DNA from: Thiobacillus sp. 65-29 | GTDB taxonomy: Bacteria; Pseudomonadota; Gammaproteobacteria; Burkholderiales; Thiobacillaceae | Assembly (NCBI GenBank): GCA_001899775.1 | Contig: MKWN01000003.1 | Location: forward strand, 1 to 64,000 | Reading direction: 5' to 3' | Length of the DNA stretch: 64,000 nt | Notes under the pieces: model-generated | What the model saw: only the letters and a program-made list of their open reading frames with translations | The model's database searches: none | Told to the model about the DNA's origin: nothing | Position numbers and translations under genes: made by a program | In this document: piece after piece, positions 1-64,000 of the stretch | Layout of the letters: every line of letters starts with the position of its first letter | How positions within the stretch are numbered: position 1 is the first letter of the stretch

Positions 1-352
1 GATCGTGCCGCGTGCGCTCGTACAGGTGCTCCGGCGTGCCGCGCAGGTAGACGACGACGCCGCCCTGGCGGAGCCGCTCGCGGTTCGCCGCCGACAGCAC
101 CGCCCCGCCGCCGGTCGCCAGCACGATCCCCGACAAGGCCGTCAGGTCCGCGATCGCCGCCTCCTCGCGCTTGCGGAAGCCCGCCTCGCCCTCGATCTCG
201 AAGATCACCGGGATCTTCACCCCGGTGCGCGTCTCGATCTCGTGATCGGAATCATGAAAGACGCAGCCGTAGTGCTTCGCCAGCAACCGCCCCACTGTGG
301 TCTTGCCCGCGCCCATGAGGCCGACGAGAAAAATGTTGTCCTGCTTGCTCAT
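1..352 (-). CDS. aroK: Shikimate kinase (3' end beyond window)
   Basis: Phosphorylates shikimate with ATP in chorismate biosynthesis (cytosol). The translation starts [19 protein letters not shown]: a Walker A motif at residues 11-18, then the shikimate-binding region DSDHEIE and the glycine-rich segment ATGGGA. About 117 codons are present; the C-terminus lies outside the window. It follows pilQ on the same strand, as in many beta- and gammaproteobacteria, but a hairpin with a T-run lies between them, so expression is probably partly independent. ATG at 352 gives a normal N-terminus only a few residues before the P-loop. Confidence 0.93.
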
Positions 353-411
353 GCGCGCATTTTAATTGAGCAGTAGCGGAAACGTCGCCACGCCGTACGG
401 CAGGCGCGCAC

Positions 412-436
412 AAAAAACGCGGGACATGCCCGCGTT
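412..436 (-). terminator. Intrinsic terminator after pilQ
   Basis: Read on the minus strand, AACGCGGG and CCCGCGTT form an 8-bp stem (429-436 with 416-423) around a 5-nt loop, followed by a run of T (A at 412-417 on plus). It lies about 20 bp past the pilQ stop and before aroK, so it should end most pilMNOPQ transcripts. Confidence 0.7.
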
Positions 437-455
437 CTTCTGTACCTGGCCGCGC

Positions 456-2687
456 TCAGCGAAGCGACAGGCGCTCGTCGAGAATTCGCGGCGTGAGGAA
501 GATCAGGAGTTCGATCTTCTCTTCCTGCTTGTTGCTCTGCTTGAAGAGATGGCCGAGGAAGGGCAGATCGCCAAAGAACGGTACCTTGCTGATGTCGTTG
601 CGGTTGACCTCCTCGAAAATGCCGCCCAGCACCGCGGTTTCGCCGTTGTTCACGCGTACCTGCGTCTTGGCCCGCTTGGTCTCGATCGTCGGTGCGTTGA
701 TGCCGGGTGCCTGGATCACCGGACCCCGCGCGTCCTTCTGGATTTCGACGTTCATGATGATGGAATCGTTGTTGAGGATCTGCGGGTCGACCAGCAAACA
801 CAGGAACGCATCCTTGAACGTCACCGTCGTGGTCACGCCGGCGGTCGAGATCGTCTGCGTGACATACGGGATCTGCTCACCCTGCAGGATCACCGCCGGC
901 TTCTGGTTGGAGGTGACGATCCGGGGGCTGGAGAGAATCTTGCCGCGATTGTCCGCCTCCAGCGCCTGCAACTCGAGGCTGATCAGGTTGCCCGTGGCGA
1001 TATTGAGCAGCGACAGGCCGAACGACCCCGGCGTCGTGGTGCTCGTGATCGGCAGGTTGACGTGGTTGGTGGCGACACCCGCTGTCGCGCCGCTCTGGGT
1101 ACCGCTGAAGGAGATGCCGGTCTGCGACCCAGCCAGGCTGGTCGTTCCCGAGATGCCCGTGGCAAGGCGCGCACCCAGCTGGCGGCCCCACTGCGAGTCC
1201 GCGATCACCACGCGCGCCTCGATCATGACCTGCCGCGTCGGTACGTCCAGACGTGCGAGCAGTTCACGGATTTCCTGGATCTTGCGCGCCGTGTCGGTAA
1301 TGATCAGCGTGTTGGTCTTGAGTTCATAGGTGGCGCGTCCGCGCTTGGACAGCATTTTCTGGTCCGAGTCCTTGCCCTGTTGCGAGGCCTGACCTGCGGC
1401 CGCACTGGTGATTCCCTGCGCCTCCGCCGAACAGTTGACCGCCTGGTTCCTCGCGGCACGCAGGGACGCCCCGCCAGCGAAACCGTAGAGCATGGTCTGC
1501 GCCTCGTCCGCCCGCATGTAGTTGAGCGGAATATATTCGGTCACCATCGGCTCGAGATCTTCGACCGCTGCCTTGGCTTCGAACTCGAGTTTTTCCTTGG
1601 TGAACAGTTCGTCCTTCGGCGCGACCCAGATGACATTGCCGTTCTGCCGCTTGTCCAGGCCCTTGGTCTGCATGATGAGGTCGAGCGCCTGGTCCCAGGG
1701 CACGTCCTTCAGGCGCAGGGTCAGGTTGCCGGTGACGGTGTCGCTGGCGATGATGTTGAGACCGGTGAAGTCGGCGATGACCTGCAGCACCGAGCGCACC
1801 TCGACGTTCTGGAAGTTCAGCGAGAGCTTTTCGCCGACGTACTTGACCTTGCCGTCGGCGGTGCGCTTCTGTCCGTCGACGGCAGGCTTCACCTCGACGA
1901 TGAAGCTGTTTTCCGTCTGGTAGGCCGAATATTCCCACGCGCCCTTAGGCGTGATCACCATGCGGGTGTTGTCGCCCAGCGCATAGGCTTCGACAGTCTG
2001 TACCGGCGTGCCGAAGTCGGCCACGTCGAGGCGGCGCTGCAGCGCCTTCGGCAGGTCGGTTCCAACAAAATCCACCACCACGCCGTTGGCCTGCTGACGG
2101 ATGTTGATACCCGTCTGCGCATCGCTGAGCGTGGTGACGATGCGTCCCTCGCCTGCGACACCGCGACGGAAATCGACGTCACGGATGCCATGACGCTTGT
2201 CCGACGGCCCCGCCTCGGCGAAGCGCGGCGTGGCGTTCACGGGTGCCAGGCCGGTGCCGGCGTCGCCGAGCGCGACATAAAGCGCCGTGCCGTCGACGCG
2301 CGCCTCGTATTCCGCCGCCTTGCTGAGATTCAGCACCACCCGCGTGCGCGTGCCGGCCTGCACCACGTTGACACTGGTCAGCGGACCCAGGTTGGCCTCG
2401 ACGACGTTGCGTCCCATGGCATTGCCGGTATCGGGCAGATCGAGCGCGATGCGCGGCGGGTTCCCGACCGTGAAGCCGGCGGGGGTCGTGGCGAGCGGTT
2501 GCTTGAGGTTGACGCGCACCATGACCTTGCCGCCGGGCAACGTGGTCGTCTCCACGCTCTGCACGGCATTCGCGGTCGGCGGGGTGTCGGCGGCATGCGC
2601 CGCTGGCAGCAGGGCGACCGCTGCCAGCGCGACGGCTCCCAGCATACGGCAGGCGAATTGGTAGGCAATTTTCGGCAATGCGTTCAT
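456..2687 (-). CDS. pilQ: Type IV pilus secretin PilQ
   Basis: Forms the outer-membrane secretin ring through which type IV pili are extruded. 743 aa. A signal peptide (hydrophobic stretch ending LLPAAHA) leads into AMIN-type beta domains, an STN/N0-type region (about 280-370) and the conserved secretin domain at the C-terminus with its VPFFGDLPFLG segment. An in-frame ATG at 2726 would overlap the pilP stop by 4 bp, like the other junctions here, but ATG 2687 has a well-spaced AGAGG and puts the signal peptide at the N-terminus, so it is preferred. Last gene of the pilMNOPQ operon. Confidence 0.95.
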   Translation of the reverse strand: MNALPKIAYQFACRMLGAVALAAVALLPAAHAADTPPTANAVQSVETTTLPGGKVMVRVNLKQPLATTPAGFTVGNPPRIALDLPDTGNAMGRNVVEANLGPLTSVNVVQAGTRTRVVLNLSKAAEYEARVDGTALYVALGDAGTGLAPVNATPRFAEAGPSDKRHGIRDVDFRRGVAGEGRIVTTLSDAQTGINIRQQANGVVVDFVGTDLPKALQRRLDVADFGTPVQTVEAYALGDNTRMVITPKGAWEYSAYQTENSFIVEVKPAVDGQKRTADGKVKYVGEKLSLNFQNVEVRSVLQVIADFTGLNIIASDTVTGNLTLRLKDVPWDQALDLIMQTKGLDKRQNGNVIWVAPKDELFTKEKLEFEAKAAVEDLEPMVTEYIPLNYMRADEAQTMLYGFAGGASLRAARNQAVNCSAEAQGITSAAAGQASQQGKDSDQKMLSKRGRATYELKTNTLIITDTARKIQEIRELLARLDVPTRQVMIEARVVIADSQWGRQLGARLATGISGTTSLAGSQTGISFSGTQSGATAGVATNHVNLPITSTTTPGSFGLSLLNIATGNLISLELQALEADNRGKILSSPRIVTSNQKPAVILQGEQIPYVTQTISTAGVTTTVTFKDAFLCLLVDPQILNNDSIIMNVEIQKDARGPVIQAPGINAPTIETKRAKTQVRVNNGETAVLGGIFEEVNRNDISKVPFFGDLPFLGHLFKQSNKQEEKIELLIFLTPRILDERLSLR

Positions 2688-2722
2688 GTCAGCCTCTTTG
2701 TAATCAGCACTTCTCATCGGAA

Positions 2723-3220
2723 TCATTCCTGCAGCATCAGCGAACTGGTGCGCTCGGACCAGTCGCCCGCGCTGTCCTGCACGGTTTCGCGCAGCGTCAC
2801 TTCGGTGTCGCTGATCTGCGTGATGCGGCCAAAATTCTGGCCCGCATAATTGCCCGTACGCACATGATAAATGGCGTTCTCCGGCGTCTTGATCACTGCA
2901 TGCATGACGCCCTTCTTGGCGAGCACGCCGACCATCTTCAGGGTTTCCAGCGAGAACGCCTCGAGCGGTTCTCTCGGCCGGGCGAAATCGGGCTGCACGC
3001 CGCCTCCGCCGCCGGACGACAGCTTGCGCGGCTTGAATGGGTCGGGCAGGTCGAACGCGCCGTAGGTGAACGGCTCGTAGACCTTCACTTCCGGCAACGG
3101 CTCGATCTTGCCCTGCATGTCCTTGCCGGCCTCGGCAACGAACCGCTGGAGGTCATCCATGTCACCCCCTCCGCATGCACTCAGGCCCAGTGCGGCAAGG
3201 AGAATCGTGAAGCGCCTCAT
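2723..3220 (-). CDS. pilP: Type IV pilus alignment lipoprotein PilP
   Basis: Inner-membrane lipoprotein linking the PilN/PilO platform to PilQ. 165 aa, the usual size. A short signal ends in lipobox LSAC (mature Cys at residue 16), then a flexible part with a glycine run and the PilP beta-domain (DPFKPRKL onward). Its start overlaps the pilO stop by 4 bp (ATGA), indicating translational coupling. Confidence 0.93.
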   Translation of the reverse strand: MRRFTILLAALGLSACGGGDMDDLQRFVAEAGKDMQGKIEPLPEVKVYEPFTYGAFDLPDPFKPRKLSSGGGGGVQPDFARPREPLEAFSLETLKMVGVLAKKGVMHAVIKTPENAIYHVRTGNYAGQNFGRITQISDTEVTLRETVQDSAGDWSERTSSLMLQE

Positions 3221-3870
3221 TTCTTGCCTCCCTTCGCCTTGTTCTTGTCCTTGTCCTTGGCCTTTTCACTGGCCTGCTTGTGGGCAATGATCTCTTCCTC
3301 GTCCAGATAGCGGTAGGTCTTCACCATGGCCTCCATGCTCAGGACGCCATCCTTCGCCGGTTCCATGGAAATATTGTGCAGCGTGACGATGCGCGACAGT
3401 TTGGCGACGTCGCTGACGAAGGCGGCGATGTCGTGATAGCCGCCCGTGACCTTGACCTTGATCGGCGTCGAGGCATAGAACTCCGACACGCTCTCGGTCT
3501 CGGGCTTGAACAGTTCGAACTGCAGGCCGCGGCCCAGGCCAGCCTGGTTGACGTCGGTAATGAGCGCATCCATTTCCTGCTTGTTGGGCAGTTGCTTCAG
3601 CAAGGCGCCGAACGCCTGTTCGATGTCGGCACGTTGCTTGGTGTACGCCTCCAGATTGACCGCCTGGTTTTTCTTGGTGGTGAACGCACCCCGCAACTCG
3701 GTTTCCTTCTGCTTCGCCGTACCGAGCGCATCCATGCCGCCGCGCCAGTCGAACCACCAGCCGGCCAGCACGATGGCCGCGCACAGCAGCGCCAGGGCCG
3801 CCAGCTTGCTTGGCAGCGGCCAGTCGGCCAGCGTCTTGAGATCGAGCTTGTTCAGTTCGTCGAGCGTCAT
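3217..3870 (-). CDS. pilO: Type IV pilus assembly protein PilO
   Basis: Bitopic inner-membrane protein pairing with PilN to hold the pilus machine. 217 aa: short cytosolic N-terminus, one membrane helix (about residues 23-41, LAALALLCAAIVLAGWW), a coiled-coil stretch, then a ferredoxin-like periplasmic domain. The C-terminus is strongly lysine-rich (repeated KDK/KNK). It overlaps pilN and pilP by 4 bp on each side. Confidence 0.92.
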   Translation of the reverse strand: MTLDELNKLDLKTLADWPLPSKLAALALLCAAIVLAGWWFDWRGGMDALGTAKQKETELRGAFTTKKNQAVNLEAYTKQRADIEQAFGALLKQLPNKQEMDALITDVNQAGLGRGLQFELFKPETESVSEFYASTPIKVKVTGGYHDIAAFVSDVAKLSRIVTLHNISMEPAKDGVLSMEAMVKTYRYLDEEEIIAHKQASEKAKDKDKNKAKGGKK

Positions 3871-4472
3871 GCCTTGCCCCCCTTGCCTTTCGCAGCGGCC
3901 TGCCCGCCCGCTTCCGTGCTCTCATCCGTCTGCTGCCGGGTCTGCTTGACCGCCAGCACGAATTCGTTCGCACGCAGGTTGTTCACGGTGGCGGCCTTGA
4001 TTTCCACCAGGCTGGCCGACTCGAACCAGGGGGAATTGTCGAGGTTGCGCATCAGCGTCGATACGCGCGCGCTCGACTGGGTGTAACCGCTGAGGGTGAT
4101 GGAATCCCCGGTCTGCTTGAACGACTTGAGATAGAGGCCGTCGGGCAGCAAGCGGATCAACTGGTCGAACAGGTGAACCACCTCGGTGCGGTTGGCCTGC
4201 AGCGTCTCGACCACCTGTTTGCGATCCAGCAGCGCCCGCGTCTGCTCGCGGATCTTCTTGATTTCGCCGATCTGCTCGTCGAGTCGGGCGATTTCCTTCT
4301 CGAGGAAGGCGTTGCGCTCATTTTGCGTCGATTGTCGCGCGGCGATGACGGCGTGTCCGGCGACGACCGCGGCAACACCGACGGCAACCGCAACGCCGAG
4401 CATGGCGGTGAACTGGCGTCGCCGCGCGGCGCGCGCCAGTTCACGGTGGGGGAGTAGGTTGATGCGGATCAT
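3867..4472 (-). CDS. pilN: Type IV pilus assembly protein PilN
   Basis: Inner-membrane partner of PilM and PilO. 201 aa. The N-terminus MIRINLLPHRE is the conserved INLLP motif that docks into PilM, followed by one membrane helix (about 22-44), a coiled coil and a periplasmic domain. The C-terminal tail is low-complexity (Gln/Thr/Glu, then Gly/Lys). It overlaps pilM by 4 bp. Confidence 0.93.
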   Translation of the reverse strand: MIRINLLPHRELARAARRRQFTAMLGVAVAVGVAAVVAGHAVIAARQSTQNERNAFLEKEIARLDEQIGEIKKIREQTRALLDRKQVVETLQANRTEVVHLFDQLIRLLPDGLYLKSFKQTGDSITLSGYTQSSARVSTLMRNLDNSPWFESASLVEIKAATVNNLRANEFVLAVKQTRQQTDESTEAGGQAAAKGKGGKA

Positions 4473-5557
4473 TGGGGATCGAACCTCCGCATGGCAAGGC
4501 CACAGGCAACGAAGAGTGAAGGGGCGTCCGCGGTCAGGGCCTGCGGGCGCACCTTGGAACCGACCGCCATGTTGGCGAAGGGATTGGCCACCTGCGTCGG
4601 GGTGCCGGTGCGCTGGGCCACCACTTCGTCGATGCCGGCAATCATGGCGCCGCCACCGGCAAGCAGGATCTGGTCGACCTTGCGGTACTGCGTCGAAGTG
4701 GTGAAAAGCTGGAGGGCGCGGCCGATTTCCATCGCCAGCGTTTCGCTGTAGGGTTGCAGCACCTCGACTTCGTAGCTTTCCGGCAGGGTACCCTTGCGCT
4801 TGGCGTTTTCCGCCTCCTCGCTGGTCATGCCGTAGCGACGGGAAATCTCGTTGTTGAGCTGGTTGCCGCCGAAACCGTGTTCACGCAGATAGACCGACTC
4901 GTTGTCGTGCAGGACATTGATGTGCATGTTCTGCGCACCGATGTCGATGATCGCGACGGTCTGTCCAGCGCCGCCGTTGGGCAGCAGGTGGGCGATCTGC
5001 TCGTACGCGGCCTGCGTGGCGAAGGATTCGACATCCAGCACCAGCGCCTTGAGGCCGGCCGACTCCGCCGCGGCGACACGCTCCTCGACTTTTTCCTTGC
5101 GTGCCGCGGCAAGCAGGATCTGCACGTCGTCCGGGCTGGCGGGCGAGGGGCCGAGCACCTGGAAGTCGAGATTCACTTCGTCGAGCGAGAACGGAATGAC
5201 CTGGTTGGCCTCCGTCTCCACCTGGCGTTCCAGGTCGAGGCCCTTGAGGCTGGCCGGCGCCAGGATCTTCTTGGTGATGACCGCGGACGACGGCAGCGCG
5301 ATCGCCACGTTCCTGACCCGGCTGCCCAGATTTTTCCAGGCGGTGCGCAGCGTCTCGCCCACCTGGTCGAGGTTGGCGATATTGCCATCCGTGACCGCAT
5401 CCTTGGGCAAGGGCTCGATGACGTAGCGCTCCACCCGCAGCATGCCCTTGCCCGCGTCGGACAACTCGACCAGCTTGACCGCGGTCGTGCTGATGTCGAG
5501 CCCGAGGATGGGCAGCCTGTTGGCTGACAGCCAGTCCAGATTGATATTCAGGTGCAA
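4469..5557 (-). CDS. pilM: Type IV pilus assembly actin-like ATPase PilM
   Basis: Cytosolic actin/FtsA-fold protein that binds the PilN N-terminus. 362 aa. The phosphate-1 region is LGLDISTTAVKLVEL (about 18-32); further actin-fold loops are AIIDIGAQNMHI and LLAGGGAMI. Initiation appears to be TTG, with AAGGA about 7 bp upstream; no closer in-frame ATG keeps the phosphate-1 region. First gene of pilMNOPQ, divergent from the PBP1A gene. Confidence 0.94.
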   Translation of the reverse strand: MHLNINLDWLSANRLPILGLDISTTAVKLVELSDAGKGMLRVERYVIEPLPKDAVTDGNIANLDQVGETLRTAWKNLGSRVRNVAIALPSSAVITKKILAPASLKGLDLERQVETEANQVIPFSLDEVNLDFQVLGPSPASPDDVQILLAAARKEKVEERVAAAESAGLKALVLDVESFATQAAYEQIAHLLPNGGAGQTVAIIDIGAQNMHINVLHDNESVYLREHGFGGNQLNNEISRRYGMTSEEAENAKRKGTLPESYEVEVLQPYSETLAMEIGRALQLFTTSTQYRKVDQILLAGGGAMIAGIDEVVAQRTGTPTQVANPFANMAVGSKVRPQALTADAPSLFVACGLAMRRFDPQ

Positions 5558-5745
5558 GTCTTTTCCTTTACGCTTCTGTGAGTTGGCGCTTTTTTTTATT
5601 TTTATTTTTAAATCCTAGCAACAACACACGGTTTTTGACAGTAATTTTCTTGCCGCACCGCAAGAGTTGAACACCTGTGTCCAATTTCCAACACCACTAA
5701 CGCCTATAATCTGCGAAAACTTTAGGCATCAAACGAAGGAAGCGG
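5558..5745. promoter_or_regulatory. Divergent pilM / PBP1A promoter region
   Basis: 188 bp between divergent genes, much richer in A+T than the surroundings, with a T/A-rich block around 5590-5612. A perfect TATAAT (5705-5710) lies 36 bp before the PBP1A start and is a plausible -10; I see no good -35 at 17 bp. The A/T block could be an UP-like element or part of the pilM promoter. The PBP1A ribosome-binding site is GAAGGA. Confidence 0.5.
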
Positions 5746-8112
5746 ATGTTTTCGAAATGGTGGCATTACGCGCTGGCGGCGGTCGTCAGCCTTGGCGTCG
5801 TCGGCACCGCGCTCGCCGGCCTGGCGGCCGCGCTGATCTATCCCAACCTGCCGCCGCTCGAGGCGCTCACCGACTACAAGCCCAAGCAGCCCCTGCGCGT
5901 GTACACCGCCGACGGCGCGCTGATCGCCGAGTTCGGCGAAGAGCGCCGCGCCTTCATCCCGATCGCGCAGGTGCCGGGCTACATGAAGCAGGCGATCATT
6001 GCCGCGGAAGACGAGCGCTTCTACACGCACGGCGGGGTCGACACGCTGGGGATCCTGCGCGCGGCCGGTGCGAACCTGGTGTCGGGCGGCGCCAAGGAAG
6101 GCGCGTCGACCATCACCATGCAGGTGGCACGCAATTTCTTCCTGTCGAACGAGAAGACGTTCACCCGCAAGCTGTCCGAAGCCATGCTGGCGATGAAGAT
6201 CGAGCACACCCTGTCCAAGGACAAGATTCTCGAGCTCTACATCAACCAGATCTACCTGGGCCAACGCGCCTACGGCTTCGAGGCGGCGGCGCGCACCTAT
6301 TTCGGCAAGCCGATGAAGGAACTGTCGCTGGCCGAGTTCGCCATGCTGGCGGGGTTGCCCAAGGCGCCCTCGCGCTACAACCCGGTGGTGAATTTTCCAC
6401 GCGCCAAGATCCGCCAGGAATACGTGCTGGGGCGCATGCGCACGCTGAAGTTCATCGACGAGCCGACCTGGCGCGCCGCAGTCGCCCAGAAGCTGGTGAT
6501 CCGCCAGGCGCGCCAGCAGACCGATGTCGCCGCGGATTACGCGGCCGAAATGGTGCGCCAGGCCCTGTTCGAAAAATACGGCGAGGCGATCTACAGCTCG
6601 GGCTTCAAGGCGGTCACGACGCTCAGGCGCGTCCAGCAGGATGCCGCCAACCGCGCCGTCTGGCAGGGCATTGCCGATTACGACCAGCGCTACGGCTACC
6701 GCGGTCCGGAAAAGCAGGTGAGCCTGCCCGCCGACAAGACGGCACGCGCGGCCGCGATTGCCACGGCGCTCGAGGATCTCGTTCCCGTCAGCGACATGCT
6801 CCCGGCGGTCGTGCTGAGCGCTGACGCCAAGCTGATTCGCGCGCGGCTCGCCGACGACCAGGACATCGAGATCACCGGCAACTCGCTGAAATGGGTAGCA
6901 CAGTGGGTTGCAGCCAGGAAGGGCCGCACGCTGCTGCCGGGCGCGGTGGTGCGGGTGCAGGCGGTCGGCGCCAAGCCGCAGTGGCGGCTGGTGCAACTGC
7001 CCGAAGTGGAAGCGGCGCTGGTCGCCCTGAACCCGAGCGATGGCGCCATCACGGCGCTGGTCGGCGGTTTCGATTTCAACCGCAACAAGTTCAACCGCGT
7101 CACGCAGGCGTGGCGCCAGCCCGGCTCGAGCTTCAAGCCCTTCATCTATTCGGCGGCGCTGGAGAAGGGCTATACGCCGGCCACCCTCGTCGAGAACGCG
7201 CCCATCACGCTGAGCGCGGACGAAGCCGGCGGCACCGCCTGGGAACCGAAGAACTACGACGGCAGCACCAGCGGGCCGGTGCGCATGCGGGTGGCCCTGA
7301 CCAAGTCGCTCAACCTGGTGTCGGTGCGCATTCTGCAGGGTATCGGCCCCTACTATGCACGCGATTACATCCGTCGCTTCGGCTTCGATCCCACGCGCCA
7401 CCCGCCCTACCTGACCATGGCGCTGGGTGCCGGCGGCGTCACTCCGTTGCAACTGGCCGCAGGATACGGCGTCTTCGCCAACGGCGGCTTCGCCATCCGG
7501 CCCTACCTCATCGACAAGGTCTACGACAAGGATGGCCGCCTGCTCATGCAGGCCGCCCCGCAACAGGCGCAACGCAACGCGCCGCGCGTGATCGATCCGC
7601 GCAACGCCTGGCTGATGACGAGCATGATGCAGGATGTCACGCGCTACGGCACCGCCGCGCGCGCCGCGCAACTGGGACGCAGCGACATCGCCGGCAAGAC
7701 CGGCACCACCAACGATGCGCGCGACACCTGGTTCGCCGGCTACACGCCCGACCTGGTGGCGGTGAGCTGGATGGGTTTCGACCAGCCGCGCCCGCTGGGC
7801 CGTGGCGAGACCGGCGGCCAGACCGCGCTGCCGATCTGGATCAACTTCATGGGTACCGCCTTGCGCGGCGAGCCGCAAAAGAGCTGGCCGATGCCGGGCG
7901 GTCTTATCAGCGTCAGGATCGACCCTGAAACAGGCGCGCAAGTATCCGAATCGGTGCTGGGGGATCTCATCGGCGACCTGCTCGGCAAGCCCGAGAGCGG
8001 CATGATCGAACATTTCTACCAGGAATTTCCGCCGCCCGAGCCGCGCGGAGCCGACTGGAACGCCGACCCCGGCGTCACACCGGAACCGGCCTTGCCGGGA
8101 ATGCCGCTATGA
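5746..8112 (+). CDS. mrcA: Penicillin-binding protein 1A (bifunctional)
   Basis: Class A PBP that polymerises and cross-links peptidoglycan. 788 aa. One N-terminal membrane helix (about 8-32); a GT51 glycosyltransferase domain with EDERFYTHGGVD (catalytic Glu) and ASTITMQVARN; an OB-like insert; then a transpeptidase domain with SSFK (SxxK), SLN and KTGTT. Full length for the family. Its last 4 bp overlap the next gene. Also known as ponA; placement opposite pilMNOPQ is common in this class. Confidence 0.95.
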   Translation: MFSKWWHYALAAVVSLGVVGTALAGLAAALIYPNLPPLEALTDYKPKQPLRVYTADGALIAEFGEERRAFIPIAQVPGYMKQAIIAAEDERFYTHGGVDTLGILRAAGANLVSGGAKEGASTITMQVARNFFLSNEKTFTRKLSEAMLAMKIEHTLSKDKILELYINQIYLGQRAYGFEAAARTYFGKPMKELSLAEFAMLAGLPKAPSRYNPVVNFPRAKIRQEYVLGRMRTLKFIDEPTWRAAVAQKLVIRQARQQTDVAADYAAEMVRQALFEKYGEAIYSSGFKAVTTLRRVQQDAANRAVWQGIADYDQRYGYRGPEKQVSLPADKTARAAAIATALEDLVPVSDMLPAVVLSADAKLIRARLADDQDIEITGNSLKWVAQWVAARKGRTLLPGAVVRVQAVGAKPQWRLVQLPEVEAALVALNPSDGAITALVGGFDFNRNKFNRVTQAWRQPGSSFKPFIYSAALEKGYTPATLVENAPITLSADEAGGTAWEPKNYDGSTSGPVRMRVALTKSLNLVSVRILQGIGPYYARDYIRRFGFDPTRHPPYLTMALGAGGVTPLQLAAGYGVFANGGFAIRPYLIDKVYDKDGRLLMQAAPQQAQRNAPRVIDPRNAWLMTSMMQDVTRYGTAARAAQLGRSDIAGKTGTTNDARDTWFAGYTPDLVAVSWMGFDQPRPLGRGETGGQTALPIWINFMGTALRGEPQKSWPMPGGLISVRIDPETGAQVSESVLGDLIGDLLGKPESGMIEHFYQEFPPPEPRGADWNADPGVTPEPALPGMPL

Positions 8113-8684
8113 AACAGCACGACATGCGCCGACACATCGCGCATGCCGCCGCGCGCCTGCTGGCCGAGGACGGCAGCCTGGATTACGGCAGCGCCAAGCG
8201 CAAGGCGGCGCGCCAGCTCGGTGCCCCCGACAGTCGCAGCCTGCCGGACAATGTCGAGGTCGAGGAGGCCCTGCGCAGCTACCGGGCGCTTTATCAGGCG
8301 GAGGAAACGCGCGCGCAGCTGGCACTGCTGCGCCAGGTGGCGATCGATTACATGGAGCGGCTGGCCGATTTCGATCCACACCTGACCGGACCGGTATTAA
8401 ACGGCACGGCCGGCCGCCACGCGGGGGTACAGTTGCAGCTTTTCAGCGATCAGCCGAAGGAACTCGAATTCCTGCTGATGCGCCTGCCGGTGCCTTACGC
8501 GACCGGCGAATTCCGTCCCGCGGACACCCCCACGCGCGTCTTCCCGCGCTTCGTACTGGACGATCCGCGCGCGCCCGTCGAGCTGGTCGTGTATCCTGCC
8601 GCCGAGCTGCGCAGCATGAAACGGCTGCAGGCCGACGGCAGCCCGCGCCGCGTGCGTCTGCCGCAGGCCAAGGCCCTGACTTGA
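8109..8684 (+). CDS. Conserved hypothetical protein after PBP1A
   Basis: 191 aa, no signal peptide or membrane helix. The N-terminal 80 residues look helical (MKQHDMRRHIAHAAARLLAE, then a region of alternating basic and acidic residues); the C-terminal half looks alpha/beta with VQLQLF and VELVVYP strands. I do not recognise the family with confidence; a minimal nucleotidyltransferase-like fold is one possibility. ATGA overlap with the PBP1A gene suggests co-translation. Its 3' end lies just before the sigma-54 promoter of the sugar transferase. Confidence 0.75.
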   Translation: MKQHDMRRHIAHAAARLLAEDGSLDYGSAKRKAARQLGAPDSRSLPDNVEVEEALRSYRALYQAEETRAQLALLRQVAIDYMERLADFDPHLTGPVLNGTAGRHAGVQLQLFSDQPKELEFLLMRLPVPYATGEFRPADTPTRVFPRFVLDDPRAPVELVVYPAAELRSMKRLQADGSPRRVRLPQAKALT

Positions 8685-8701
8685 GTTTTTTCCCGCAACG
8701 C

Positions 8702-8716
8702 TGGCACGGAAGATGC
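8702..8716 (+). promoter_or_regulatory. Sigma-54 promoter for the EPS sugar transferase
   Basis: TGGCACGGAAGATGC: a complete -24 block (TGGCACG), GG-N10-GC spacing, and ATGC instead of TTGC at -12. Predicted start of transcription near 8728, leaving about 27 nt before the GTG at 8755. It fits the sigma-54 activator PrsR encoded downstream, although no copy of the PEP box seen at 27293 and 41518 is recognisable about 85 bp upstream. Confidence 0.6.
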
Positions 8717-8754
8717 TCGCTTCCTGCCATATCGAATAACGACCCACCACCGAC

Positions 8755-10149
8755 GTGATCCGATTCTTCCGGCACTACGTGCCGCTCAACCTGCTGCTGC
8801 TGGTACTGGTCGAGGCGTGCATCCTCGGCGGCGCCATCTATGCCGGCGTCGGCGCGCGTTTTCTCGACGCCAGCGCGATCCCCAGCGACCTGGAGCCGCT
8901 ATTACCCAAGGCGATCAGCTTTTCGCTGGTGATGCTGGGGCTGATGACCGCCAGCGGATTGTACGACCCGGACTGGCAGGGCAGCGTGCGCGCACTCCTG
9001 CAGCGCCTCGGCCTGAGTTTCGGTCTCGGCCTGGTGGCGATGAGCCTGCTGTTCTATTTCTTCCCGATCCTGCTGGTCGGGCGCGGCGCTTTCGTGCTGG
9101 CGTTCGGCATCGCGCTGGTCGGCATTCTCGCCAGTCGCGTCCTGTTCACCCGCTGGACGCGCACCGCGGCACTGAAGACCCGCGTGCTGGTGATCGGCAC
9201 CGGCAGCCGCGCCGCCCACATCGAGTCGATGTTCGCCAAACGCGGACCCACCAGCAACATCCAGGTGATCGGCTACCTGCCGATGGGGGGCAGTCATCAT
9301 TTCGTCGACCATGCGCGCATTCTCGACACCGGCGAATCCCTGCCGGCACTCGCCGACCGCCTCGGCATCGGCGAAATCGTCATCGCCGTGCGCGACCGCC
9401 GCGGCGGCGGCATGCCCGTGCAGGAACTGCTGGAATGCCGGCTGCGCGGCGTCAATGTGCTGGAACTGTCGAGCTTTTTCGAGCGTGAAAACGGCCATCT
9501 GCAACTCGACTCGATGAACGCCAGCTGGATGATCCTGGCCGAGGGCTTCCGCCAGGGCATCCTGCGCGACACCTTCAAGCGCCTGTTCGACCTGCTCGCC
9601 AGCACCACGCTCCTCTCGCTCACCCTGCCGATCATGGCGCTCACCGCGCTCCTCATCAAGCTGGAAAGCGCAGGCCCGGTGCTGTACCGCCAGGAACGCG
9701 TCGGCCAGGGGGGGCGCAGCTTCATCATCCTCAAGTTCCGCAGCATGTGCGTCGACGCCGAAAAGGACGGCCGGCCGCGCTGGGCCCATCAGAACGACGA
9801 CCGCGTCACCCACGTCGGCCGTTTCATCCGGCGCACGCGCATCGACGAGCTGCCGCAGGTGTTCAACGTCTTCTTCGGCGACATGAGCTTCGTCGGTCCG
9901 CGCCCGGAACGTCCCTATTTCGTGCAGGACCTGACCCAGAAGATCCCCTATTACGGTGTGCGCCATACGGTCAAGCCCGGCATCACCGGCTGGGCACAGG
10001 TGCGCTATCCTTACGGCGCGTCCGACGAGGACGCCACGCACAAGCTGCAGTACGACCTCTATTACGTGAAGAACCACAGCCTGTTCCTTGACCTCATGAT
10101 CCTGTTCCAGACGGTGCAGGTTGTGGTGTGGGGCAAGGGCGCCCGCTAG
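8755..10149 (+). CDS. PEP-CTERM-associated undecaprenyl-phosphate sugar transferase
   Basis: Predicted to start exopolysaccharide repeat units by moving a sugar-1-phosphate onto undecaprenyl phosphate at the inner membrane. 464 aa: four N-terminal membrane helices (to about residue 130), a Rossmann-like middle ([10 protein letters not shown]), then the bacterial sugar transferase domain with [18 protein letters not shown] and PGITGWAQV. It fits the EpsB-type family TIGR03013 linked to PEP-CTERM loci. GTG start. First gene of a block with prsK, prsR and prsT; the exosortase itself is not in this window. Confidence 0.88.
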
Positions 10150-10162
10150 CGCCACGCCCATC

Positions 10163-12244
10163 ATGATCAGCATGCTGCTCCTGCTCGCCGGTGTCGGATA
10201 TGGGCTGGCAGCACTTGCCTATCTCGGTCTGTCCGGACTGATCCTCGCCAGTTGGCGGCGTCGACCGCACGGCCGCCTGCTGCTGCTCGCCAGCCTGTTG
10301 TCGGCCGCATGGGGGGCGCTGTCCCTGTTGACCGCCTGGGGACTGCTGCCGGTACGCCCCGAACTGGCGGTGGAGGTGATGCGCAACGGCGCCTGGCTGG
10401 CCCTGCTGTTCCACATCCTGCGCCTGCGCCGCCCCGTCGGCACGCCGCTGCCGGCGCCGTTGCGCACGGTCCGCCTCGCGGGTGGCCTGCTGGTGGGCGG
10501 CCTGCTGCTCGCCGGACTTCAACCGCTCGTGCTGCCCGGCATGCCGGGCCTGCCACGCAGCGTGGGCAATCTCGGACTGGTGCTGCTCACCGTGATGGGG
10601 CTGGTGCTGGTCGAACAGGTCTACCGCGGCGCGCGCCCGGAAGACCGGTGGGCGATCAAGTTTCTCTGTCTGGGCGTCGGCGGCCTGTTCGTCTACGATT
10701 TCTACCTGTACGCGAACGCCACCCTGTTCGGCGCGTTCGACGCGCAGGTGTGGGCGGCACGCGGCTACGTCGCAGCCCTGGTGGCGCCATTGATCGCCGT
10801 CTCCGCGGCGCGCAACCCGGACTGGGCGGCACCCGTCGGCCTGTCGCGCAGCATGGCCTTCCACACCGCGAGCCTGCTCGCCGCCGGAATTTATCTGCTG
10901 TTCATGGCCGGCGCCGGCTACTACCTGCGCCTGTTCGGTGGCGAGTGGGGCGACGTGCTGCAAAGCGTGTTCATTTTCGCCGCCGCGCTGCTCCTCGTCC
11001 TGTTGCTGTTTTCCGGCACCCTGCGGGCACGCCTGCGGGTGTTCCTGTCCAAGCATTTCTTCAGCTATCGCTACGATTACCGCGAGGAATGGCTGAAGTT
11101 CACCCGCACCCTCGCCGAGGGGCCGTCGGGTACGCAGTTGTGCGAACGTGCCGCCGAGGCCCTGGCACGCCTGGTCGACAGCCCCGGCGGCGCACTGTGG
11201 CTGCGCGAGGGCAATGCCGGCTACCAGCGCGCCAGCCACTGGAACTGGAGCGATCTCGCCGGCACCGAACCCGCCGGCTCACCCTTCACGCGCTGGCTCG
11301 CCAGCCGCCAGTGGGTGATCGACCTCGACGAGCTTGAACGACGCCCGGAGTTGTATGGCGATCTCGAACCTCCCGCGTGGATCCGCAACGCGGCGGGCGC
11401 CTGGCTGGTGGTGCCGCTCATGCTGCACGACGAGTTGCTCGGCTTCGTCGTCCTCAAGCACTCGCTTGGCAAGGTGGTCTACAACTGGGAAGTCGGCGAC
11501 CTGCTCAAGGTCGCCGCACGCCAGGCGTCCACCCATCTGGCGCAGATGCGCGCCGCCAACCAGCTCATCGTCGCGCGCCAGTTCGAATCATTCAACCGCA
11601 CCACCACCTTCGTCATCCACGACCTGAAGAATCTCGTCGCCCAGCTCTCGCTCCTGCTCGCCAATGCCGAGAAGCACAAGCACAACCCCGAGTTCCAGGC
11701 CGACATGCTGGAAACCGTGGCGAATGCCGTGGCGCGCATGAACAAGGTGCTGGCGCAACTGCGCCGCGACAGCGACGCCGCGCCCATGCAGTCGGTGGCG
11801 CTCGCCGACTTGTTGAGCGAGGTCGCCGCCAGCAAGCAGGCGTTCAAGCTGCGCCCCGTGCTGGAACTGCCGCCCGCCACGCTGCACGTGCGCGCCGACC
11901 GCGAGCGCCTGGTGCGCGCCGTCGGCCACCTGCTGCAGAACGCGCTGGAAGCCACGCCACCGGGGGGCAGCGTTCGCCTGCGCGGATTCGAGCACGACGA
12001 CCAGGCGTTCGTCGAGGTCGCCGACACCGGCATCGGCATGGACGACACCTTCATCCGCACCCGCCTGTTCCAGCCTTTCGATTCGACCAAGGGTGCCGGC
12101 ATGGGCATCGGCGCCTACGAATGCCGCGAGACGGTGCGTGCGCTGGGCGGTACGCTCGACGTCGACAGCGCACCGGGGCGCGGCACCCGCTTTCTCATCA
12201 GCCTGCCGCTGGATCATAATGGCATCGGAGGACACGCCGCATGA
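10163..12244 (+). CDS. prsK: PEP-CTERM system sensor histidine kinase PrsK
   Basis: Membrane sensor kinase partnered with PrsR (TIGR02916-type). 693 aa: about eight N-terminal membrane helices (to about 290), a GAF-like domain (about 320-460), phospho-acceptor His486 in FVIHDLKNLVAQ, then a HATPase domain with TGIGM and GAGMGIG. The frame opens upstream inside the previous gene, but ATG 10163 begins directly with the first membrane helix and is preferred; no strong ribosome-binding site is visible. Overlaps prsR by 4 bp. Confidence 0.9.
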   Translation: MISMLLLLAGVGYGLAALAYLGLSGLILASWRRRPHGRLLLLASLLSAAWGALSLLTAWGLLPVRPELAVEVMRNGAWLALLFHILRLRRPVGTPLPAPLRTVRLAGGLLVGGLLLAGLQPLVLPGMPGLPRSVGNLGLVLLTVMGLVLVEQVYRGARPEDRWAIKFLCLGVGGLFVYDFYLYANATLFGAFDAQVWAARGYVAALVAPLIAVSAARNPDWAAPVGLSRSMAFHTASLLAAGIYLLFMAGAGYYLRLFGGEWGDVLQSVFIFAAALLLVLLLFSGTLRARLRVFLSKHFFSYRYDYREEWLKFTRTLAEGPSGTQLCERAAEALARLVDSPGGALWLREGNAGYQRASHWNWSDLAGTEPAGSPFTRWLASRQWVIDLDELERRPELYGDLEPPAWIRNAAGAWLVVPLMLHDELLGFVVLKHSLGKVVYNWEVGDLLKVAARQASTHLAQMRAANQLIVARQFESFNRTTTFVIHDLKNLVAQLSLLLANAEKHKHNPEFQADMLETVANAVARMNKVLAQLRRDSDAAPMQSVALADLLSEVAASKQAFKLRPVLELPPATLHVRADRERLVRAVGHLLQNALEATPPGGSVRLRGFEHDDQAFVEVADTGIGMDDTFIRTRLFQPFDSTKGAGMGIGAYECRETVRALGGTLDVDSAPGRGTRFLISLPLDHNGIGGHAA

Positions 12245-13593
12245 GCGACGCCAAGCAAAAAATACTGCTGGTCGAGGACGATCCGGGGTTGCAGAAGCAG
12301 CTCAAGTGGAGTCTCTCCGACTATGAGCTGCTGATCGCTGCCGACCGCGACGACGCCATCGCCCAACTCCGTCGCCACGAACCGTGCGTGGTGCTGCTCG
12401 ATCTCGGTCTGCCGCCCGATCCCGATGGCGCCACCGAGGGCATCGCCACGCTGCAACAGATCCTGTCGCTCGCCCCGGCGACCAAGGTCATCGTCGTCAC
12501 CGGCAACCTCGACCGCGCCAATGCGGTGAAGGCCATCCACCTGGGTGCCTACGATTTCTTCCAGAAACCCTTCGATCCCGACGTGCTGGCGCTGATGATC
12601 TCGCGCGCCCTGCACGTCCACACGCTGGAACAGGAAAACCGGCAGCTTGCGGCGCGCCAGCAGCAATCGCCCTTGTCCGGTGTCATCACCGGCAGCGAAG
12701 CCATGCTGAAGGTATGCCGCACCATCGAGAAGGTCGCGCCTGTCAACGCCACCGTTCTGCTGCTGGGCGAATCCGGCACGGGAAAGGAAGTGCTGGCGCG
12801 TGCCGTGCATGAACTCTCGCCGCGTGCCGGCAAGCGTTTCGTCGCCATCAACTGCGCAGCGATCCCCGACACCCTGCTCGAATCCGAGCTGTTCGGCTAC
12901 GAGAAGGGTGCGTTCACCGGCGCCGCCAAGCAGACCATCGGGCGCATCGAATATGCCAACGAAGGCACGCTGTTGCTCGACGAAATCGGCGACCTGCCCA
13001 TGCCGTTGCAGGCAAAGCTGCTGCGCTTCCTGCAGGAGCGCGTGATCGAGCGCCTGGGCGGGCGCGGCGAAATTCCGGTCGACGTGCGCGTGGTGTGCGC
13101 CACGCATCGCGATCTCGGCGAAATGATCCGCAGCGGCAGTTTTCGCGAGGACCTCTATTACCGCCTGTCCGAAATCAGCATCACCCTGCCGCCGCTGCGC
13201 CAGCGTACCGGCGATGCCGTATTGCTGGCGCGCAACTTTCTCGAACTCCAGGCACGCGAACTCGGCCGCAACCTCAAGGGTTTCACCACCGACGCGCTGG
13301 ACGCGCTCGAGGCGCACGCCTGGCCCGGCAATGTGCGTGAACTGGAAAACCTCATCAAGCGCGCCGCCATCATGGCCGACGGCAGCCTGCTCACCGCCGC
13401 CGACCTCGGCCTTGCGCCCCCGCACGCCGAGCCACCGCCCTTCAACCTCCGCCTGGTGCGCGAGGAAGCCGAGCGCGCCGCCGTACGCCGCGCCCTCACC
13501 CACAGCGACGGCAGCGTGGCGCAGGCCGCCGAACTGCTCGGTGTCAGCCGGCCGACGCTGTACGATCTGATGACGAAAATCGGGCTGAAGTGA
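12241..13593 (+). CDS. prsR: PEP-CTERM-box sigma-54 response regulator PrsR
   Basis: NtrC-like activator, 450 aa (TIGR02915-type). Receiver domain with phospho-acceptor Asp54 (VVLLDLG), AAA+ domain with Walker A GESGTGKE (176-183) and the sigma-54 contact loop GAFTGA (223-228), and a C-terminal Fis-type helix-turn-helix (VAQAAELLGVSRPTLYDL). Overlaps prsK by 4 bp. Candidate targets in this window are the two PEP-CTERM genes with a shared upstream box and sigma-54 promoters, and possibly the promoter at 8702. Confidence 0.93.
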   Translation: MSDAKQKILLVEDDPGLQKQLKWSLSDYELLIAADRDDAIAQLRRHEPCVVLLDLGLPPDPDGATEGIATLQQILSLAPATKVIVVTGNLDRANAVKAIHLGAYDFFQKPFDPDVLALMISRALHVHTLEQENRQLAARQQQSPLSGVITGSEAMLKVCRTIEKVAPVNATVLLLGESGTGKEVLARAVHELSPRAGKRFVAINCAAIPDTLLESELFGYEKGAFTGAAKQTIGRIEYANEGTLLLDEIGDLPMPLQAKLLRFLQERVIERLGGRGEIPVDVRVVCATHRDLGEMIRSGSFREDLYYRLSEISITLPPLRQRTGDAVLLARNFLELQARELGRNLKGFTTDALDALEAHAWPGNVRELENLIKRAAIMADGSLLTAADLGLAPPHAEPPPFNLRLVREEAERAAVRRALTHSDGSVAQAAELLGVSRPTLYDLMTKIGLK

Positions 13594-13644
13594 TCCGCCT
13601 TGGCCTGCCGCGGCAAAATCACCCCCCAACATAGGGAGTTTCAT

Positions 13645-16422
13645 GTGTCCGTCCACCGCAACCGCAATCGTCCGTTCGCCGCGCTCCTCCTGAGCCTCAC
13701 CCTTGCCGCCTGTGGCAGTGAATCAGCCGACGCCCTGCTCGCCAAGGCGCGGCAAAGCCTCGACGCCGGGGACGCGAAAGCCGCCATCATCCATCTCAAG
13801 AGTGCAATCCAGGCGGACGACGGCAACGCCGAGGCGCGCTTCCAGCTCGGCAGGCTGCAACTCGAGGCAGGCGATTTTGCCAGCGCCGAAAAGGAACTGA
13901 AGCGCGCGCGCCAGGCCGGCTATGCTGCCGACAAGGTGAACCCGCTGCTGGCCAGGGCCATGCTCGGCCAGGGCGAGTTCCAGCGCGTCCTCGACGAGTT
14001 GCCGCAACCGGAAACCGGCAGCGCGGCGGAAGTGCCCCTGCTGGTCGTGCGCGCCACCGCCCAGCTCGGCGCCGGCGCACAGGGCGAGGCCCGACAGAGC
14101 ATCGAACGGGCGCTCGCCATTGCCCCGCAGGACGTCGAGGTCCTGCTCGCCCAGGCCCGCCTCGCGCTGTCCGAGAAAAATCCCGAGGAGGCGATGCGCC
14201 ACGTCGACCAGGCCCTGCAGAACGCGCCGCGCGATCGCGACGCCTGGCTGTTCAAGGCCGACCTGCTGCGCGTCACGGGCAAGCCCGCCGACGCCGCCAA
14301 GGCGTATCAGGCCGCACTGGAAATCGATCCCGGCCACGCCGGCGCGCGCCTCGCGCTCGCCAGCCTCGCCATCGCCGAAAACCGCCTCGACGACGCGCGC
14401 CGCAACATCGACACCGTACTCAAGGACGCACGCAACTCCTTGCAGGCCCGCCATCTTCTGGCGCTGATCGAGTTCCGCGAAAACAAGCTCGAGGCCGCGC
14501 GCGACCGCCTGGCCGGCATCCTCAAGTCCGCTCCCGGTTTCATGCCGGCCGTCCTGCTTGCCGGAACGGTCGAGTTCGCCCTGGGCAACCTGCAAACCGC
14601 CGAGGCGCACCTCAACCAGGTGATCAAGGCCGCGCCGCACAACGTCCAGGCACTGCGCCTGCTTGCCGCCACCCAGTTGCGCCTGAATCGCGCCGACGAT
14701 GCCGCACGCACCCTCGCCGCCATTCCCGAGACGGCCGAGGACGCGAGCTATCACCTCATCGCCGGTGAGGTCGCCCTCGCCAGGAAAGAATTCGACAAGG
14801 CCGCCGGGCATTTCGAGACCGCCACCCGCCTCAGCCCCGACAGCGCCGCGCTGCGCACCGAACTGGGCATCGCGCGTCTCGCCCAGGGCGACGCGCGCGC
14901 CATGGACGACCTGCAGGCCGCCGCCGCCATGGAAGGGGGCGGCGGGCGCGCCGACACCGTCATCATCCTCAACCAGCTGAAAGCGGAAAAATTCGACGCT
15001 GCGCTCGCCAGCATCGCCGCGCTGGAAAAGAAGCAGGGCGCCGACCCGCTGGTCTGGAACTATCGCGGCGCCGCCTATCTGGGCAAGAAGGACCGGGCGA
15101 AGGCACGCGAGAGCTACGCGCAGGCCCTCAAGCTCGATCCGAAATTCTTCCCCGCCGCTGCCAACCTCGCCCAGCTCGATCTCATCGACAAGCAGCCCGA
15201 CGCCGCGCGCCAGCGCTTCGAGGGCATCCTCAAGGCCGACCCCGGGCATCTCAATGCCATGCTCGCGCTGGCCGATCTCGCCCTGCGCAACAAGGACGAA
15301 AAGAGCCATGTCGCCTGGCTGGAAAAGGCGATCAAGGCTCATCCACAGGCGCTCGAACCCCGCGTCGTCCTCGCTCGCCGCCAGCTCGCCCGCGGCGACA
15401 CCGCCCAGGCGCTGGCAACGGCACGCGACGCCGCCAATGCCCACCCCGATCACCCCGTTGCCCTCGAAACGCTCGCCGCCGCGCAACTCGCCACGGGCGA
15501 CACCACCAACGCGCAAGGCACCTACCGCAAACTGGTGGAGCGCTCGCCCAGTCCGGCAGTGCCGTTGACCCGCCTGGCGGCGGTGCAGGCAAGCACCCAG
15601 CAGTTCGCCGAGGCGCGCAAGTCACTGCAGGACGCCTTGCGCGCACAACCCGATCTGCTGGAAGCGCAGATGCTGCTCGGTCGCCTCGACCTCCAGGCCA
15701 ACCGCTACGACGATGCGCTCAAACTCGCCCGACAGGTCCAGCAGCAAAAACCCAAATCCTCCGCCGGTCTCCTGCTGGAAGGCGACACCGCCATGGCGCA
15801 GAAGCAGTTCGACGCCGCGCTCGCGGCCTACGAACGCGCGCACGCCCTCGAACCCTCCGGGGCGCTGCTGCTGCGGCAGCACCAGGCACTCGTCCGCCTC
15901 GGACGCGCCGAAGAAGGAGACAAGCGCGTCACCGCCTGGCTCGCGAGTCACCCGCAAGACGCCGAAACCCGCCTCGCGCTGGCCAGCCTGCTGCTGAACC
16001 GCAAGCAGTACAAGACCGCCGCCGAACACTATCTCGTGGTCAACCAGAACCACCCGGGCAGTCTCGTCGTCCTCAACAACCTCGCGTGGGCACTCCACGA
16101 AGCACGCGACCCGCGCGCGCTGAGCTACGCCGAGCAGGCGTTCAAACTCTCGCCCGACAATCCGTCGGTCATGGACACTCTGGGCTGGATCCTGGTGCAG
16201 CAGGGGCAGACCGTGCGCGGTCTCAAGCTCTTGCAGCAGGCGCTGTCCAAGAAGCCCGATGCCGCGGAGATCCAGTGGCATCTCGCCGCCGCCTGGGCGA
16301 AAAGCGGCGACCGCGCCCGCGCGAAGAGCGAACTCGAACGCCTGCTGGGCAGCGGCCAGGCATTTCCGCAGGAGGCGGAAGCGCGTACGCTGCTGAAGCA
16401 GTTGCAGGGCGCGACACCGTGA
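13645..16422 (+). CDS. prsT: PEP-CTERM system TPR-repeat lipoprotein PrsT (copy 1)
   Basis: Large envelope lipoprotein built almost wholly of TPR-like helical repeats; role in the PEP-CTERM/EPS system is inferred from the family (TIGR02917) and the neighbours. 925 aa. Signal with lipobox LAAC; repeats run from about residue 30 to the end. Start chosen as GTG 13645, with AGGGAG 6 bp upstream; the ATG two bases earlier is out of frame. 51 bp after prsR, same strand. Closely related to the next gene. Confidence 0.88.
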   Translation: MSVHRNRNRPFAALLLSLTLAACGSESADALLAKARQSLDAGDAKAAIIHLKSAIQADDGNAEARFQLGRLQLEAGDFASAEKELKRARQAGYAADKVNPLLARAMLGQGEFQRVLDELPQPETGSAAEVPLLVVRATAQLGAGAQGEARQSIERALAIAPQDVEVLLAQARLALSEKNPEEAMRHVDQALQNAPRDRDAWLFKADLLRVTGKPADAAKAYQAALEIDPGHAGARLALASLAIAENRLDDARRNIDTVLKDARNSLQARHLLALIEFRENKLEAARDRLAGILKSAPGFMPAVLLAGTVEFALGNLQTAEAHLNQVIKAAPHNVQALRLLAATQLRLNRADDAARTLAAIPETAEDASYHLIAGEVALARKEFDKAAGHFETATRLSPDSAALRTELGIARLAQGDARAMDDLQAAAAMEGGGGRADTVIILNQLKAEKFDAALASIAALEKKQGADPLVWNYRGAAYLGKKDRAKARESYAQALKLDPKFFPAAANLAQLDLIDKQPDAARQRFEGILKADPGHLNAMLALADLALRNKDEKSHVAWLEKAIKAHPQALEPRVVLARRQLARGDTAQALATARDAANAHPDHPVALETLAAAQLATGDTTNAQGTYRKLVERSPSPAVPLTRLAAVQASTQQFAEARKSLQDALRAQPDLLEAQMLLGRLDLQANRYDDALKLARQVQQQKPKSSAGLLLEGDTAMAQKQFDAALAAYERAHALEPSGALLLRQHQALVRLGRAEEGDKRVTAWLASHPQDAETRLALASLLLNRKQYKTAAEHYLVVNQNHPGSLVVLNNLAWALHEARDPRALSYAEQAFKLSPDNPSVMDTLGWILVQQGQTVRGLKLLQQALSKKPDAAEIQWHLAAAWAKSGDRARAKSELERLLGSGQAFPQEAEARTLLKQLQGATP

Positions 16423-16485
16423 CACCGGCTGTAACAGCCCTGTAAGACACGGGGCCCCACATTGCGCAACGGAGTACAGAAAAAA

Positions 16486-19263
16486 ATGACCCGCCATCCC
16501 ATCGCTCTTGCCATCGCGCTCGCCCTTGGCGCATCCGTGCCGCTGTATGGATGCGACCGCGTCACCGGCCTCACCGAGCAGGAACACATTCAGCGCGCCA
16601 AGGATTTCGAGGACAAGGGCAACCTCAAGGGCAGCATCGTCGAATTGAAGAACGCCATCCAGAAGAATCCGAACAGCCCGCAGGCGAGACTTTTGCTCGG
16701 ACAAATTTACCTGAAAGCCGGAATGAGCGCCGAGGCCGAAAAAGAACTCACGCGCGCCGAAAAGCTCGGCGTCAGCCGGGAGAGCATCAAGCTGCAACTG
16801 GGCGAGGCTCTGGTGAATCTGGGCGAGTACCAGCGGGTGCTCGAAGAAATCCAGCCTGGCGAACAAACCTCGGGCCCCAATCTCGCCCGCATCTATCAGT
16901 TGCGCGCCGATGCCCTGCTCGGCCAGGGCCAGCTGAAACCGGCATGCGAGCTATTCCAGCGATCGCTTGACACCGATCGGAACAACCCCGCAACCTATTG
17001 GGGTCTGGCCCGCTGCGCCATCGCCGAACGCAACATTCCGGCCGCCCAGGAATGGCTTGACGCTGCACTCAAGCTTCCGGAGAAGCAGGCGAGAACCTGG
17101 GTGTTCATCGGCGACCTGAAGCAGGTCAGCAACGATATCGAGGGTTCGTTGTCGGCGTATTCGAACGCGCTGAAAATCGACCCCGCGAATCCCGGTGCGT
17201 TGCAGAGCCGCGCAACCATCAACACGGTACTGGGCCGCCTGGAACCCGCGCGGATCGACGTCGACAAGGTGCGCGAACTGTACCCGAAGAGCGTTGCAGC
17301 GAGCTATCTTCAGACTTTCCTTCATTTTGCCGAGAAGAAGTATCCGGAGGCACGCGAAGCCTCGCTAGAAACGCTCAAGATGGCTCCGGACTACCTACCC
17401 GCTCTGTTGCTCGCCGGCCGTATCGAATCTGCCCTCGGCAATCTGCAAATGGCCGAGACCTATTTCGGCAAGGTGCTCCGAGTCGTGCCGCGCAACGGGT
17501 TTGCGTTGCGGGCACTGGCAACGACCCAACTGCGTCTGGGGCGTCCGGATGACGCCACGAAAACCATCGCCCCGATCGACATCGAAAACTCCAGCGACCC
17601 CGGCCTCCTCGCCCTGGCGGGCGACATCGCGGTAGCGAAGAAGAATTTTTCCAGGGCCACCTTCCTGTTCGAAAAGGCCGCCGCGCTCAGCCCCGGCAGC
17701 GCGGCCATCCGCTCCGAACTTGGCATGGTCCGCCTGGCACAGGGCGACGAGCGGGCCATGGACGACCTGCAGACCGCCGCGCGCATGGAAGGCGCGGCCG
17801 AAGAAGTCGACAGCGTCATCATCCTCAGCCTCATCAAGAGGAAACAATTCGATGCCGCGCTCGACAGCATCGCGCGCCTGGAAAAGAAGCGGCCCGAGGA
17901 ACCTCTTGCGGCGTATTACCGCGGTGTCACCCTGCTGGGCAAGGAAGATATCGCCAAGGCACGCGCCAGCTTCGAACAGGCGCTGGCGCTCGACCCGGTG
18001 TTCCTGCCCGCCGCGACGAGCCTCGCCGCCCTGGACATGCTGGACAACAAGCCTGACGCCGCCCGCGCGCGCTTCGAGGCGGTGCTGAAAGAGGACGCGA
18101 ACAACGTGCGCGCGATGATGGCCCTGGCGGACCTCGCGGCGTCGCGGAGCGACGAACCGGAGCAGGTGAAGTGGCTGGAGAAGGCCATCAAGACCGATCC
18201 CCGCGCCCTCGCGCCGCGCAGCAGTCTGGTCCAGCACCGCCTTGCGAAAAAGGAACCCGGCAAGGCGCTCGCGCTTGCCCGCGAGGCGGTCGACGCCAAC
18301 CCGGAGGATCTCGGCGCACAAAGTCTGCTGGGCACGACGCAAATGGCCGCCGGCGACGCGGAAAACGCCGTCGCCACCTTCACCAAGCTCGCGCAGAAAA
18401 GGCCTGATTCCACCGACCTGCAACTACGCCTGGTGCTTGCGCAGGTGGCGGCGAAGAAATATGCCGAAGCGCGTACCACGCTCAACCGGTCCCTGCAGGG
18501 CAATCCCGACAATTTGCAGATGCTGGATACCCTGGTGCGTCTCGAGCTCGCCGACAAGAAACCTCAGGTCGCGCTTCAGGTGGCCCAGCAGATGCAGAAG
18601 CGGCAGCCCAAGTCCCCTGTCGGTCACGACCGGGCAGGTGACATTCTCGCCTCGCTGAAACGCCACCCGGAAGCCGTCGCGGCCTACCGCCAGGCGCTCA
18701 CACTCGGCGCGCCCTCGGCAACGCTGGTCAAGCTTCTTGGCGTCATGACGGCAGCCGGCGACCGGAAGGGCGCGGACAATTTCCTCGCAACCTGGATCGC
18801 ACAGCATCCCGCCGATCGCGAGGCGCGGCGCTACGCGGCGCAACTGCATATGCGCAGCGGCAGGAACAGGGACGCCATCGCCCAGCTCGAGGCGGTGCAG
18901 CGGCAGTACCCTGACGATGTCGCAGCCATCAACGATCTTGCGCTGCTCTACCAGCTCGAGAAGGATGTGCGCGCACGACCCACCGCCGAGCAGGCGTTGC
19001 GGCTCGCACCCGACAACGCGGCGGTCATGGATACGCTGGGCTGGATCCTGGTGGACGAAGGCCAGTTCAAGCGTGCGCTCGAGCTGCTTGGAAAAGCCAG
19101 CGCCAGGGCAGCCAAGGCTGGCAGCATCCAGTACCATTACGCCGTCGCCCTGGCGCGTTCGGGCAACAAGGCCGAGGCGAAGAAGCAGCTCAGGCTGCTG
19201 CTCGGTTCCGACGCGAAGTTTCCAGAGCGCAAGGACGCGGAGAAGCTGCTCAACACACTCTGA
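16486..19263 (+). CDS. prsT: PEP-CTERM system TPR-repeat lipoprotein PrsT (copy 2)
   Basis: Second PrsT-like protein, also 925 aa, in tandem with copy 1 and alignable along its length (for example SELGMVRLAQGDERAMDDLQ here against TELGIARLAQGDARAMDDLQ in copy 1). Signal peptide with lipobox LYGC. Starts at ATG 16486 with GGAG 11 bp upstream; a TTG at 16462 is possible but less likely. Identity to copy 1 looks like roughly half by eye, so an old duplication with diverged roles. The stop at 19261 is 5 bp before the original ATG of the ABC permease gene. Confidence 0.88.
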   Translation: MTRHPIALAIALALGASVPLYGCDRVTGLTEQEHIQRAKDFEDKGNLKGSIVELKNAIQKNPNSPQARLLLGQIYLKAGMSAEAEKELTRAEKLGVSRESIKLQLGEALVNLGEYQRVLEEIQPGEQTSGPNLARIYQLRADALLGQGQLKPACELFQRSLDTDRNNPATYWGLARCAIAERNIPAAQEWLDAALKLPEKQARTWVFIGDLKQVSNDIEGSLSAYSNALKIDPANPGALQSRATINTVLGRLEPARIDVDKVRELYPKSVAASYLQTFLHFAEKKYPEAREASLETLKMAPDYLPALLLAGRIESALGNLQMAETYFGKVLRVVPRNGFALRALATTQLRLGRPDDATKTIAPIDIENSSDPGLLALAGDIAVAKKNFSRATFLFEKAAALSPGSAAIRSELGMVRLAQGDERAMDDLQTAARMEGAAEEVDSVIILSLIKRKQFDAALDSIARLEKKRPEEPLAAYYRGVTLLGKEDIAKARASFEQALALDPVFLPAATSLAALDMLDNKPDAARARFEAVLKEDANNVRAMMALADLAASRSDEPEQVKWLEKAIKTDPRALAPRSSLVQHRLAKKEPGKALALAREAVDANPEDLGAQSLLGTTQMAAGDAENAVATFTKLAQKRPDSTDLQLRLVLAQVAAKKYAEARTTLNRSLQGNPDNLQMLDTLVRLELADKKPQVALQVAQQMQKRQPKSPVGHDRAGDILASLKRHPEAVAAYRQALTLGAPSATLVKLLGVMTAAGDRKGADNFLATWIAQHPADREARRYAAQLHMRSGRNRDAIAQLEAVQRQYPDDVAAINDLALLYQLEKDVRARPTAEQALRLAPDNAAVMDTLGWILVDEGQFKRALELLGKASARAAKAGSIQYHYAVALARSGNKAEAKKQLRLLLGSDAKFPERKDAEKLLNTL

Positions 19264-19268
19264 GAGAC

Positions 19269-19279
19269 ATGGCTTTGAA
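19269..19279 (+). other. Detached original start of the ABC permease gene
   Basis: ATG GCT TTG AA, preceded by GAGAG, is cut off by the mobile element at 19280. Joining it across the duplicated TTGAA to position 19518 restores one reading frame (M-A-L-K-P-A-V-D...) with the permease. From this ATG the present sequence codes only a 67-residue peptide that stops inside the element (19472). Confidence 0.8.
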
Positions 19280-19512
19280 CCTAAAAACCTCAGTTGGACG
19301 CGCCCGATGGTGCGTCGGATCGCGTGCCTGCCGCGAAGCAACGACGCCGCAGGCCGGGGCCTGCAAGGAGGCGCGACAAAGGCAGGCGCGTGAGCCGACG
19401 TGCCAGCGGGCGTGTAGCGGTTTCACCCAACCGGTGAAGGTGAGCAAGGCACAAAAGCCAGCATTCATATGACGTCGGCAGGAGCATGGAGCGGTCAACT
19501 GAGGTTTTTAGG
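19280..19512 (+). mobile_element. MITE-like element, copy 1
   Basis: 233 bp with terminal inverted repeats CCTAAAAACCTCAGTTG and flanking 5-bp direct repeats TTGAA (19275-19279 and 19513-19517). No transposase. It matches the elements at 58589 and 60953: the left 130 bp is nearly identical to copy 3, the right 60 bp is more diverged. The right end carries AGGAG and an outward-reading ATG (19486) that runs through the terminal repeat into the ABC permease frame. Confidence 0.88.
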
Positions 19513-20781
19513 TTGAAGCCTGCTGTTGATACCGGCAAGGGCCTGGGGTCGACCTTCGGCTTCCTGCGGGTCGATTCGCGGCTCGCCCTGCGCAACGTGC
19601 TGCGCCAGAAGCGGCGCAGTTACATCGCGATTCTGGCGATCGCCTTCGGCGTCGTGGCGATGATGCTGTCCGCCGGCTTCATCGAATGGATCCTGCAGGA
19701 AACCCGCGAGGATGCCATCGCCAACCAGTACGGGCACATCCAGATCATCAGGCCCGGCTACCACGACGACGGGCAGGCCGATCCCTTCGCCTTTCTCCTC
19801 CCCGGTAACGATCCCGCGCTGACCGTGCTCGCCCGCACCTCCGGTGTCGCAAGCGTGGCGCCGCGTCTGCAATTCACCGGTCTGGTCAGCCATGGCGACA
19901 GCACGCTGTCCTTCATCGGCGAGGGCGTCGACCCGGCGAAGGACCCGGCGCTGCGCAACCTGCATGTCGTCAAGGGAAAGCCGCTCGGCCAGGGCGATGG
20001 CCGCGGAATCCTGATGGGCGTGGGGCTGGCCGACAATCTGGGCGTCCAGGTCGGCGACACCGTGGTGTTGCTCGTCAATACCCCGAGCGGCGGCATCAAT
20101 GCCGTCGAGGGCACGGTCATCGGCCTGACCTTCACCGCGATGAAAGCGCTCGACGATTCCGTCCTGCGCATCTCCATCGACATGGCGCGCGAACTCCTGC
20201 GCGTTTCCGGATCGCATGTGTGGGTGACGACACTGGAACACACCGGGATGACCGATGCCGTACTCGCCCGGCTGAAGGCCGAGAACGCGTTCCGCACCTA
20301 TGAAATCGTGCCCTGGAGCAAGCTCGCGGACTTCTACAACAAGACCGTCGAGCTTTTTTCCAGGCAGATCGGTGTGGTCAAGCTCATCATCGCCATCATC
20401 ATCGTGCTGGGTATCAGCAACACCATGACCATGAACGTCATGGAACGCACGGTGGAGATCGGAACCGCCATGGCCCTGGGTGTCAGGCGACACCGAATCC
20501 TCGTACTGTTCCTGCTGGAAGGTCTGCTGGTCGGCCTGCTGGGCGGCGCCATCGGCATCACGGTCGGCTATCTGCTCGCGCTTGCCGCCTCGGCAATCGG
20601 TATTCCCATGCCGCCTGCACCGGGCATGACCGAAGGATTCGACGCCGCCATCATCGTCACGCCGCGCATCGTCCTGGATGCGCTGGCCCTTTCCGTCACG
20701 ACCACGCTGGCGGCCAGCATCTACCCGGCGTGGCGGGCCTCGCGCCTGGTGATCGTCGAGGCGCTGCGCCACAACCGTTGA
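19486..20781 (+). CDS. ABC transporter permease, FtsX/LolC-MacB type (start altered by insertion)
   Basis: Inner-membrane permease of a MacB/Lol-type transporter. Membrane helix near the N-terminus (IAILAIAFGVVAMMLSAGF), a large periplasmic domain, then three C-terminal helices including the FtsX signature with NVMERTVEIGTAMALG. The mobile element at 19280-19512 lies between the original ATG (19269) and the body of the gene. The only in-frame starts left are ATG 19486 inside the element, giving N-terminus MERSTEVFRLKPAVD (431 aa), and TTG 19513 in the target duplication. The AGGAG before 19486 is very close (1 bp). Original length was about 424 aa. Confidence 0.85.
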   Translation: MERSTEVFRLKPAVDTGKGLGSTFGFLRVDSRLALRNVLRQKRRSYIAILAIAFGVVAMMLSAGFIEWILQETREDAIANQYGHIQIIRPGYHDDGQADPFAFLLPGNDPALTVLARTSGVASVAPRLQFTGLVSHGDSTLSFIGEGVDPAKDPALRNLHVVKGKPLGQGDGRGILMGVGLADNLGVQVGDTVVLLVNTPSGGINAVEGTVIGLTFTAMKALDDSVLRISIDMARELLRVSGSHVWVTTLEHTGMTDAVLARLKAENAFRTYEIVPWSKLADFYNKTVELFSRQIGVVKLIIAIIIVLGISNTMTMNVMERTVEIGTAMALGVRRHRILVLFLLEGLLVGLLGGAIGITVGYLLALAASAIGIPMPPAPGMTEGFDAAIIVTPRIVLDALALSVTTTLAASIYPAWRASRLVIVEALRHNR

Positions 20782-20792
20782 GCATCCCGCCC

Positions 20793-22004
20793 ATGTGGAA
20801 ACTTGCCCTGCGAAATGTCCTGCGCCACAAGAGCCGCACCGGCATGACCCTGCTCGCCATCGTCACCGGCGTGGCGGGCCTGATTCTCAGCGGTGGCTTC
20901 ATCCACGACATCATCGAGCAGTTCGGCGAGAGCCTGATCCATTCGCAGACCGGTCATCTCCAGCTCGCGCGCAACGGCTATTTTGCCCACGGAACACGCA
21001 GCCCCGAAAAATACGTCATTGCCGATCCGACGCCCGTGCGCGACGCGATCGCCAAGACGAAAGGCGTGGATGACGTCATGGGCAGGCTGTACTTTTCGGG
21101 CCTGCTCAACAACGGCCGCTCGGACCAGCCCGTGGTGGGCGAAGGGGTCGAACCCGCGCGCGAGGCGCGCCTCGGCACCGGCATGGTCATCGCCGCAGGC
21201 CGCATGCTGCAGGACGCGGACAGCCACGGCATGATGATCGGCCAGGGGCTCGCCCACACCCTGAAACTGCAACCCGGTGATTTCGCCACCGTCGTGACGA
21301 ACACCGCCGACGGTGCCATGAACAGCCTCGAATTCGAAGTCGTCGGCGTGTTCCAGACCTTTTCCAAGGACTACGATGCGCGGGCCGTGCGCATCCCGCT
21401 GGCCGCCGCCCAGGAATTGCTCGCCACGCCCGGGATCAATATCCTCGTCGTCTCCCTGCGCCATACCAACGACACACGCCCGGTGGCGTCCGCGCTCGGC
21501 CCGGTCCAGCGGGCGTCAGGCCTGGAGATCAGGACCTGGGTGGAACTCAACGACTTCTATACCAACGCCGTCGCCATGTACGAAGCGCAGTTCGGCGTGC
21601 TGCAGGTCATCATCCTGCTGATGGTGCTGCTGAGCGTGGTCAACAGCGTCAACATGACCGTCTTCGAACGGGTCGGCGAATTCGGCACCATGATGGCCCT
21701 GGGTAACCGCAGCCGCATGGTGTTTCGCCTCATCGTCGCGGAAAGTGCCATCCTGGGGCTGGCGGGAGCGGGGCTGGGCGTTGCCCTGGGTGTCGTCCTC
21801 GCATGGGTCATCTCCGCCGTCGGCATTCCCATGCCGCCGCCGCCCAACGCGGACCTGGGCTACATCGCCCGCATCCAGGTCGTGCCTTCGGTCGCTGCCG
21901 GCGCCTTCGCGGTGGGACTGTTCGCCAGCGTCCTGGCCGCCCTGCTGCCGGCCGCGCGGGTGCGCACGATCCCGGTGGTGGACGCGCTGCGCCAGAACAT
22001 CTGA
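20793..22004 (+). CDS. ABC transporter permease, FtsX/LolC-MacB type
   Basis: Paralogue of the preceding permease, 403 aa, starting MWKLALRNVLRHKSRTG. N-terminal helix, periplasmic domain, three C-terminal helices with TVFERVGEFGTMMALGN. ATG 20793 is chosen because the family begins this way; the open frame extends upstream without support. 11 bp after the first permease, so the two are probably made together and form a heterodimer with the ATPase at 23579. Ends 10 bp from the convergent DUF1302 gene. Confidence 0.9.
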   Translation: MWKLALRNVLRHKSRTGMTLLAIVTGVAGLILSGGFIHDIIEQFGESLIHSQTGHLQLARNGYFAHGTRSPEKYVIADPTPVRDAIAKTKGVDDVMGRLYFSGLLNNGRSDQPVVGEGVEPAREARLGTGMVIAAGRMLQDADSHGMMIGQGLAHTLKLQPGDFATVVTNTADGAMNSLEFEVVGVFQTFSKDYDARAVRIPLAAAQELLATPGINILVVSLRHTNDTRPVASALGPVQRASGLEIRTWVELNDFYTNAVAMYEAQFGVLQVIILLMVLLSVVNSVNMTVFERVGEFGTMMALGNRSRMVFRLIVAESAILGLAGAGLGVALGVVLAWVISAVGIPMPPPPNADLGYIARIQVVPSVAAGAFAVGLFASVLAALLPAARVRTIPVVDALRQNI

Positions 22005-22014
22005 CGCCTGCGCG

Positions 22015-23577
22015 TCAGAAATCTCGCCGCAGTTCCGCGTACACCCGGTCGTTGGCGTCGTACTGGCCAAAAATGCCCGTCGGGGGTCCCTTGAAAATAT
22101 CGAGGCCGAACACCGCGCGCCAGTCGCGCTCGAATTTCCATGTCGCCTTGGGGCGCAGCAGCCAGTCGCTGCGGTTGAGGCTGCTGATCAGCAACACGTC
22201 CGCCTCCCAGCTGCGGGGCAGATCCCGATGCACCAGAATGGAAAACCCGTTCTCGAACCTGTCGAAATTGATGTCCGCTTCGTGATCGAAGTACACGCGC
22301 TGGAAGAACTGGGTGTTCAGGCGCGTGTCGGACGACGGATTGAAGTCCAGGCCCACGGCCCAGTCGAGTGTGTTCTGCGCCACCACGCCGTCGCTGTCGG
22401 TCAGGTTCGTCACGTTGAACTGCCGCCCGTCGGTGTACACCGCTTCCGCCTTGAGGACGAACGTACCGAGATCCTTCGCCAGCGTCCCGCCCGCCTGCCA
22501 GATGCGCTTGTGGACGGGTGTGAACACATTCTGCGCCGTCGCGTCGCGCAGGAAAGTGGGCGCGCTGTCCATGCTCGTATAGTAGAAACCCGACAGATCC
22601 CAGCCACCGACGAGGCGCGACAGGCGCACCCCGAAATTGGTGTGATCGAGCCCGTTGGCGGGTTTGACTTCCTTCCTGATGATCGGCATGCCGGCAGGTG
22701 ACAGGGGATACGGGTAGAAATCCGTTCCCGCACCCGGCCTGCCGGGGTCGAAGGGTTCACCGATCTCGTCGTATCCGGCGAACGGGATCCACACCAGCTC
22801 GGCATGGAAGTCGCCGCTGAAATACTCGCTGCGCACCGCCCATTGCGGAATGCGCAGGATCTGGAAATCGGGCAGGATGAATTCCCGCGAGTCCTTCACC
22901 GAAACCACGTCGGCGAAGAACAAACCGACCATCTCGCCCCATACGACATGCTGCCGGCCCACCCGCCACTCCCAGTCGCCGGTGGCGAAGTCGACGTAGG
23001 TCTCGCGCAGCTGCAAGCCCAGACGCTGCTTGTCGCCCACCCCCGAATGATAGAAGTCGGTCAGGTCGTACACCGGGTTGTAGTCGACACGACCGCTCAG
23101 TTTCCATTTGCCGCCCTGGCCAAACCGCCCTTCCGTGCCGAGCTCCAGGCGCCCCAACACCTTGGACCAGTGCCTCGGATCGCTATAGGTCCAGGCGAAC
23201 TCGCTCTGGAAGTAGCCGTACACCGGCATGCCCTGCGCGTCCCCGGCCTGCTTCTCCTGCTTCTCCGCCGGGCGCTCGTCGCCGAACAGGGCGTCGCGCG
23301 TGGCGGGCACGCCCGGCTCCGGCGCGGGCTGCGGCGTTTTTTCCGCCGGCGGCTCGAGCGCGAACAAGTCGTCCCGCGTTGCCGGCCTGGCCGGTTTTTC
23401 GCCTTCGTCGCGCGCAGCGGGTGCAAGCTCGAACAGCGCATTGCGCGACACGGGCAGCTCGATACCCTTGTCCGCGACGAAAATCCGCCCGCCGATGCCC
23501 TCGATCTGCCCAGCATGGCCCACAAGGGGGATGCTGCACGCCAGAAACCCCAGCGCCGGCACCAGCCGCTGTCTCAT
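22015..23577 (-). CDS. DUF1302-type outer-membrane beta-barrel protein
   Basis: 520 aa, signal peptide (cleavage near VGHA/GQ, about residue 22), a disordered proline/glutamate-rich linker, and from about residue 120 a long barrel-like region of alternating aromatic and polar residues ending in Phe (ELRRDF), as for outer-membrane porins. The linker holds three short repeats of (S/T)R(D/N)xLF at residues 44-49, 67-72 and 93-98. ATG 23577 has GGGAG 7 bp upstream and lies just after the ATPase stop. Probably the outer-membrane partner of the ABC/LolA-like set; substrate unknown. Confidence 0.8.
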   Translation of the reverse strand: MRQRLVPALGFLACSIPLVGHAGQIEGIGGRIFVADKGIELPVSRNALFELAPAARDEGEKPARPATRDDLFALEPPAEKTPQPAPEPGVPATRDALFGDERPAEKQEKQAGDAQGMPVYGYFQSEFAWTYSDPRHWSKVLGRLELGTEGRFGQGGKWKLSGRVDYNPVYDLTDFYHSGVGDKQRLGLQLRETYVDFATGDWEWRVGRQHVVWGEMVGLFFADVVSVKDSREFILPDFQILRIPQWAVRSEYFSGDFHAELVWIPFAGYDEIGEPFDPGRPGAGTDFYPYPLSPAGMPIIRKEVKPANGLDHTNFGVRLSRLVGGWDLSGFYYTSMDSAPTFLRDATAQNVFTPVHKRIWQAGGTLAKDLGTFVLKAEAVYTDGRQFNVTNLTDSDGVVAQNTLDWAVGLDFNPSSDTRLNTQFFQRVYFDHEADINFDRFENGFSILVHRDLPRSWEADVLLISSLNRSDWLLRPKATWKFERDWRAVFGLDIFKGPPTGIFGQYDANDRVYAELRRDF

Positions 23578-23578
23578 T

Positions 23579-24325
23579 TCACGTCTCCCGGTTTTCATGT
23601 GAATTGCGTCCCGTCCTGACCTGCTGCCAGCGGTCGTCCACCTTCACCGCCAGCTTGGCCAGGTGGCCGTCCTCGATGCGCACGAGACGGTCCGCCATGG
23701 CCATGACGCGCCGGTCATGGGTGGAAAATATGAACGTCGTCGCGTAGCGACGGTTGATTTCCTTCATCAGGTTCAGGATCTCCTGCCCCGTGCGGCTGTC
23801 CAGATTCGCGGTGGGCTCGTCCGCCAGCACGATACGCGGATTGATCGCCAGGGCCCGGGCGATCGCCACGCGCTGGCGCTGGCCGCCGCTCAACTGGTTG
23901 GGCACGTGATGGGCATACTTCTCCAGGCCCACCAGCGCAACATAGCGCCGGACCCGCTCACGCCGCTCGATCCTGTCGACCTCGGGCAATTGCAGCAAGG
24001 GATATTCAACGTTCTCCGCCACGTTCAGCACGGGGAACAGGTTGAAGGTCTGGAAAATGAAACCGATGGTCCGCGCGCGCAGATCCGCCAGGGCGTCGGA
24101 CGACAGCCCCGTGACTTCCCGGTCGTCGATGAACACCCTGCCCCGCGTCGGCGTGTCGATGCAGCCGATGATGTTCAGCAGCGTGGTCTTCCCGCTTCCC
24201 GAGGGGCCCGCAATGGCGAGGAACACCCCTTCCTCGATGGAGAGTGTGATATCGTGAAGCGCGGTCACCTTCTGTTCGCCAAGCAGGTATTCCTTGGCAA
24301 CCGCCTCGATACGCACCAGGCTCAT
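23579..24325 (-). CDS. ABC transporter ATP-binding protein, LolD/MacB type
   Basis: 248 aa nucleotide-binding subunit: Walker A GPSGSGKTT (about 39-47), Q-loop FQTFNLFPVLN, signature LSGGQRQRVAIARAL and Walker B RIVLADEP followed by TANLDS, the usual LolD/MacB ending. Expected partner of the two FtsX-type permeases at 19486-22004, although those are on the other strand. Upstream of and almost touching the DUF1302 gene, so the two form a minus-strand operon, divergent from the LolA-like gene 44 bp away. Confidence 0.93.
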   Translation of the reverse strand: MSLVRIEAVAKEYLLGEQKVTALHDITLSIEEGVFLAIAGPSGSGKTTLLNIIGCIDTPTRGRVFIDDREVTGLSSDALADLRARTIGFIFQTFNLFPVLNVAENVEYPLLQLPEVDRIERRERVRRYVALVGLEKYAHHVPNQLSGGQRQRVAIARALAINPRIVLADEPTANLDSRTGQEILNLMKEINRRYATTFIFSTHDRRVMAMADRLVRIEDGHLAKLAVKVDDRWQQVRTGRNSHENRET

Positions 24326-24369
24326 GGCTCTATCTTCGTATGGCGTCGCATCATTGGCAGGACTCCCAA

Positions 24370-25146
24370 ATGCGTAACAAATCCGTAGTCATCGCCGGCC
24401 TGCTGTGGGGCTGCCTGCTCTTCGCCGCATCCGTTCCCGGCACCCGCGCAGCGGAGGACGCTCCCGGCGAGGATCCCGTGGCGCGCGGGATCCTCGCCAA
24501 ATCCGACGAAATACGCTTTCCGGCCGAGGGGTTCCAGGTCGACATCGACATCAACAGCACGACCCCCGACGGCGAAACGGAAAAGCGGAAATACCGCGTC
24601 CTTTCGAAAGGCAACGAGAATTCCGTCGTCATGATACTTGAGCCCGCTGCCGAACGGGGCCAGATCATGCTCATGAAGGGCCGCGACCTGTGGGTGTTCA
24701 TGCCCAACGTGTCGCAGCCCATCCGCCTCGGGCTCGCGCAGCGACTGACCGGACAGGTGGCCAACGGCGACCTCGCGCGCGCCAACTTCAGCGGCGATTA
24801 TACGCCGCGCATCCTGCGCACCGAAAAGCTGCAGGGCGAGGAACAATACGTGCTGGAACTGCGCGCCGTCGACCGCGGCGTGACCTACCATCGCGTGCTG
24901 TACTGGGTGAACAAGTCCAACCACTGGCCACGCAAGGCGGAGTTCTACGGCGTATCGGGCCGCCTCATGAAGACCTGTCTCTACGAGAAATTCGAACTCA
25001 TGGCGGGCCAGAAGCGGCCGACCCGCCTGGTGATGGAGGACGGACTCAAGCCGGGGAACGTGTCGGTACTCGAGTACGACGACATGAAAATGCGCGACCT
25101 GCCGGACAAGGTGTTCTCCAAGGACTACCTGAAGAAACTGCAGTAA
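24370..25146 (+). CDS. LolA-like periplasmic outer-membrane lipoprotein-sorting protein
   Basis: 258 aa, signal peptide ending near TRAAE, then a LolA/LolB-fold protein of the PF17131 type (segments DLWVFMPNVSQPIRL, FSGDYTPRIL, YVLELRAVD, YWVNKSNHWPRKAEFYG). Such proteins carry a lipid or lipoprotein between an ABC transporter and the outer membrane. ATG 24370 precedes the basic start of the signal peptide; an ATG 10 codons upstream is in frame but less likely. Divergent from the ABC ATPase gene. Confidence 0.85.
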   Translation: MRNKSVVIAGLLWGCLLFAASVPGTRAAEDAPGEDPVARGILAKSDEIRFPAEGFQVDIDINSTTPDGETEKRKYRVLSKGNENSVVMILEPAAERGQIMLMKGRDLWVFMPNVSQPIRLGLAQRLTGQVANGDLARANFSGDYTPRILRTEKLQGEEQYVLELRAVDRGVTYHRVLYWVNKSNHWPRKAEFYGVSGRLMKTCLYEKFELMAGQKRPTRLVMEDGLKPGNVSVLEYDDMKMRDLPDKVFSKDYLKKLQ

Positions 25147-25182
25147 CGCGCCGCGGACCGGACCTGAACCGAGGGGAGTCCC

Positions 25183-26019
25183 ATGCAAGTCGTCCTCATT
25201 ACCCTGGCCGCGACGCTGCTGATCCAGTGCGGCTATTTCCTGTGGAAGCTGACCGCCGACGCGCTGCCCGAGGTGGGCAAGGCGCCCCTGCCGGCGCTCA
25301 TCGCAGGCTTCCTTGGCAACGCCAAGTGGACGCTCGGGCTGATCGCCACCATCGTCGGCTGGCTGCTGTTCATCAAGGCCACCGACTTGGGCGAGATCAG
25401 CGTGGTGCAGCCGCTGATGTCGGTCGGCGACGTGTTCCTCGTCATCCTCGCCGTGACCTTCCTGCACGAACGGCTCACGCGCGGCGAATGGCTGGGCCTC
25501 GCCATCACCGTGGCCGGCGCCGTCGCGCTGGCGTTCGAAGCCGAGGTCACGACACCCGCCGGCATCGCCTGGCCGCGGCTCGCGCTCTTCCTTGCCATCG
25601 TGCTGGCTGCGGGGGCATTCATGCTGGTGCGGGGCTGGCGCAGCCGGCACGGAGAAGTGCCGCTCGCCATTGCGGTCGGCATCGGGTTCGGCCTCGGCGC
25701 GGTGCTGACCAAGCTGATGACGGCGTACATCGCCCTCGGTGGCATGGAACTGGAATCGTCGGCCTTCGTGCTCAATCCCATCCTGCCGTTCATGATCCTC
25801 GCCAACGTGGCGGGGCTTGTCCTGCTTCAGGTGGCGTTTCAGCGCGGGCGCGCCGCGGTGATCGTGCCGGTGCAGCTTTCCGTCGTCAACGGCATCGTGG
25901 TGCTGTCGGGTTATCTGGTTTTTGCCGAGACGCTCGCCGGGTCCCGGCTGTTCGCCATCGCACTCATCGTCCTGGGCACAGCCTGGCTGCATGCCGCCGC
26001 GCCGGAGCGGCACGCCTGA
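25183..26019 (+). CDS. EamA/DMT-family transporter
   Basis: 278 aa, about ten membrane helices in two EamA repeats (about 1-130 and 150-275), each with the glutamate-bearing helix end typical of the drug/metabolite superfamily (VTFLHERLTRGEWLG and YLVFAETLAGSRLF). Substrate unknown. Good ribosome-binding site GGGGAG. 36 bp after the LolA-like gene on the same strand. Confidence 0.85.
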   Translation: MQVVLITLAATLLIQCGYFLWKLTADALPEVGKAPLPALIAGFLGNAKWTLGLIATIVGWLLFIKATDLGEISVVQPLMSVGDVFLVILAVTFLHERLTRGEWLGLAITVAGAVALAFEAEVTTPAGIAWPRLALFLAIVLAAGAFMLVRGWRSRHGEVPLAIAVGIGFGLGAVLTKLMTAYIALGGMELESSAFVLNPILPFMILANVAGLVLLQVAFQRGRAAVIVPVQLSVVNGIVVLSGYLVFAETLAGSRLFAIALIVLGTAWLHAAAPERHA

Positions 26020-26104
26020 ACCGGCAAGCGCCAGCGGAACCCACATCCTTCGCACCGCCGGGCGCGGACCTGCCCATCGGGTTCGCGAACGAGGCAGGGA
26101 TCAA

Positions 26105-26130
26105 TAAAAAAAGCAGCCCTTACGGGCTGC
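26105..26130 (-). terminator. Intrinsic terminator of the PEP-CTERM gene
   Basis: On the minus strand, GCAGCCC / GGGCTGC form a 7-bp stem (26124-26130 with 26113-26119) with a GTAA loop, followed by a run of eight T (A on plus at 26105-26112). It lies 25 bp past the stop of the PEP-CTERM gene. Confidence 0.85.
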
Positions 26131-26155
26131 CTTTCTGCTGCCAGAATCAGTGGAT

Positions 26156-27139
26156 TCAGGCTGCGCGGCGACGCATGCCGGCGAGGCCGACAAGTCCCAG
26201 ACCCAGGAGCGCCAGGGTCGCGGGCTCCGGCACCGAGATCACCGCCGGGTCGTTGCTGGCATAGATGAAGGGGGAGGAGGCATCCCCGTTCCACCAGTTG
26301 TGGCTATTCAACTCGATCTCCGAGGTGGCCACGAACTGCGCGCAGCTCTTGGTCGGATCGGCGATTTCCGCGGCGGTGCAGAGCAGGGCGCCGGTCACGC
26401 CGCCCACGATGCTCTCGTTCTTGTCGTTGATCAGTTGCAGCGGGCCCGCATTGTAGGAGGGGCCCTTCAGCATCAGCGTCAGCGCCAGAAAGCTCTCGGT
26501 GGTCGTCGACGTGCCCGGTGCGGTCAGGTCATCGATAGCGTAGGCGAAATTGTCCGGCGACACCGTGGCAAGCCCCAGGCTGCCCCAGAACACGCCATCC
26601 GTCGCCAGGGTAATGACGTCCTGCACGCGCGTCACCGACCCGACGGCACCCGTGCTCCCCGCGGTGAAATCGGTGAAGGTGGTCGTACCCGCGCCGGATT
26701 GCGTGTACAGACGGAACATCTCGCCGGCCGCGAGGATGCCGAAGGGATCGGCCGCCACCGTGCCGAAGGTGATTTCAGCGGCAGTACCCACCGGGCCGAC
26801 TGCCATCACCTGCTGGGCGAAGTAGCCGCTGAACTGGTCCGTCGGCCCCTGCATCCAGCTACCCGATGCATAGTTGTTGTTCTGCACGTTGATGACGCCG
26901 GCGAAAATGTCGCCCGCGGCAATATTCCCCGCGATGGTCGGATCCACCAGTTGATAACCGACCGGCCCGGTGCCTGCGCCGAGACACCCACCAACCGCAC
27001 ACGCGGCATCGGAACGGTACTGGTTTTCCAGGTTGTTGTAATAGATCGAGTTGCTGCCCGTGCCAAACGTGACAGCCTGGGCACCGCCCGCCACCATTGC
27101 CAGGGACGCCGCCAGCAAGGTCTGTTTGAATGTGATCAT
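26156..27139 (-). CDS. PEP-CTERM sorting-domain exported protein
   Basis: 327 aa. Signal peptide (ASLAMVAGGAQA), a long Thr/Gly/Asn-rich body of unknown function, and a C-terminal VPEPATLALLGLGLVGLAG helix followed by MRRRAA, the signal processed by exosortase XrtA. Start ATG 27139 with GGAG 6 bp upstream; the longer frame to 27172 lacks support. Its own sigma-54 promoter and PEP box lie upstream, and a terminator follows, so it is a single-gene unit. Confidence 0.9.
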   Translation of the reverse strand: MITFKQTLLAASLAMVAGGAQAVTFGTGSNSIYYNNLENQYRSDAACAVGGCLGAGTGPVGYQLVDPTIAGNIAAGDIFAGVINVQNNNYASGSWMQGPTDQFSGYFAQQVMAVGPVGTAAEITFGTVAADPFGILAAGEMFRLYTQSGAGTTTFTDFTAGSTGAVGSVTRVQDVITLATDGVFWGSLGLATVSPDNFAYAIDDLTAPGTSTTTESFLALTLMLKGPSYNAGPLQLINDKNESIVGGVTGALLCTAAEIADPTKSCAQFVATSEIELNSHNWWNGDASSPFIYASNDPAVISVPEPATLALLGLGLVGLAGMRRRAA

Positions 27140-27193
27140 GATTTTCTCCATGTTGAATTGCTCGGGCCGCAATGTGCGGACACACCAAACGAA

Positions 27194-27208
27194 GCACGTG
27201 TCGTGCCA
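27194..27208 (-). promoter_or_regulatory. Sigma-54 promoter of the first PEP-CTERM gene
   Basis: On the minus strand: TGGCACGACACGTGC, with exact -24 TGGCACG and GG-N10-GC spacing (GTGC at -12). Predicted start near 27182, about 43 nt before the ATG at 27139. The promoter at 41625 has the same pattern, both continuing into TT after the -12 GC. Confidence 0.8.
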
Positions 27209-27292
27209 ACCCGGGAGAAATGCGTTTATCTGTCTGTTTTATAGTGAAAAACGTTTTTTGCACCCCAAGCGCTCATGCCGATCCTCGCGCCA

Positions 27293-27313
27293 TGTGTAAA
27301 GTTTTCCGACACC
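27293..27313 (-). promoter_or_regulatory. PEP box (candidate PrsR operator), copy 1
   Basis: Minus strand GGTGTCG-N5-CTTTACACA, 84 bp upstream of the sigma-54 promoter. The same 16 fixed bases with the same 5-bp spacer occur at 41518-41538 before the other PEP-CTERM gene. The ends GTGT and ACAC are inverted, as for a dimeric binding site. Assignment to PrsR is inference. Confidence 0.7.
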
Positions 27314-27321
27314 GGAATGGA

Positions 27322-28275
27322 TCATTCCGGGTGCGTACTGGGCCGGATGGTCCAGTAGCGTTCGACCGGTCCGCCCGCAAAACCGATCCCCGCTGCGTAG
27401 GCGGTGTACAGCCGCTCGCAATCCGCCGCGTCGGCAAAGAACTCGCGGAACTGGCTGGCGTAGAGCGCCATCGCCTGCGTCTTGCGCGCGAAAACCTCGT
27501 CGAGCACGGAAACTTGCGCGTCGAGATGCCGCGATGGCGAGGCAGTGGCCGCCAAGCGGCGGTGCAGGGCGATGAGCCGGTATAGATAGATGCCCACCAC
27601 GGGCAACGCGGACCAGCGCACGACGGCGGGCCGCAGGTTCTTCATCAGGGCGGTGTCGGCGTAGGCGGTGACCGTCTCGCGCCACGCACGCCCCTCCGGC
27701 ACGGGTGCCAGCGTGGAATCGTTCGGTTGTCGCGGGTAGGCGCCGAGTTCGTTAAGGCGGTGGCGGGCGGCGTGGGGAATCAGGCAGTAGGGCGCGTCCT
27801 CGTAGTGGATCAGCCCGTCCCGCCCGATCCAGGGCTCGAACAACAGGTGCGCGAGCACGTGATCCACGTGCCAGCCGATCCCCAGCGGGACGTACAGACG
27901 TTCGTAATCGACGCCCGCCAGCCAGGCGAACACCCGCTCGCGCAGGGCGGGCAGGTAGTCCTCCATATCCTCCCGCACCGGCGGCCTGAAGATGTTGCCC
28001 AGGGAACGGTAGGCCGGACGCCTGAACGACACGTCCAGCTCGCCGAAATTGTGCGATTCGAATCCGAGAAATTCCGCTGCGGCGGCTTCTTCCCGGTAAC
28101 GTTCCTCTCCCAGCACCACGGCGCGCAGCTTGACCTCGCCAAGATAGCGGGTAAACAGATTGAGCACGAGCACCGGACCTTGCGCAGCCAGGCGGGCGAT
28201 TTCGCCGCCACAGGAAAAAACCGCGTCATCCAGATGGGGAGAGACGAAAACGGCCTTGTAGCGGGGCGCGCTCAT
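27322..28275 (-). CDS. PIG-L (LmbE-like) family deacetylase
   Basis: 317 aa zinc deacetylase of the GlcNAc-PI/mycothiol LmbE family. Metal motif PHLDDAVFSCGG (residues 13-24) and the distal GWHVDHVL histidines. Likely deacetylates an N-acetyl sugar or acylated metabolite. Last gene of the five-gene minus-strand operon; its start overlaps the glycosyltransferase stop by 4 bp, suggesting that it acts on a product of that enzyme. Confidence 0.88.
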   Translation of the reverse strand: MSAPRYKAVFVSPHLDDAVFSCGGEIARLAAQGPVLVLNLFTRYLGEVKLRAVVLGEERYREEAAAAEFLGFESHNFGELDVSFRRPAYRSLGNIFRPPVREDMEDYLPALRERVFAWLAGVDYERLYVPLGIGWHVDHVLAHLLFEPWIGRDGLIHYEDAPYCLIPHAARHRLNELGAYPRQPNDSTLAPVPEGRAWRETVTAYADTALMKNLRPAVVRWSALPVVGIYLYRLIALHRRLAATASPSRHLDAQVSVLDEVFARKTQAMALYASQFREFFADAADCERLYTAYAAGIGFAGGPVERYWTIRPSTHPE

Positions 28276-29450
28276 GGACGGCGCCCTCCGATGGCGTCAC
28301 GGTAGGCCTGCTCCAGGGCCGACACCACCAGTTCGGGCCGATAGGCATCGGCGCGGCGCCGGCCGGCCGCGCCCAGGGCCGCGCGCAGGCCGGCATCCGC
28401 CGCCAGCGCGGCGAGCCGCCCGGCGAGGTCCTGCGGGGTGTCGGGATCGACGATATAGCCGTTCACGCCCGGGTCGACCATTTCCGTAGCCGCCACGATG
28501 GCATGCGTGACGATGACCGGCCTGCCGAACCACATCGCCTCCATCGCCACCAGGGGTTGTGCCTCCTGGATAGACGGCAGCACGAACACATCGCACGCCG
28601 CGTAGTACCGCGCCAGACTGGGATGGTCGAGGAAGCCCAGGAACCCGACCTGCGCCTCGACCCCGAGCTGCGTACACAGGCGCCGCAACGCGTCTTCCTC
28701 GGGGCCGCGACCGGCGATCCACAGAACGGCGTCGGGCACGTCCCGCAGCAGTGCGGCAAACGCCTTGATCAGCAAGGGGATGTTTTTCTCCGGCCCGAGC
28801 CGGCCGGCATAAAGAATGGTGAACCCCGGCGTGCGCGGCGCGGGGATGATGCCGGCCGCGTCGTCGAACACGACGGGGTTGGTGATGTAGCGCACGGAGG
28901 TGCGCACGCCTTCGGCGGCAATCTGGCGGGCGAGATTCCCTGACGGCGCGATGACCATGTCGAAACGGTTGTTGGTATGGACCATCTGTCTGCGGATGAG
29001 GCCGCGAAAGGGGCGCATGGGAAGCGGCTGCGTCAGCACCTCGGCGCTGAAGTGATAGGTCGACACCTGCGGCAGGCGCATGCGCTCGGCGACCGCACAC
29101 ACTCGCCGCATCATGATACCGACGTAGTGGTGGTGCACGACGTCGGGCTTTTCCCGTTCGAGTATGCGCCGCACGGTGGCCCGCGACGGCAGGGCCTGGT
29201 AGAAGCCGTACACCCTGACGGTGAAGACGCGGTGAACGGTGACACCCTGCCACTGCTCCATTTCGGGTTCGCCCTTGCGCCGCGTCGTGATGACGGCAAT
29301 CCGGTGACCGCGCCGGGAGAGTTCCGGGGCGATGAGCTTGAGATGAACCCCCACGCCGGTGGCCGCTGGCAGGAAATCATCCGAAATCATGCAGATGGAA
29401 AGCGGGCGTGCCACCGTGTCTTGCGTGGCGGGATCGGCCTGGTCGACCAC
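28272..29450 (-). CDS. Family 4 (GT-B) glycosyltransferase
   Basis: 392 aa. N-terminal acceptor domain with DDFLPAATGVGVHLK, and C-terminal donor domain with ILYAGRLGPEKNIPLLIKAF and the glutamate motif SIQEAQPLVAMEAMWFG, typical of GT4 enzymes that use nucleotide sugars. GTG start directly after the nitroreductase stop (TGA GTG), overlapping the PIG-L gene downstream. Acceptor unknown. Confidence 0.9.
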   Translation of the reverse strand: MVDQADPATQDTVARPLSICMISDDFLPAATGVGVHLKLIAPELSRRGHRIAVITTRRKGEPEMEQWQGVTVHRVFTVRVYGFYQALPSRATVRRILEREKPDVVHHHYVGIMMRRVCAVAERMRLPQVSTYHFSAEVLTQPLPMRPFRGLIRRQMVHTNNRFDMVIAPSGNLARQIAAEGVRTSVRYITNPVVFDDAAGIIPAPRTPGFTILYAGRLGPEKNIPLLIKAFAALLRDVPDAVLWIAGRGPEEDALRRLCTQLGVEAQVGFLGFLDHPSLARYYAACDVFVLPSIQEAQPLVAMEAMWFGRPVIVTHAIVAATEMVDPGVNGYIVDPDTPQDLAGRLAALAADAGLRAALGAAGRRRADAYRPELVVSALEQAYRDAIGGRRP

Positions 29451-30536
29451 TCAGCGCCCCCCGTCCATGAGCAGCCGCGACAACGGCTTGCGCAACGAAC
29501 GCGCCGCCGGCGCTGGCCCATAGCCGATGCGCCCCATGAATACGGTCTGGTGCGCGCCGTCTACGCCCATCCAGTCTTCCATGCGCGCAGCCAGGCGGGC
29601 GGCACGCTCCCTGACCGCTTCGACAGCCGTGAAAGGCCGTCCCTCGCGCACGTAGCGGGAGAAAATCACCGGCGTCATTTCCGGCTGCATGAACAGACCC
29701 AGGCTGGTGGCGACAAGCCACAGCCGCTGCAGCGCGCGCCCGGCGGCGACGTAGTCATCGATGCCCGCGGGTGCTCGTTCGGCGACGAGGGCGAGATGGG
29801 CCGCGCAGCGCAGCCCGGGCAGGAGGTCGAGCTGAAGGCGCGGCATGACGGTGCCGGCGAGCCAGGTGTTGAGAAATTCGACCCGCCCCCAACTGCGCAA
29901 TGCCCAGCGCATGAGACGTGCCGTCATGGGATCGACCCCGACGGCACGTTCGGGGACGCGGTCCTCGCTGAAATGCGCCGCCCATTCGATGATGTCGCGG
30001 TGGGTCGGATAGGCTTCCGGCATGGTGAGGCGGTTCTTGCCGTTGGCCGCCATGAAGCGCGCCAGCGCCCAACGCTGCGAAAACCCCTCGAACCAGACCA
30101 GCCGATAACCGGGCACGCTGGCGGCAAGCGCCGCCTTGTGCGCAATGTCGAGAGGGTGGCCCGACATCGCGCGGCGTTGCACGGTCCGCCGTTCGATCAT
30201 TGCGACCAGCGGATCGGCCGCCAGCCCCTCGCGCCGGACAAGCCGCACCTCGTAAACCGGCGCGCTGTCCGGGTATCCGGGCTGGCGCTGAATGTCGGCG
30301 TGCAAACCCTCGGCCGTCGCGGCGATGGCCAGCGTCTCCAGCAGGGCGCCGTGCGCAATCTGGCTGGCGTGGCCATCGAGATCGTAGACGCAGTGCGCGC
30401 GGGTGTCGTGACCGAGCACGCGCAGGTGATCGTCGGCAACCACCTCGAAACGCCACGGCTGGGTGTTGTCACCGCTGGGTGCCCAGCGCGCCCGATCGAG
30501 AATGCGCCGCAGGGGCTCGGGGATGGCCGCGTTCAC
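29451..30536 (-). CDS. Nitroreductase-family FMN oxidoreductase
   Basis: 361 aa, longer than simple nitroreductases (about 200) and similar in build to the two-lobed Acg type. Flavin-binding signature RARWAPSGDNTQPWRF near residue 15 and a C-terminal lobe with IGYGPAP. Starts at GTG 30536, one base after the ThiF-like gene stop; the frame to 30602 lies inside that gene. Could oxidise or reduce a product of the neighbouring FeeM-like and ThiF-like enzymes. Confidence 0.82.
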   Translation of the reverse strand: MNAAIPEPLRRILDRARWAPSGDNTQPWRFEVVADDHLRVLGHDTRAHCVYDLDGHASQIAHGALLETLAIAATAEGLHADIQRQPGYPDSAPVYEVRLVRREGLAADPLVAMIERRTVQRRAMSGHPLDIAHKAALAASVPGYRLVWFEGFSQRWALARFMAANGKNRLTMPEAYPTHRDIIEWAAHFSEDRVPERAVGVDPMTARLMRWALRSWGRVEFLNTWLAGTVMPRLQLDLLPGLRCAAHLALVAERAPAGIDDYVAAGRALQRLWLVATSLGLFMQPEMTPVIFSRYVREGRPFTAVEAVRERAARLAARMEDWMGVDGAHQTVFMGRIGYGPAPAARSLRKPLSRLLMDGGR

Positions 30537-30537
30537 G

Positions 30538-31398
30538 TCAGAGTCCCAGTTGCCGCCTGGCGATAGCGATCGCCAGGCGGTTGGCCGGATTGCGGTTGCC
30601 ACCCGGCCGCCAGGTGTGCGCGCGCCGGTTGCGGTAGGCGTCGTACTGGATGCCGTGTGGCGCCGCCCATGCCTTGCCGCGGCCGAGCAGGATCTTCAGC
30701 GTCTCGGCGGCCGCGACACCGGCACAGAGCTGGCAGGCGATGACGGTCGACGGGCCCTTGCGCGCCCTGAGATCGACCCGCGTCCGATCCGCCAGGTAAT
30801 GCCGGTGCAAGAGGCCTGGCGCCAGCCCCACGAGGAAGCGGATGGCCTTGTCCAGTTCAGGTCGGTCGCGCAACTGGAAATAGTCCTCGAAACGCATGCC
30901 CCCCGGCAGGAAGTTGAGCAGGGCGGCGCTCATGCCGAGCGGCGCGACGGTGACGGCCGGAATGCGGTGTTCGGCGCAGTACGCGAAAACCTGTTCGCGC
31001 ACCTCGAACGCGAAAAAATCGAGGCCGTCGACGTAAAGATCGACGTCGCGGAAGAATTCGGCAAGATTCTGCGCATGCACGCCCTGGGGGAAAACCCGGA
31101 TGTCCGCCTCGGGATTGATGTCGCGCGCCATCCCCGCGAGAACCTCGACCTTGGAACGGTCGAGCGTGCTCATGCCGGCGCCGGCCTGGCGATTGAAATT
31201 GGCGAGCTCGAAATCATCCAGGTCGGCGATGCAAAAACGCCCCACGCCCAGTCGCGCCAGGGTAAGCAGATGAAACCCGCCCACGCCGCCCATGCCGGCA
31301 ATCGCCACACACTTGCCGCGCAGGCTCTGCTGCTCGGATTCGGTGGTCCAGCCGATGTTGCGCGAAAATGCGGTCGTGTAGTCGAAAGGAGGCATCAC
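30538..31398 (-). CDS. ThiF/MoeB/HesA-family adenylating enzyme
   Basis: 286 aa E1-like protein: nucleotide-binding GMGGVGG (about 36-42), then DLDDFELANFNRQ, which carries the conserved Asp, Asn and Arg of the adenylation site. It lacks the two C-terminal CxxC zinc pairs of classical MoeB/ThiF (only one CxxC, ACQLCAG, is present), so it may not act on a ubiquitin-like carrier. 12 bp after the FeeM-like gene and 1 bp before the nitroreductase gene. Confidence 0.85.
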   Translation of the reverse strand: MMPPFDYTTAFSRNIGWTTESEQQSLRGKCVAIAGMGGVGGFHLLTLARLGVGRFCIADLDDFELANFNRQAGAGMSTLDRSKVEVLAGMARDINPEADIRVFPQGVHAQNLAEFFRDVDLYVDGLDFFAFEVREQVFAYCAEHRIPAVTVAPLGMSAALLNFLPGGMRFEDYFQLRDRPELDKAIRFLVGLAPGLLHRHYLADRTRVDLRARKGPSTVIACQLCAGVAAAETLKILLGRGKAWAAPHGIQYDAYRNRRAHTWRPGGNRNPANRLAIAIARRQLGL

Positions 31399-31410
31399 GG
31401 CCAGCAGGGA

Positions 31411-32202
31411 TCAGCCCCCCTGGAGACGGCGGGCGATACCCAGTTCATCCGCTTTCGAAAAGCCGTGGGGGTAAAGTGATTTTTCGCCCGGCGGCGGCAG
31501 CACGCCGCCCAGTTCGGCGATCTTGCGATCGATGTAAGCCATCTCGATGTGCAGCAGCACCGCCGGCGCGCCGACCCGGGGGCACATTTTTTCGGCGCCC
31601 AGCTGTTCGTAGCCGAGCATGCGCTTGTAGAAGAGCACATGGCGCGGATTCACCTCGATCACGAAATCCGTATAGCGATGAATGTGAAAGGCGTAGATGA
31701 AGGCGATATGGAACAGCGCGGCGAGCACCGACTTCGAGGCCGTGCTCTCGTCGACCGCCAGCTTCGTCAACTCGGCGACCCGCTTGCCCTGGGCGCGCAA
31801 CTGATCGACCTCCGCCCTGTAGAGCTCGTCGACCACCAGTCCCGCCGGGCTGTCGAGACCGAGCGTCACGGTGCCGGCGACCTTGTCTTCCTGATGCGCC
31901 ACCAGCGTGATCCGGTTGGGGTCGTGCCGCACGCCGGCGGCACCGTAGCCACGCCAGCTGTACATTTTCTCGATCAGCAGGCTGGCCGACTTGCGCCGCT
32001 CGTCGTCGTGCGCCAGGCGAATCTTGAATTCCTGCCGGCTGACCCGTGTGGTGTCGGCGGCCTGCGCCTCGCTCTGGTCCAGACACAGGTCCTTCAGGCG
32101 GTACGGCGACTGGAAGGAAACAATGGTCTTGTCCCATTCGTCGGGCTCGCGCCGGCTTCTCCTGAAACCGAAAATGGGTTTGTGAGACTCAGACATCATC
32201 AT
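31411..32202 (-). CDS. FeeM-like N-acyl amino acid synthase (GNAT fold)
   Basis: 263 aa. From about residue 55 the sequence follows FeeM/PEP-CTERM-associated acyltransferases: an EKMYSWRGYGAAG region, a VAGTVTLGLDS strand, VAELTKLAVDES, and VNPRHVLFYKRMLGYEQLG. The family transfers acyl chains from acyl-ACP to amino acids. First gene of the five-gene operon. A GG-N10-GC match with TTGC at -12 (32231-32245, minus) could be a weak sigma-54 promoter, but its -24 part is poor. Confidence 0.8.
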   Translation of the reverse strand: MMMSESHKPIFGFRRSRREPDEWDKTIVSFQSPYRLKDLCLDQSEAQAADTTRVSRQEFKIRLAHDDERRKSASLLIEKMYSWRGYGAAGVRHDPNRITLVAHQEDKVAGTVTLGLDSPAGLVVDELYRAEVDQLRAQGKRVAELTKLAVDESTASKSVLAALFHIAFIYAFHIHRYTDFVIEVNPRHVLFYKRMLGYEQLGAEKMCPRVGAPAVLLHIEMAYIDRKIAELGGVLPPPGEKSLYPHGFSKADELGIARRLQGG

Positions 32203-32306
32203 TCCAGCCCCGCACGGGAAAAGCAGTCGGGCAATATCAGCACCGGGCTGCTGTCGATACAGTCAATATTTCGACATCCGTACGGCAAAACTTGAGGGGC
32301 GCGCAA

Positions 32307-33365
<1,059 letters not shown>

Positions 33366-33372
33366 CTATCTT

Positions 33373-33477
33373 ACAGACGATTTGCATCGTCTCCCGCTTC
33401 TCCTCCCTGAGCGGGCTGCCTTAATCCCCTTAAGGCACCTTTGCCCCGATCCCTTCCCTTGATCGGGGCTTTTTATT
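33373..33477 (+). ncRNA. Candidate small RNA with C-rich loops
   Basis: In the 161-bp gap between the hemB start and the engB stop, the plus strand holds four consecutive perfect hairpins: AGACGAT/ATCGTCT (33375-33392), CCCGCT/AGCGGG with loop TCTCCTCCCTG (33393-33415), GCCTTAA/TTAAGGC with loop TCCCC (33418-33436), and a terminator (33444-33468). Neither neighbour runs on this strand. The C/U-rich loops resemble sRNAs that pair with Shine-Dalgarno sequences. TATCTT at 33367-33372 could be a weak -10; no good -35. Exact 5' end unknown. Confidence 0.5.
33444..33477 (+). terminator. Rho-independent terminator with no plus-strand gene before it
   Basis: CCCCGATC/GATCGGGG stem (33444-33451 with 33461-33468), loop CCTTCCCTT, then CTTTTTATT. 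The T-run overlaps the stop codon of the convergent engB. There is no matching T-run on the minus strand, so it works for plus-strand transcription, supporting a small RNA gene here. Confidence 0.8.
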
Positions 33478-34102
33478 CCTGCGCACCGGCCACGGCCGGT
33501 GGCGCCTCGTTCGACGCCGCCGCCGACTGCAACCACGACTCGATGTGTGCGGCGGCCTCGTCGGCACCGAGCTTCGACAGACTGGAAAACAACTGCACGC
33601 TGACCTGCGCCATGCCGGCGAGTTCCGCGCGCACGCGCCGCAGCGTCTGCGCGCGTTCGCTGTTCGACAGCTTGTCGGCTTTCGACAGCAGGATGTGCAC
33701 CGGCTTGCCGGTCAGCGCGAACCAGTCGAGCATCTGTCGGTCCAGCGCGGTCAGCGGGTGACGCGCATCCATGATGAGGACCAGCCCGGCGAGCGCTGCC
33801 CGCGTCTGCAGGTAGGCCGACAGCAGCGCCTCCCACTGCGCCTTGATCGCCGGCGGCACCTTGGCATAGCCGTAGCCCGGCAGATCGACGAGATAGATTT
33901 CCGGCGTGAGGGCAAAATAATTGATGAGCTGCGTGCGCCCCGGCGTCTTGGAGGTGAACGCGAGCCGGTGCTTGCGCGTCAGCAGGTTGATGGCGCTGGA
34001 CTTGCCGGCGTTGGAACGGCCGGCAAAGGCGATTTCGGCCCGGCTGGGCGGCAGGTCGCGCAGGTGCGCGGCCGAGGTATGGAAGTGGGCGTGATGAAGC
34101 AC
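33473..34102 (-). CDS. engB: Ribosome-biogenesis GTPase EngB (YsxC)
   Basis: Small GTPase needed for large-subunit assembly. 209 aa. G1 [10 protein letters not shown]2 region [11 protein letters not shown]3 [11 protein letters not shown]4 LSKADK. GTG 34102 gives [19 protein letters not shown], matching the usual EngB start; the longer frame to 34300 reads through the divergent cytochrome gene and is not real. No clear ribosome-binding site. Confidence 0.92.
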
Positions 34103-34120
34103 GGACTTGGCAGTAGCGGA

Positions 34121-34160
34121 GCTTGCAATTAAACTACCCTTTTTACCAAGTTTTGCAAGC
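34121..34160. promoter_or_regulatory. Inverted repeat in the engB / cytochrome c4 divergent promoter
   Basis: Perfect 8-bp inverted repeat GCTTGCAA (34121-34128) and TTGCAAGC (34153-34160), 24 bp apart, in the 72-bp gap between divergent engB and the cytochrome gene. Two half-sites on one DNA face could be an operator, or a 5' leader hairpin; no regulator is suggested by context. Confidence 0.35.
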
Positions 34161-34174
34161 CTCAGGAGCTTTCG

Positions 34175-34789
34175 ATGAAATTCGCCCTTCCGCTGGTTGC
34201 CGCGCTGCTCGCCGCCTCCCCCCTCGCCTCGTTCGCTGCGGCCCCCGGCAATGCCAAGGCCGCCGAACCCATCGTCACCCAGCTCTGCGCGGCCTGTCAC
34301 AACATGGACGGCAACAGTGCCATCGCCGCCAACCCCAATCTGGCCGGAACGAACGCGGAATATCTCTACAAGCAGCTAAGCGAGTTCAAGGCGGGCACGC
34401 GCACGGGCACCGTCATGCCCGGCATGGTCGCCAGCCTGAGCGATCAGGACATGAAAAATCTTGCCACGTATTTCAGCGCGCAAAAACCGAAACCCGCGAC
34501 GGCGCAGGATCAGGCGCTGGCACTGGCGGGCCAGAAGATTTACCGCGGTGGCGTGCAAGGCACCGGCGTGCCGGCGTGCGCCTCCTGCCACGGCGCGCAG
34601 GGCCAGGGCATTCCGGTGCAGTTCCCGCGCCTGGCCGGGCAGCACAGCGACTACGTGTACGGGCAACTGAACGCCTTCCGCGTCGGCGAACGCGCCAACG
34701 ACGCCGCACGCATGATGCGCACCATCGCCGAAAAGATGACCGACGCCGACATGAAGGCGGTGTCCGCGTACATCCAGGGCCTGCGTTAA
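34175..34789 (+). CDS. Cytochrome c4 (diheme)
   Basis: 204 aa periplasmic electron carrier: signal peptide ending SFAAA, then two class I heme-c domains with CAACH (about residue 38) and CASCH (about 136), and Met ligands in VMPGM and ARMMRT contexts. Full length. AGGAG 5-6 bp before ATG 34175. In many betaproteobacteria engB-cytochrome c4 is followed by resB and ccsB; here a palindromic repeat and the DUF302 gene follow instead. Confidence 0.93.
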
Positions 34790-35011
34790 ACAACACGACC
34801 GGCCACGAGGCGGCTGGCGCACACACGCCACGCCGGCCGGTCGCCGCCGGTTTGCGCGTGGCAGCGGTGTTCTGGCTGGCGCGCGCATTGCATCGATCCG
34901 CGCCGGATCTACGCCAATTGCAGGACAATCTTCAGGTCGCTGCATCAATATTCGCGCCTCTGGTCTGTTTGAACCTTGCCTCGGCGGCCGGCGTCAGCCA
35001 AACTGAACAAT

Positions 35012-35128
35012 GATCCCAAAAAATCCATTGGAACATCCGTACGCGATAAATCAACGGGTTGTAGGTCGGGCTTCAGCCCGACTGTCGGGCTGAAGCCCGA
35101 CCTACGCCCCAATGGATCATCCGGGATG
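35012..35128. repeat. Long intergenic palindrome (family A), copy 1
   Basis: In the 393-bp gap 34790-35182, which otherwise shows no gene. Core GTAGGTCGGGCTTCAGCCC and its inverted copy form a long hairpin; outer parts carry AATCCATTGGAAC and a CCGGGAT end. It matches 52859-52980 in inverted orientation over its whole length, and 63636-63681 in part. Confidence 0.8.
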
Positions 35129-35182
35129 AGAAAAAGCGCCCAGCGCACCCTGCCACCTGTTTCTTTGTCCGCGGAGAGCCTC

Positions 35183-35896
35183 ATGTCGAGAATGCTTGCA
35201 GCCCTGTTGTGTGTCCTCGGTGCCGGCCTGTCGGTCCCGGCTGCCGCGCAGACGCCCCCGGCGCAACGTCCGGTCAATCCCTACCTGCAGAACGTGCCGG
35301 CCCCCACGCCGAACATCCTCTCGGTGCTGCCTCGCGGTACCGGCTCGCTCGCCCAGCACACGCCCTGGGCGATGACGCCGATGCCCACCACCGAGCAGAA
35401 GCGCCAGATGATGAAAGCGATGCTCCCCATGCTCAACAACATGGGGCTGAACATCCGCGACATCATGAACTACATGACCACCAAGTATCAGGCCAAACCG
35501 GGCCTGTCGTTCGAGGAAGTGGTCGAATCGATGACGCTGCGCGCCAACCAGCTCAATCTCAAGCTGGTCGGCCATTCACCGATGATCAAGGACATCCAGG
35601 CGGTGCTTGGCGACACCACTTCGCCGCGCATGGAGGTGTTCCACTTCTGCGACATCGCCGCCGGCCGCGAGATCATGCGCCTGGTGCCCGAGTCGATCGT
35701 CTACCTGCCCTGCCGCATTGCAGTGATGGAAGACGACAAGAAGAACATCTGGCTACTGACCCTGGACTGGGACATGGCCTGGCTCGACAGCATCAACGGC
35801 TCGATGGGCATCACGCCCGAGCTGTCAAAAATGGCGGTGGACATCCGCGACAAGATGGACAACGTCATGCGTGCGGCGGCGGCCGGCGACCTCTGA
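35183..35896 (+). CDS. Exported DUF302-domain protein
   Basis: 237 aa. Start ATG 35183 with GGAGAG upstream; signal peptide ending PAAAQ. Pro/Thr-rich linker, then a DUF302-like domain (about 85-230) with LSFEEVVESMTLRANQLNL, FHFCDIAAGREIM and VYLPCRIAVMED. DUF302 proteins are frequent in sulfur oxidisers, but no reaction is established. 71 bp before the Met-rich protein gene, probably one operon. Confidence 0.8.
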   Translation: MSRMLAALLCVLGAGLSVPAAAQTPPAQRPVNPYLQNVPAPTPNILSVLPRGTGSLAQHTPWAMTPMPTTEQKRQMMKAMLPMLNNMGLNIRDIMNYMTTKYQAKPGLSFEEVVESMTLRANQLNLKLVGHSPMIKDIQAVLGDTTSPRMEVFHFCDIAAGREIMRLVPESIVYLPCRIAVMEDDKKNIWLLTLDWDMAWLDSINGSMGITPELSKMAVDIRDKMDNVMRAAAAGDL

Positions 35897-35967
35897 CCGA
35901 ACCCTCACACCCGGCGCCCCGCCCGGGCGCGCCCCCTTCCCGGCTCCGGCCCAACCAGGAGATTTTC

Positions 35968-36702
35968 ATGCACCCCCGCACCCTCGCCCTTGCAGTTCTC
36001 GTCCTCGGAACCGGCAGCGCCCACGCCCAGTTCGGCATGGAGCAGATGATGAATCCGATGGCCATGATGAATCCCATGACGATGATGAATCCCATGAGCA
36101 TGGCCAACCCGATGGCCATGATGAACCCCATGACGATGATGAATCCCATGAGCATGGCCAACCCGATGGCCATGATGAACCCCATGACGATGATGGCGCC
36201 GATGGGCATGATGGCCGCCCCCATGGTGATGCCGCTGGGCGCCAACATGATGTCGGCACAGACCTTCGCCTCACCGCAGGCGCAGATGAATCCGTATCTC
36301 AACCCGATGGCGGCCGGCAACCCCTACCTCAACCCGTATGCCGGCGCAGGGGCGCAATTCCCGGGCATGCCGTTCCCGGGCATGCCGCCCGCCGGCTACG
36401 GCTATGGCGCCCCGGCGGCGCCGCAGGGCTTCTTCGGTATGCCGGGCATGCCTGGTATGCCTGCGGGCATGCCCGCCGCACCCGCCTACGGTGCGTTCCC
36501 GGCGCAGGCCGCGCCGCTGCCGCTCTTCCCGATGCCGGGCGCGCCCGTAGCCAGCGCGCCGGTGGCCCCCGCCGTCGCACCGGCGCCCGCGATGAACCCG
36601 TTCGACCCCAGCTTCTGGATGCAGATGATGGGCGGCATGCAGCCGCCGGTCGCCGCGCCCGCTGCGGTCGCGCCAACACCGACGCCGGCGCCAGCGCAAT
36701 AG
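35968..36702 (+). CDS. Exported methionine-rich repeat protein
   Basis: 244 aa from ATG 35968 (AGGAG 6 bp upstream). Signal peptide ending SAHA/QF. Residues about 28-75 are repeats of NPMxMM (unit [18 protein letters not shown]), then PGMP- and Pro/Ala-rich low-complexity sequence, ending [13 protein letters not shown] and a Pro/Ala tail. No Cys and few charged residues. I do not recognise a family; possibilities are a copper-binding or oxidant-absorbing periplasmic protein, or a coat protein such as those of sulfur globules. Pairs with the DUF302 gene. Confidence 0.75.
36052..36195 (+). repeat. 54-bp in-frame tandem repeat, Met-rich gene
   Basis: Unit of 54 bp (18 codons) at 36052-36105 and 36106-36159, with a partial third copy to 36195. 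Nearly identical DNA between units, so it could expand or contract without shifting the frame. Confidence 0.85.
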
Positions 36703-36799
36703 TGCACGCCCCGGACGCGAACGGGCTGATGGGCCCATAGGTGCCCGTTCGCATCAAAATCTGGACAATTTGCCCGTATTTGCGGCAAACTCGCGCCCC

Positions 36800-37330
36800 A
36801 TGACGATCAAGCGAACCGGCCGCGCCGCGGCCAAACCGGCTGATGTCCGGCGCCCACGCCTCCTCGTGGTGCACGGCCCCAACCTCAACCTGCTCGGCAG
36901 CCGCGAGCCCCGGCACTACGGCCGCGCCACGCTCGCCGACATCGATCGCACGCTCGGCGCGCGCGGCGAGAGCGCCGGCGCCCAGGTCGAGTGCTTCCAG
37001 CACAACCACGAAGGCGCACTGATCGACCGCATTCACCAGGCCGGGCAGGAGGGGGTCGACTTCATCCTCATCAACCCGGCGGGCTACACCCACACCAGCG
37101 TCGCGCTGCGCGATGCCCTGGCGGCGGTCGGCATCCCTTTCGTCGAAATCCATCTTTCCAATATTCACGCGCGCGAAAGTTTCCGCCACCGCTCGTATTT
37201 CTCCGACCTGGCCGTGGGCGTCGTCTCCGGACTCGGCGCGCAGGGCTACGAACTGGCGCTGGAATACGCGCTGCGCCATCTCCAGGACAGGACCCCCCAT
37301 GGATCTCAGAAAACTGAAAAAGCTCATTGA
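36800..37330 (+). CDS. aroQ: 3-dehydroquinate dehydratase, type II
   Basis: Dehydrates 3-dehydroquinate in the shikimate pathway. 176 aa: [17 protein letters not shown] with the lid residues (usual catalytic Tyr region), [16 protein letters not shown], and [18 protein letters not shown] with the catalytic His. A basic extension of about 25 residues precedes the fold; ATG 36800 is chosen over 36770. Its 3' end overlaps accB by 32 bp. It precedes accB-accC as in many proteobacteria. Confidence 0.93.
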
Positions 37331-37748
37331 CCTCGTCGAGGCTTCCGGCATTGCGGAACTGGAAATCACCGAAGGCGAGGAAAAGGTCCGTATCGCCAAG
37401 AGCATCGCCGGCGCGCCGATGATGATGGCGCCGCAGCCGCACCTCTTCCATGCGGCCACTCCCGCCGCGGCGCCGGCCGTCGCCGCGGCACCCGCCGAAG
37501 AGGCGGTGCCCGAGGGCCACATCGTGCGCTCACCAATGGTCGGCACCTTCTACCGCGCGCCGGCCCCCGGCGCCAAGGTGTTCTCCGAAGTCGGCCAAAG
37601 CGTCTCCGCCGGCGACACCCTGTGCATCATCGAGGCGATGAAACTGCTGAACGAGATCGAAGCGGACCAGGGTGGGGTCATCAAGGCCATCCTGGTCGAG
37701 AACGGCCAGCCGGTGGAATACGGCGAGCCGCTGTTTGTGATTGGTTGA
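37299..37748 (+). CDS. accB: Biotin carboxyl carrier protein of acetyl-CoA carboxylase
   Basis: 149 aa. N-terminal [18 protein letters not shown], an Ala/Pro-rich linker, and a C-terminal biotinyl domain with EAMKLLNEI (biotinylated Lys). Carries carboxyl-biotin from AccC to the transferase in the first step of fatty-acid synthesis. Begins inside the aroQ 3' end (32-bp overlap), so translation is probably coupled. Confidence 0.95.
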
Positions 37749-37749
37749 G

Positions 37750-37866
37750 AAAGGAATCAGGGATCAGGATTCAGGGATCAGGTGTCAGGGGAGGTGCTTC
37801 GTGCTTTGTTCAATTGACGCGGCGAAGCCGCTCATCCCCTGCCCCCTGAATCCTGACCCCTGACCC
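37750..37866. repeat. ATCAGG-type palindromic repeat (family B), copy 1
   Basis: Fills the accB-accC spacer. The left arm has several copies of ATCAGGNNTCAGG, the right arm the reverse (CCTGAATCCTGACCCCTGAC), around a middle with GGCGAAGCCGCTC. It ends about 11 bp before the accC ATG, where no Shine-Dalgarno sequence is seen. Matches 48108-48210. Confidence 0.8.
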
Positions 37867-37877
37867 CTCCCCAAGCC

Positions 37878-39227
<1,350 letters not shown>

Positions 39228-39230
39228 AAC

Positions 39231-39415
39231 GGTGAGCGGTAAGCGGTGAACGGTAAGCGGGAAACGGAAAGCGGTGAGCGGTAACTTACCGAGTACCCCT
39301 CACGCCTCACCGCTCACCGTTTCACCGCTCACCGTTTCACCGCTCACCGTTTCACCGCTCACCGTTTCACCGCTCACCGTTTCACCGCTCACCGCTTACC
39401 GCTCACCATTTCACC
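39231..39415. repeat. 15-bp tandem array with inverted left arm
   Basis: Between accC and prmA. Right arm: five perfect copies of CACCGCTCACCGTTT (39308-39382) and degenerate copies to about 39412. Left arm (39231-39285): the same motif reversed, GGTGAGCGGTAA and variants. The arms are unequal, so slipped-strand expansion of the right arm is likely. It abuts the prmA ATG and leaves no Shine-Dalgarno sequence. Confidence 0.88.
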
Positions 39416-39419
39416 GCCC

Positions 39420-40310
39420 ATGTCCTGGCAATCCCTGCGCATCTACGTCGATTCCAAGGCCGCCGAACCTCTGTCGGACGCCCTGCTGGAAGCGGGTGCG
39501 CTGTCGGTAGCGCTGGAGGACGCCGACGCCGGCACGGTCGACGAGACGCCCTTGTTCGGCGAGCCCGACCATCCGAGCGCGGAACTCTGGCGGCACAGCA
39601 TCGCGGTCGCGCTGCTGGAGGAGACGGCCGACGCCGCCACGCTGCTTGCCGACGCGGCGCGCAACGCCGGTATCGCCACACCGACCGGCTGGACGGTCGA
39701 GACGGTCGCCGAGCAGGACTGGGTACGCCTGACGCAGGCGCAGTTCGACCCCATCCCCATCTCGCCACGCCTGTGGATCGTGCCGACCTGGCATGAGGCG
39801 CCGGATGGCAGCGCCATCAATCTCAAGCTCGACCCGGGGCTGGCCTTCGGCACCGGCAGCCATCCCACCACGCGGCTGTGTCTGCGCTGGCTCGACGAAC
39901 ACCTCGCCGGTGGCGAGCGCGTGCTCGACTACGGCTGCGGCTCGGGTATCCTCGCCATCGCCGCGGCCAGGCTCGGTGCCGCGCGTGTCGACGGCGTCGA
40001 CATCGACGCGCAGGCGGTGATGTCCTCGCGTGACAACGCCGCGTTGAACGGCGTCGCGGCCTGGTTCGGGTTGCCCGGCGAGCTCATCCCCGGCGAATAC
40101 GACGTGGTCGTCGCCAACATCCTCACCAACCCGCTGAAGGGTCTCGCGCCGTTACTCACCGGCCGGGTGCGCCGTGGCGGCCGGCTGGTGCTCTCCGGCA
40201 TTCTTGCGGAGCAGGCGGAGGACGTGATGGCCGTCTACCGGCCCGCCTTCGATTTCGACCCGCCTGTCAGCGACGAGGGCTGGGTACGTCTCAGCGGAAC
40301 GCGGCGGTGA
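39420..40310 (+). CDS. prmA: Ribosomal protein L11 methyltransferase
   Basis: 296 aa SAM-dependent enzyme that trimethylates L11. N-terminal L11-binding domain, then a class I methyltransferase fold with LDYGCGSGILAIAA (SAM motif I), DIDAQAV and VVVANILTNPL. Its TGA overlaps the next gene's GTG start (GTGA). Confidence 0.94.
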   Translation: MSWQSLRIYVDSKAAEPLSDALLEAGALSVALEDADAGTVDETPLFGEPDHPSAELWRHSIAVALLEETADAATLLADAARNAGIATPTGWTVETVAEQDWVRLTQAQFDPIPISPRLWIVPTWHEAPDGSAINLKLDPGLAFGTGSHPTTRLCLRWLDEHLAGGERVLDYGCGSGILAIAAARLGAARVDGVDIDAQAVMSSRDNAALNGVAAWFGLPGELIPGEYDVVVANILTNPLKGLAPLLTGRVRRGGRLVLSGILAEQAEDVMAVYRPAFDFDPPVSDEGWVRLSGTRR

Positions 40311-41377
40311 AGTACCGCACCACCTGTCCGCACTGCGCCAGCGTGTTCCGGCTCGGCCCGGACCAGCTCGAGGCGGCCGCCGGCTGGGTGCAGTGCGGCG
40401 TGTGCGGTGCGCCGTTCGACGCCTGGCCTACCCTGCTGCAGGAAGACGGCGTACCGCTGGCGTTTCCGGCCGAGCCGCCTCCCACGACACCGATCCCTGA
40501 AACCGTCGTGCCCACCGAAGCGCACGACACGGAAGCCCCGGCGATCGAGGCGCCGGCCGAATTTCCGCCTGCCGCGACGGCAGCCGTGGAGCCCCCGGCC
40601 GCGGTCGACGCGCCGGCGGCGACACCGCAACCCGTGGGCATCATCGAGTGCGCGCATGCCGAGGCGCTGACGTCGATCATCCTGGTCGACCCCGACCAGC
40701 CTGCCGACGACGATTTCGGCCCGCTTCCCGTAATGTCGTCGATGCCGCCGGTGTATCCGCCGCTCGACAGGCCGGCCACGACCGCCATCCCCGCGCCGGA
40801 ACCCTTGCCGGTCACGGCCACCCGGCCAGCCGACGACATCGCGCCGCCTCCCCCCGAGCACTGGCCCGAGAGTGACTTCGAACCCGTGGCCGTTCCCGCC
40901 GCCCGCCGCCGCTTCACCTGGGCGTGGGCGACGGCGAGCCTCCTGCTGCTGGCGACCCTTGTGGGGCAGGCGGCGTATTTCCTGCGTGACACCCTCGCCG
41001 CCGAGTTGCCGCAGACCCGGCCAGCGCTGGAGCAGGCCTGTGCGCTGCTCGGTTGCACCCTGGAACTGCCGCGCCAGATCGGGCAATTGCGCATCGTCGG
41101 TTCCGACCTGCAAAGCGAAGCGACGGAGCGCCTGCGCCTCACGCTCACCCTCGGCAACCGCTCCGCACAGGCGCAGGCGTGGCCGGTGCTGGTACTCACC
41201 CTCACCGACCCGCAGGGCAAACCGCTGGCGCGACGCAGCTTCGCCCCCAGCGAGTACCTCGGCGACTCCACGCGCATCGCCGCCGGCGTCCCGCCGCGCA
41301 GTGAGCATCCACTCACTCTCCCGCTTGGCGTGCGTCACATCAAGCCGACGGGATTCGATCTGCGCCTGACGTACTGA
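40307..41377 (+). CDS. DUF3426 zinc-ribbon membrane protein
   Basis: 356 aa. N-terminal MJ0042-type zinc ribbon (CPHC...CGVC, residues about 7-37), a Pro/Ala-rich linker of about 160 residues, one membrane helix (about 206-226, ASLLLLATLVGQAAYFL) and a C-terminal DUF3426 beta domain. Common directly after prmA in betaproteobacteria; function unknown. GTG start by overlap with the prmA stop. Confidence 0.85.
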   Translation: MKYRTTCPHCASVFRLGPDQLEAAAGWVQCGVCGAPFDAWPTLLQEDGVPLAFPAEPPPTTPIPETVVPTEAHDTEAPAIEAPAEFPPAATAAVEPPAAVDAPAATPQPVGIIECAHAEALTSIILVDPDQPADDDFGPLPVMSSMPPVYPPLDRPATTAIPAPEPLPVTATRPADDIAPPPPEHWPESDFEPVAVPAARRRFTWAWATASLLLLATLVGQAAYFLRDTLAAELPQTRPALEQACALLGCTLELPRQIGQLRIVGSDLQSEATERLRLTLTLGNRSAQAQAWPVLVLTLTDPQGKPLARRSFAPSEYLGDSTRIAAGVPPRSEHPLTLPLGVRHIKPTGFDLRLTY

Positions 41378-41517
41378 CGCGCCTCCGGCAGACCGCCCGT
41401 TCCGCAGGCGTGTCACGCAGACCAACGGCCCCCGGGGCACCATACGTCCTGTCTTGCCGTGGCCATCATTTCTCGCGACCTAGTGCATGGCCCGCCAAGC
41501 GCGTGATGCAGCAAGGA

Positions 41518-41538
41518 GGTGTCGACTTTCTTTACACA
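41518..41538 (+). promoter_or_regulatory. PEP box (candidate PrsR operator), copy 2
   Basis: GGTGTCG-N5-CTTTACACA, 86 bp upstream of the sigma-54 promoter at 41625. All 16 fixed bases match the box at 27293-27313 (minus). The surrounding 320-bp gap (41378-41697) shows no gene. Confidence 0.7.
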
Positions 41539-41624
41539 CGCTTGCCGCAAGGTCACACACGCCCATCGGCAATCGTTCCCTATCCATTTGATACATAACC
41601 AATAATCAACCGAAATCACGAACA

Positions 41625-41639
41625 TGGCATGCAATGTGC
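41625..41639 (+). promoter_or_regulatory. Sigma-54 promoter of the second PEP-CTERM gene
   Basis: TGGCATGCAATGTGC with GG-N10-GC spacing. Predicted start near 41651, giving a leader of about 46 nt, close to that of the first PEP-CTERM gene. Confidence 0.78.
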
Positions 41640-41697
41640 TTGGTGCTATGCAACAACGTCCAAGAACCCTTCCACCGCTACTGCAAGGAGTCAGGAA

Positions 41698-42399
41698 ATG
41701 AATATTGCCCAAGCAACAAAAACGGCCATCTTTGCCGGCATCCTCGTGGCGTCCGCCCACGCCAACGCAACACTGCTGTCTTTCGTCAATGGCGGCTTCG
41801 AGGGTTATCTTGGCGACACCAACAACCATAACAGCGCGGTGCCCCCGGGCTGGACCACGACCGGCGGGACACCGGACACGTTTGACGGAAACACGAACTT
41901 TGCCAGCTACACCTGGGCACCGAGCAGCACCGGCGGAGATTTTCTGCACGGCATCGGCATGCAGCCCTCGTGGACGGAAAGCGCGCAACAGCTCGCCCTG
42001 AGCGGACTCGAGATCGGCAAGGTGTACGAGATTTCCTTCGAGCAGGCCATTTCCCGCAGCGTCTGGTCGCAGACCGGCGGCTACTGGCGCATCACCTTCG
42101 GTGCCGAGTCGCATGACTCCGCCCTCATGGCGATCCCGGATTATGGCGTGTTCGCAGGCTGGCACTGGCAAACCATGTTCTTCACCGCCACCGCCGAATC
42201 GCAGTCACTCACGGTCTCGGCCATGAGTGACACCGACGGATTGCGGGCCGACCTCGGTATCGACAGCTTCTATCTTGGTAACCCCGGCGAAAATCCGGAC
42301 AATCCAGACAATCCTGTCCCAGAACCCGCTTCGCTGGCGTTGCTGGGAATCGGTGCGATTGGTCTGGCGGCAATGCGCCGGCGCAAGGTCCGCGCGTAA
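41698..42399 (+). CDS. PEP-CTERM sorting-domain exported protein
   Basis: 233 aa. ATG 41698 is preceded by AAGGAGTCAGGA. Signal peptide (FAGILVASAHANA), a jelly-roll-like body reminiscent of DUF642/choice-of-anchor exported proteins (VNGGFEGYL, WTTTGGTPDTFDG), a short NPDNPDNP spacer, and VPEPASLALLGIGAIGLAAM followed by RRRK. Sorted by an exosortase encoded elsewhere. A strong terminator follows. Confidence 0.9.
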   Translation: MNIAQATKTAIFAGILVASAHANATLLSFVNGGFEGYLGDTNNHNSAVPPGWTTTGGTPDTFDGNTNFASYTWAPSSTGGDFLHGIGMQPSWTESAQQLALSGLEIGKVYEISFEQAISRSVWSQTGGYWRITFGAESHDSALMAIPDYGVFAGWHWQTMFFTATAESQSLTVSAMSDTDGLRADLGIDSFYLGNPGENPDNPDNPVPEPASLALLGIGAIGLAAMRRRKVRA

Positions 42400-42416
42400 G
42401 CGTCGTTGCCAGAGTG

Positions 42417-42457
42417 CCAGCGCCCCTCATGGATGAGGGACGCTGGTATTCTTTTTT
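42417..42457 (+). terminator. Terminator of the second PEP-CTERM gene
   Basis: CCAGCGCCCCTCAT pairs with ATGAGGGACGCTGG (one mismatch) around a short loop, followed by TTCTTTTTT. 18 bp past the stop codon. Confidence 0.85.
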
Positions 42458-42620
42458 GGAGGTTTCCGGACGCACTGCCAGGCGCGCGCGTCCGGGATTC
42501 TCAGTACCCCGTTTCTCGGCGCCGGGAAGGCGCCTTCAATCACAGATTGCCGAACGCGACCGGAACGTGAACTGCGCTACCGGACGGGCCCGCACGACAC
42601 TTGTGCGGCAAAGTCGCAGC

Positions 42621-42727
42621 ACCGTTGCGGGAGTGCGCATGCACGCCACACCAACCGAAGGTGCAAGCGCCCGGAATCGCTCAGGAAAAAGGATCGCAAG
42701 GCCGGAACGGGTCCCGTTCCGCAACAC
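42621..42727 (+). promoter_or_regulatory. Solitary glycine-riboswitch aptamer without a downstream gene
   Basis: In the 378-bp gap 42400-42777. It closely matches aptamer 1 of the gcvT riboswitch: GTTGCGG (42624-42630) pairs with CCGCAAC (42719-42725) as P1, and the conserved core ACCGAAGG...GGAATCGCTCAGG...AAGGATCGC is intact. There is no second aptamer and no T-tailed hairpin. The matching region upstream has CAAAGT where gcvT has the -10 TATAGT. The next gene is on the other strand, so nothing obvious is controlled; it may be a relic or part of an antisense transcript. Confidence 0.75.
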
Positions 42728-42777
42728 CACAGCGATGATCGACCGCGGCCACGAGGCGGCGTCATGTTCTCGTAGGA

Positions 42778-43941
42778 TTATTCGGTACCCCAGTGCGGCG
42801 TGGCGATCGCCTCGCCGAGGTCCGCCGCCACCAGGCGGCGGCGCACGTCCAGCAGCTTTTCGATGAGCGCCGGCTCGATGCGCGCATACGCTTCGGCGTC
42901 GGGGACACGCTTCACCACCACGCCGAGCAGTTCGGTGATCGCGTTGCCGATGGAGTTCTGGCTGATGGTGACGATGAGCTGGCCGGCATCATTACGGTAG
43001 ACGAGCTGCTTGAAGGCGGGCTGCCAGCGGATGGCGTTGGCATACCGGGCGTCGTGGATGCAGCGGTCGCGCACCATCTTCGCGGCCTTCAGGAAGTCGT
43101 TGTTGAAGAGCAGTTTCTCCTCCACGAGATCCGGAAAGTAAACGTCGCGCGGCATGGCGGAATTGCGCGTGGAGACCTGGCCGAAGAAGGTGCGGTAGAA
43201 GTCGAGGAAGCCCTTGAGGAGAATGTCGTATTCCTTCCAGAAGCGCGGCCGCGCGAGCGATGTGGCACCGCCGGTGACTTCCCAGCTGGGCAGGCCCTGC
43301 GGGTAGCCGGTCAGCGCGATCTTGCAGGAGCCGGCCTGGCACGGCCTGAGGATCTCCAGGTCCAGCCCGTCGAAAAAGGCCCGATAGACGTCGCGCATAT
43401 GGGCCTGGAACAGTGAATGCTGTCCGCCGTCGGTCAGGTTGGGGTTGTTCGTGTCGGCGAGCGGCGCGCCGGCGAGCTCGGCCTTGTCAAAGACGATGAA
43501 GTGGTTGTGCAGCATGCGGATCGATGGCACGCCGGGCGAGGTGAGCGGCCACGTCGCGTCGAGACTCGCCTCGCCGGCGAGCACGAGGTGCCGGTCGGGG
43601 TCCGGATAGTGCTCCAGCGTGTAATCCAGAATGATCTGGTTCATGCGGTTCCAGACGTTTTTCACCGCTTCCGGCACCTGCGTGCGGCGCACTGGACGGC
43701 CCAGGGGGTCGAGGATGCTCTCGGAGGTGTTGTAGATGATCGAGGTATCGAACTCGTTGCTGTGGCCGAGGGCCTTGCGGTAGAGCAAGAGACCCTCGGC
43801 ATTGGTGAGCAGGCCGTTGTTGTGCACCAGGTCGTTGAGGTTCTCCGTGCTGTTGAAGAACTCGTTGGGTTTCATGCCCTCCGGCACGTCGAGCGGGATG
43901 GGGCGGAAGGCATTGACGATCTCTCTTGGGCCTGACTGCAT
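42778..43941 (-). CDS. Conserved protein of unknown function
   Basis: 387 aa, soluble, no signal peptide. GGAG 7 bp before ATG 43941. Features: NDLVHNNGLLTNAEGLLLYRK near residue 36, RMLHNHFIVFDKAEL near 142 (an H-x-H-x-[FV] arrangement seen in HIT-like nucleotide hydrolases and transferases, but too weak for assignment), and two Cys in LRPCQAGSCKIAL. I do not recognise the family. It lies between a solitary glycine aptamer at its 3' end and the gcvT riboswitch at its 5' end. Base use resembles the neighbours. Confidence 0.75.
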   Translation of the reverse strand: MQSGPREIVNAFRPIPLDVPEGMKPNEFFNSTENLNDLVHNNGLLTNAEGLLLYRKALGHSNEFDTSIIYNTSESILDPLGRPVRRTQVPEAVKNVWNRMNQIILDYTLEHYPDPDRHLVLAGEASLDATWPLTSPGVPSIRMLHNHFIVFDKAELAGAPLADTNNPNLTDGGQHSLFQAHMRDVYRAFFDGLDLEILRPCQAGSCKIALTGYPQGLPSWEVTGGATSLARPRFWKEYDILLKGFLDFYRTFFGQVSTRNSAMPRDVYFPDLVEEKLLFNNDFLKAAKMVRDRCIHDARYANAIRWQPAFKQLVYRNDAGQLIVTISQNSIGNAITELLGVVVKRVPDAEAYARIEPALIEKLLDVRRRLVAADLGEAIATPHWGTE

Positions 43942-44093
43942 GGAATTGCTCCGGAAGGATGGACAGCATCCGGCATTGCATCATGCCGCGTCGGCGCGAG
44001 GCAATGACGGGGTTTTTATCGTTACATAGGCGCCGTTAATCCGTCCCGTGCATGCGCGGGCTGTCGGGATAGGTCCGTTGCCACCCTCTCCCC

Positions 44094-44121
44094 CGACCCT
44101 TCCCCTGGGGAGGGGAGGTCG
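44094..44121. repeat. C/G-rich palindrome
   Basis: CGACC-CT-TCCCC ... GGGGA-G-GGTCG-type hairpin in the gap 43942-44440, upstream of the glycine riboswitch promoter. It resembles a type of pyrimidine/purine palindrome seen between genes in many proteobacteria. Role unknown. Confidence 0.5.
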
Positions 44122-44158
44122 CGGGGGCATGCGGCGGGACTGCGCCGGACAGACAGAC

Positions 44159-44187
44159 TGGCCAGCACGGTGCTTGTCCGGTATAGT
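44159..44187 (+). promoter_or_regulatory. Sigma-70 type promoter of the gcv operon
   Basis: TGGCCA (44159-44164), 17-bp spacer, TATAGT (44182-44187), just before the first aptamer. Four of six -35 bases and five of six -10 bases agree with consensus. Confidence 0.5.
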
Positions 44188-44192
44188 TCTGC

Positions 44193-44430
44193 CACCGTTG
44201 CGGGAGAGTGCGTGCATCGCATGCCGCCGAAGGCGCAAGCACCCGGAATCGCTCAGGCAAAAGGATCGCAACGCCAGGACGGACCCCGTCCTGCAACACT
44301 CTGGAGAGCGCAGTCGTTTGCGACTGCCACCGAAGGGGCAGCGGCTGCCGGTTGCGTGATCGGCCGACCGTAATCTCTCAGGTACCAAGGACAGAGGGGT
44401 GAGGCGCATCCGCGCTTCGCCCTTTATTAT
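44193..44430 (+). promoter_or_regulatory. Tandem glycine riboswitch with terminator-like platform
   Basis: Aptamer 1 (44194-44297) and aptamer 2 (44297-44398), each with the class signature (GGAGAG ... CCGAAGG ... CTCAGG ... AAGGA). The platform GGGTGAGGCG (44397-44406) pairs with CGCTTCGCCC (44413-44422) and is followed by TTTATTATT: a terminator-like hairpin whose 5' arm uses the GGGT at the end of aptamer 2 P1. Glycine binding should therefore disfavour it and turn on gcvT, as expected for a catabolic operon. Confidence 0.92.
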
Positions 44431-44440
44431 TCGGTGCCCC

Positions 44441-45520
44441 ATGCTCAAACAGACTCCGCTCAACGCCACCCACCGTGAACTCGGCGCCAGGATGGTCGAC
44501 TTCGGCGGCTGGGACATGCCGGTCAACTACGGTTCGCAGATCGAGGAGCACCACGCGGTGCGTACCGGCTGCGGCCTGTTCGACGTTTCCCACATGCTGC
44601 CGCTCGACGTGCGCGGCGAGAATGCGCGCGCCTTCCTGAGCCGCCTGCTGGCGAACGACGTCGCCAAGCTGCAGGTTTCCGGCAAGGCCCTGTATTCCTG
44701 CATGCTCAACGAGGCGGGCGGCGTGATCGACGACCTCATCGTCTATTTCATGGACGAGCGCTGGTTCCGCGTGGTGGCGAACGCCGGCTGCGCGGACAAG
44801 GATCTCGCGTGGATGGAGAAGATGAACGCGGCGTGGGGCCTGGGCGTGACGCTCACTCCGCGCCGCGATCTCGCGATGATCGCGATCCAGGGCCCGGATG
44901 CGACCCGCGTGCTCAACCATGCGCTGCCCGGCGTCGACGGCCTCACCGCGACCTTGAAGCCGTTCACCGCCGCGGCGATGGGCGAGATGTTCATCGCGCG
45001 AACCGGCTACACCGGCGAGGACGGTTTCGAGGCGATGGTGCTGGCGAAGGCCGCGCCCTTCTTCTGGCGCGCACTCATGGAAGCCGGTGGCCGGCCGATC
45101 GGCCTGGGCGCGCGCGACACCCTGCGCCTGGAAGCCGGCATGAACCTCTATGGCCAGGACATGGACGAGACCGCCAACCCGCTGGAATCGGGCCTCGCCT
45201 GGACGGTGGATCTCAAGACCGAGCGCGACTTCGTCGGCCGTTCCGCGCTGGAAGCGAGCGAAATCACGAAGCAGCTCGTCGGTCTCGTCCTCGTCGACCG
45301 CGGCGTGCTGCGCAGCCACCAGAAAGTCCACACGAAGCACGGCGACGGCGAAATCACCTCCGGCACGTTTTCGCCTACCATGCAGCAATCCATCGCCCTC
45401 GCACGCATTCCACTGGGCATCGCGCCGGGCGACGAGGTCGAGGTCGAGATCCGCGACAAGCGACTGCAAGCCAGGGTGGTGAAATATCCGTTCGTGCGCA
45501 ATGGCAAGATATTGATTTGA
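44441..45520 (+). CDS. gcvT: Glycine cleavage system T protein (aminomethyltransferase)
   Basis: 359 aa; moves the methylene group from lipoyl-GcvH to tetrahydrofolate and releases ammonia. Start [31 protein letters not shown], folate-site region AIQGPDA and [13 protein letters not shown] 44441 follows the riboswitch by about 10 bp. First gene of gcvT-gcvH-gcvPA-tpx-gcvPB. Confidence 0.96.
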
Positions 45521-45526
45521 ATTTAT

Positions 45527-45606
45527 CCACGAAGGACGCGAAGGGACGCGAAGAAAATCAAGAATAGAAAGGTTTTACTTCGCGCTTCTTCGCGTCCTTC
45601 GCGGAC
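45527..45606. repeat. gcv-spacer hairpin repeat (family C), copy 1
   Basis: CCACGAAGGACGCGAAGG ... CTTCGCGTCCTTCGCGGA: near-perfect long palindrome filling the gcvT-gcvH gap, with an A/T-rich centre. Same family at 46028 and 47508. Confidence 0.88.
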
Positions 45607-45630
45607 AGGAATAATTTAATTGGAGCAAAC

Positions 45631-46020
45631 ATGAGCATCCCCGCTGACCTCAAATACACCCCCAGCCACGAGTGGGTGCGCGTCGAAGCCGACGGCACGC
45701 TGACGGTGGGCATCACCCATCATGCGCAGGAACTGCTGGGCGACATGGTGTTCGTCGAGAGTCCCGCCACCGGGCGCGCACTCGCCAAGGGTGAGGAATG
45801 CGCGGTGGTCGAATCGGTGAAGGCGGCGTCGGACGTCTACGCCCCGGTCGCTGGTGAAGTCGTCGCGGCCAACGGCGAGGTCGAATCCAGTCCCGAATCC
45901 GTGAACCAGGACGCTTACGCCGCCTGGCTGTTCAAGCTGAAGCCCGCCAATCCCGCCGATATCGATGCACTGCTCGATGCGGCGGCGTACCAGAAACTGG
46001 TCGAGTCCGAGGCTCATTGA
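45631..46020 (+). CDS. gcvH: Glycine cleavage system H protein
   Basis: 129 aa lipoyl carrier that shuttles the aminomethyl group among P, T and L proteins. [11 protein letters not shown] near the start and lipoyl-Lys site [15 protein letters not shown] (about 60-74). GGAG precedes ATG. Full length. Confidence 0.96.
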
Positions 46021-46027
46021 TTTTTTC

Positions 46028-46111
46028 GTCCGCGAAGGACGCGAAGGTGCGCGAAGAAAGTCAAAAACCATTTAGGCTTTACTTCGCGGTTCTTCGCGTC
46101 CTTCGCGGATA
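46028..46111. repeat. gcv-spacer hairpin repeat (family C), copy 2
   Basis: CCGCGAAGGACGCGAAGG and CTTCGCGTCCTTCGCGG arms with an A/T-rich middle, between gcvH and gcvPA. Confidence 0.88.
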
Positions 46112-46124
46112 ACAAGGTTTAATC

Positions 46125-47501
46125 ATGCCCTTCATCCCCCACACCGAAGAAGACGTCTCCGCCATGCTCAGCACCATCGGCGCCCAAAGCATCGACGCGC
46201 TGTTCGACGAAATTCCGCCCGCGCTCCTGACCGGGTCGCTCGAGGGTGTTCCGGAAGGCCTGTCCGAGATGGCGGTGGCGCGGCTGATGCAGGAGCGCGC
46301 CGCGGCCGACGGGTTCTGGTCGAACTTCATCGGCGCCGGGGTGTACGAGCACCACATCCCCGCGGCGATCTGGCAGATCACCACGCGCGGCGAGTTCTAT
46401 TCGGCCTACACGCCCTATCAGGCGGAAGCGAGTCAGGGCACGCTGCAACTGATCTACGAATACCAGACGATGATGACCCGGCTGACCGGGCTCGACGTGT
46501 CGAACGCCTCGCTCTACGACGGCGCCTCGGCGCTGGCGGAAGCGGTACTGATGGCGGTCAGGTCACACAAGACCTCGCGCCGCGTGCTGGTGCCGAAGAC
46601 GGTGCATCCGATCTACCGCCGCGCCGCGCTCACGACGGTGAAGAATCAGGGCATCGAACTGGTCGAACTCGACTACGACCCGGTGAGCGGCAAGACAGTG
46701 CTGCCGGCCGACCCTGGCGTCTTCGCCGGCCTGGTGATTCCGCAACCCAACTTCTTCGGCGTGCTGGAAGACGTGCACGCGCTCACCGACTGGGCACACG
46801 AAAAAGGCGCGCTGGCGATCGCGCTGGTCAACCCGACCACGCTCGCGGTGCTCGAAGCGCCCGGCAAGTGGGGGACGACCGGCGCCGACATTGCCGTCGG
46901 CGAAGGCCAGCCGCTGGGCGCGCCGATGGCCTCGGGGGGGCCCTACTTCGGCTTCATGTGCTGCCGCCAGGCCTTCGTGCGGCAGATGCCGGGGCGTATC
47001 GTCGGCCGCACCGTCGACCTCGATGGCAAGCCCGGCTTCGCGCTCACGTTACAAGCCCGTGAGCAGCACATCCGCCGCTCCAAGGCGACCTCCAACATCT
47101 GCACCAACCAGGGCCTGGTCGTCACCGCGGCGACACAATACCTGTCGCTGCTCGGTCCACAGGGCCTCGCCCGCGTCGCCTCCACGAGCCACGCCAGCAC
47201 CGTCGCGCTGGCCGAGAAGCTCGCGGCGATTCCCGGCGTCACGCGAGCATTTGCCTCGCCCTGTTTCCACGAAGTGGTGCTGAAGCTCAAGGACAACGCA
47301 CACGACGTGCTGCGCGCGCTGCGCGCGCAGGGCATCCTCGGCGGGCTGGATATCTCCGCCTGGTATCCCGAGCTTGGCCAGGCAATCCTGGTGTGCGTCA
47401 CCGAGACCAAGACCGATGCCGATCTCGACCATTACGTGCAACAAATGGAGCGCATCCTGTCGAAGCGGCGCGAGGCGCCACCGTGCGCGTACAAGAGTTG
47501 A
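46125..47501 (+). CDS. gcvPA: Glycine dehydrogenase (decarboxylating) subunit 1
   Basis: 458 aa N-terminal half of the P protein, encoded separately from gcv[17 protein letters not shown] start, [27 protein letters not shown] and NASLYDG, all conserved. With subunit 2 it decarboxylates glycine using PLP. Full length for the split form. Confidence 0.96.
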
Positions 47502-47507
47502 TGTTTT

Positions 47508-47591
47508 GTCCGCGAAGGACGCGAAGAAACGCGAAGAAAATCAAACACCATTCAGGTTTTTCTTCGCGTTTCTTCGCGTCCTTCGCGGATG
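47508..47591. repeat. gcv-spacer hairpin repeat (family C), copy 3
   Basis: CCGCGAAGGACGCGAAG and CTTCGCGTCCTTCGCGG arms with internal ACGCGAAGAAAATCAAAC, between gcvPA and tpx. Confidence 0.88.
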
Positions 47592-47615
47592 AATGATTTT
47601 CAAAGGAGAGCAAAC

Positions 47616-48107
47616 ATGGCAGTCACGTTAGGCGGCAACCCCATCGACGTAACCGGCACCTTCCCGAAGGTCGGCGACATCGCACCCGATTTCAGGCTGG
47701 TCAACAAGGATCTGGCCGACGTCTCGCTCGCCGAGTTCGCCGGCAAGAAGAAGATCCTCAACATCGTGCCGAGCCTGGACACCCCGGTGTGCGCGACCTC
47801 GACGAAAAAATTCAACGACGCCGCGTCGGACAAGGTTGTCGTGCTGGTGATCTCCGCCGACCTGCCGTTCGCGCAAAGCCGCTTCTGCGGCGCCGAGGCA
47901 CCCAACGTCGTCACGCTGTCGACGCTGCGCGGCGGCGCCGAATTCAAGCGCAACTACGGCGTCGACATCACCAGCGGCCCGCTCGCCGGCGTCACCGCGC
48001 GCGCGGTCATCGTGCTGGACGAAGCCAACAAGGTACTGCATGCCGAACTCGTTCCCGAGATCAAGCAGGAGCCGAACTACGAGGCCGCATTGGCTGCATT
48101 GAAATAG
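47616..48107 (+). CDS. tpx: Thiol peroxidase (Tpx, atypical 2-Cys peroxiredoxin)
   Basis: 163 aa thioredoxin-dependent lipid/hydrogen peroxide reductase. Peroxidatic Cys in [15 protein letters not shown] (about residue 60) and resolving Cys in [10 protein letters not shown] (about 93). ATG 47616 with AAAGGAGAG. Placed inside the glycine cleavage operon between the two P subunits, which is unusual. Confidence 0.95.
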
Positions 48108-48210
48108 GGATCAGGGGTCAGGATTCAGGGATCAGGGGTGGAGCGGCTTCGCCGCGCCAGTTCGATTCCGGTTTTCCCTGGCCCCTGAATCCTGAATCCT
48201 GACCCCTGAC
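48108..48210. repeat. ATCAGG-type palindromic repeat (family B), copy 2
   Basis: Between tpx and gcvPB: left arm with ATCAGGGGTCAGG units, right arm CCTGAATCCTGAATCCTGAC, middle with GGCTTCGCCGCGCC. Ends 4 bp before the gcvPB ATG, so no normal Shine-Dalgarno sequence is present. Same family as 37750-37866. Confidence 0.8.
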
Positions 48211-48214
48211 AAAC

Positions 48215-49666
48215 ATGCTGATCTTCGACCATTCCCGCCCCGGCCGCACCGCCACTGCCCAGTTGCCCGCCGCCGGCGGCAGCCTCGACGACCTGCCCGC
48301 AGAACTGCGCCGCCGCGACGCGCCGGCGTTGCCCGAGGTGTCCGAACTCGACGTCGTGCGTCACTACACGCGTCTCAGCCAGAAGAACTTCTCCATCGAC
48401 ACGCAGTTCTACCCGCTCGGCTCGTGCACGATGAAATACAACCCGCGCGCGTGCAATTCGCTGGCGATGCTGCCGCAGTTCCTCGCGCGCCATCCGGCGA
48501 GCCCGGACGACACGGGACAGGGCTTTCTCGCCTGCATGTTCGAGCTGCAGGAAATGCTGCAGGAGGTGTCCGGCATGGCTGCGGTGTCGCTGGCGCCGAT
48601 GGCCGGGGCACACGGTGAATTCGCCGGGGTGGCGATGATCCGCGCCTATCACGACGCGCGCGGCGACACGGCACGCCGCGAGATCATCGTTCCCGACGCC
48701 GCGCACGGTACCAACCCGGCGACGGCGACGATGTGCGGCTACACGGTGAAGGAAATCCCCACCGATGCCAGCGGCTCGGTCGATCTCGCCGCGTTGCGCG
48801 CCGCGGTCGGCCCGCAGACGGCGGGGCTGATGCTGACCAACCCGTCGACACTCGGCGTGTTCGAGAAGACCATCGTTGACATCCAGAAGATCGTCCACGA
48901 CGCCGGCGGCCTGCTCTATTACGACGGCGCCAACCTCAACGCCATCCTCGGCAAGGTGCGTCCCGGCGACATGGGCTTCGACGTCATCCATCTGAACCTG
49001 CACAAGACCTTCTCCACCCCGCACGGCGGCGGCGGGCCCGGCGCGGGACCGGTGGGCGTGGCCGAGCGCCTGCTGCCCTTTCTGCCGATTCCCCTGGTGC
49101 TGAACGAGCGCGGCTTCTATCGCCTCGCCAGCGACGCCGACCGCCCGCAGTCGATCGGCCGCCTGTCGGCCAACCTCGGCAATGCCGGCGTGCTGATGCG
49201 CGCCTACGTCTACGCGCGCATGCTCGGCCGCACCGGTATGCTGCGCGTCGCCGAATACGCCACGCTCAACGCCAACTACCTGATGGCGAAGCTGCGCGCC
49301 GCCGGTTTCGAACTCGCCTACCCCGAGCGCCGCGCCAGTCACGAGTTCATCGTCACGCTGAAGAAACTGAAGGACACCACCGGTGTTTCCGCGATGGATT
49401 TCGCCAAGCGCCTGCTGGACTATGGTTTCCACGCGCCGACCACCTACTTCCCGCTGCTGGTTCCGGAATGCCTGCTGATCGAGCCGACCGAGACGGAGAG
49501 CCGTGCAACGCTCGACAGTTTCGTCGAAGCCATGACGGTGATCCGCCACGAAGCCGAAACCCATCCCGAGCTCGTCAAGGGCGCCCCGCACACCCTGCCG
49601 GTGCGTCGCCTCGACGACGTGCGCGCCGCGCGCGAACTCGATCTGGCATATCGGCCAGCCGGCTGA
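48215..49666 (+). CDS. gcvPB: Glycine dehydrogenase (decarboxylating) subunit 2
   Basis: 483 aa C-terminal half of the P protein with the PLP-binding Lys in [18 protein letters not shown]. Also [24 protein letters not shown] and the closing [10 protein letters not shown]. Full length. Dimer partner of gcvPA despite the intervening tpx. Confidence 0.96.
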
Positions 49667-49668
49667 AC

Positions 49669-50046
49669 ATGGACGAGCCGGCCAGCCCGTTCAAGGGCAA
49701 GACGGGCGTGCGGCGTCTTTTCAATGCCGCGGGCTTCTCCTGGGCCGGGCTCCGTGCGGCGCTGCGTCATGAGGACGCGTTTCGCCAGGAAGCGCTGCTG
49801 TTCGTTCTATTGCTGCCGCTCGCCCTGTATCTCGGCGACACCGGCATGGAGCGCGCGCTGCTGATCGCGCCGCTGTTCGGCGTCCTCATCGTCGAATTGC
49901 TGAACGCCGCACTGGAAGCACTGGCCGACCGCGTGTCGCTGGAACACCACCCGCTCATCAAGCGCGCCAAGGACATGGGCAGCGCGGCGGTCCTGCTCGC
50001 ACTGGCGAACGTGCTGGCAGTGTGGGGGCTGGTCTTGTTCGGCTGA
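49669..50046 (+). CDS. dgkA: Diacylglycerol kinase (prokaryotic, membrane)
   Basis: 125 aa, three membrane helices. Conserved ELLNAALEALADR and HPLIKRAKDMGSAAVLLA. Phosphorylates diacylglycerol for phospholipid recycling. ATG 49669, 2 bp after the gcvPB stop; the longer frame upstream is inside gcvPB. Confidence 0.92.
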   Translation: MDEPASPFKGKTGVRRLFNAAGFSWAGLRAALRHEDAFRQEALLFVLLLPLALYLGDTGMERALLIAPLFGVLIVELLNAALEALADRVSLEHHPLIKRAKDMGSAAVLLALANVLAVWGLVLFG

Positions 50047-50168
50047 ATGGTCAATAATTGTGCCGCCTCACGGCGGGCACGATGATTGCAGGTCGAAGGG
50101 CCCGTACTGCAATCCGGCTGCGCTTTGCATAACCCGAACAACAAGCATGTGCGTTTGACCCTGACCGC

Positions 50169-51719
50169 GTGAACCTGAAACCCGCCTGCCTGCTGCTGTG
50201 TCTCGCCCATGTCCATTCCGCGGCTGCGCTCGGACTCGGCGACCTGGAGGTGCGATCCGCACTCGGGCAGCCGCTGCATGCAACGGTAAAAATTCTCGCG
50301 CCGGGGGCGGCCGACAGCGCCGAATGCTTCACCCTGCAAGCCTCTGCCGACGCCGCTTCGGCATTGCCGCGCACGCAACTCGAGCTCGAGCGTCACGGCG
50401 ACCAGGCCCTGCTGCACATTCGTTCGACGCAAACCGTCTACGATCCGGTCCTGCAATTTTCCGTCACCACCGAGTGTGAGACCCGCCTGCAGCGTGAGTA
50501 CGTGCTGCTGCTCGACCCCCCTGCTGCGATCACGCCGCCTGCGGTAGCCGAAGCGCCCCGCGTTGCGGCCGCCACGGACGCCGCCGCATCGGTTCCACGC
50601 GCGCGGCCCGCCAGGCGCGCGCACGCCGCGTCCACCCAGGGTGCAACGCGCACACGCAGCGCAAGCGCGCACGCGCAGGCCATGGCGGCCCCGCGTCTGG
50701 TGCTGTCCGGCCGCAGACTGGCCGGCGTGGGTCCGGACGGTTTGGCGCTGCGCCTCGACACCGGCCTGCCCGATCTCGACCGTCCACGCACCGAGACACT
50801 CACCGCCACCGAACTGTCGGACGATAACACCGCACTGACCCGCAAACTGGCGCATCTCGAATCCCAGCTCGGCGAACTGCAGCGGCGCAACGCCGAACTC
50901 GAAGCGCGCAAGTCGGCGGGGACCGTCACCGCGAGCACACCGGCCGCCGCCGTACCCCGACGCGCCGACCCACCGCAGTGGCCGCTTTATCTGCTCGTCG
51001 CTGGCCTCGTCACCGGGGCGGGTGCCCTCGTCGTGTGGATGCGCCGCCGCAACCGCACGAGCGTGGTTCTGCCGGACGACGAATGGCATGCGCCCCCGCC
51101 GATTCCACGGCGTGCAGTCACCACGGCCGCCGTCGCAGACAACCCGGCCGATGTCGATGTCACCAAGCCTGTGCATACGGCCAACAGCATGGCAGAACCT
51201 CCCCTGATGAACGTCGAACCACCGCGCCGCACCGGACCCATGTTCGCCATGCTGCCCGTGGAAGAGAACCCGGAAGTGAAGGACGACATCCTCGACCAGG
51301 CCGAGGTGTTCATGGCGCACGGCCACGGCGACTTCGCCATTCACCTGCTGCAGGAGCATCTGCGCGACGCACCGGACGAATCGCCCGTACCGTGGCTGCT
51401 GCTGCTCGACCTGCTGCACCGAGCCGGCGACAACGCTGGGTATGCCGCCGCCAGCACGCAGTGTCGGCGTCACTACAACATCGACCTCACCCAGCCACCG
51501 GTTTCCCAGGATATCGAGGTCGGCCCGGGCCTGGAGGCGTATCGGCACGTGATGGAGCGCGTCGTGCAGATGTGGCGGTCCGCCGAAATCGAGGATTTCC
51601 TGCGCGAACTCGTTTACGACGATCGCGGCGGCACCCGCGTCGGCTTCGAGCCAAGTGCCTACCGCGACATCCTGCTGTTGCGCGCGATCGCGCAGGAGAC
51701 GCTGGCGCACGCACGCTGA
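50169..51719 (+). CDS. FimV-like N-terminal domain membrane protein
   Basis: 516 aa. GTG start; signal peptide (CLLLCLAHVHSAAA) followed at once by LGLGDLEVRSALGQPLHA, the TIGR03505-type FimV/HubP N-terminus. A coiled-coil segment (about 225-245), one membrane helix (about 276-295), and a cytosolic helical C-terminus with TPR-like repeats (residues about 375-445). Shorter than FimV, with no LysM motif seen. May organise the pole or type IV pili together with pilMNOPQ. Confidence 0.78.
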   Translation: MNLKPACLLLCLAHVHSAAALGLGDLEVRSALGQPLHATVKILAPGAADSAECFTLQASADAASALPRTQLELERHGDQALLHIRSTQTVYDPVLQFSVTTECETRLQREYVLLLDPPAAITPPAVAEAPRVAAATDAAASVPRARPARRAHAASTQGATRTRSASAHAQAMAAPRLVLSGRRLAGVGPDGLALRLDTGLPDLDRPRTETLTATELSDDNTALTRKLAHLESQLGELQRRNAELEARKSAGTVTASTPAAAVPRRADPPQWPLYLLVAGLVTGAGALVVWMRRRNRTSVVLPDDEWHAPPPIPRRAVTTAAVADNPADVDVTKPVHTANSMAEPPLMNVEPPRRTGPMFAMLPVEENPEVKDDILDQAEVFMAHGHGDFAIHLLQEHLRDAPDESPVPWLLLLDLLHRAGDNAGYAAASTQCRRHYNIDLTQPPVSQDIEVGPGLEAYRHVMERVVQMWRSAEIEDFLRELVYDDRGGTRVGFEPSAYRDILLLRAIAQETLAHAR

Positions 51720-51863
51720 ACGTCGGGGCTTTTTTGTCGGCCGCGTCCCCCCGGCGCCGTCCGGCCAGCACGCGGGGGACACTGTCAAAACCCTCGAAAC
51801 TTGCACAAATCCGCGGCGGCGCGCTGCGTATAATCCCGTAGTCCCATTCAACCCGGTTTCATC

Positions 51864-52796
51864 ATGCGCACCCTCATCTGCGGCTCGCTCGCCTTCGATT
51901 CCATCATGGTCTTCCAGGACCACTTCAAGCATCACATCCTGCCCGACAAGATCCACATGCTGAACGTGTCCTTCCTGGTGCCGGAAATGCGCCGCGAATT
52001 CGGCGGCTGCGCCGGCAACATCGCGTACAACCTGAAACTGCTCGGCGGCGATCCGGTCATCATGGCCACCGTCGGCGATGACTTCGGCGTCTACGCCGAC
52101 CGTCTCGACACGCTCGGCCTCACGCGCGAAGCGGTGCGCCGCCTGCCCGGCACCTTCACCGCGCAGGCCTTCATCACCACCGATCTCGCCGATAACCAGA
52201 TCACCGCCTTCCACCCCGGCGCGATGAATTTCTCTCACGAGAACGACGCTGGCAAAGTGCCGGACATCGGCCTGGGCATCGTCTCGCCCGACGGCCGCGA
52301 AGGCATGCTCAACCACTGCCGCCAGTTCCACGCCGCGGGCATTCCCTTCGCGTTCGACCCGGGCCAGGGCATGCCGCTGTTTTCCGGTGAGGAACTGCTG
52401 GAAATGGTCGACCTCGCCGACTACGTGACGCTCAACGACTACGAGGCCGAGTTGCTGCAGACGCGCACCGGCCAACCGCTCGACGCGCTGGCGGCACGCG
52501 TGAAATGCCTGGTGGTGACGCGCGGCGAAGCGGGTTCGCGCTTTCACGTCGATGGCCGCCGCTTCGACATTCCGGTGGTGCCGGCGCGCGCAGTGGTCGA
52601 TCCGACCGGCTGCGGCGACGCCTACCGTGCCGGCCTGCTCCACGGCATCGCCCACGGCTGGGACTGGGAAGCCACCGGCCAACTGGCGAGCGTGATGGGG
52701 TCGCTGAAAATCGAGCAGCGCGGCGGACAGAACCATGCACCGGCGCGCGAGGACATTGCCACGCGCCTGCGCGATGCTTTCGGCTGGACACTGTAA
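51864..52796 (+). CDS. PfkB-family carbohydrate/nucleoside kinase
   Basis: 310 aa ribokinase fold. Substrate-side FGGCAGNIAYNLKLLGG (about 44-60) and the ATP/anion-hole DPTGCGDAYRAG with catalytic Asp (about 250). Resembles adenosine-kinase-like proteins common in betaproteobacteria. Substrate not deducible. Confidence 0.88.
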   Translation: MRTLICGSLAFDSIMVFQDHFKHHILPDKIHMLNVSFLVPEMRREFGGCAGNIAYNLKLLGGDPVIMATVGDDFGVYADRLDTLGLTREAVRRLPGTFTAQAFITTDLADNQITAFHPGAMNFSHENDAGKVPDIGLGIVSPDGREGMLNHCRQFHAAGIPFAFDPGQGMPLFSGEELLEMVDLADYVTLNDYEAELLQTRTGQPLDALAARVKCLVVTRGEAGSRFHVDGRRFDIPVVPARAVVDPTGCGDAYRAGLLHGIAHGWDWEATGQLASVMGSLKIEQRGGQNHAPAREDIATRLRDAFGWTL

Positions 52797-52858
52797 GGCG
52801 ACTGCGTCGGCGCGCATCGGTCGGGAACATTCCGGCCCGCTTCTGGCCTATAGTGAAT

Positions 52859-52980
52859 TGATCCCGGATTATCCAATAGACCGTAGGTCGGATTTCAGCC
52901 CGACATGTCGGGCTGAAGCTCGACCTACATCCCGTTGATTTTTCACGTACGAACGTTCCAATGGATTTTTCGGGTTGATT
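52859..52980. repeat. Long intergenic palindrome (family A), copy 2
   Basis: In the 302-bp gap 52797-53098, inverted relative to 35012-35128 and matching it nearly end to end: ATCCCGGATTATCCAATAG, central GTAGGTCG ... CGACCTAC hairpin, then CCAATGGATTTTTCGGGTT. Confidence 0.8.
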
Positions 52981-52989
52981 CTGTATTCC

Positions 52990-53062
52990 GCACCACAGAG
53001 ACACCGAGGCACAGAGAAACTTGAAAAACAATGTTTTTTCTCTATGTCCCTGTGGTTCAACT
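52990..53062. repeat. Palindrome of the CCACAGAGACAC type
   Basis: CACCACAGAGACACCGAGG ... CTCTATGTCCCTGTGGTTC forms a long imperfect hairpin right after family A copy 2 and about 37 bp before the lipoprotein gene. Confidence 0.7.
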
Positions 53063-53098
53063 ACTTTTTTCAGGTTGATTGACCAAAGGACTCCTGCA

Positions 53099-53557
53099 AT
53101 GCAGACGCGAACCCTGTTACCCGTTCTTCTCGTTCTCCCCTTCCTCACTCTGGGTGGTTGCGCGTCCGGCCTCGGCGGCAAGGATTACAGCCGCGAGCAG
53201 GCGCGCGTGGTGCAGCAGGTGCAGATGGGTGTGGTCGAGTCGGTACGCGAAGTGAACATCGAAGGCACCAAGACGCCGATCGGCGCCGGCGCCGGCGCAG
53301 TGGTCGGCGGCGTCGCCGGCAGCACGGTCGGCGGCGGTCGTGGCAGCGTCATCGGCGCGACCGTGGGCGCGGTGCTCGGCGGTGTCGGTGGCGCCGCAGC
53401 CGAGGAAGCGGTCACCCGCCAGAAGGGCGTCGAAATCACCGTCAAGCTCGATTCCGGGCGTCTCATCGCCATCACCCAGGCCGCCGACGAAGGCTTTCGC
53501 GTCGGTGATCGCGTGCGCGTCCTCACCGGCGGCGGCACCACGCGCGTGTCGCACTGA
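53099..53557 (+). CDS. Glycine-zipper outer-membrane lipoprotein (SlyB/Pcp type)
   Basis: 152 aa. Lipobox LGGC after a short signal, then a region with repeated GxxxG (GAGAGAVVGGVAG, GATVGAVLGGVGG) forming a glycine-zipper hairpin, and a C-terminal beta part (VEITVKLDSGRLIAI). ATG 53099 after AAAGGACTCC. Envelope-stability role inferred from the family. Confidence 0.88.
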   Translation: MQTRTLLPVLLVLPFLTLGGCASGLGGKDYSREQARVVQQVQMGVVESVREVNIEGTKTPIGAGAGAVVGGVAGSTVGGGRGSVIGATVGAVLGGVGGAAAEEAVTRQKGVEITVKLDSGRLIAITQAADEGFRVGDRVRVLTGGGTTRVSH

Positions 53558-53708
53558 GCCCGAAAATCACGGCGACGGCGCCGCTCCGGAGTGCGGCCGC
53601 GAACGCCTGCTTATCCCCGGCCGCCTGTCATCGTTTCGCAATCTCCGCGTCACACCGGGGTCACGCCACAACCCCAAACTCACGGCATTCCATTGACGGG
53701 AGTGCCCC

Positions 53709-54458
53709 ATGCTCGACGTTCGCAGAACCCTCCAGCCGGCGCTTACCGGTCGTTACCATGTTTCACTGGCGGTGGACGACAGCGAAATCCGTGAGGCGCA
53801 GCGCCTGCGTTACAAGGTGTTCGCCGAGGAAATGGGCGCCCGCCTGGCTTCACCGCTGCCCGGCCACGACATCGACCTGTACGATCCGTTCTGCGACCAC
53901 CTGCTCCTGCGCGAGCTCGACGGCGGCGAGTTGATCGGTACCTATCGCATCCTGCCGCCCGACGCTGCGCGGCGCGTCGGCGGCTATTATTCCGAGCAGG
54001 AATTCGACCTCACCCGGCTGCATTGCCTGCGCCCGCGCATGGCCGAACTGGGACGCTCGTGCGTGCATCCGGCACACCGCGGCGGCACGGCCGTCACCCG
54101 CCTGTGGCGCGGACTGGCCGATTACATGATGCGCTACGGTTATGAATACCTGGTCGGCTGCGCCAGTATCGGCATGGCCGACGGCGGGCACCTCGCGGCG
54201 GGCGTACATCGCCAGCTCGCGGAACGCCAGTTGGCGCCGATCGAATGGCGCGTCACCCCGCGCACGCGCCTGCCCGTGGAGTCGCTCGACAACGGCCAGC
54301 CGGTCGCGCTGCCGCCGCTCATCAAGGGCTACATGCGCGCTGGCGCCATGCTGTGCGGGGAGCCGGCATGGGATCCCGACTTCAACACCGCCGATTTGCT
54401 GCTGCTGTTGCCGATGCAGCAGCTTGACCGTGCCTACGCCCGCCACTTCATGGGGTAG
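53709..54458 (+). CDS. olsB: Ornithine lipid N-acyltransferase OlsB-like (GNAT)
   Basis: 249 aa acyltransferase: RLRYKVFAEEMGA (about 37-49), LIGTYRILPPDAA and AELGRSCVHPAHRGG are typical of OlsB, which makes lyso-ornithine lipid from ornithine and 3-hydroxyacyl-ACP. Directly followed by a PlsC-type O-acyltransferase 16 bp away, the classic olsB-olsA pair. Confidence 0.85.
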   Translation: MLDVRRTLQPALTGRYHVSLAVDDSEIREAQRLRYKVFAEEMGARLASPLPGHDIDLYDPFCDHLLLRELDGGELIGTYRILPPDAARRVGGYYSEQEFDLTRLHCLRPRMAELGRSCVHPAHRGGTAVTRLWRGLADYMMRYGYEYLVGCASIGMADGGHLAAGVHRQLAERQLAPIEWRVTPRTRLPVESLDNGQPVALPPLIKGYMRAGAMLCGEPAWDPDFNTADLLLLLPMQQLDRAYARHFMG

Positions 54459-54474
54459 GCCGTACAATGCCGGC

Positions 54475-55269
54475 GTGATCCTCACCCGCGCGCCCGTCCT
54501 GATTCGCCGTATCGTCCGCCTCGCCCTGCTCACCCTGCACACGGCGACGGGCGTGGTGCTCGCGGCACTGGCGCTGCCCTGGCTCGGCGCGCGCCAGCGC
54601 GATACGCTGATCGTGGCATGGTCGCGCATGCTGCTCGGACTGCTGGGCGTGCGCGCCATCGTCGCCCCTGCGCCCACGGTGCCTGGCGGCGCGCTGCTGG
54701 TGTGCAACCACGTCTCGTGGCTCGACATCTTTGTCATCCTCCTCGGCCGCCGCGTGCACTTCGTCTCCAAATCCGAGGTGCGCGCCTGGCCGATGGCGGG
54801 CTGGCTCGCACACCAGGCCGGCACACTGTTCCTCGAACGCGGCCGCCGCGCCGACACGCTGCGCATCAACGCCGATATGGCCGCGCTGCTGCAGGACGGC
54901 GCGTGGGTCGCGGTGTTCCCGGAGGGCACCACCAGCGACGGTCGCACCCTGCGCCGTTTTCTCCCCTCGCTGCTGCAACCGGCGGTGGACCTGGACTGTC
55001 CCGTCGTGCCGGCGGCGCTGCGCTATCGCACGCTCGACGGCGCCTACAGTGCCGCCCCGGCCTATGTCGACCGGATGAGCCTGTGGCGCAGCCTGCTCGC
55101 CATCACCGGCGCGCCCGGCCTCGTCGCCGAGCTGCGCTTCGGCGAACCCATCCCGCCCAACGGCCACCGGCGCGATCTCGCGGCGGCGGCGGAAGCGGCG
55201 ACGGCTAGCCTTTTGGGGATTGCGCCTGCGGACACGGCACCGCGAACACCTGGCGGTCCTCCAGTCTGA
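54475..55269 (+). CDS. olsA: Lyso-ornithine lipid O-acyltransferase OlsA-like (PlsC family)
   Basis: 264 aa from GTG 54475. N-terminal membrane helix, then NHVSWLDIF (HX4D) and [10 protein letters not shown] acyltransferase motifs. Completes ornithine lipid next to olsB, though a role as 1-acylglycerol-phosphate acyltransferase is not excluded. Its last 65 bp overlap the end of the convergent apaH gene. Confidence 0.85.
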
Positions 55270-56026
55270 ATGCCGTCAGGCCGCCACCCCACAGGCAGCC
55301 GGTGTCGAGCGCGACGAGCTCGGGTCGATTGACCAGCCCGAGCGTCGACCAGTGGCCGATGATGAGCGTCGCGTCCGCAGTCCTGCGCCCCGGCGCCTCG
55401 AACCACGGCAGCCAGCCCGCGGGCTGCGTGCCCGGCGCGCCCTTGTAGTGAAATTCCATTTCGCCCGCGGCGGAGCAGTAGCGCAAGCGCGTGAAGGCGT
55501 TGACGATCACGCGCAGGCGCTCGATCCCGCCGAGCGCATCGTCCCACGCCACGGGCACGTTGCCGTACATCTGCCGGAAGAATTCCACGTAGTGCGGTCC
55601 ATGCAGCACCGCCTCTACCTCCGCCGCGCGGGCGAGCGTGTCGTCCACACTCCATTGCGGCAGCACCCCGGCATGCACCATCAGATAACCGTCCTCGCGC
55701 CAGGCGAGCCTGCGATGGCGCAGCCAGTGCATCAGTTCGTCGCGGTCCGGCGCCGCCAGCACGGCATCGAGCGTGTCGCCCTTGTAGATCCGGCCAAAGC
55801 CCTCCGCCAGCGCCAGGAGGTGCAGATCGTGGTTGCCGAGCACACATACCGCGGCCTCGCCCAGGTCCCGGACGCTGCGCAACACCGCAAGCGAATCCGG
55901 CCCACGGTTGACCAGATCACCGACAAACCACAGGCGGTCGGCGGCTGGATCGAAGCGGATGGCATCGAGCAGACGCAGGAGGGAAGCATGGCAGCCCTGG
56001 ATGTCGCCAATGGCATAGGTGGGCAT
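55205..56026 (-). CDS. apaH: Symmetrical bis(5'-nucleosyl)-tetraphosphatase
   Basis: 273 aa, hydrolyses Ap4A to two ADP. Metallophosphoesterase motifs GDIQG (7-11), GDLVNRG and GNHD, then distal GHWSTLG. ATG 56026 begins [13 protein letters not shown], as in the family; upstream frame to 56158 is unsupported. 3' end overlaps olsA tail to tail. Confidence 0.93.
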
Positions 56027-56193
56027 ATAAAATACGGGTTCGTTTGCGTTGTGTAAGCCTGTATCCGTCGTTCCAGCGCAGGCCGGAACCCGGTCGGTCA
56101 AGCCACCAAACCCCGGTGTCTGTCGGGGTGGCGACTTGCCCGCGTCCATTCGCATCATAACGCCCCGCCCGAACCTGCCGTAAAGCCCACGCC

Positions 56194-56586
56194 ATGAAAC
56201 CCCTGATCCGCCTGTTCTTCCGCACCCTCCGCCTTGTCCTCACCCCCTTCGTGCTGCTCGGCTATGCGATCACCCGGCCGCGCGGCATCGCGCGCACGCC
56301 CGAGGCGCAGGCTGCGGTCGACGCGCGCACCCGCACGCTGGCCCTCTATCACTTCCCGACCTGCCCGTTCTGCCTCAAGGTGCGCCGCGCCATGCGTCGC
56401 CTGTCGCTCGATATCGAACTGCGCGACGCGCGCCATGAAGGCCCGCACCGCACGGCACTGATCGCCGGCGGCGGCAAGCCACAGGTGCCCTGTCTCGCCA
56501 TCACCGGCGAGGACGGCACCGTGACATGGCTGTACGAGTCGGACGCCATCATCGCCTGGCTCGACCGCGAATTCGGCGCGGCATGA
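56194..56586 (+). CDS. Membrane-anchored glutaredoxin/GST N-domain-like protein
   Basis: 130 aa. N-terminal hydrophobic helix (about 8-24), then a thioredoxin fold with active-site CPFC (about residues 57-60), the cis-Pro segment KPQVPCL, and [11 protein letters not shown]. Overlaps the rep start by 4 bp. Redox target unknown. Confidence 0.85.
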
Positions 56587-58568
56587 CCCTGCTCGCCGCA
56601 CTCAACCCGCCGCAGCGCGAAGCCGCGAAATACCTCGACGGCCCCTTGCTGGTGCTGGCCGGCGCCGGCTCGGGCAAGACGCGCGTCATCACCCACAAGA
56701 TCGCCTATTTAATTGGGGAATGCGGCTACAAGCCCGGCTCGATCGCCGCCATCACCTTCACCAACAAGGCCGCACGCGAGATGGCCGAGCGCGCCGCCAA
56801 GCTGACCTCAAACGTCAACACCAAGGGTCTCATCGTCACCACCTTCCACTCGATGGGATTGCGGATGCTGCGTGAGGACGCCAGGTTCGCCGAGCTGAAA
56901 CCGGCCTTCTCCATTCTCGATTCCGCCGACGCCGCCGGCATCGTCTCGGAAATCCTCAAGACCACCGACAAGCAGGAAATCCGCCGCGCGGTCTCGCGCA
57001 TCTCGTTGTGGAAGAACGAACTGAAGTCACCTGCCGCCGCGCTTGCTGCGGCCGAGGACGACAACGCGCGCGTCTATGCCAAAATCTACGACCGCTATGA
57101 CGCCACCCTGCGCGCCTACCAGGCGGTCGATTTCGACGACCTGATCCGTCTGCCGGCGGAACTGCTGGACGCCCATGCCGCGCTGCGTGAGAAGTGGCAG
57201 AACCGCCTGCGCCACATCCTCGTCGACGAATACCAGGACACCAACGTCGCGCAATATCGTCTGCTGCAGAAGCTCACCGGCGTGCGCGCCGCGTTCACCG
57301 CAGTGGGTGACGACGATCAGGCGATCTACGGCTGGCGCGGCGCCTCGGCCGACAACCTGCGCCAGTTGCGCGACGACTACCCGCACCTGCACGTGGTCAA
57401 GCTGGAGCAGAATTACCGCTCGACGGTGCGCATCCTCAAGGCCGCCAACGCCCTCATCGCCAACAATCCCAAGCTGTTCGAGAAGCGCCTGTGGAGCGAG
57501 CTTGGCGTCGGCGACCCGATCCAGGTGCTGCCTGCCGCGCGCGACGACGAGCACGAGGCCGAGTCGGTGGTCATGCGCCTGCTCTCGCACAAGTTCCAGC
57601 ACCGCACCCGCTGGCGCGACTACGCCATCCTCTATCGCGGCAACTACCAGGCGCGCGTGTTCGAGCAGGCGCTGAGGAACGAGAAAGTGCCCTATCAGCT
57701 CTCCGGCGGGCAGTCGTTTTTCGACCGGACGGAGATCAAGGACGTCATCGCCTATCTGCGCCTGATCGCCAACGGCGACGACGATCCCGCCTTCATCCGC
57801 GCGGTCACCACACCGAAGCGCGGCATCGGCGCAGCGACGTTGGAAAAACTCGGCCAGGTCGCCGCCACGCTGCACGTCAGCCTGTTCGAGGCGGTATTCT
57901 CCGCCGCGGCCACGGCGCAGATCGGCGAGCGCCAGCTCGCGCCGCTCACCGAGTTCTGCCACTTCATCAACCGCTTCGAGGCGCGCGTGACGCGCGAACC
58001 CGCAGGCGAAGTGCTGAACGACCTGTTGCAGGCCATCGGCTACGAGGCGTACCTGTTCGACCAGGACGACGAACGCGCGGCGCAGACGCGCTGGAACAAC
58101 GTGCTCGAATTCGCCGCGTGGATCGCGAAGAAAGGCGAGGAAGACGAAAAGAACCTGTTGCAGCTCACCCAGACCATCGCGCTCATCACCCTGCTCGAAG
58201 GCCGCGAGGACGAGGAGCCCGACGCCGTACGCCTGTCCACCCTGCACGCCGCGAAGGGCCTCGAATTCGGCCATGTGTTCCTGGTCGGCGTCGAGGAGAA
58301 CATCCTGCCGCACCGCGACGCGGTCGACGAAGGCCGGCTGGAGGAAGAACGGCGCCTGATGTACGTCGGCGTCACCCGCGCGCAGAGATCGCTCACCCTG
58401 TCGCACTGCGCACGCCGCAAGCGCGCGCGTGAAACCGTCGCCTGCGAGCCGTCGCGCTTCATCGACGAACTCGGCGACGACGTACGCCAGCCGGCGCAAC
58501 CCGGCGACGCCGAAGCGAAGGCGCAAGGCAGCGACCGGCTGGCGGCGCTGAAGGCGATGCTGGGATAG
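56583..58568 (+). CDS. rep: ATP-dependent DNA helicase Rep
   Basis: 661 aa SF1A 3'-5' helicase. Motif I AGAGSGKTR, Ia TFTNKAAREM, II VDEYQDTN, III GDDDQAIYGWRGA, IV NYRST, V LSTLHAAKGLEF, VI YVGVTRAQ. Length and order match Rep rather than UvrD. Start ATG 56583 overlaps the glutaredoxin-like gene. A mobile element lies 20 bp after the stop. Confidence 0.93.
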   Translation: MTLLAALNPPQREAAKYLDGPLLVLAGAGSGKTRVITHKIAYLIGECGYKPGSIAAITFTNKAAREMAERAAKLTSNVNTKGLIVTTFHSMGLRMLREDARFAELKPAFSILDSADAAGIVSEILKTTDKQEIRRAVSRISLWKNELKSPAAALAAAEDDNARVYAKIYDRYDATLRAYQAVDFDDLIRLPAELLDAHAALREKWQNRLRHILVDEYQDTNVAQYRLLQKLTGVRAAFTAVGDDDQAIYGWRGASADNLRQLRDDYPHLHVVKLEQNYRSTVRILKAANALIANNPKLFEKRLWSELGVGDPIQVLPAARDDEHEAESVVMRLLSHKFQHRTRWRDYAILYRGNYQARVFEQALRNEKVPYQLSGGQSFFDRTEIKDVIAYLRLIANGDDDPAFIRAVTTPKRGIGAATLEKLGQVAATLHVSLFEAVFSAAATAQIGERQLAPLTEFCHFINRFEARVTREPAGEVLNDLLQAIGYEAYLFDQDDERAAQTRWNNVLEFAAWIAKKGEEDEKNLLQLTQTIALITLLEGREDEEPDAVRLSTLHAAKGLEFGHVFLVGVEENILPHRDAVDEGRLEEERRLMYVGVTRAQRSLTLSHCARRKRARETVACEPSRFIDELGDDVRQPAQPGDAEAKAQGSDRLAALKAMLG

Positions 58569-58588
58569 CAGGTCCCACGCAAAGTGAT

Positions 58589-58822
58589 CCTAAAAACCGC
58601 AGTTGACCGCTCCATCCCCTTGCGAACATCGCATGAACACTGAACCTTCAGGCTTCATTCGCCTTCACCTGTTGGGTGAGACCGCTACGCACCCGCTGGC
58701 ACGCCTGCTCACGCGCCTGCCTTTGTCGCGCCTCCTTGCAGGCCCCGGCCTGCGGCGTCGTTGCTTCGCGGCAGCCACGCGATCAGACGTACCATCGGGT
58801 GCGTCCAACTGCGGTTTCTAGG
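58589..58822 (-). mobile_element. MITE-like element, copy 2
   Basis: 234 bp, inverted relative to copies 1 and 3. Ends CCTAAAAACCGCAGTTG and, at the right, CAACTGCGGTTTCTAGG (one substitution). Flanks GTGAT (58584-58588) and ATGAT (58823-58827): a 5-bp target duplication with one difference. It occupies most of the 323-bp gap between rep and the DUF3617 gene; no coding is expected. Confidence 0.88.
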
Positions 58823-58891
58823 ATGATGGACAAGCCGCACGCGAACTGGAAACATCGGCGCGTGTCCGTGTCCACCCACAAGGAGCCCTTC

Positions 58892-59443
58892 GTGAAAAAA
58901 ATCCTCTCCATCCTCGTTCTCGGTTTTTTCGCGACCCCCGCGCCGGCCGCCGACATGAAACCCGGCCTGTGGGAAATCAAGACCCTCAGGCAGGTTGTCG
59001 ACGGTCAGGACATCCACGCGCAGATGCAGGCCATGCAGAAGCAGCTGGCGGCGCTGCCCGCAGCGCAGCGCAAGCAGATGGAGGCGATGATGGCGGGCCA
59101 GGGGGTCGGCATGAGCGACAGCGGCGCGGTGCGCATCTGCATCAGCGAGGAAGCGGCGCGCCGCAACGCGCCGGTGATCGACCCCAAGGGCGAGTGCCAG
59201 CCCAGGATGCTCACGCGCAGCGGCAACACCGTGCGCTTCGAGATCGACTGCACGATGGACGGGCGCCGCACCCAGGGCAAGGGTGAAAGCACCTTCTCCG
59301 GCGACAGCGTGCACTCGCGCATGGACATGACGACGACGGGTCCCGACGGTCACCACAGCATGCAGACGGAATCGCGGATGACCTATCTCGGCCCCGATTG
59401 CAAGGGACTCGCGCCGCTGGGAGGCAAGGCGAAAGCCAGGTGA
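58892..59443 (+). CDS. Exported DUF3617-family protein
   Basis: 183 aa from GTG 58892 (AGGAG 6 bp upstream; VKKILSILVLGFF signal, cleaved after PAPAA). The mature part begins DMKPGLWEI, the hallmark of DUF3617; it has an Met/Gln-rich stretch (HAQMQAMQKQLAALP) and four Cys in the C-terminal half. Function unknown; periplasmic. The longer frame to 58676 starts inside the mobile element. Convergent with the CBS gene 12 bp away. Confidence 0.85.
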   Translation: MKKILSILVLGFFATPAPAADMKPGLWEIKTLRQVVDGQDIHAQMQAMQKQLAALPAAQRKQMEAMMAGQGVGMSDSGAVRICISEEAARRNAPVIDPKGECQPRMLTRSGNTVRFEIDCTMDGRRTQGKGESTFSGDSVHSRMDMTTTGPDGHHSMQTESRMTYLGPDCKGLAPLGGKAKAR

Positions 59444-59455
59444 GGCCAGTGTGCC

Positions 59456-59857
59456 TCAGAACTGGCACAGGCCACCGAACACCAGATTGGCGAGGCTGAC
59501 GATACCCATCACCTTGCCCGTCTCGATCACCGGCGCGCGGCTGAGGTCGAAGCGGGTGAACAGTCGCGCGCAATAGCGGATGTCCATCTGCGGCGGCACG
59601 GCGAGCACCGGCTTGGCGCTGATCTCGTAGACGTTGACCCGTTCCGGCGCACGATCCTTGCCCAATACCTGGCGCGCGATGTCGGACGCGAGCAGGAGGC
59701 CGTACTCGTCATCGGCATGGCGCTTGTCGACGATCAGGCATTCGGCCTCGTGCTGGCACATCAGCGCCAGCGCCTCGCTCACCATGGCCATGCCGTCGAT
59801 GGTATGAAAGCGGGGGTTCATCACTTCGCCAACCCGCACGATCCTGGGTGCACTCAT
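59456..59857 (-). CDS. CBS-domain pair protein
   Basis: 133 aa, two CBS motifs in tandem (VGEVMNPRFHTIDGM and VLAVPPQMDIRYCARLF...GIVSLANLV). Small adenosine-ligand sensor type. Its start overlaps the PII-like gene stop by 4 bp, so it is the last gene of the DUF1538 operon and probably gates that membrane system. Confidence 0.88.
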   Translation of the reverse strand: MSAPRIVRVGEVMNPRFHTIDGMAMVSEALALMCQHEAECLIVDKRHADDEYGLLLASDIARQVLGKDRAPERVNVYEISAKPVLAVPPQMDIRYCARLFTRFDLSRAPVIETGKVMGIVSLANLVFGGLCQF

Positions 59858-60204
59858 AGCTTGTCCTCCACCACCGGGTTCAGTTGCCGCATCTGCTGGG
59901 CGAGACCGATCGCGTCCTCCACATCGAGCTGAAAGGCGATGCCGGTTCCCGGCGTGCCGTCGAATTCACCGATCTCGGCGATCCGTTCCAGAATGGCGCG
60001 CGCCAGATGCTCTTCAACGAGGAACAGCACCATGTCGCGCTGCGCTTCCACCGCGAGACCAAAAAAAGTGCGCGCCGGCCTGGCGCCTTCACCGCGCGCC
60101 TGACTGACCACGGTGGCACCCGTGGCGCCCGCGGCGCGCGCCGCGCGGATCACCGCGTCGGTCTTGTCATCATCCACCAGGGCGATCAGCAGCTTGAAAT
60201 GCAT
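59854..60204 (-). CDS. PII-like regulatory protein (divergent)
   Basis: 116 aa from ATG 60204 with AAGGAGG. PII fold (MHFKLLIALVDDDKTDAVIR, VVSQARGEG, then FLVEEHLARAILERI). The T-loop is short and has no tyrosine for uridylylation, and the C-terminal ATP-site residues of GlnB are not obvious; it belongs to the PII-like group that works with one membrane partner. Here that partner should be the DUF1538 pair. Confidence 0.82.
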   Translation of the reverse strand: MHFKLLIALVDDDKTDAVIRAARAAGATGATVVSQARGEGARPARTFFGLAVEAQRDMVLFLVEEHLARAILERIAEIGEFDGTPGTGIAFQLDVEDAIGLAQQMRQLNPVVEDKL

Positions 60205-60214
60205 GTTGCCTCCT

Positions 60215-60952
60215 TCATGAAATTTCGCCACGTCGTGCGCGCCACGCCGCCAGTTGCGCGTAACCCATCACGGTGAGCGCAGGACCCGCGGCGGTGACGG
60301 CGAGCAGGCCGAAGCCGTCCGCAGCGCCGCCACCCTCCAGACGGTTCGCCACACCAAGCCCCACCGCCACCAAGAGCGGCGCGGTGACCGTGGAGATGGT
60401 CACCACGCCGGCATCCAGTGCCAGATTGATCACCCGGCGCGGGGTCGCGCGCGCCTGCAGATATAGGACGACGAACAGCGTGGCGAGCAGCGGAAACAAG
60501 GGCACGCCGAGCCGCATGCGCAGCAGGCCGAGGCAGGCGCCCAGACCGATACCGCTGGCCACGGCGACGCGCAGCCCCCAGGGCCGGATCGCGCCCGCAG
60601 ACAACTGCGCGGCACGGTGCGCCACCGCCGTCAGCACCGGCTCGGCGAGCGCCGCCGCGAAGCCGAGTACGCCAAGAAACAGGTAAAGCCGCGCCACGCC
60701 CGTTCCGGGCGTCTCGCCTGCGGCAGCCGTCAGCGTACCCGCCACCTCGCCGCCGAGCGGAAACACCAGGGTTTCCAGACCATACAACACCAGGGCCAGA
60801 CCCGGCACCAGCATGCAAAGACCAATGAGCACACGCGCCGGCCGGCGCAGCGGGCGGCGCAGCAGCGCACCCTGAAACACTGCGAGCACCACGGCGATCG
60901 GCAGCAGGTCGCGCAGCACGGCCAGCAGCACGCGTGCGGCGTGGGCAATCAT
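60215..60952 (-). CDS. DUF1538 membrane protein (second of pair)
   Basis: 245 aa, about six to seven membrane helices: GLETLVFPLGGEVAGTL, then small-residue helices, ending TAAGPALTVMGYAQL. Begins at ATG 60952 (MIAHAARVLLAVLRDLLPI), directly at the edge of the mobile element; longer frames start inside it. Without the element, its ATG overlapped the stop of the first DUF1538 gene by 4 bp. In many bacteria two DUF1538 units are fused in one protein. Transport function suspected, substrate unknown. Confidence 0.85.
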   Translation of the reverse strand: MIAHAARVLLAVLRDLLPIAVVLAVFQGALLRRPLRRPARVLIGLCMLVPGLALVLYGLETLVFPLGGEVAGTLTAAAGETPGTGVARLYLFLGVLGFAAALAEPVLTAVAHRAAQLSAGAIRPWGLRVAVASGIGLGACLGLLRMRLGVPLFPLLATLFVVLYLQARATPRRVINLALDAGVVTISTVTAPLLVAVGLGVANRLEGGGAADGFGLLAVTAAGPALTVMGYAQLAAWRARRGEIS

Positions 60953-61186
60953 CCTAAAAACCGCAGTTGGACGCGCCCGATGGTGCGTCGGATCGCGTGC
61001 CTGCCGCGAAGCAACGACGCCGCAGGCCGGGGCCTGCAAGGAGGCGCGACAAAGGCAGGTGCGTGAGCCGGCGTGCCAGCGGGTGCGTAGCGGTCTCACC
61101 CAACAGGTGGCGGGGAACAAAGCCTGAAAATTCACCGTTCATACGATGTCCGTAAGAGAATGGAGCGGTCAACTGCGGTTTTTAGG
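60953..61186 (+). mobile_element. MITE-like element, copy 3
   Basis: 234 bp with perfect ends CCTAAAAACCGCAGTTG / CAACTGCGGTTTTTAGG and perfect 5-bp target duplication ATCAT (60948-60952 and 61187-61191). Inserted exactly in the ATGA overlap between two operon genes; the duplication supplies each gene with its own copy of the shared bases, so neither is damaged. Confidence 0.9.
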
Positions 61187-61187
61187 A

Positions 61188-61913
61188 TCATCGCATCCAG
61201 CCCCACAGCAATACGCACAGGGGCGGCACGAGCAAGGCAGGAGCGGCCATACCGAAGCCGTCGGCCAGCGCCGAACGGCGCCCCAGGCTGCCGGCCAGGC
61301 CAATGCCCAGAGCCACGACCACCGGCACCGCAAGCGTGGACATGGCGGAGATCCCCATGTCGAAGGCCAACGTGGCAACCGGCGCGGGCACCATTTGCGA
61401 AAGCGGCAGCAGGGGCAGCAACAGCCCCACCAGCAGGCGCGGCAGGGACCAGCCGCGCACGATGCGCAGGATGCCCAGCGCCACGCCAAGCGCGATGCCC
61501 GACGCCGTCGCCAGCCGCAGCCCCCAGGCGAAGGCCGCGGCCTCGGCTTCCTGAATGTGTGCCTGCGCCACCGCGCTGCGCGCCGCCTGGCCGGCCACCG
61601 CCGCCAGCGCCGGTTCCGCGACCGTGGCGCCAAAACCCAGCGTCAAGCCGAAAGCCAGCAGTCCGCGCAGACTGCCCTTGCTGACGAAGTCATGGGCGAT
61701 GCCTTCGGCGAGCGGAAACAGGGTGAGTTCGAGACCCTTGACCACCAGGGTGAGGCCCAGCACGAGCACCACACCGCCGTACAGCAGTTCGCCCGGCGCC
61801 GGCAACGCCGCACCGAAGGCGAACGAAAAGCCGAGCAGCACCGCAGCCAGCGGCGTCAGCGTCAGCGCACTTTCGGCGAGGGTGTTCAGCGATTTCCTCA
61901 GCAGTTGCGACAT
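61188..61913 (-). CDS. DUF1538 membrane protein (first of pair)
   Basis: 241 aa, about seven helices, related to the gene at 60215 (GLELTLFPLAEGIAHDFVSKG here matches the GLETLVFPLGGEVAG region there) and ending LVPPLCVLLWGWMR. Start ATG 61913 overlaps the rtcA 3' end by 16 bp. Stop TGA 61188-61190 is in the target duplication of the mobile element. Confidence 0.85.
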   Translation of the reverse strand: MSQLLRKSLNTLAESALTLTPLAAVLLGFSFAFGAALPAPGELLYGGVVLVLGLTLVVKGLELTLFPLAEGIAHDFVSKGSLRGLLAFGLTLGFGATVAEPALAAVAGQAARSAVAQAHIQEAEAAAFAWGLRLATASGIALGVALGILRIVRGWSLPRLLVGLLLPLLPLSQMVPAPVATLAFDMGISAMSTLAVPVVVALGIGLAGSLGRRSALADGFGMAAPALLVPPLCVLLWGWMR

Positions 61914-62965
61914 GCCCCGATCTCGTTATTGCGGGGAAGAACCGTCACGCGGTCCAGCCCTTGTCCGTGCGACACGTCGAACCCGACCGGCAGAAACTGT
62001 CCCGTCACCCAGATCGCGGTCCGCGCGTGCAGGCTTAGTTCGCGCACGGTAAAGCGGGAAACGCCTTCAGCCTGGGCCAGATAGACGAGCAGTTGATCGG
62101 CGGCATGAACATCCAGCGCCGCACCGCTCCGCACTTCCGCACGCAAGGCCGCGGCCGCCGCCTCGCCCAGGCGCTCGGCCGGCACGCCACGCTCGGCCAC
62201 GGTGGTGGCCCCAAGCAAGCTGTGTTCGGTCTCCGCCACCAGCGTCAGCGCGCCACCCGTGCCGCAGGCCTCAGGTTCCTCCACGACCCGCGCTTCGATG
62301 GCCACCGGGCCGAAATCAGCGAGGGCAGCACGGGCGCTGGCGGCCATGCGCTGCGGGATGTGCAGCGGCAGGCGGGCGACGTGGGCCATGCCGCGGATGT
62401 CACGCAGGCATCCTGCGGTATCGAGCATCAGGGGTTTCAGGTGGCGGCACGGCGCGAGCGTCAGACATATCTCGCCGCCACCACGTGGGTAGTAGCCGTG
62501 GCGCACCGACTCGATCTGCACCTCGACACCCAGGCGCGCGAGCCAGGGCAGAAAGACCCGCTGCACGTAGTCCCACGTCGGCGCGCCCTTGACGTCGGTG
62601 CCGCCAGTTACAGCGAACCGACAGGGCACATCGGCGTGCAGCGCAACCGGCAGCACCGCCTGCAACACCAGCGCAATGCTGCCGGCCGTACCGACCTCGA
62701 AACGGTAGTCGCCGCCACGGATGGACCCCGGCCGGAAGCGGATCTCGCGGGCGCCCGGTTCGGCACCACTGAGTTCACCGCTGCTGAGTGTCGCCACCGC
62801 CTTGAGCGCGGCGAGGTGCTGCGCCATCAGGCCCGGCCTGGCGCGCCCGGCTCGGATGTTGGTCAGGTGCAGCGTCCGGCCGGTGATCGCTGCCAAGGCC
62901 ACCGCCATGCGCGCGAGTTGGCCGCCACCCTCGCCGTGGCTGCCATCGATACAGATCGAACTCAT
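61898..62965 (-). CDS. rtcA: RNA 3'-terminal phosphate cyclase
   Basis: 355 aa; converts RNA 3'-phosphate to 2',3'-cyclic phosphate through an AMP-histidine intermediate. IDGSHGEGGGQLARMA at the start, HLTNIRAGRARPGL, and catalytic His in DVHAADQLLVYLA. ATG 62965; the frame upstream belongs to the lysE region. No rtcB is seen here, and the gene sits in a membrane-protein operon instead of an RtcR-controlled one. Confidence 0.93.
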   Translation of the reverse strand: MSSICIDGSHGEGGGQLARMAVALAAITGRTLHLTNIRAGRARPGLMAQHLAALKAVATLSSGELSGAEPGAREIRFRPGSIRGGDYRFEVGTAGSIALVLQAVLPVALHADVPCRFAVTGGTDVKGAPTWDYVQRVFLPWLARLGVEVQIESVRHGYYPRGGGEICLTLAPCRHLKPLMLDTAGCLRDIRGMAHVARLPLHIPQRMAASARAALADFGPVAIEARVVEEPEACGTGGALTLVAETEHSLLGATTVAERGVPAERLGEAAAAALRAEVRSGAALDVHAADQLLVYLAQAEGVSRFTVRELSLHARTAIWVTGQFLPVGFDVSHGQGLDRVTVLPRNNEIGACRNC

Positions 62966-62988
62966 GCGAGACTGCGCGCCTGCAGGCG

Positions 62989-63600
62989 TCACATGCGCAA
63001 GGGCAATGCCACGCCAATGACCGCAAACACCCCGCCGCACACCCGGTTGAATCGCCTGCCAACCCGGGTCAGCCACGGGCGAACGCGGTTTGCCGCACTG
63101 GCCAGCGCATACTCGGCAACAATCTCGATGACCACGAAACTTGCCGCCATGATCGTGAACTGGATCACCAGGCTTCGGCCAGGATCGATGAACTGCGGCA
63201 GGAACGCGCTGAAGAACAGGAGGCCCTTCGGATTCGTGGCCGCAGACAGGGCGCCCTGACGAAACAGCGACCCGGGTCTCGCCTGGGACGACCCGCCGTT
63301 CAGTTCGACCGCCAGCGGCGGCGAGCGCCAGACCTGTACGCCAAGCCAGACGAGGTACGCGCCACCAATCCACTTCAAGGCGCCGAGCCAGCCGGCGGAC
63401 GATTTGATCAGCGCGCCGATGCCGAACACCGACAGGGCGATGATGAAGACGAAGCCCAGCGCGCCGCCAGAGATGGTGAACAGCGTCTTGCGCCGGCCAT
63501 GCAATGCACCATGCGTGAGGGCAAGCAGCCCGTTCGGGCCGGGTGACAGCGACAGGCCCACCGAAGCGGCAAGATAGAAGAGCCAGGTGTCGAACTGCAT
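62989..63600 (-). CDS. LysE-family amino acid exporter
   Basis: 203 aa, about six membrane helices, typical SLSPGPNGLLALTHG motif (residues 16-30), GGAYLVWLGVQVWRS and LSAATNPKGLLFFSAFLPQF. ATG 63600 with GGAGGA. 23 bp before rtcA, so probably the first gene of the minus-strand run. Confidence 0.9.
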   Translation of the reverse strand: MQFDTWLFYLAASVGLSLSPGPNGLLALTHGALHGRRKTLFTISGGALGFVFIIALSVFGIGALIKSSAGWLGALKWIGGAYLVWLGVQVWRSPPLAVELNGGSSQARPGSLFRQGALSAATNPKGLLFFSAFLPQFIDPGRSLVIQFTIMAASFVVIEIVAEYALASAANRVRPWLTRVGRRFNRVCGGVFAVIGVALPLRM

Positions 63601-63635
63601 CAATGTTCCTCCGTGCCGCCCGCCCCATGGACCCG

Positions 63636-63681
63636 AATTACCCAACAGACCATAGGCCGGGCTTCAGTCCGGCATGTCGAT
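63636..63681. repeat. Family A palindrome, truncated copy 3
   Basis: ATTACCCAACAGACCATAG, CCGGGCTTCAGTCCGGCATG and the TCG that follows match the left half of the copy at 52859; the right arm is missing. Lies in the 206-bp gap 63601-63806, where nothing else is apparent. Confidence 0.6.
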
Positions 63682-63806
63682 ATCGTCCGGATCGCGACGA
63701 CGGGATGGACCCGCGTTGTGCCGACAGGTCGGCACTCGACGGTCAGCCGGCCACCTCGCGCCACCCGCGAAGAAGTCCCAACGGACCGGCCGCCCCGGCT
63801 TTGCCG

Positions 63807-64000
63807 TCACTCGGCGCGCGGTGTCGACACGCGTCCGCTGCGAACGATCTCAATCAACGCATTCAAGGCGTCGCTGGCCGTGAAGATACCGATAAACCGG
63901 CCGTTGTCATCGTTGACGATCACGCTGCCGACCTTCTGTTCGGACATCGCGTACGCCACGTCGTCCAGCGGCATCGTGGCACTCACCGTCAGCGGGTCGG
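63807..64000 (-). CDS. CBS-domain protein, C-terminal part (5' end beyond window)
   Basis: 63 codons, ending STPRAE-stop. One CBS motif is clear: DPLTVSATMPLDDVAYAM, SVIVNDDNGRFIGIFTASD, then ALNALIEIVRSG. Unlike the CBS protein at 59456; the N-terminal part is outside the window. Confidence 0.75.
   Translation of the reverse strand, partial: DPLTVSATMPLDDVAYAMSEQKVGSVIVNDDNGRFIGIFTASDALNALIEIVRSGRVSTPRAE

Follow-up and report, generated by a model that had tools for sequence, protein, structure and literature searches.

A one-strand hairpin with a shared apical module, probably an RNA, in MITEs likely moved in trans by an IS1380-like transposase

Results

The stretch of DNA analyzed here, referred to as the window, comprises 64,000 nt of Thiobacillus sp. 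65-29 (contig MKWN01000003.1) and contains three copies of a MITE. Copy 1 (19280..19512, 233 bp, ends CCTAAAAACCTCAGTTG) lies on the plus strand, that is, its structured strand is the plus strand of the window. Copy 2 (58589..58822, 234 bp) is inverted and lies on the minus strand, and copy 3 (60953..61186, 234 bp, plus strand) was used as the reference copy. Copy 1 is flanked by the target duplication TTGAA on the left (19275..19279) and on the right (19513..19517). The flanks of copy 2, GTGAT (58584..58588) and ATGAT (58823..58827), differ by one mismatch, and those of copy 3 both read ATCAT (60948..60952 and 61187..61191). Read on the minus strand, the left ATCAT includes the start codon (ATG) of the DUF1538 gene downstream, and the right one the stop codon (TGA) of the DUF1538 gene upstream. 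An earlier, sequence-only reading of this DNA had given the same positions, 17-bp ends and 5-bp flanks and had placed all three copies at gene boundaries, and our analysis agrees on each of these points. Within the copies, a conserved hairpin (model R1, 123 positions) occupies 19297..19419 on the plus strand, 58683..58805 on the minus strand and 60970..61092 on the plus strand. The tip of this hairpin, the apical module (model R2, 64 nt), is located at 19325..19388 (plus), 58714..58777 (minus) and 60998..61061 (plus).

Searching the host genome with the element returned 42 BLAST pieces. A scan for the 17-bp end, allowing up to two mismatches, gave 56 matches, while the reversed pattern gave none on the forward and one on the reverse strand. 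Among them are 23 elements that have both ends and a length of 200 bp or more (range 213-429 bp); the set leaves out pairings of 527 bp and 106 bp with poor ends, a 54-bp mini-element and truncated pieces. Inserts of 57 and 138 bp occur at two fixed positions of the hairpin, and copies inside one genome have very high pairwise similarity. Identical 5-bp flanks were found for 16 of the 23 elements, and four more pairs differ by one mismatch; random 234-bp intervals of the window have identical flanks at a rate of 0.0019. The copies are true insertions, as had been claimed. The target is not the TGA-containing sequence (NTGAW) proposed earlier. Instead, 44 of 46 flanks match the palindromic motif NTNAN with a free centre (window background 0.027), and among the 16 identical pairs are ATAAT (six times), ATTAT, CTAAG and TTTAA, which have TGA on neither strand. 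Thus, the elements are short, present in many copies, bounded by inverted 17-bp ends, devoid of a transposase gene and, in 16 of 23 cases, flanked by an exact target-site duplication, as MITEs are. The genome also harbors a second MITE type with ends TGGTCTGCTTCCGAAATA. The genus end matches listed for it pair at 141-221 bp, and no longer element with these ends was recognised among them.

In the genus Thiobacillus, 49 of 56 genomes have a BLAST match to the element and 38 of 56 contain the 17-bp end with at most one mismatch, the control columns being 0. The 5-bp flanks of a genus sample (n = 68) were identical in 25 cases, differed by one mismatch in 20 and by two or more in 23. Absence of the element in relatives was examined at the copy-2 site, one of the three sites in the window. 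Two relatives (G046 and G047) have short spacers without the element at this position, in flanking DNA too diverged to define an empty site to the exact base, and a third (G045) has a different repeat there. The sequence-only reading had named in advance what would speak against it, namely copies without duplications or copies at the same sites in all relatives as a conserved RNA. This outcome did not occur, as 16 of the 23 copies keep the duplication and two relatives lack the element at the copy-2 site.

A longer element with a transposase gene and the same kind of ends, which the sequence-only reading had suggested looking for, was found in other genomes, and the non-autonomous nature of the MITEs is supported. 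These partner ISs are about 1648 bp long, encode an IS1380-like transposase, have ends almost identical to those of the MITEs, share their targets and occur in Dechloromonas, Thauera, Accumulibacter and other hosts. In the named genomes, 28 loci contain relatives of the partner transposase, and in 16 of these both ends are present. Ten of the 16 two-ended ISs are exactly 1648 bp long, 11 have identical 5-bp flanks fitting NTNAN and in all 16 both ends begin with CCT. The IS1380 family is characterized by ends starting with CCT and by duplications of 4-5 bp, and the partner ISs display both features. For the transposase of one locus (L140), the best-matching family is NF033539, of which it covers 411 of 419 model positions (6-416), and because its score of 136.6 bits lies below the curated cut-off of 180, we call it IS1380-like and not a certified member of the family. 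The partner transposase passes the Pfam cut-offs of PF13701 (56.7 versus 34.7 bits) and PF01609 (58 versus 23 bits). Among other Thiobacillus genomes, G045 contains at least five partner-IS ends, its contigs breaking off inside the IS, and G046 contains one. No intact partner IS was found in the host genome itself, where the PF13701 search yielded only a fragment below cut-off and a 121-aa query zero matches. Another IS1380-type IS in G045 (L123) was rejected as the partner, as its ends differ (CCTAAAATAATT).

At position 11 of the ends, copy 1 carries T on both sides, and the sequence-only reading had taken T/T and G/G ends to mark two subfamilies matched to two transposases. Copy 1 is alone in this among the 23 two-ended elements of its genome, and four partner ISs (L147, L149, L150 and L151) each have T at one end and G at the other. 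Two such subfamilies are therefore very unlikely.

To describe the interior, 67 copies were aligned. In the hairpin, 98.7% of the cells are paired, and 16 of its 37 pairs show change on both sides. None of 500 shuffles matched this signal on any of five measures, and slid-alignment controls gave 22-50% paired cells; the covariation thus exceeds both kinds of control. The consensus folding energy is -87.1 kcal/mol on the named strand versus -36.1 on the opposite one, and all 67 cores are more stable on the named strand. In the 32 pairs with a Watson-Crick majority, departures amount to 86 G-U versus 10 A-C cells, opposite to the mutation bias in unpaired columns (C to T 133, G to A 284). Furthermore, in five inner pairs G-U rather than a Watson-Crick pair is the commonest state. 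When RNAalifold was left to pick 15 inner pairs on the other strand, the counts were 9 G-U versus 14 A-C, hence part of the bias arises because the structure was selected on one strand. Reverse complements of such hairpins score up to 40.6 bits with R1, so that R1 scores of 30-45 bits are by themselves insufficient as proof of homology. Searched with copy 3, Rfam returned nothing at E up to 10. Ten related loci searched at E up to 1 gave one match, to a microRNA family, off the core and at 24.8 bits versus a gathering threshold of 69, and no known Rfam family could be assigned. The base pairing of the interior is conserved on one strand only. While the sequence-only reading was right about insertion and the non-autonomous nature, this fold and its occurrence in elements with other ends, which need other genomes to be seen, were absent from it.

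The apical module is a 64-nt hairpin tip in which tandem G-A steps surround covarying Watson-Crick pairs. R1 was found in 39 of 399 genomes of the order, and R2 in 44 of 369 genomes of the class. The terminal repeats of the elements bearing R2 are of at least six kinds, and their target duplications differ as well; several of these end types were part of the R2 training set. A strong inverted repeat encloses 20 of 26 class-wide R2 loci versus 0 of 49 shifted controls. A profile of primary sequence built from the Thiobacillus copies alone recovered the core in all 33 loci in which other ends, or none, were found (E at most 0.30 for 32 loci and 1.9 for one; best reversed control 3.7). Class-wide, 44 of 46 loci fold better on the named strand, but the energy rules favor G-A steps, so that this preference is to some extent inherent in the method. 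R2 gave no match at E 0.01 around IS1380-like transposases, where 29 loci were searched. The same module sits inside elements with other terminal repeats. We interpret it as a structured module, probably an RNA, that MITEs of several transposase families carry.

The orientation of the elements relative to neighboring genes was determined from hexamer-based gene calls. In a second such call, with flanks of 350 bp and 300 bp, 91 elements were considered, of which 15 lie between convergent or divergent genes, 25 were uncalled and 4 were too short; in the tandem gene pairs, the structured strand is antisense in 42 cases versus sense in 5. A first call had given 24 antisense versus 4 sense pairs. 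A cruder longest-ORF call yielded antisense to sense ratios of 2:1 in the host genome, 2:0 in the genus, 2:0 in the order and 6:4 in the class, with 13 of 23, 13 of 17, 17 of 24 and 14 of 26 loci uncalled, respectively. As the bias is not reproduced by the longest-ORF call, we claim it for Thiobacillus only. Being mostly antisense to its neighbors, the structured strand is without an evident source of read-through, and a scan of positions 60750-61400 revealed no promoter-like and no terminator-like sites.

Discussion

We consider it likely that these elements are MITEs moved in trans by an IS1380-like transposase and that they carry a conserved one-strand hairpin with a shared module, probably acting as RNA. 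In such a scheme, a DDE transposase of the IS1380-like kind would recognise the 17-bp ends of the gene-less element, acting in trans, and would cut at NTNAN, leaving the 5-bp duplication. From the fold and its sharing, both of which our data show, we infer a job for the module: it would work as an RNA copied from the structured strand. Given that the module occurs with several kinds of ends, it presumably acts on something common to many transposons and not on one transposase, for instance a host RNA-binding protein, a nuclease or a repair step. The stable strand may be harmful in host messages, which could have left the elements mostly antisense to the flanking genes in tandem pairs.

The structured strand might fold as single-stranded DNA during replication or transposition, with the hairpin aiding excision, copying or repair. 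This is possible, if rather unlikely. Strand bias alone is compatible with both RNA and single-stranded DNA, tandem G-A steps are stable in DNA as well, and neither the orientation data nor the scan of 60750-61400 pointed to a source of RNA. However, the five inner pairs with a G-U majority are better suited to RNA, and single strands are not known to take part in DDE transposition of the IS1380 kind. We regard it as improbable that the elements are ordinary MITEs with a meaningless palindrome, in which template switching and gene conversion mimic covariation. Conversion is plausible given the close similarity of copies within a genome, and MITEs commonly form long stem-loops according to two accounts (PMC2229807, PMC10969869). 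Yet this would leave unexplained the 86 G-U versus 10 A-C departures against an opposite background, the five G-U-majority pairs, the conserved mismatched G-A steps and the occurrence of the same tip within elements with other ends. The strong fold and the covariation would also suit a host RNA gene conserved at fixed positions, but the target duplications, the 23 two-ended copies at differing sites, the absence of the element from the copy-2 site in two relatives, the existence of partner ISs and the failure of copy 3 to match any Rfam family at E up to 10 all speak against it. In particular, the duplications together with the absence at the copy-2 site rule it out for practical purposes.

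The preferred reading, MITEs moved in trans and carrying a module that probably works as RNA, can be extended. In our judgement the chances are about even that the module is a selfish structured RNA or single-stranded domain (about 64 nt, two tandem G-A steps) which has been combined repeatedly with different DNA-transposon ends and has spread through the proteobacterial class as the core of MITEs, serving the element via something that many transposases share. If so, MITEs of this kind would be RNA-assisted parasites and not passive deletion relics. MITEs are usually viewed as leftovers of which only the ends count, the interior being immaterial. A one-strand fold with non-canonical steps that is kept across different ends indicates that the interior is under selection, and raises two questions, namely how a structured RNA or hairpin benefits a gene-less parasite and to which host factor it binds. 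On the practical side, model R2 is a marker for locating such elements, and protein annotations that span these repeats may be spurious.

Among the papers listed in searches of the open-licence literature, including a query with CCTAAAAACC, no description of such elements was found, and matches to four words of the module were apparently primers. Likewise, no Rfam family gave a meaningful score. Pneumococcal BOX elements have a modular interior of variable length, and the two inserts found in the hairpin here (57 and 138 bp, each at its fixed position) resemble this, a likeness by description alone. Among transposases, the closest known group is the IS1380 family (NF033539, PF13701), with the reservations on scores given above; with the IS1380-like ISs the MITEs share the ends only and not the interior, and R2 had no match at E 0.01 in the IS loci. 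IS1380 transposases serve as an outgroup for piggyBac trees, and the TTAA targets of piggyBac are palindromic, A+T-rich and adjoin ends starting with CC (PMC10813416). Compared by description alone, the two differ in that piggyBac uses the 4-bp TTAA, whereas the target here is the 5-bp NTNAN. Similar in form are Correia/NEMIS, ERIC, RUP and other bacterial MITEs, which, like the MITEs described here, are small, non-coding and bounded by inverted ends and duplications. According to the same accounts, RUP ends are common to IS630-Spn1 and transcripts of bacterial MITEs are predicted to form long stem-loops (PMC2229807, PMC10969869); the main text of PMC10969869 does not contain the word IS1380. 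These families are described organism by organism, whereas here one covarying module with non-canonical steps is combined with several types of ends.

Copies of the element and their insertion target

The three copies reported by the sequence-only reading, at window positions 19280-19512, 58589-58822 (inverted) and 60953-61186, were borne out by the window sequence together with their ends and flanks. In the genome as a whole (G000; 2,896,222 bp in 61 contigs, the window lying on contig C3), BLAST recovered 42 pieces of the element, and the end was matched 56 times with up to 2 mismatches, compared with 0 and 1 times in the reversed control. We retained 23 elements with two ends and a length of 200 bp or more, leaving out two pairings with poor ends, of 527 and 106 bp, as well as a 54-bp mini-element (C40:26210-26263, L084), which has two ends and almost no interior. 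The retained elements span 213-429 bp, 11 of them being exactly 234 bp. Their 5-bp flanks were identical in 16/23 cases and differed by one base in 4/23, the chance rate for random 234-bp intervals of the window being 0.0019. The target NTNAN was found in 44 of the 46 flanks, against a background of 0.027 in the window. In a sample from the genus, 25/68 flank pairs were identical, 20/68 had one mismatch, and 122/136 flanks fitted NTNAN. The target persists in older copies, and their duplications have decayed or been exchanged.

Several G000 copies carry inserts of 57 bp and about 138 bp, which occupy two fixed positions in the hairpin (among others C47:71211-71639, C38:100918-101289, C29:63697-64068, C33:111850-112140 and C43:17867-18157); one copy, of 429 bp, has both. 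In genome G086 (L275) the insert at one of these positions is a different one, about 50 bp long. Two neighbouring elements at C24:5728-6135 (L066) have nothing but ATAAT (5840-5844) between them, as though one duplication were shared.

Copy 1 (19280-19512) lies 16 bp past a TPR gene and ahead of an FtsX/MacB-type gene. The longest reading frame of the latter (19486-20781) begins within the copy, the end of which may supply its start codon and first residues (MERSTEVFR). Copy 2 is flanked by a UvrD-type helicase gene and a DUF3617 gene. At this site the element is absent from genomes G046 and G047, where the spacer between matched flanks is about 87 and 80 bp, respectively, compared with about 305 bp here. 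These spacers have diverged too far to show a base-exact empty site, and G045 has another repeat at the copy-2 site. Copy 3 is flanked by two DUF1538 genes. Rejoined with one duplication, its flanks give CGATGATTG on the coding strand; the element therefore inserted at an overlapping stop and start (ATGA). Duplication left each DUF1538 gene with a copy of its own, and both reading frames are unbroken. Rfam matches in the window were an anti-hemB RNA and three glycine riboswitch aptamers, two in tandem (33390-33476, 42618-42706, 44191-44278 and 44291-44404).

A partner insertion sequence with nearly the same ends

A longer element with nearly the same ends around a transposase gene, for which the sequence-only reading proposed a search, does exist. 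The genome itself showed only one sub-threshold fragment of the PF13701 family, off C3. An end CCTAAAAACCTCAGTTA lies next to a transposase C-terminus in G046, a genome of the same genus, and G045 has five ends of this type, each cut off where a contig stops inside the insertion sequence (IS). Scanning with the G046 transposase fragment matched 28 loci in named genomes. Both ends were present in 16 of these, 10 of which measure exactly 1648 bp; flanks were identical in 11/16, and all 32 fitted NTNAN. The transposase from Dechloromonas agitata (L140) aligned with 411 of the 419 positions of the IS1380 model, which ranked first among five families, yet its 136.6 bits lie below the curated cut-off of 180, and it is therefore called IS1380-like. 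It exceeds the Pfam cut-offs for PF13701 and PF01609. The T or G near the end had been taken as the mark of two subfamilies; this reading is not supported, as the two ends of a single IS differ at this base in L147, L149, L150 and L151. A gene related to that of the partner transposase contains an inserted 134-bp element with similar ends and TTGAT on both sides (L133, genome G076, 1388-1521).

A hairpin conserved on one strand

The folding energy of copy 3 is -128 kcal/mol for the structured strand (z -8.0, 0/200 shuffles) and -101.5 kcal/mol for the other (z -4.3). We aligned the three window copies with the 64 of 68 two-ended genus elements measuring 225-240 bp. In this 67-sequence alignment the 37 pairs of the inner hairpin are paired in 98.7% of cells, with changes on both sides in 16 pairs, and none of 500 shuffles reached the observed value in any of five measures. 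Pairing fell to 22-50% when the partner was slid by one to three columns. At columns 69/91, 41 sequences have C-G and 24 have G-C; at columns 75/86, 46 have A-U, 16 have G-C and 4 have C-G. The tip contains a tandem G-A step (columns 67-68 with 92-93; 63 G-A and 64 A-G among 66 distinct sequences), with a covarying single pair on either side (66/94 and 69/91). In the next step (columns 64-65 with 95-96), the outer pair is G-A in 24 and A-C in 33, and the inner pair A-G in 60.

The RNAalifold consensus reached -87.1 kcal/mol on the structured strand versus -36.1 on the complement, and 67/67 cores were more stable on the former. Where the majority of cells is Watson-Crick (32 inner pairs), departures comprised 86 G-U and 10 A-C cells, a count made on a structure picked on the structured strand and in cells that are not independent events; G-U is the commonest state in five further inner pairs. 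Mutation bias does not explain this excess, because the trend in unpaired columns is the opposite (C to T 133, G to A 284). Fifteen inner pairs picked on the other strand gave 9 G-U to 14 A-C. We take the strand bias to be real, but smaller than the raw ratio.

Between tandem genes of Thiobacillus, the structured strand was antisense in 42 cases and sense in 5 (hexamer-based call, 91 elements); with a cruder call most loci were uncalled and the bias was not clearly seen. If genuine, it would most simply mean that the stable strand is not tolerated in host messages.

A tip common to elements with different ends

With a covariance model of the hairpin (R1), built from 54 sequences, matches were found in 39 of 399 genomes and 22 of 158 genera of the order, which we take to be Burkholderiales in the GTDB sense, as we take the class below to be Gammaproteobacteria. 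Many R1 loci have ends like those of the window copies, with NTNAN flanks. Elsewhere the core lies between other repeats: AACCTATCCCAGTAGG (G171, G378, G406), where L287, L291 and L293 are bordered by CTTAG or CTAAG on each side; GGGC(C/G)TGTT.ACAC-like (G290, G294, G324, G205, G162); starting GGAACCTCTGA or GGGAGCCTCTG (G145, G393, G152, G237); and CTAACAGAATGAAACACG (G204). No end repeat was found in 3 of the 33 R1 loci lacking the usual ends. Because the complement of such hairpins reaches 40.6 bits with R1, a profile of sequence only, built from Thiobacillus copies, was run as a check. It matched the core of 33/33 loci in the correct orientation, with E between 7e-7 and 1.9 (0.30 or better in 32), the best for reversed sequences being 3.7; the matches at the loci mostly cover profile positions 29-110. 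The tip is the part in common across end types; the outer stems differ. Elements with GGGC.TGTT ends have a second hairpin beside the module hairpin (L301-L306, L325, L326). Distant copies lie on plasmids of Polaromonas sp. P1-6 (CP087967.1, 68.5% identity) and Caballeronia grimmiae (NZ_CP084278.1, 73.6%), by which the element may have spread.

For the tip alone, a second model (R2) was built from 48 sequences representing several end types. At a cut-off of E 1e-4 it had matches in 44 of 369 genomes and 35 of 272 genera of the class, the E-values being rough; many of these genomes have several copies among the matches listed. Where long flanks were available, 20/26 R2 loci lay within an inverted repeat scoring at least 13, versus 0/49 shifted positions in the same loci. 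The ends seen included the IS1380-like type, for instance in G778 and G131 with TTAAA or TTCAA duplications; GGCCTGTTAACAC in G712, with CTAG on both sides in 3/4 loci; GGGGCGTTCTCAATCACC with CTAG in G758; and CCCGTAGCGTTTGGG or CCCGTCACGGACAGG with TATA in G699 and G698. The Thiobacillus genome itself harbors a second, 159-bp MITE family with ends TGGTCTGCTTCCGAAATA and the same tip inside (L358-L361; C38:42546-42704, C38:55009-55167, C58:39729-39887 and C31:32500-32658), flanked by CTAG on both sides in 2/4 copies. Among the 64 of 94 tips parsed by pattern, the pair between the G-A steps is G-C in 32, C-G in 24, A-T in 3, G-T in 2, T-G in 2 and a mismatch in 1. The first step is GA/GA in 50/64 and the second in 64/64, though for the second the pattern itself demanded GA on the left.

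No R2 match at E 0.01 was found in 29 loci around IS1380-like transposases, a set that left out three further loci from the transposase-fragment scan; one match of 18.5 bits (E 0.04) lay outside the IS end in L121. The module is therefore not simply a piece of the IS.

Discussion

The repeat is a mobile element bearing a fold under selection on one strand. Since G-U pairs are tolerated, the fold probably works as RNA, and since it is coupled to different ends, the target of the module would be a general one. No promoter-like site was found in the single region scanned (60750-61400, around copy 3). In open-licence literature we found no description of a module shared by elements with different ends. 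Known bacterial MITEs form stem-loops, and some of their transcripts are cut by RNase III (PMC10969869, PMC2229807).
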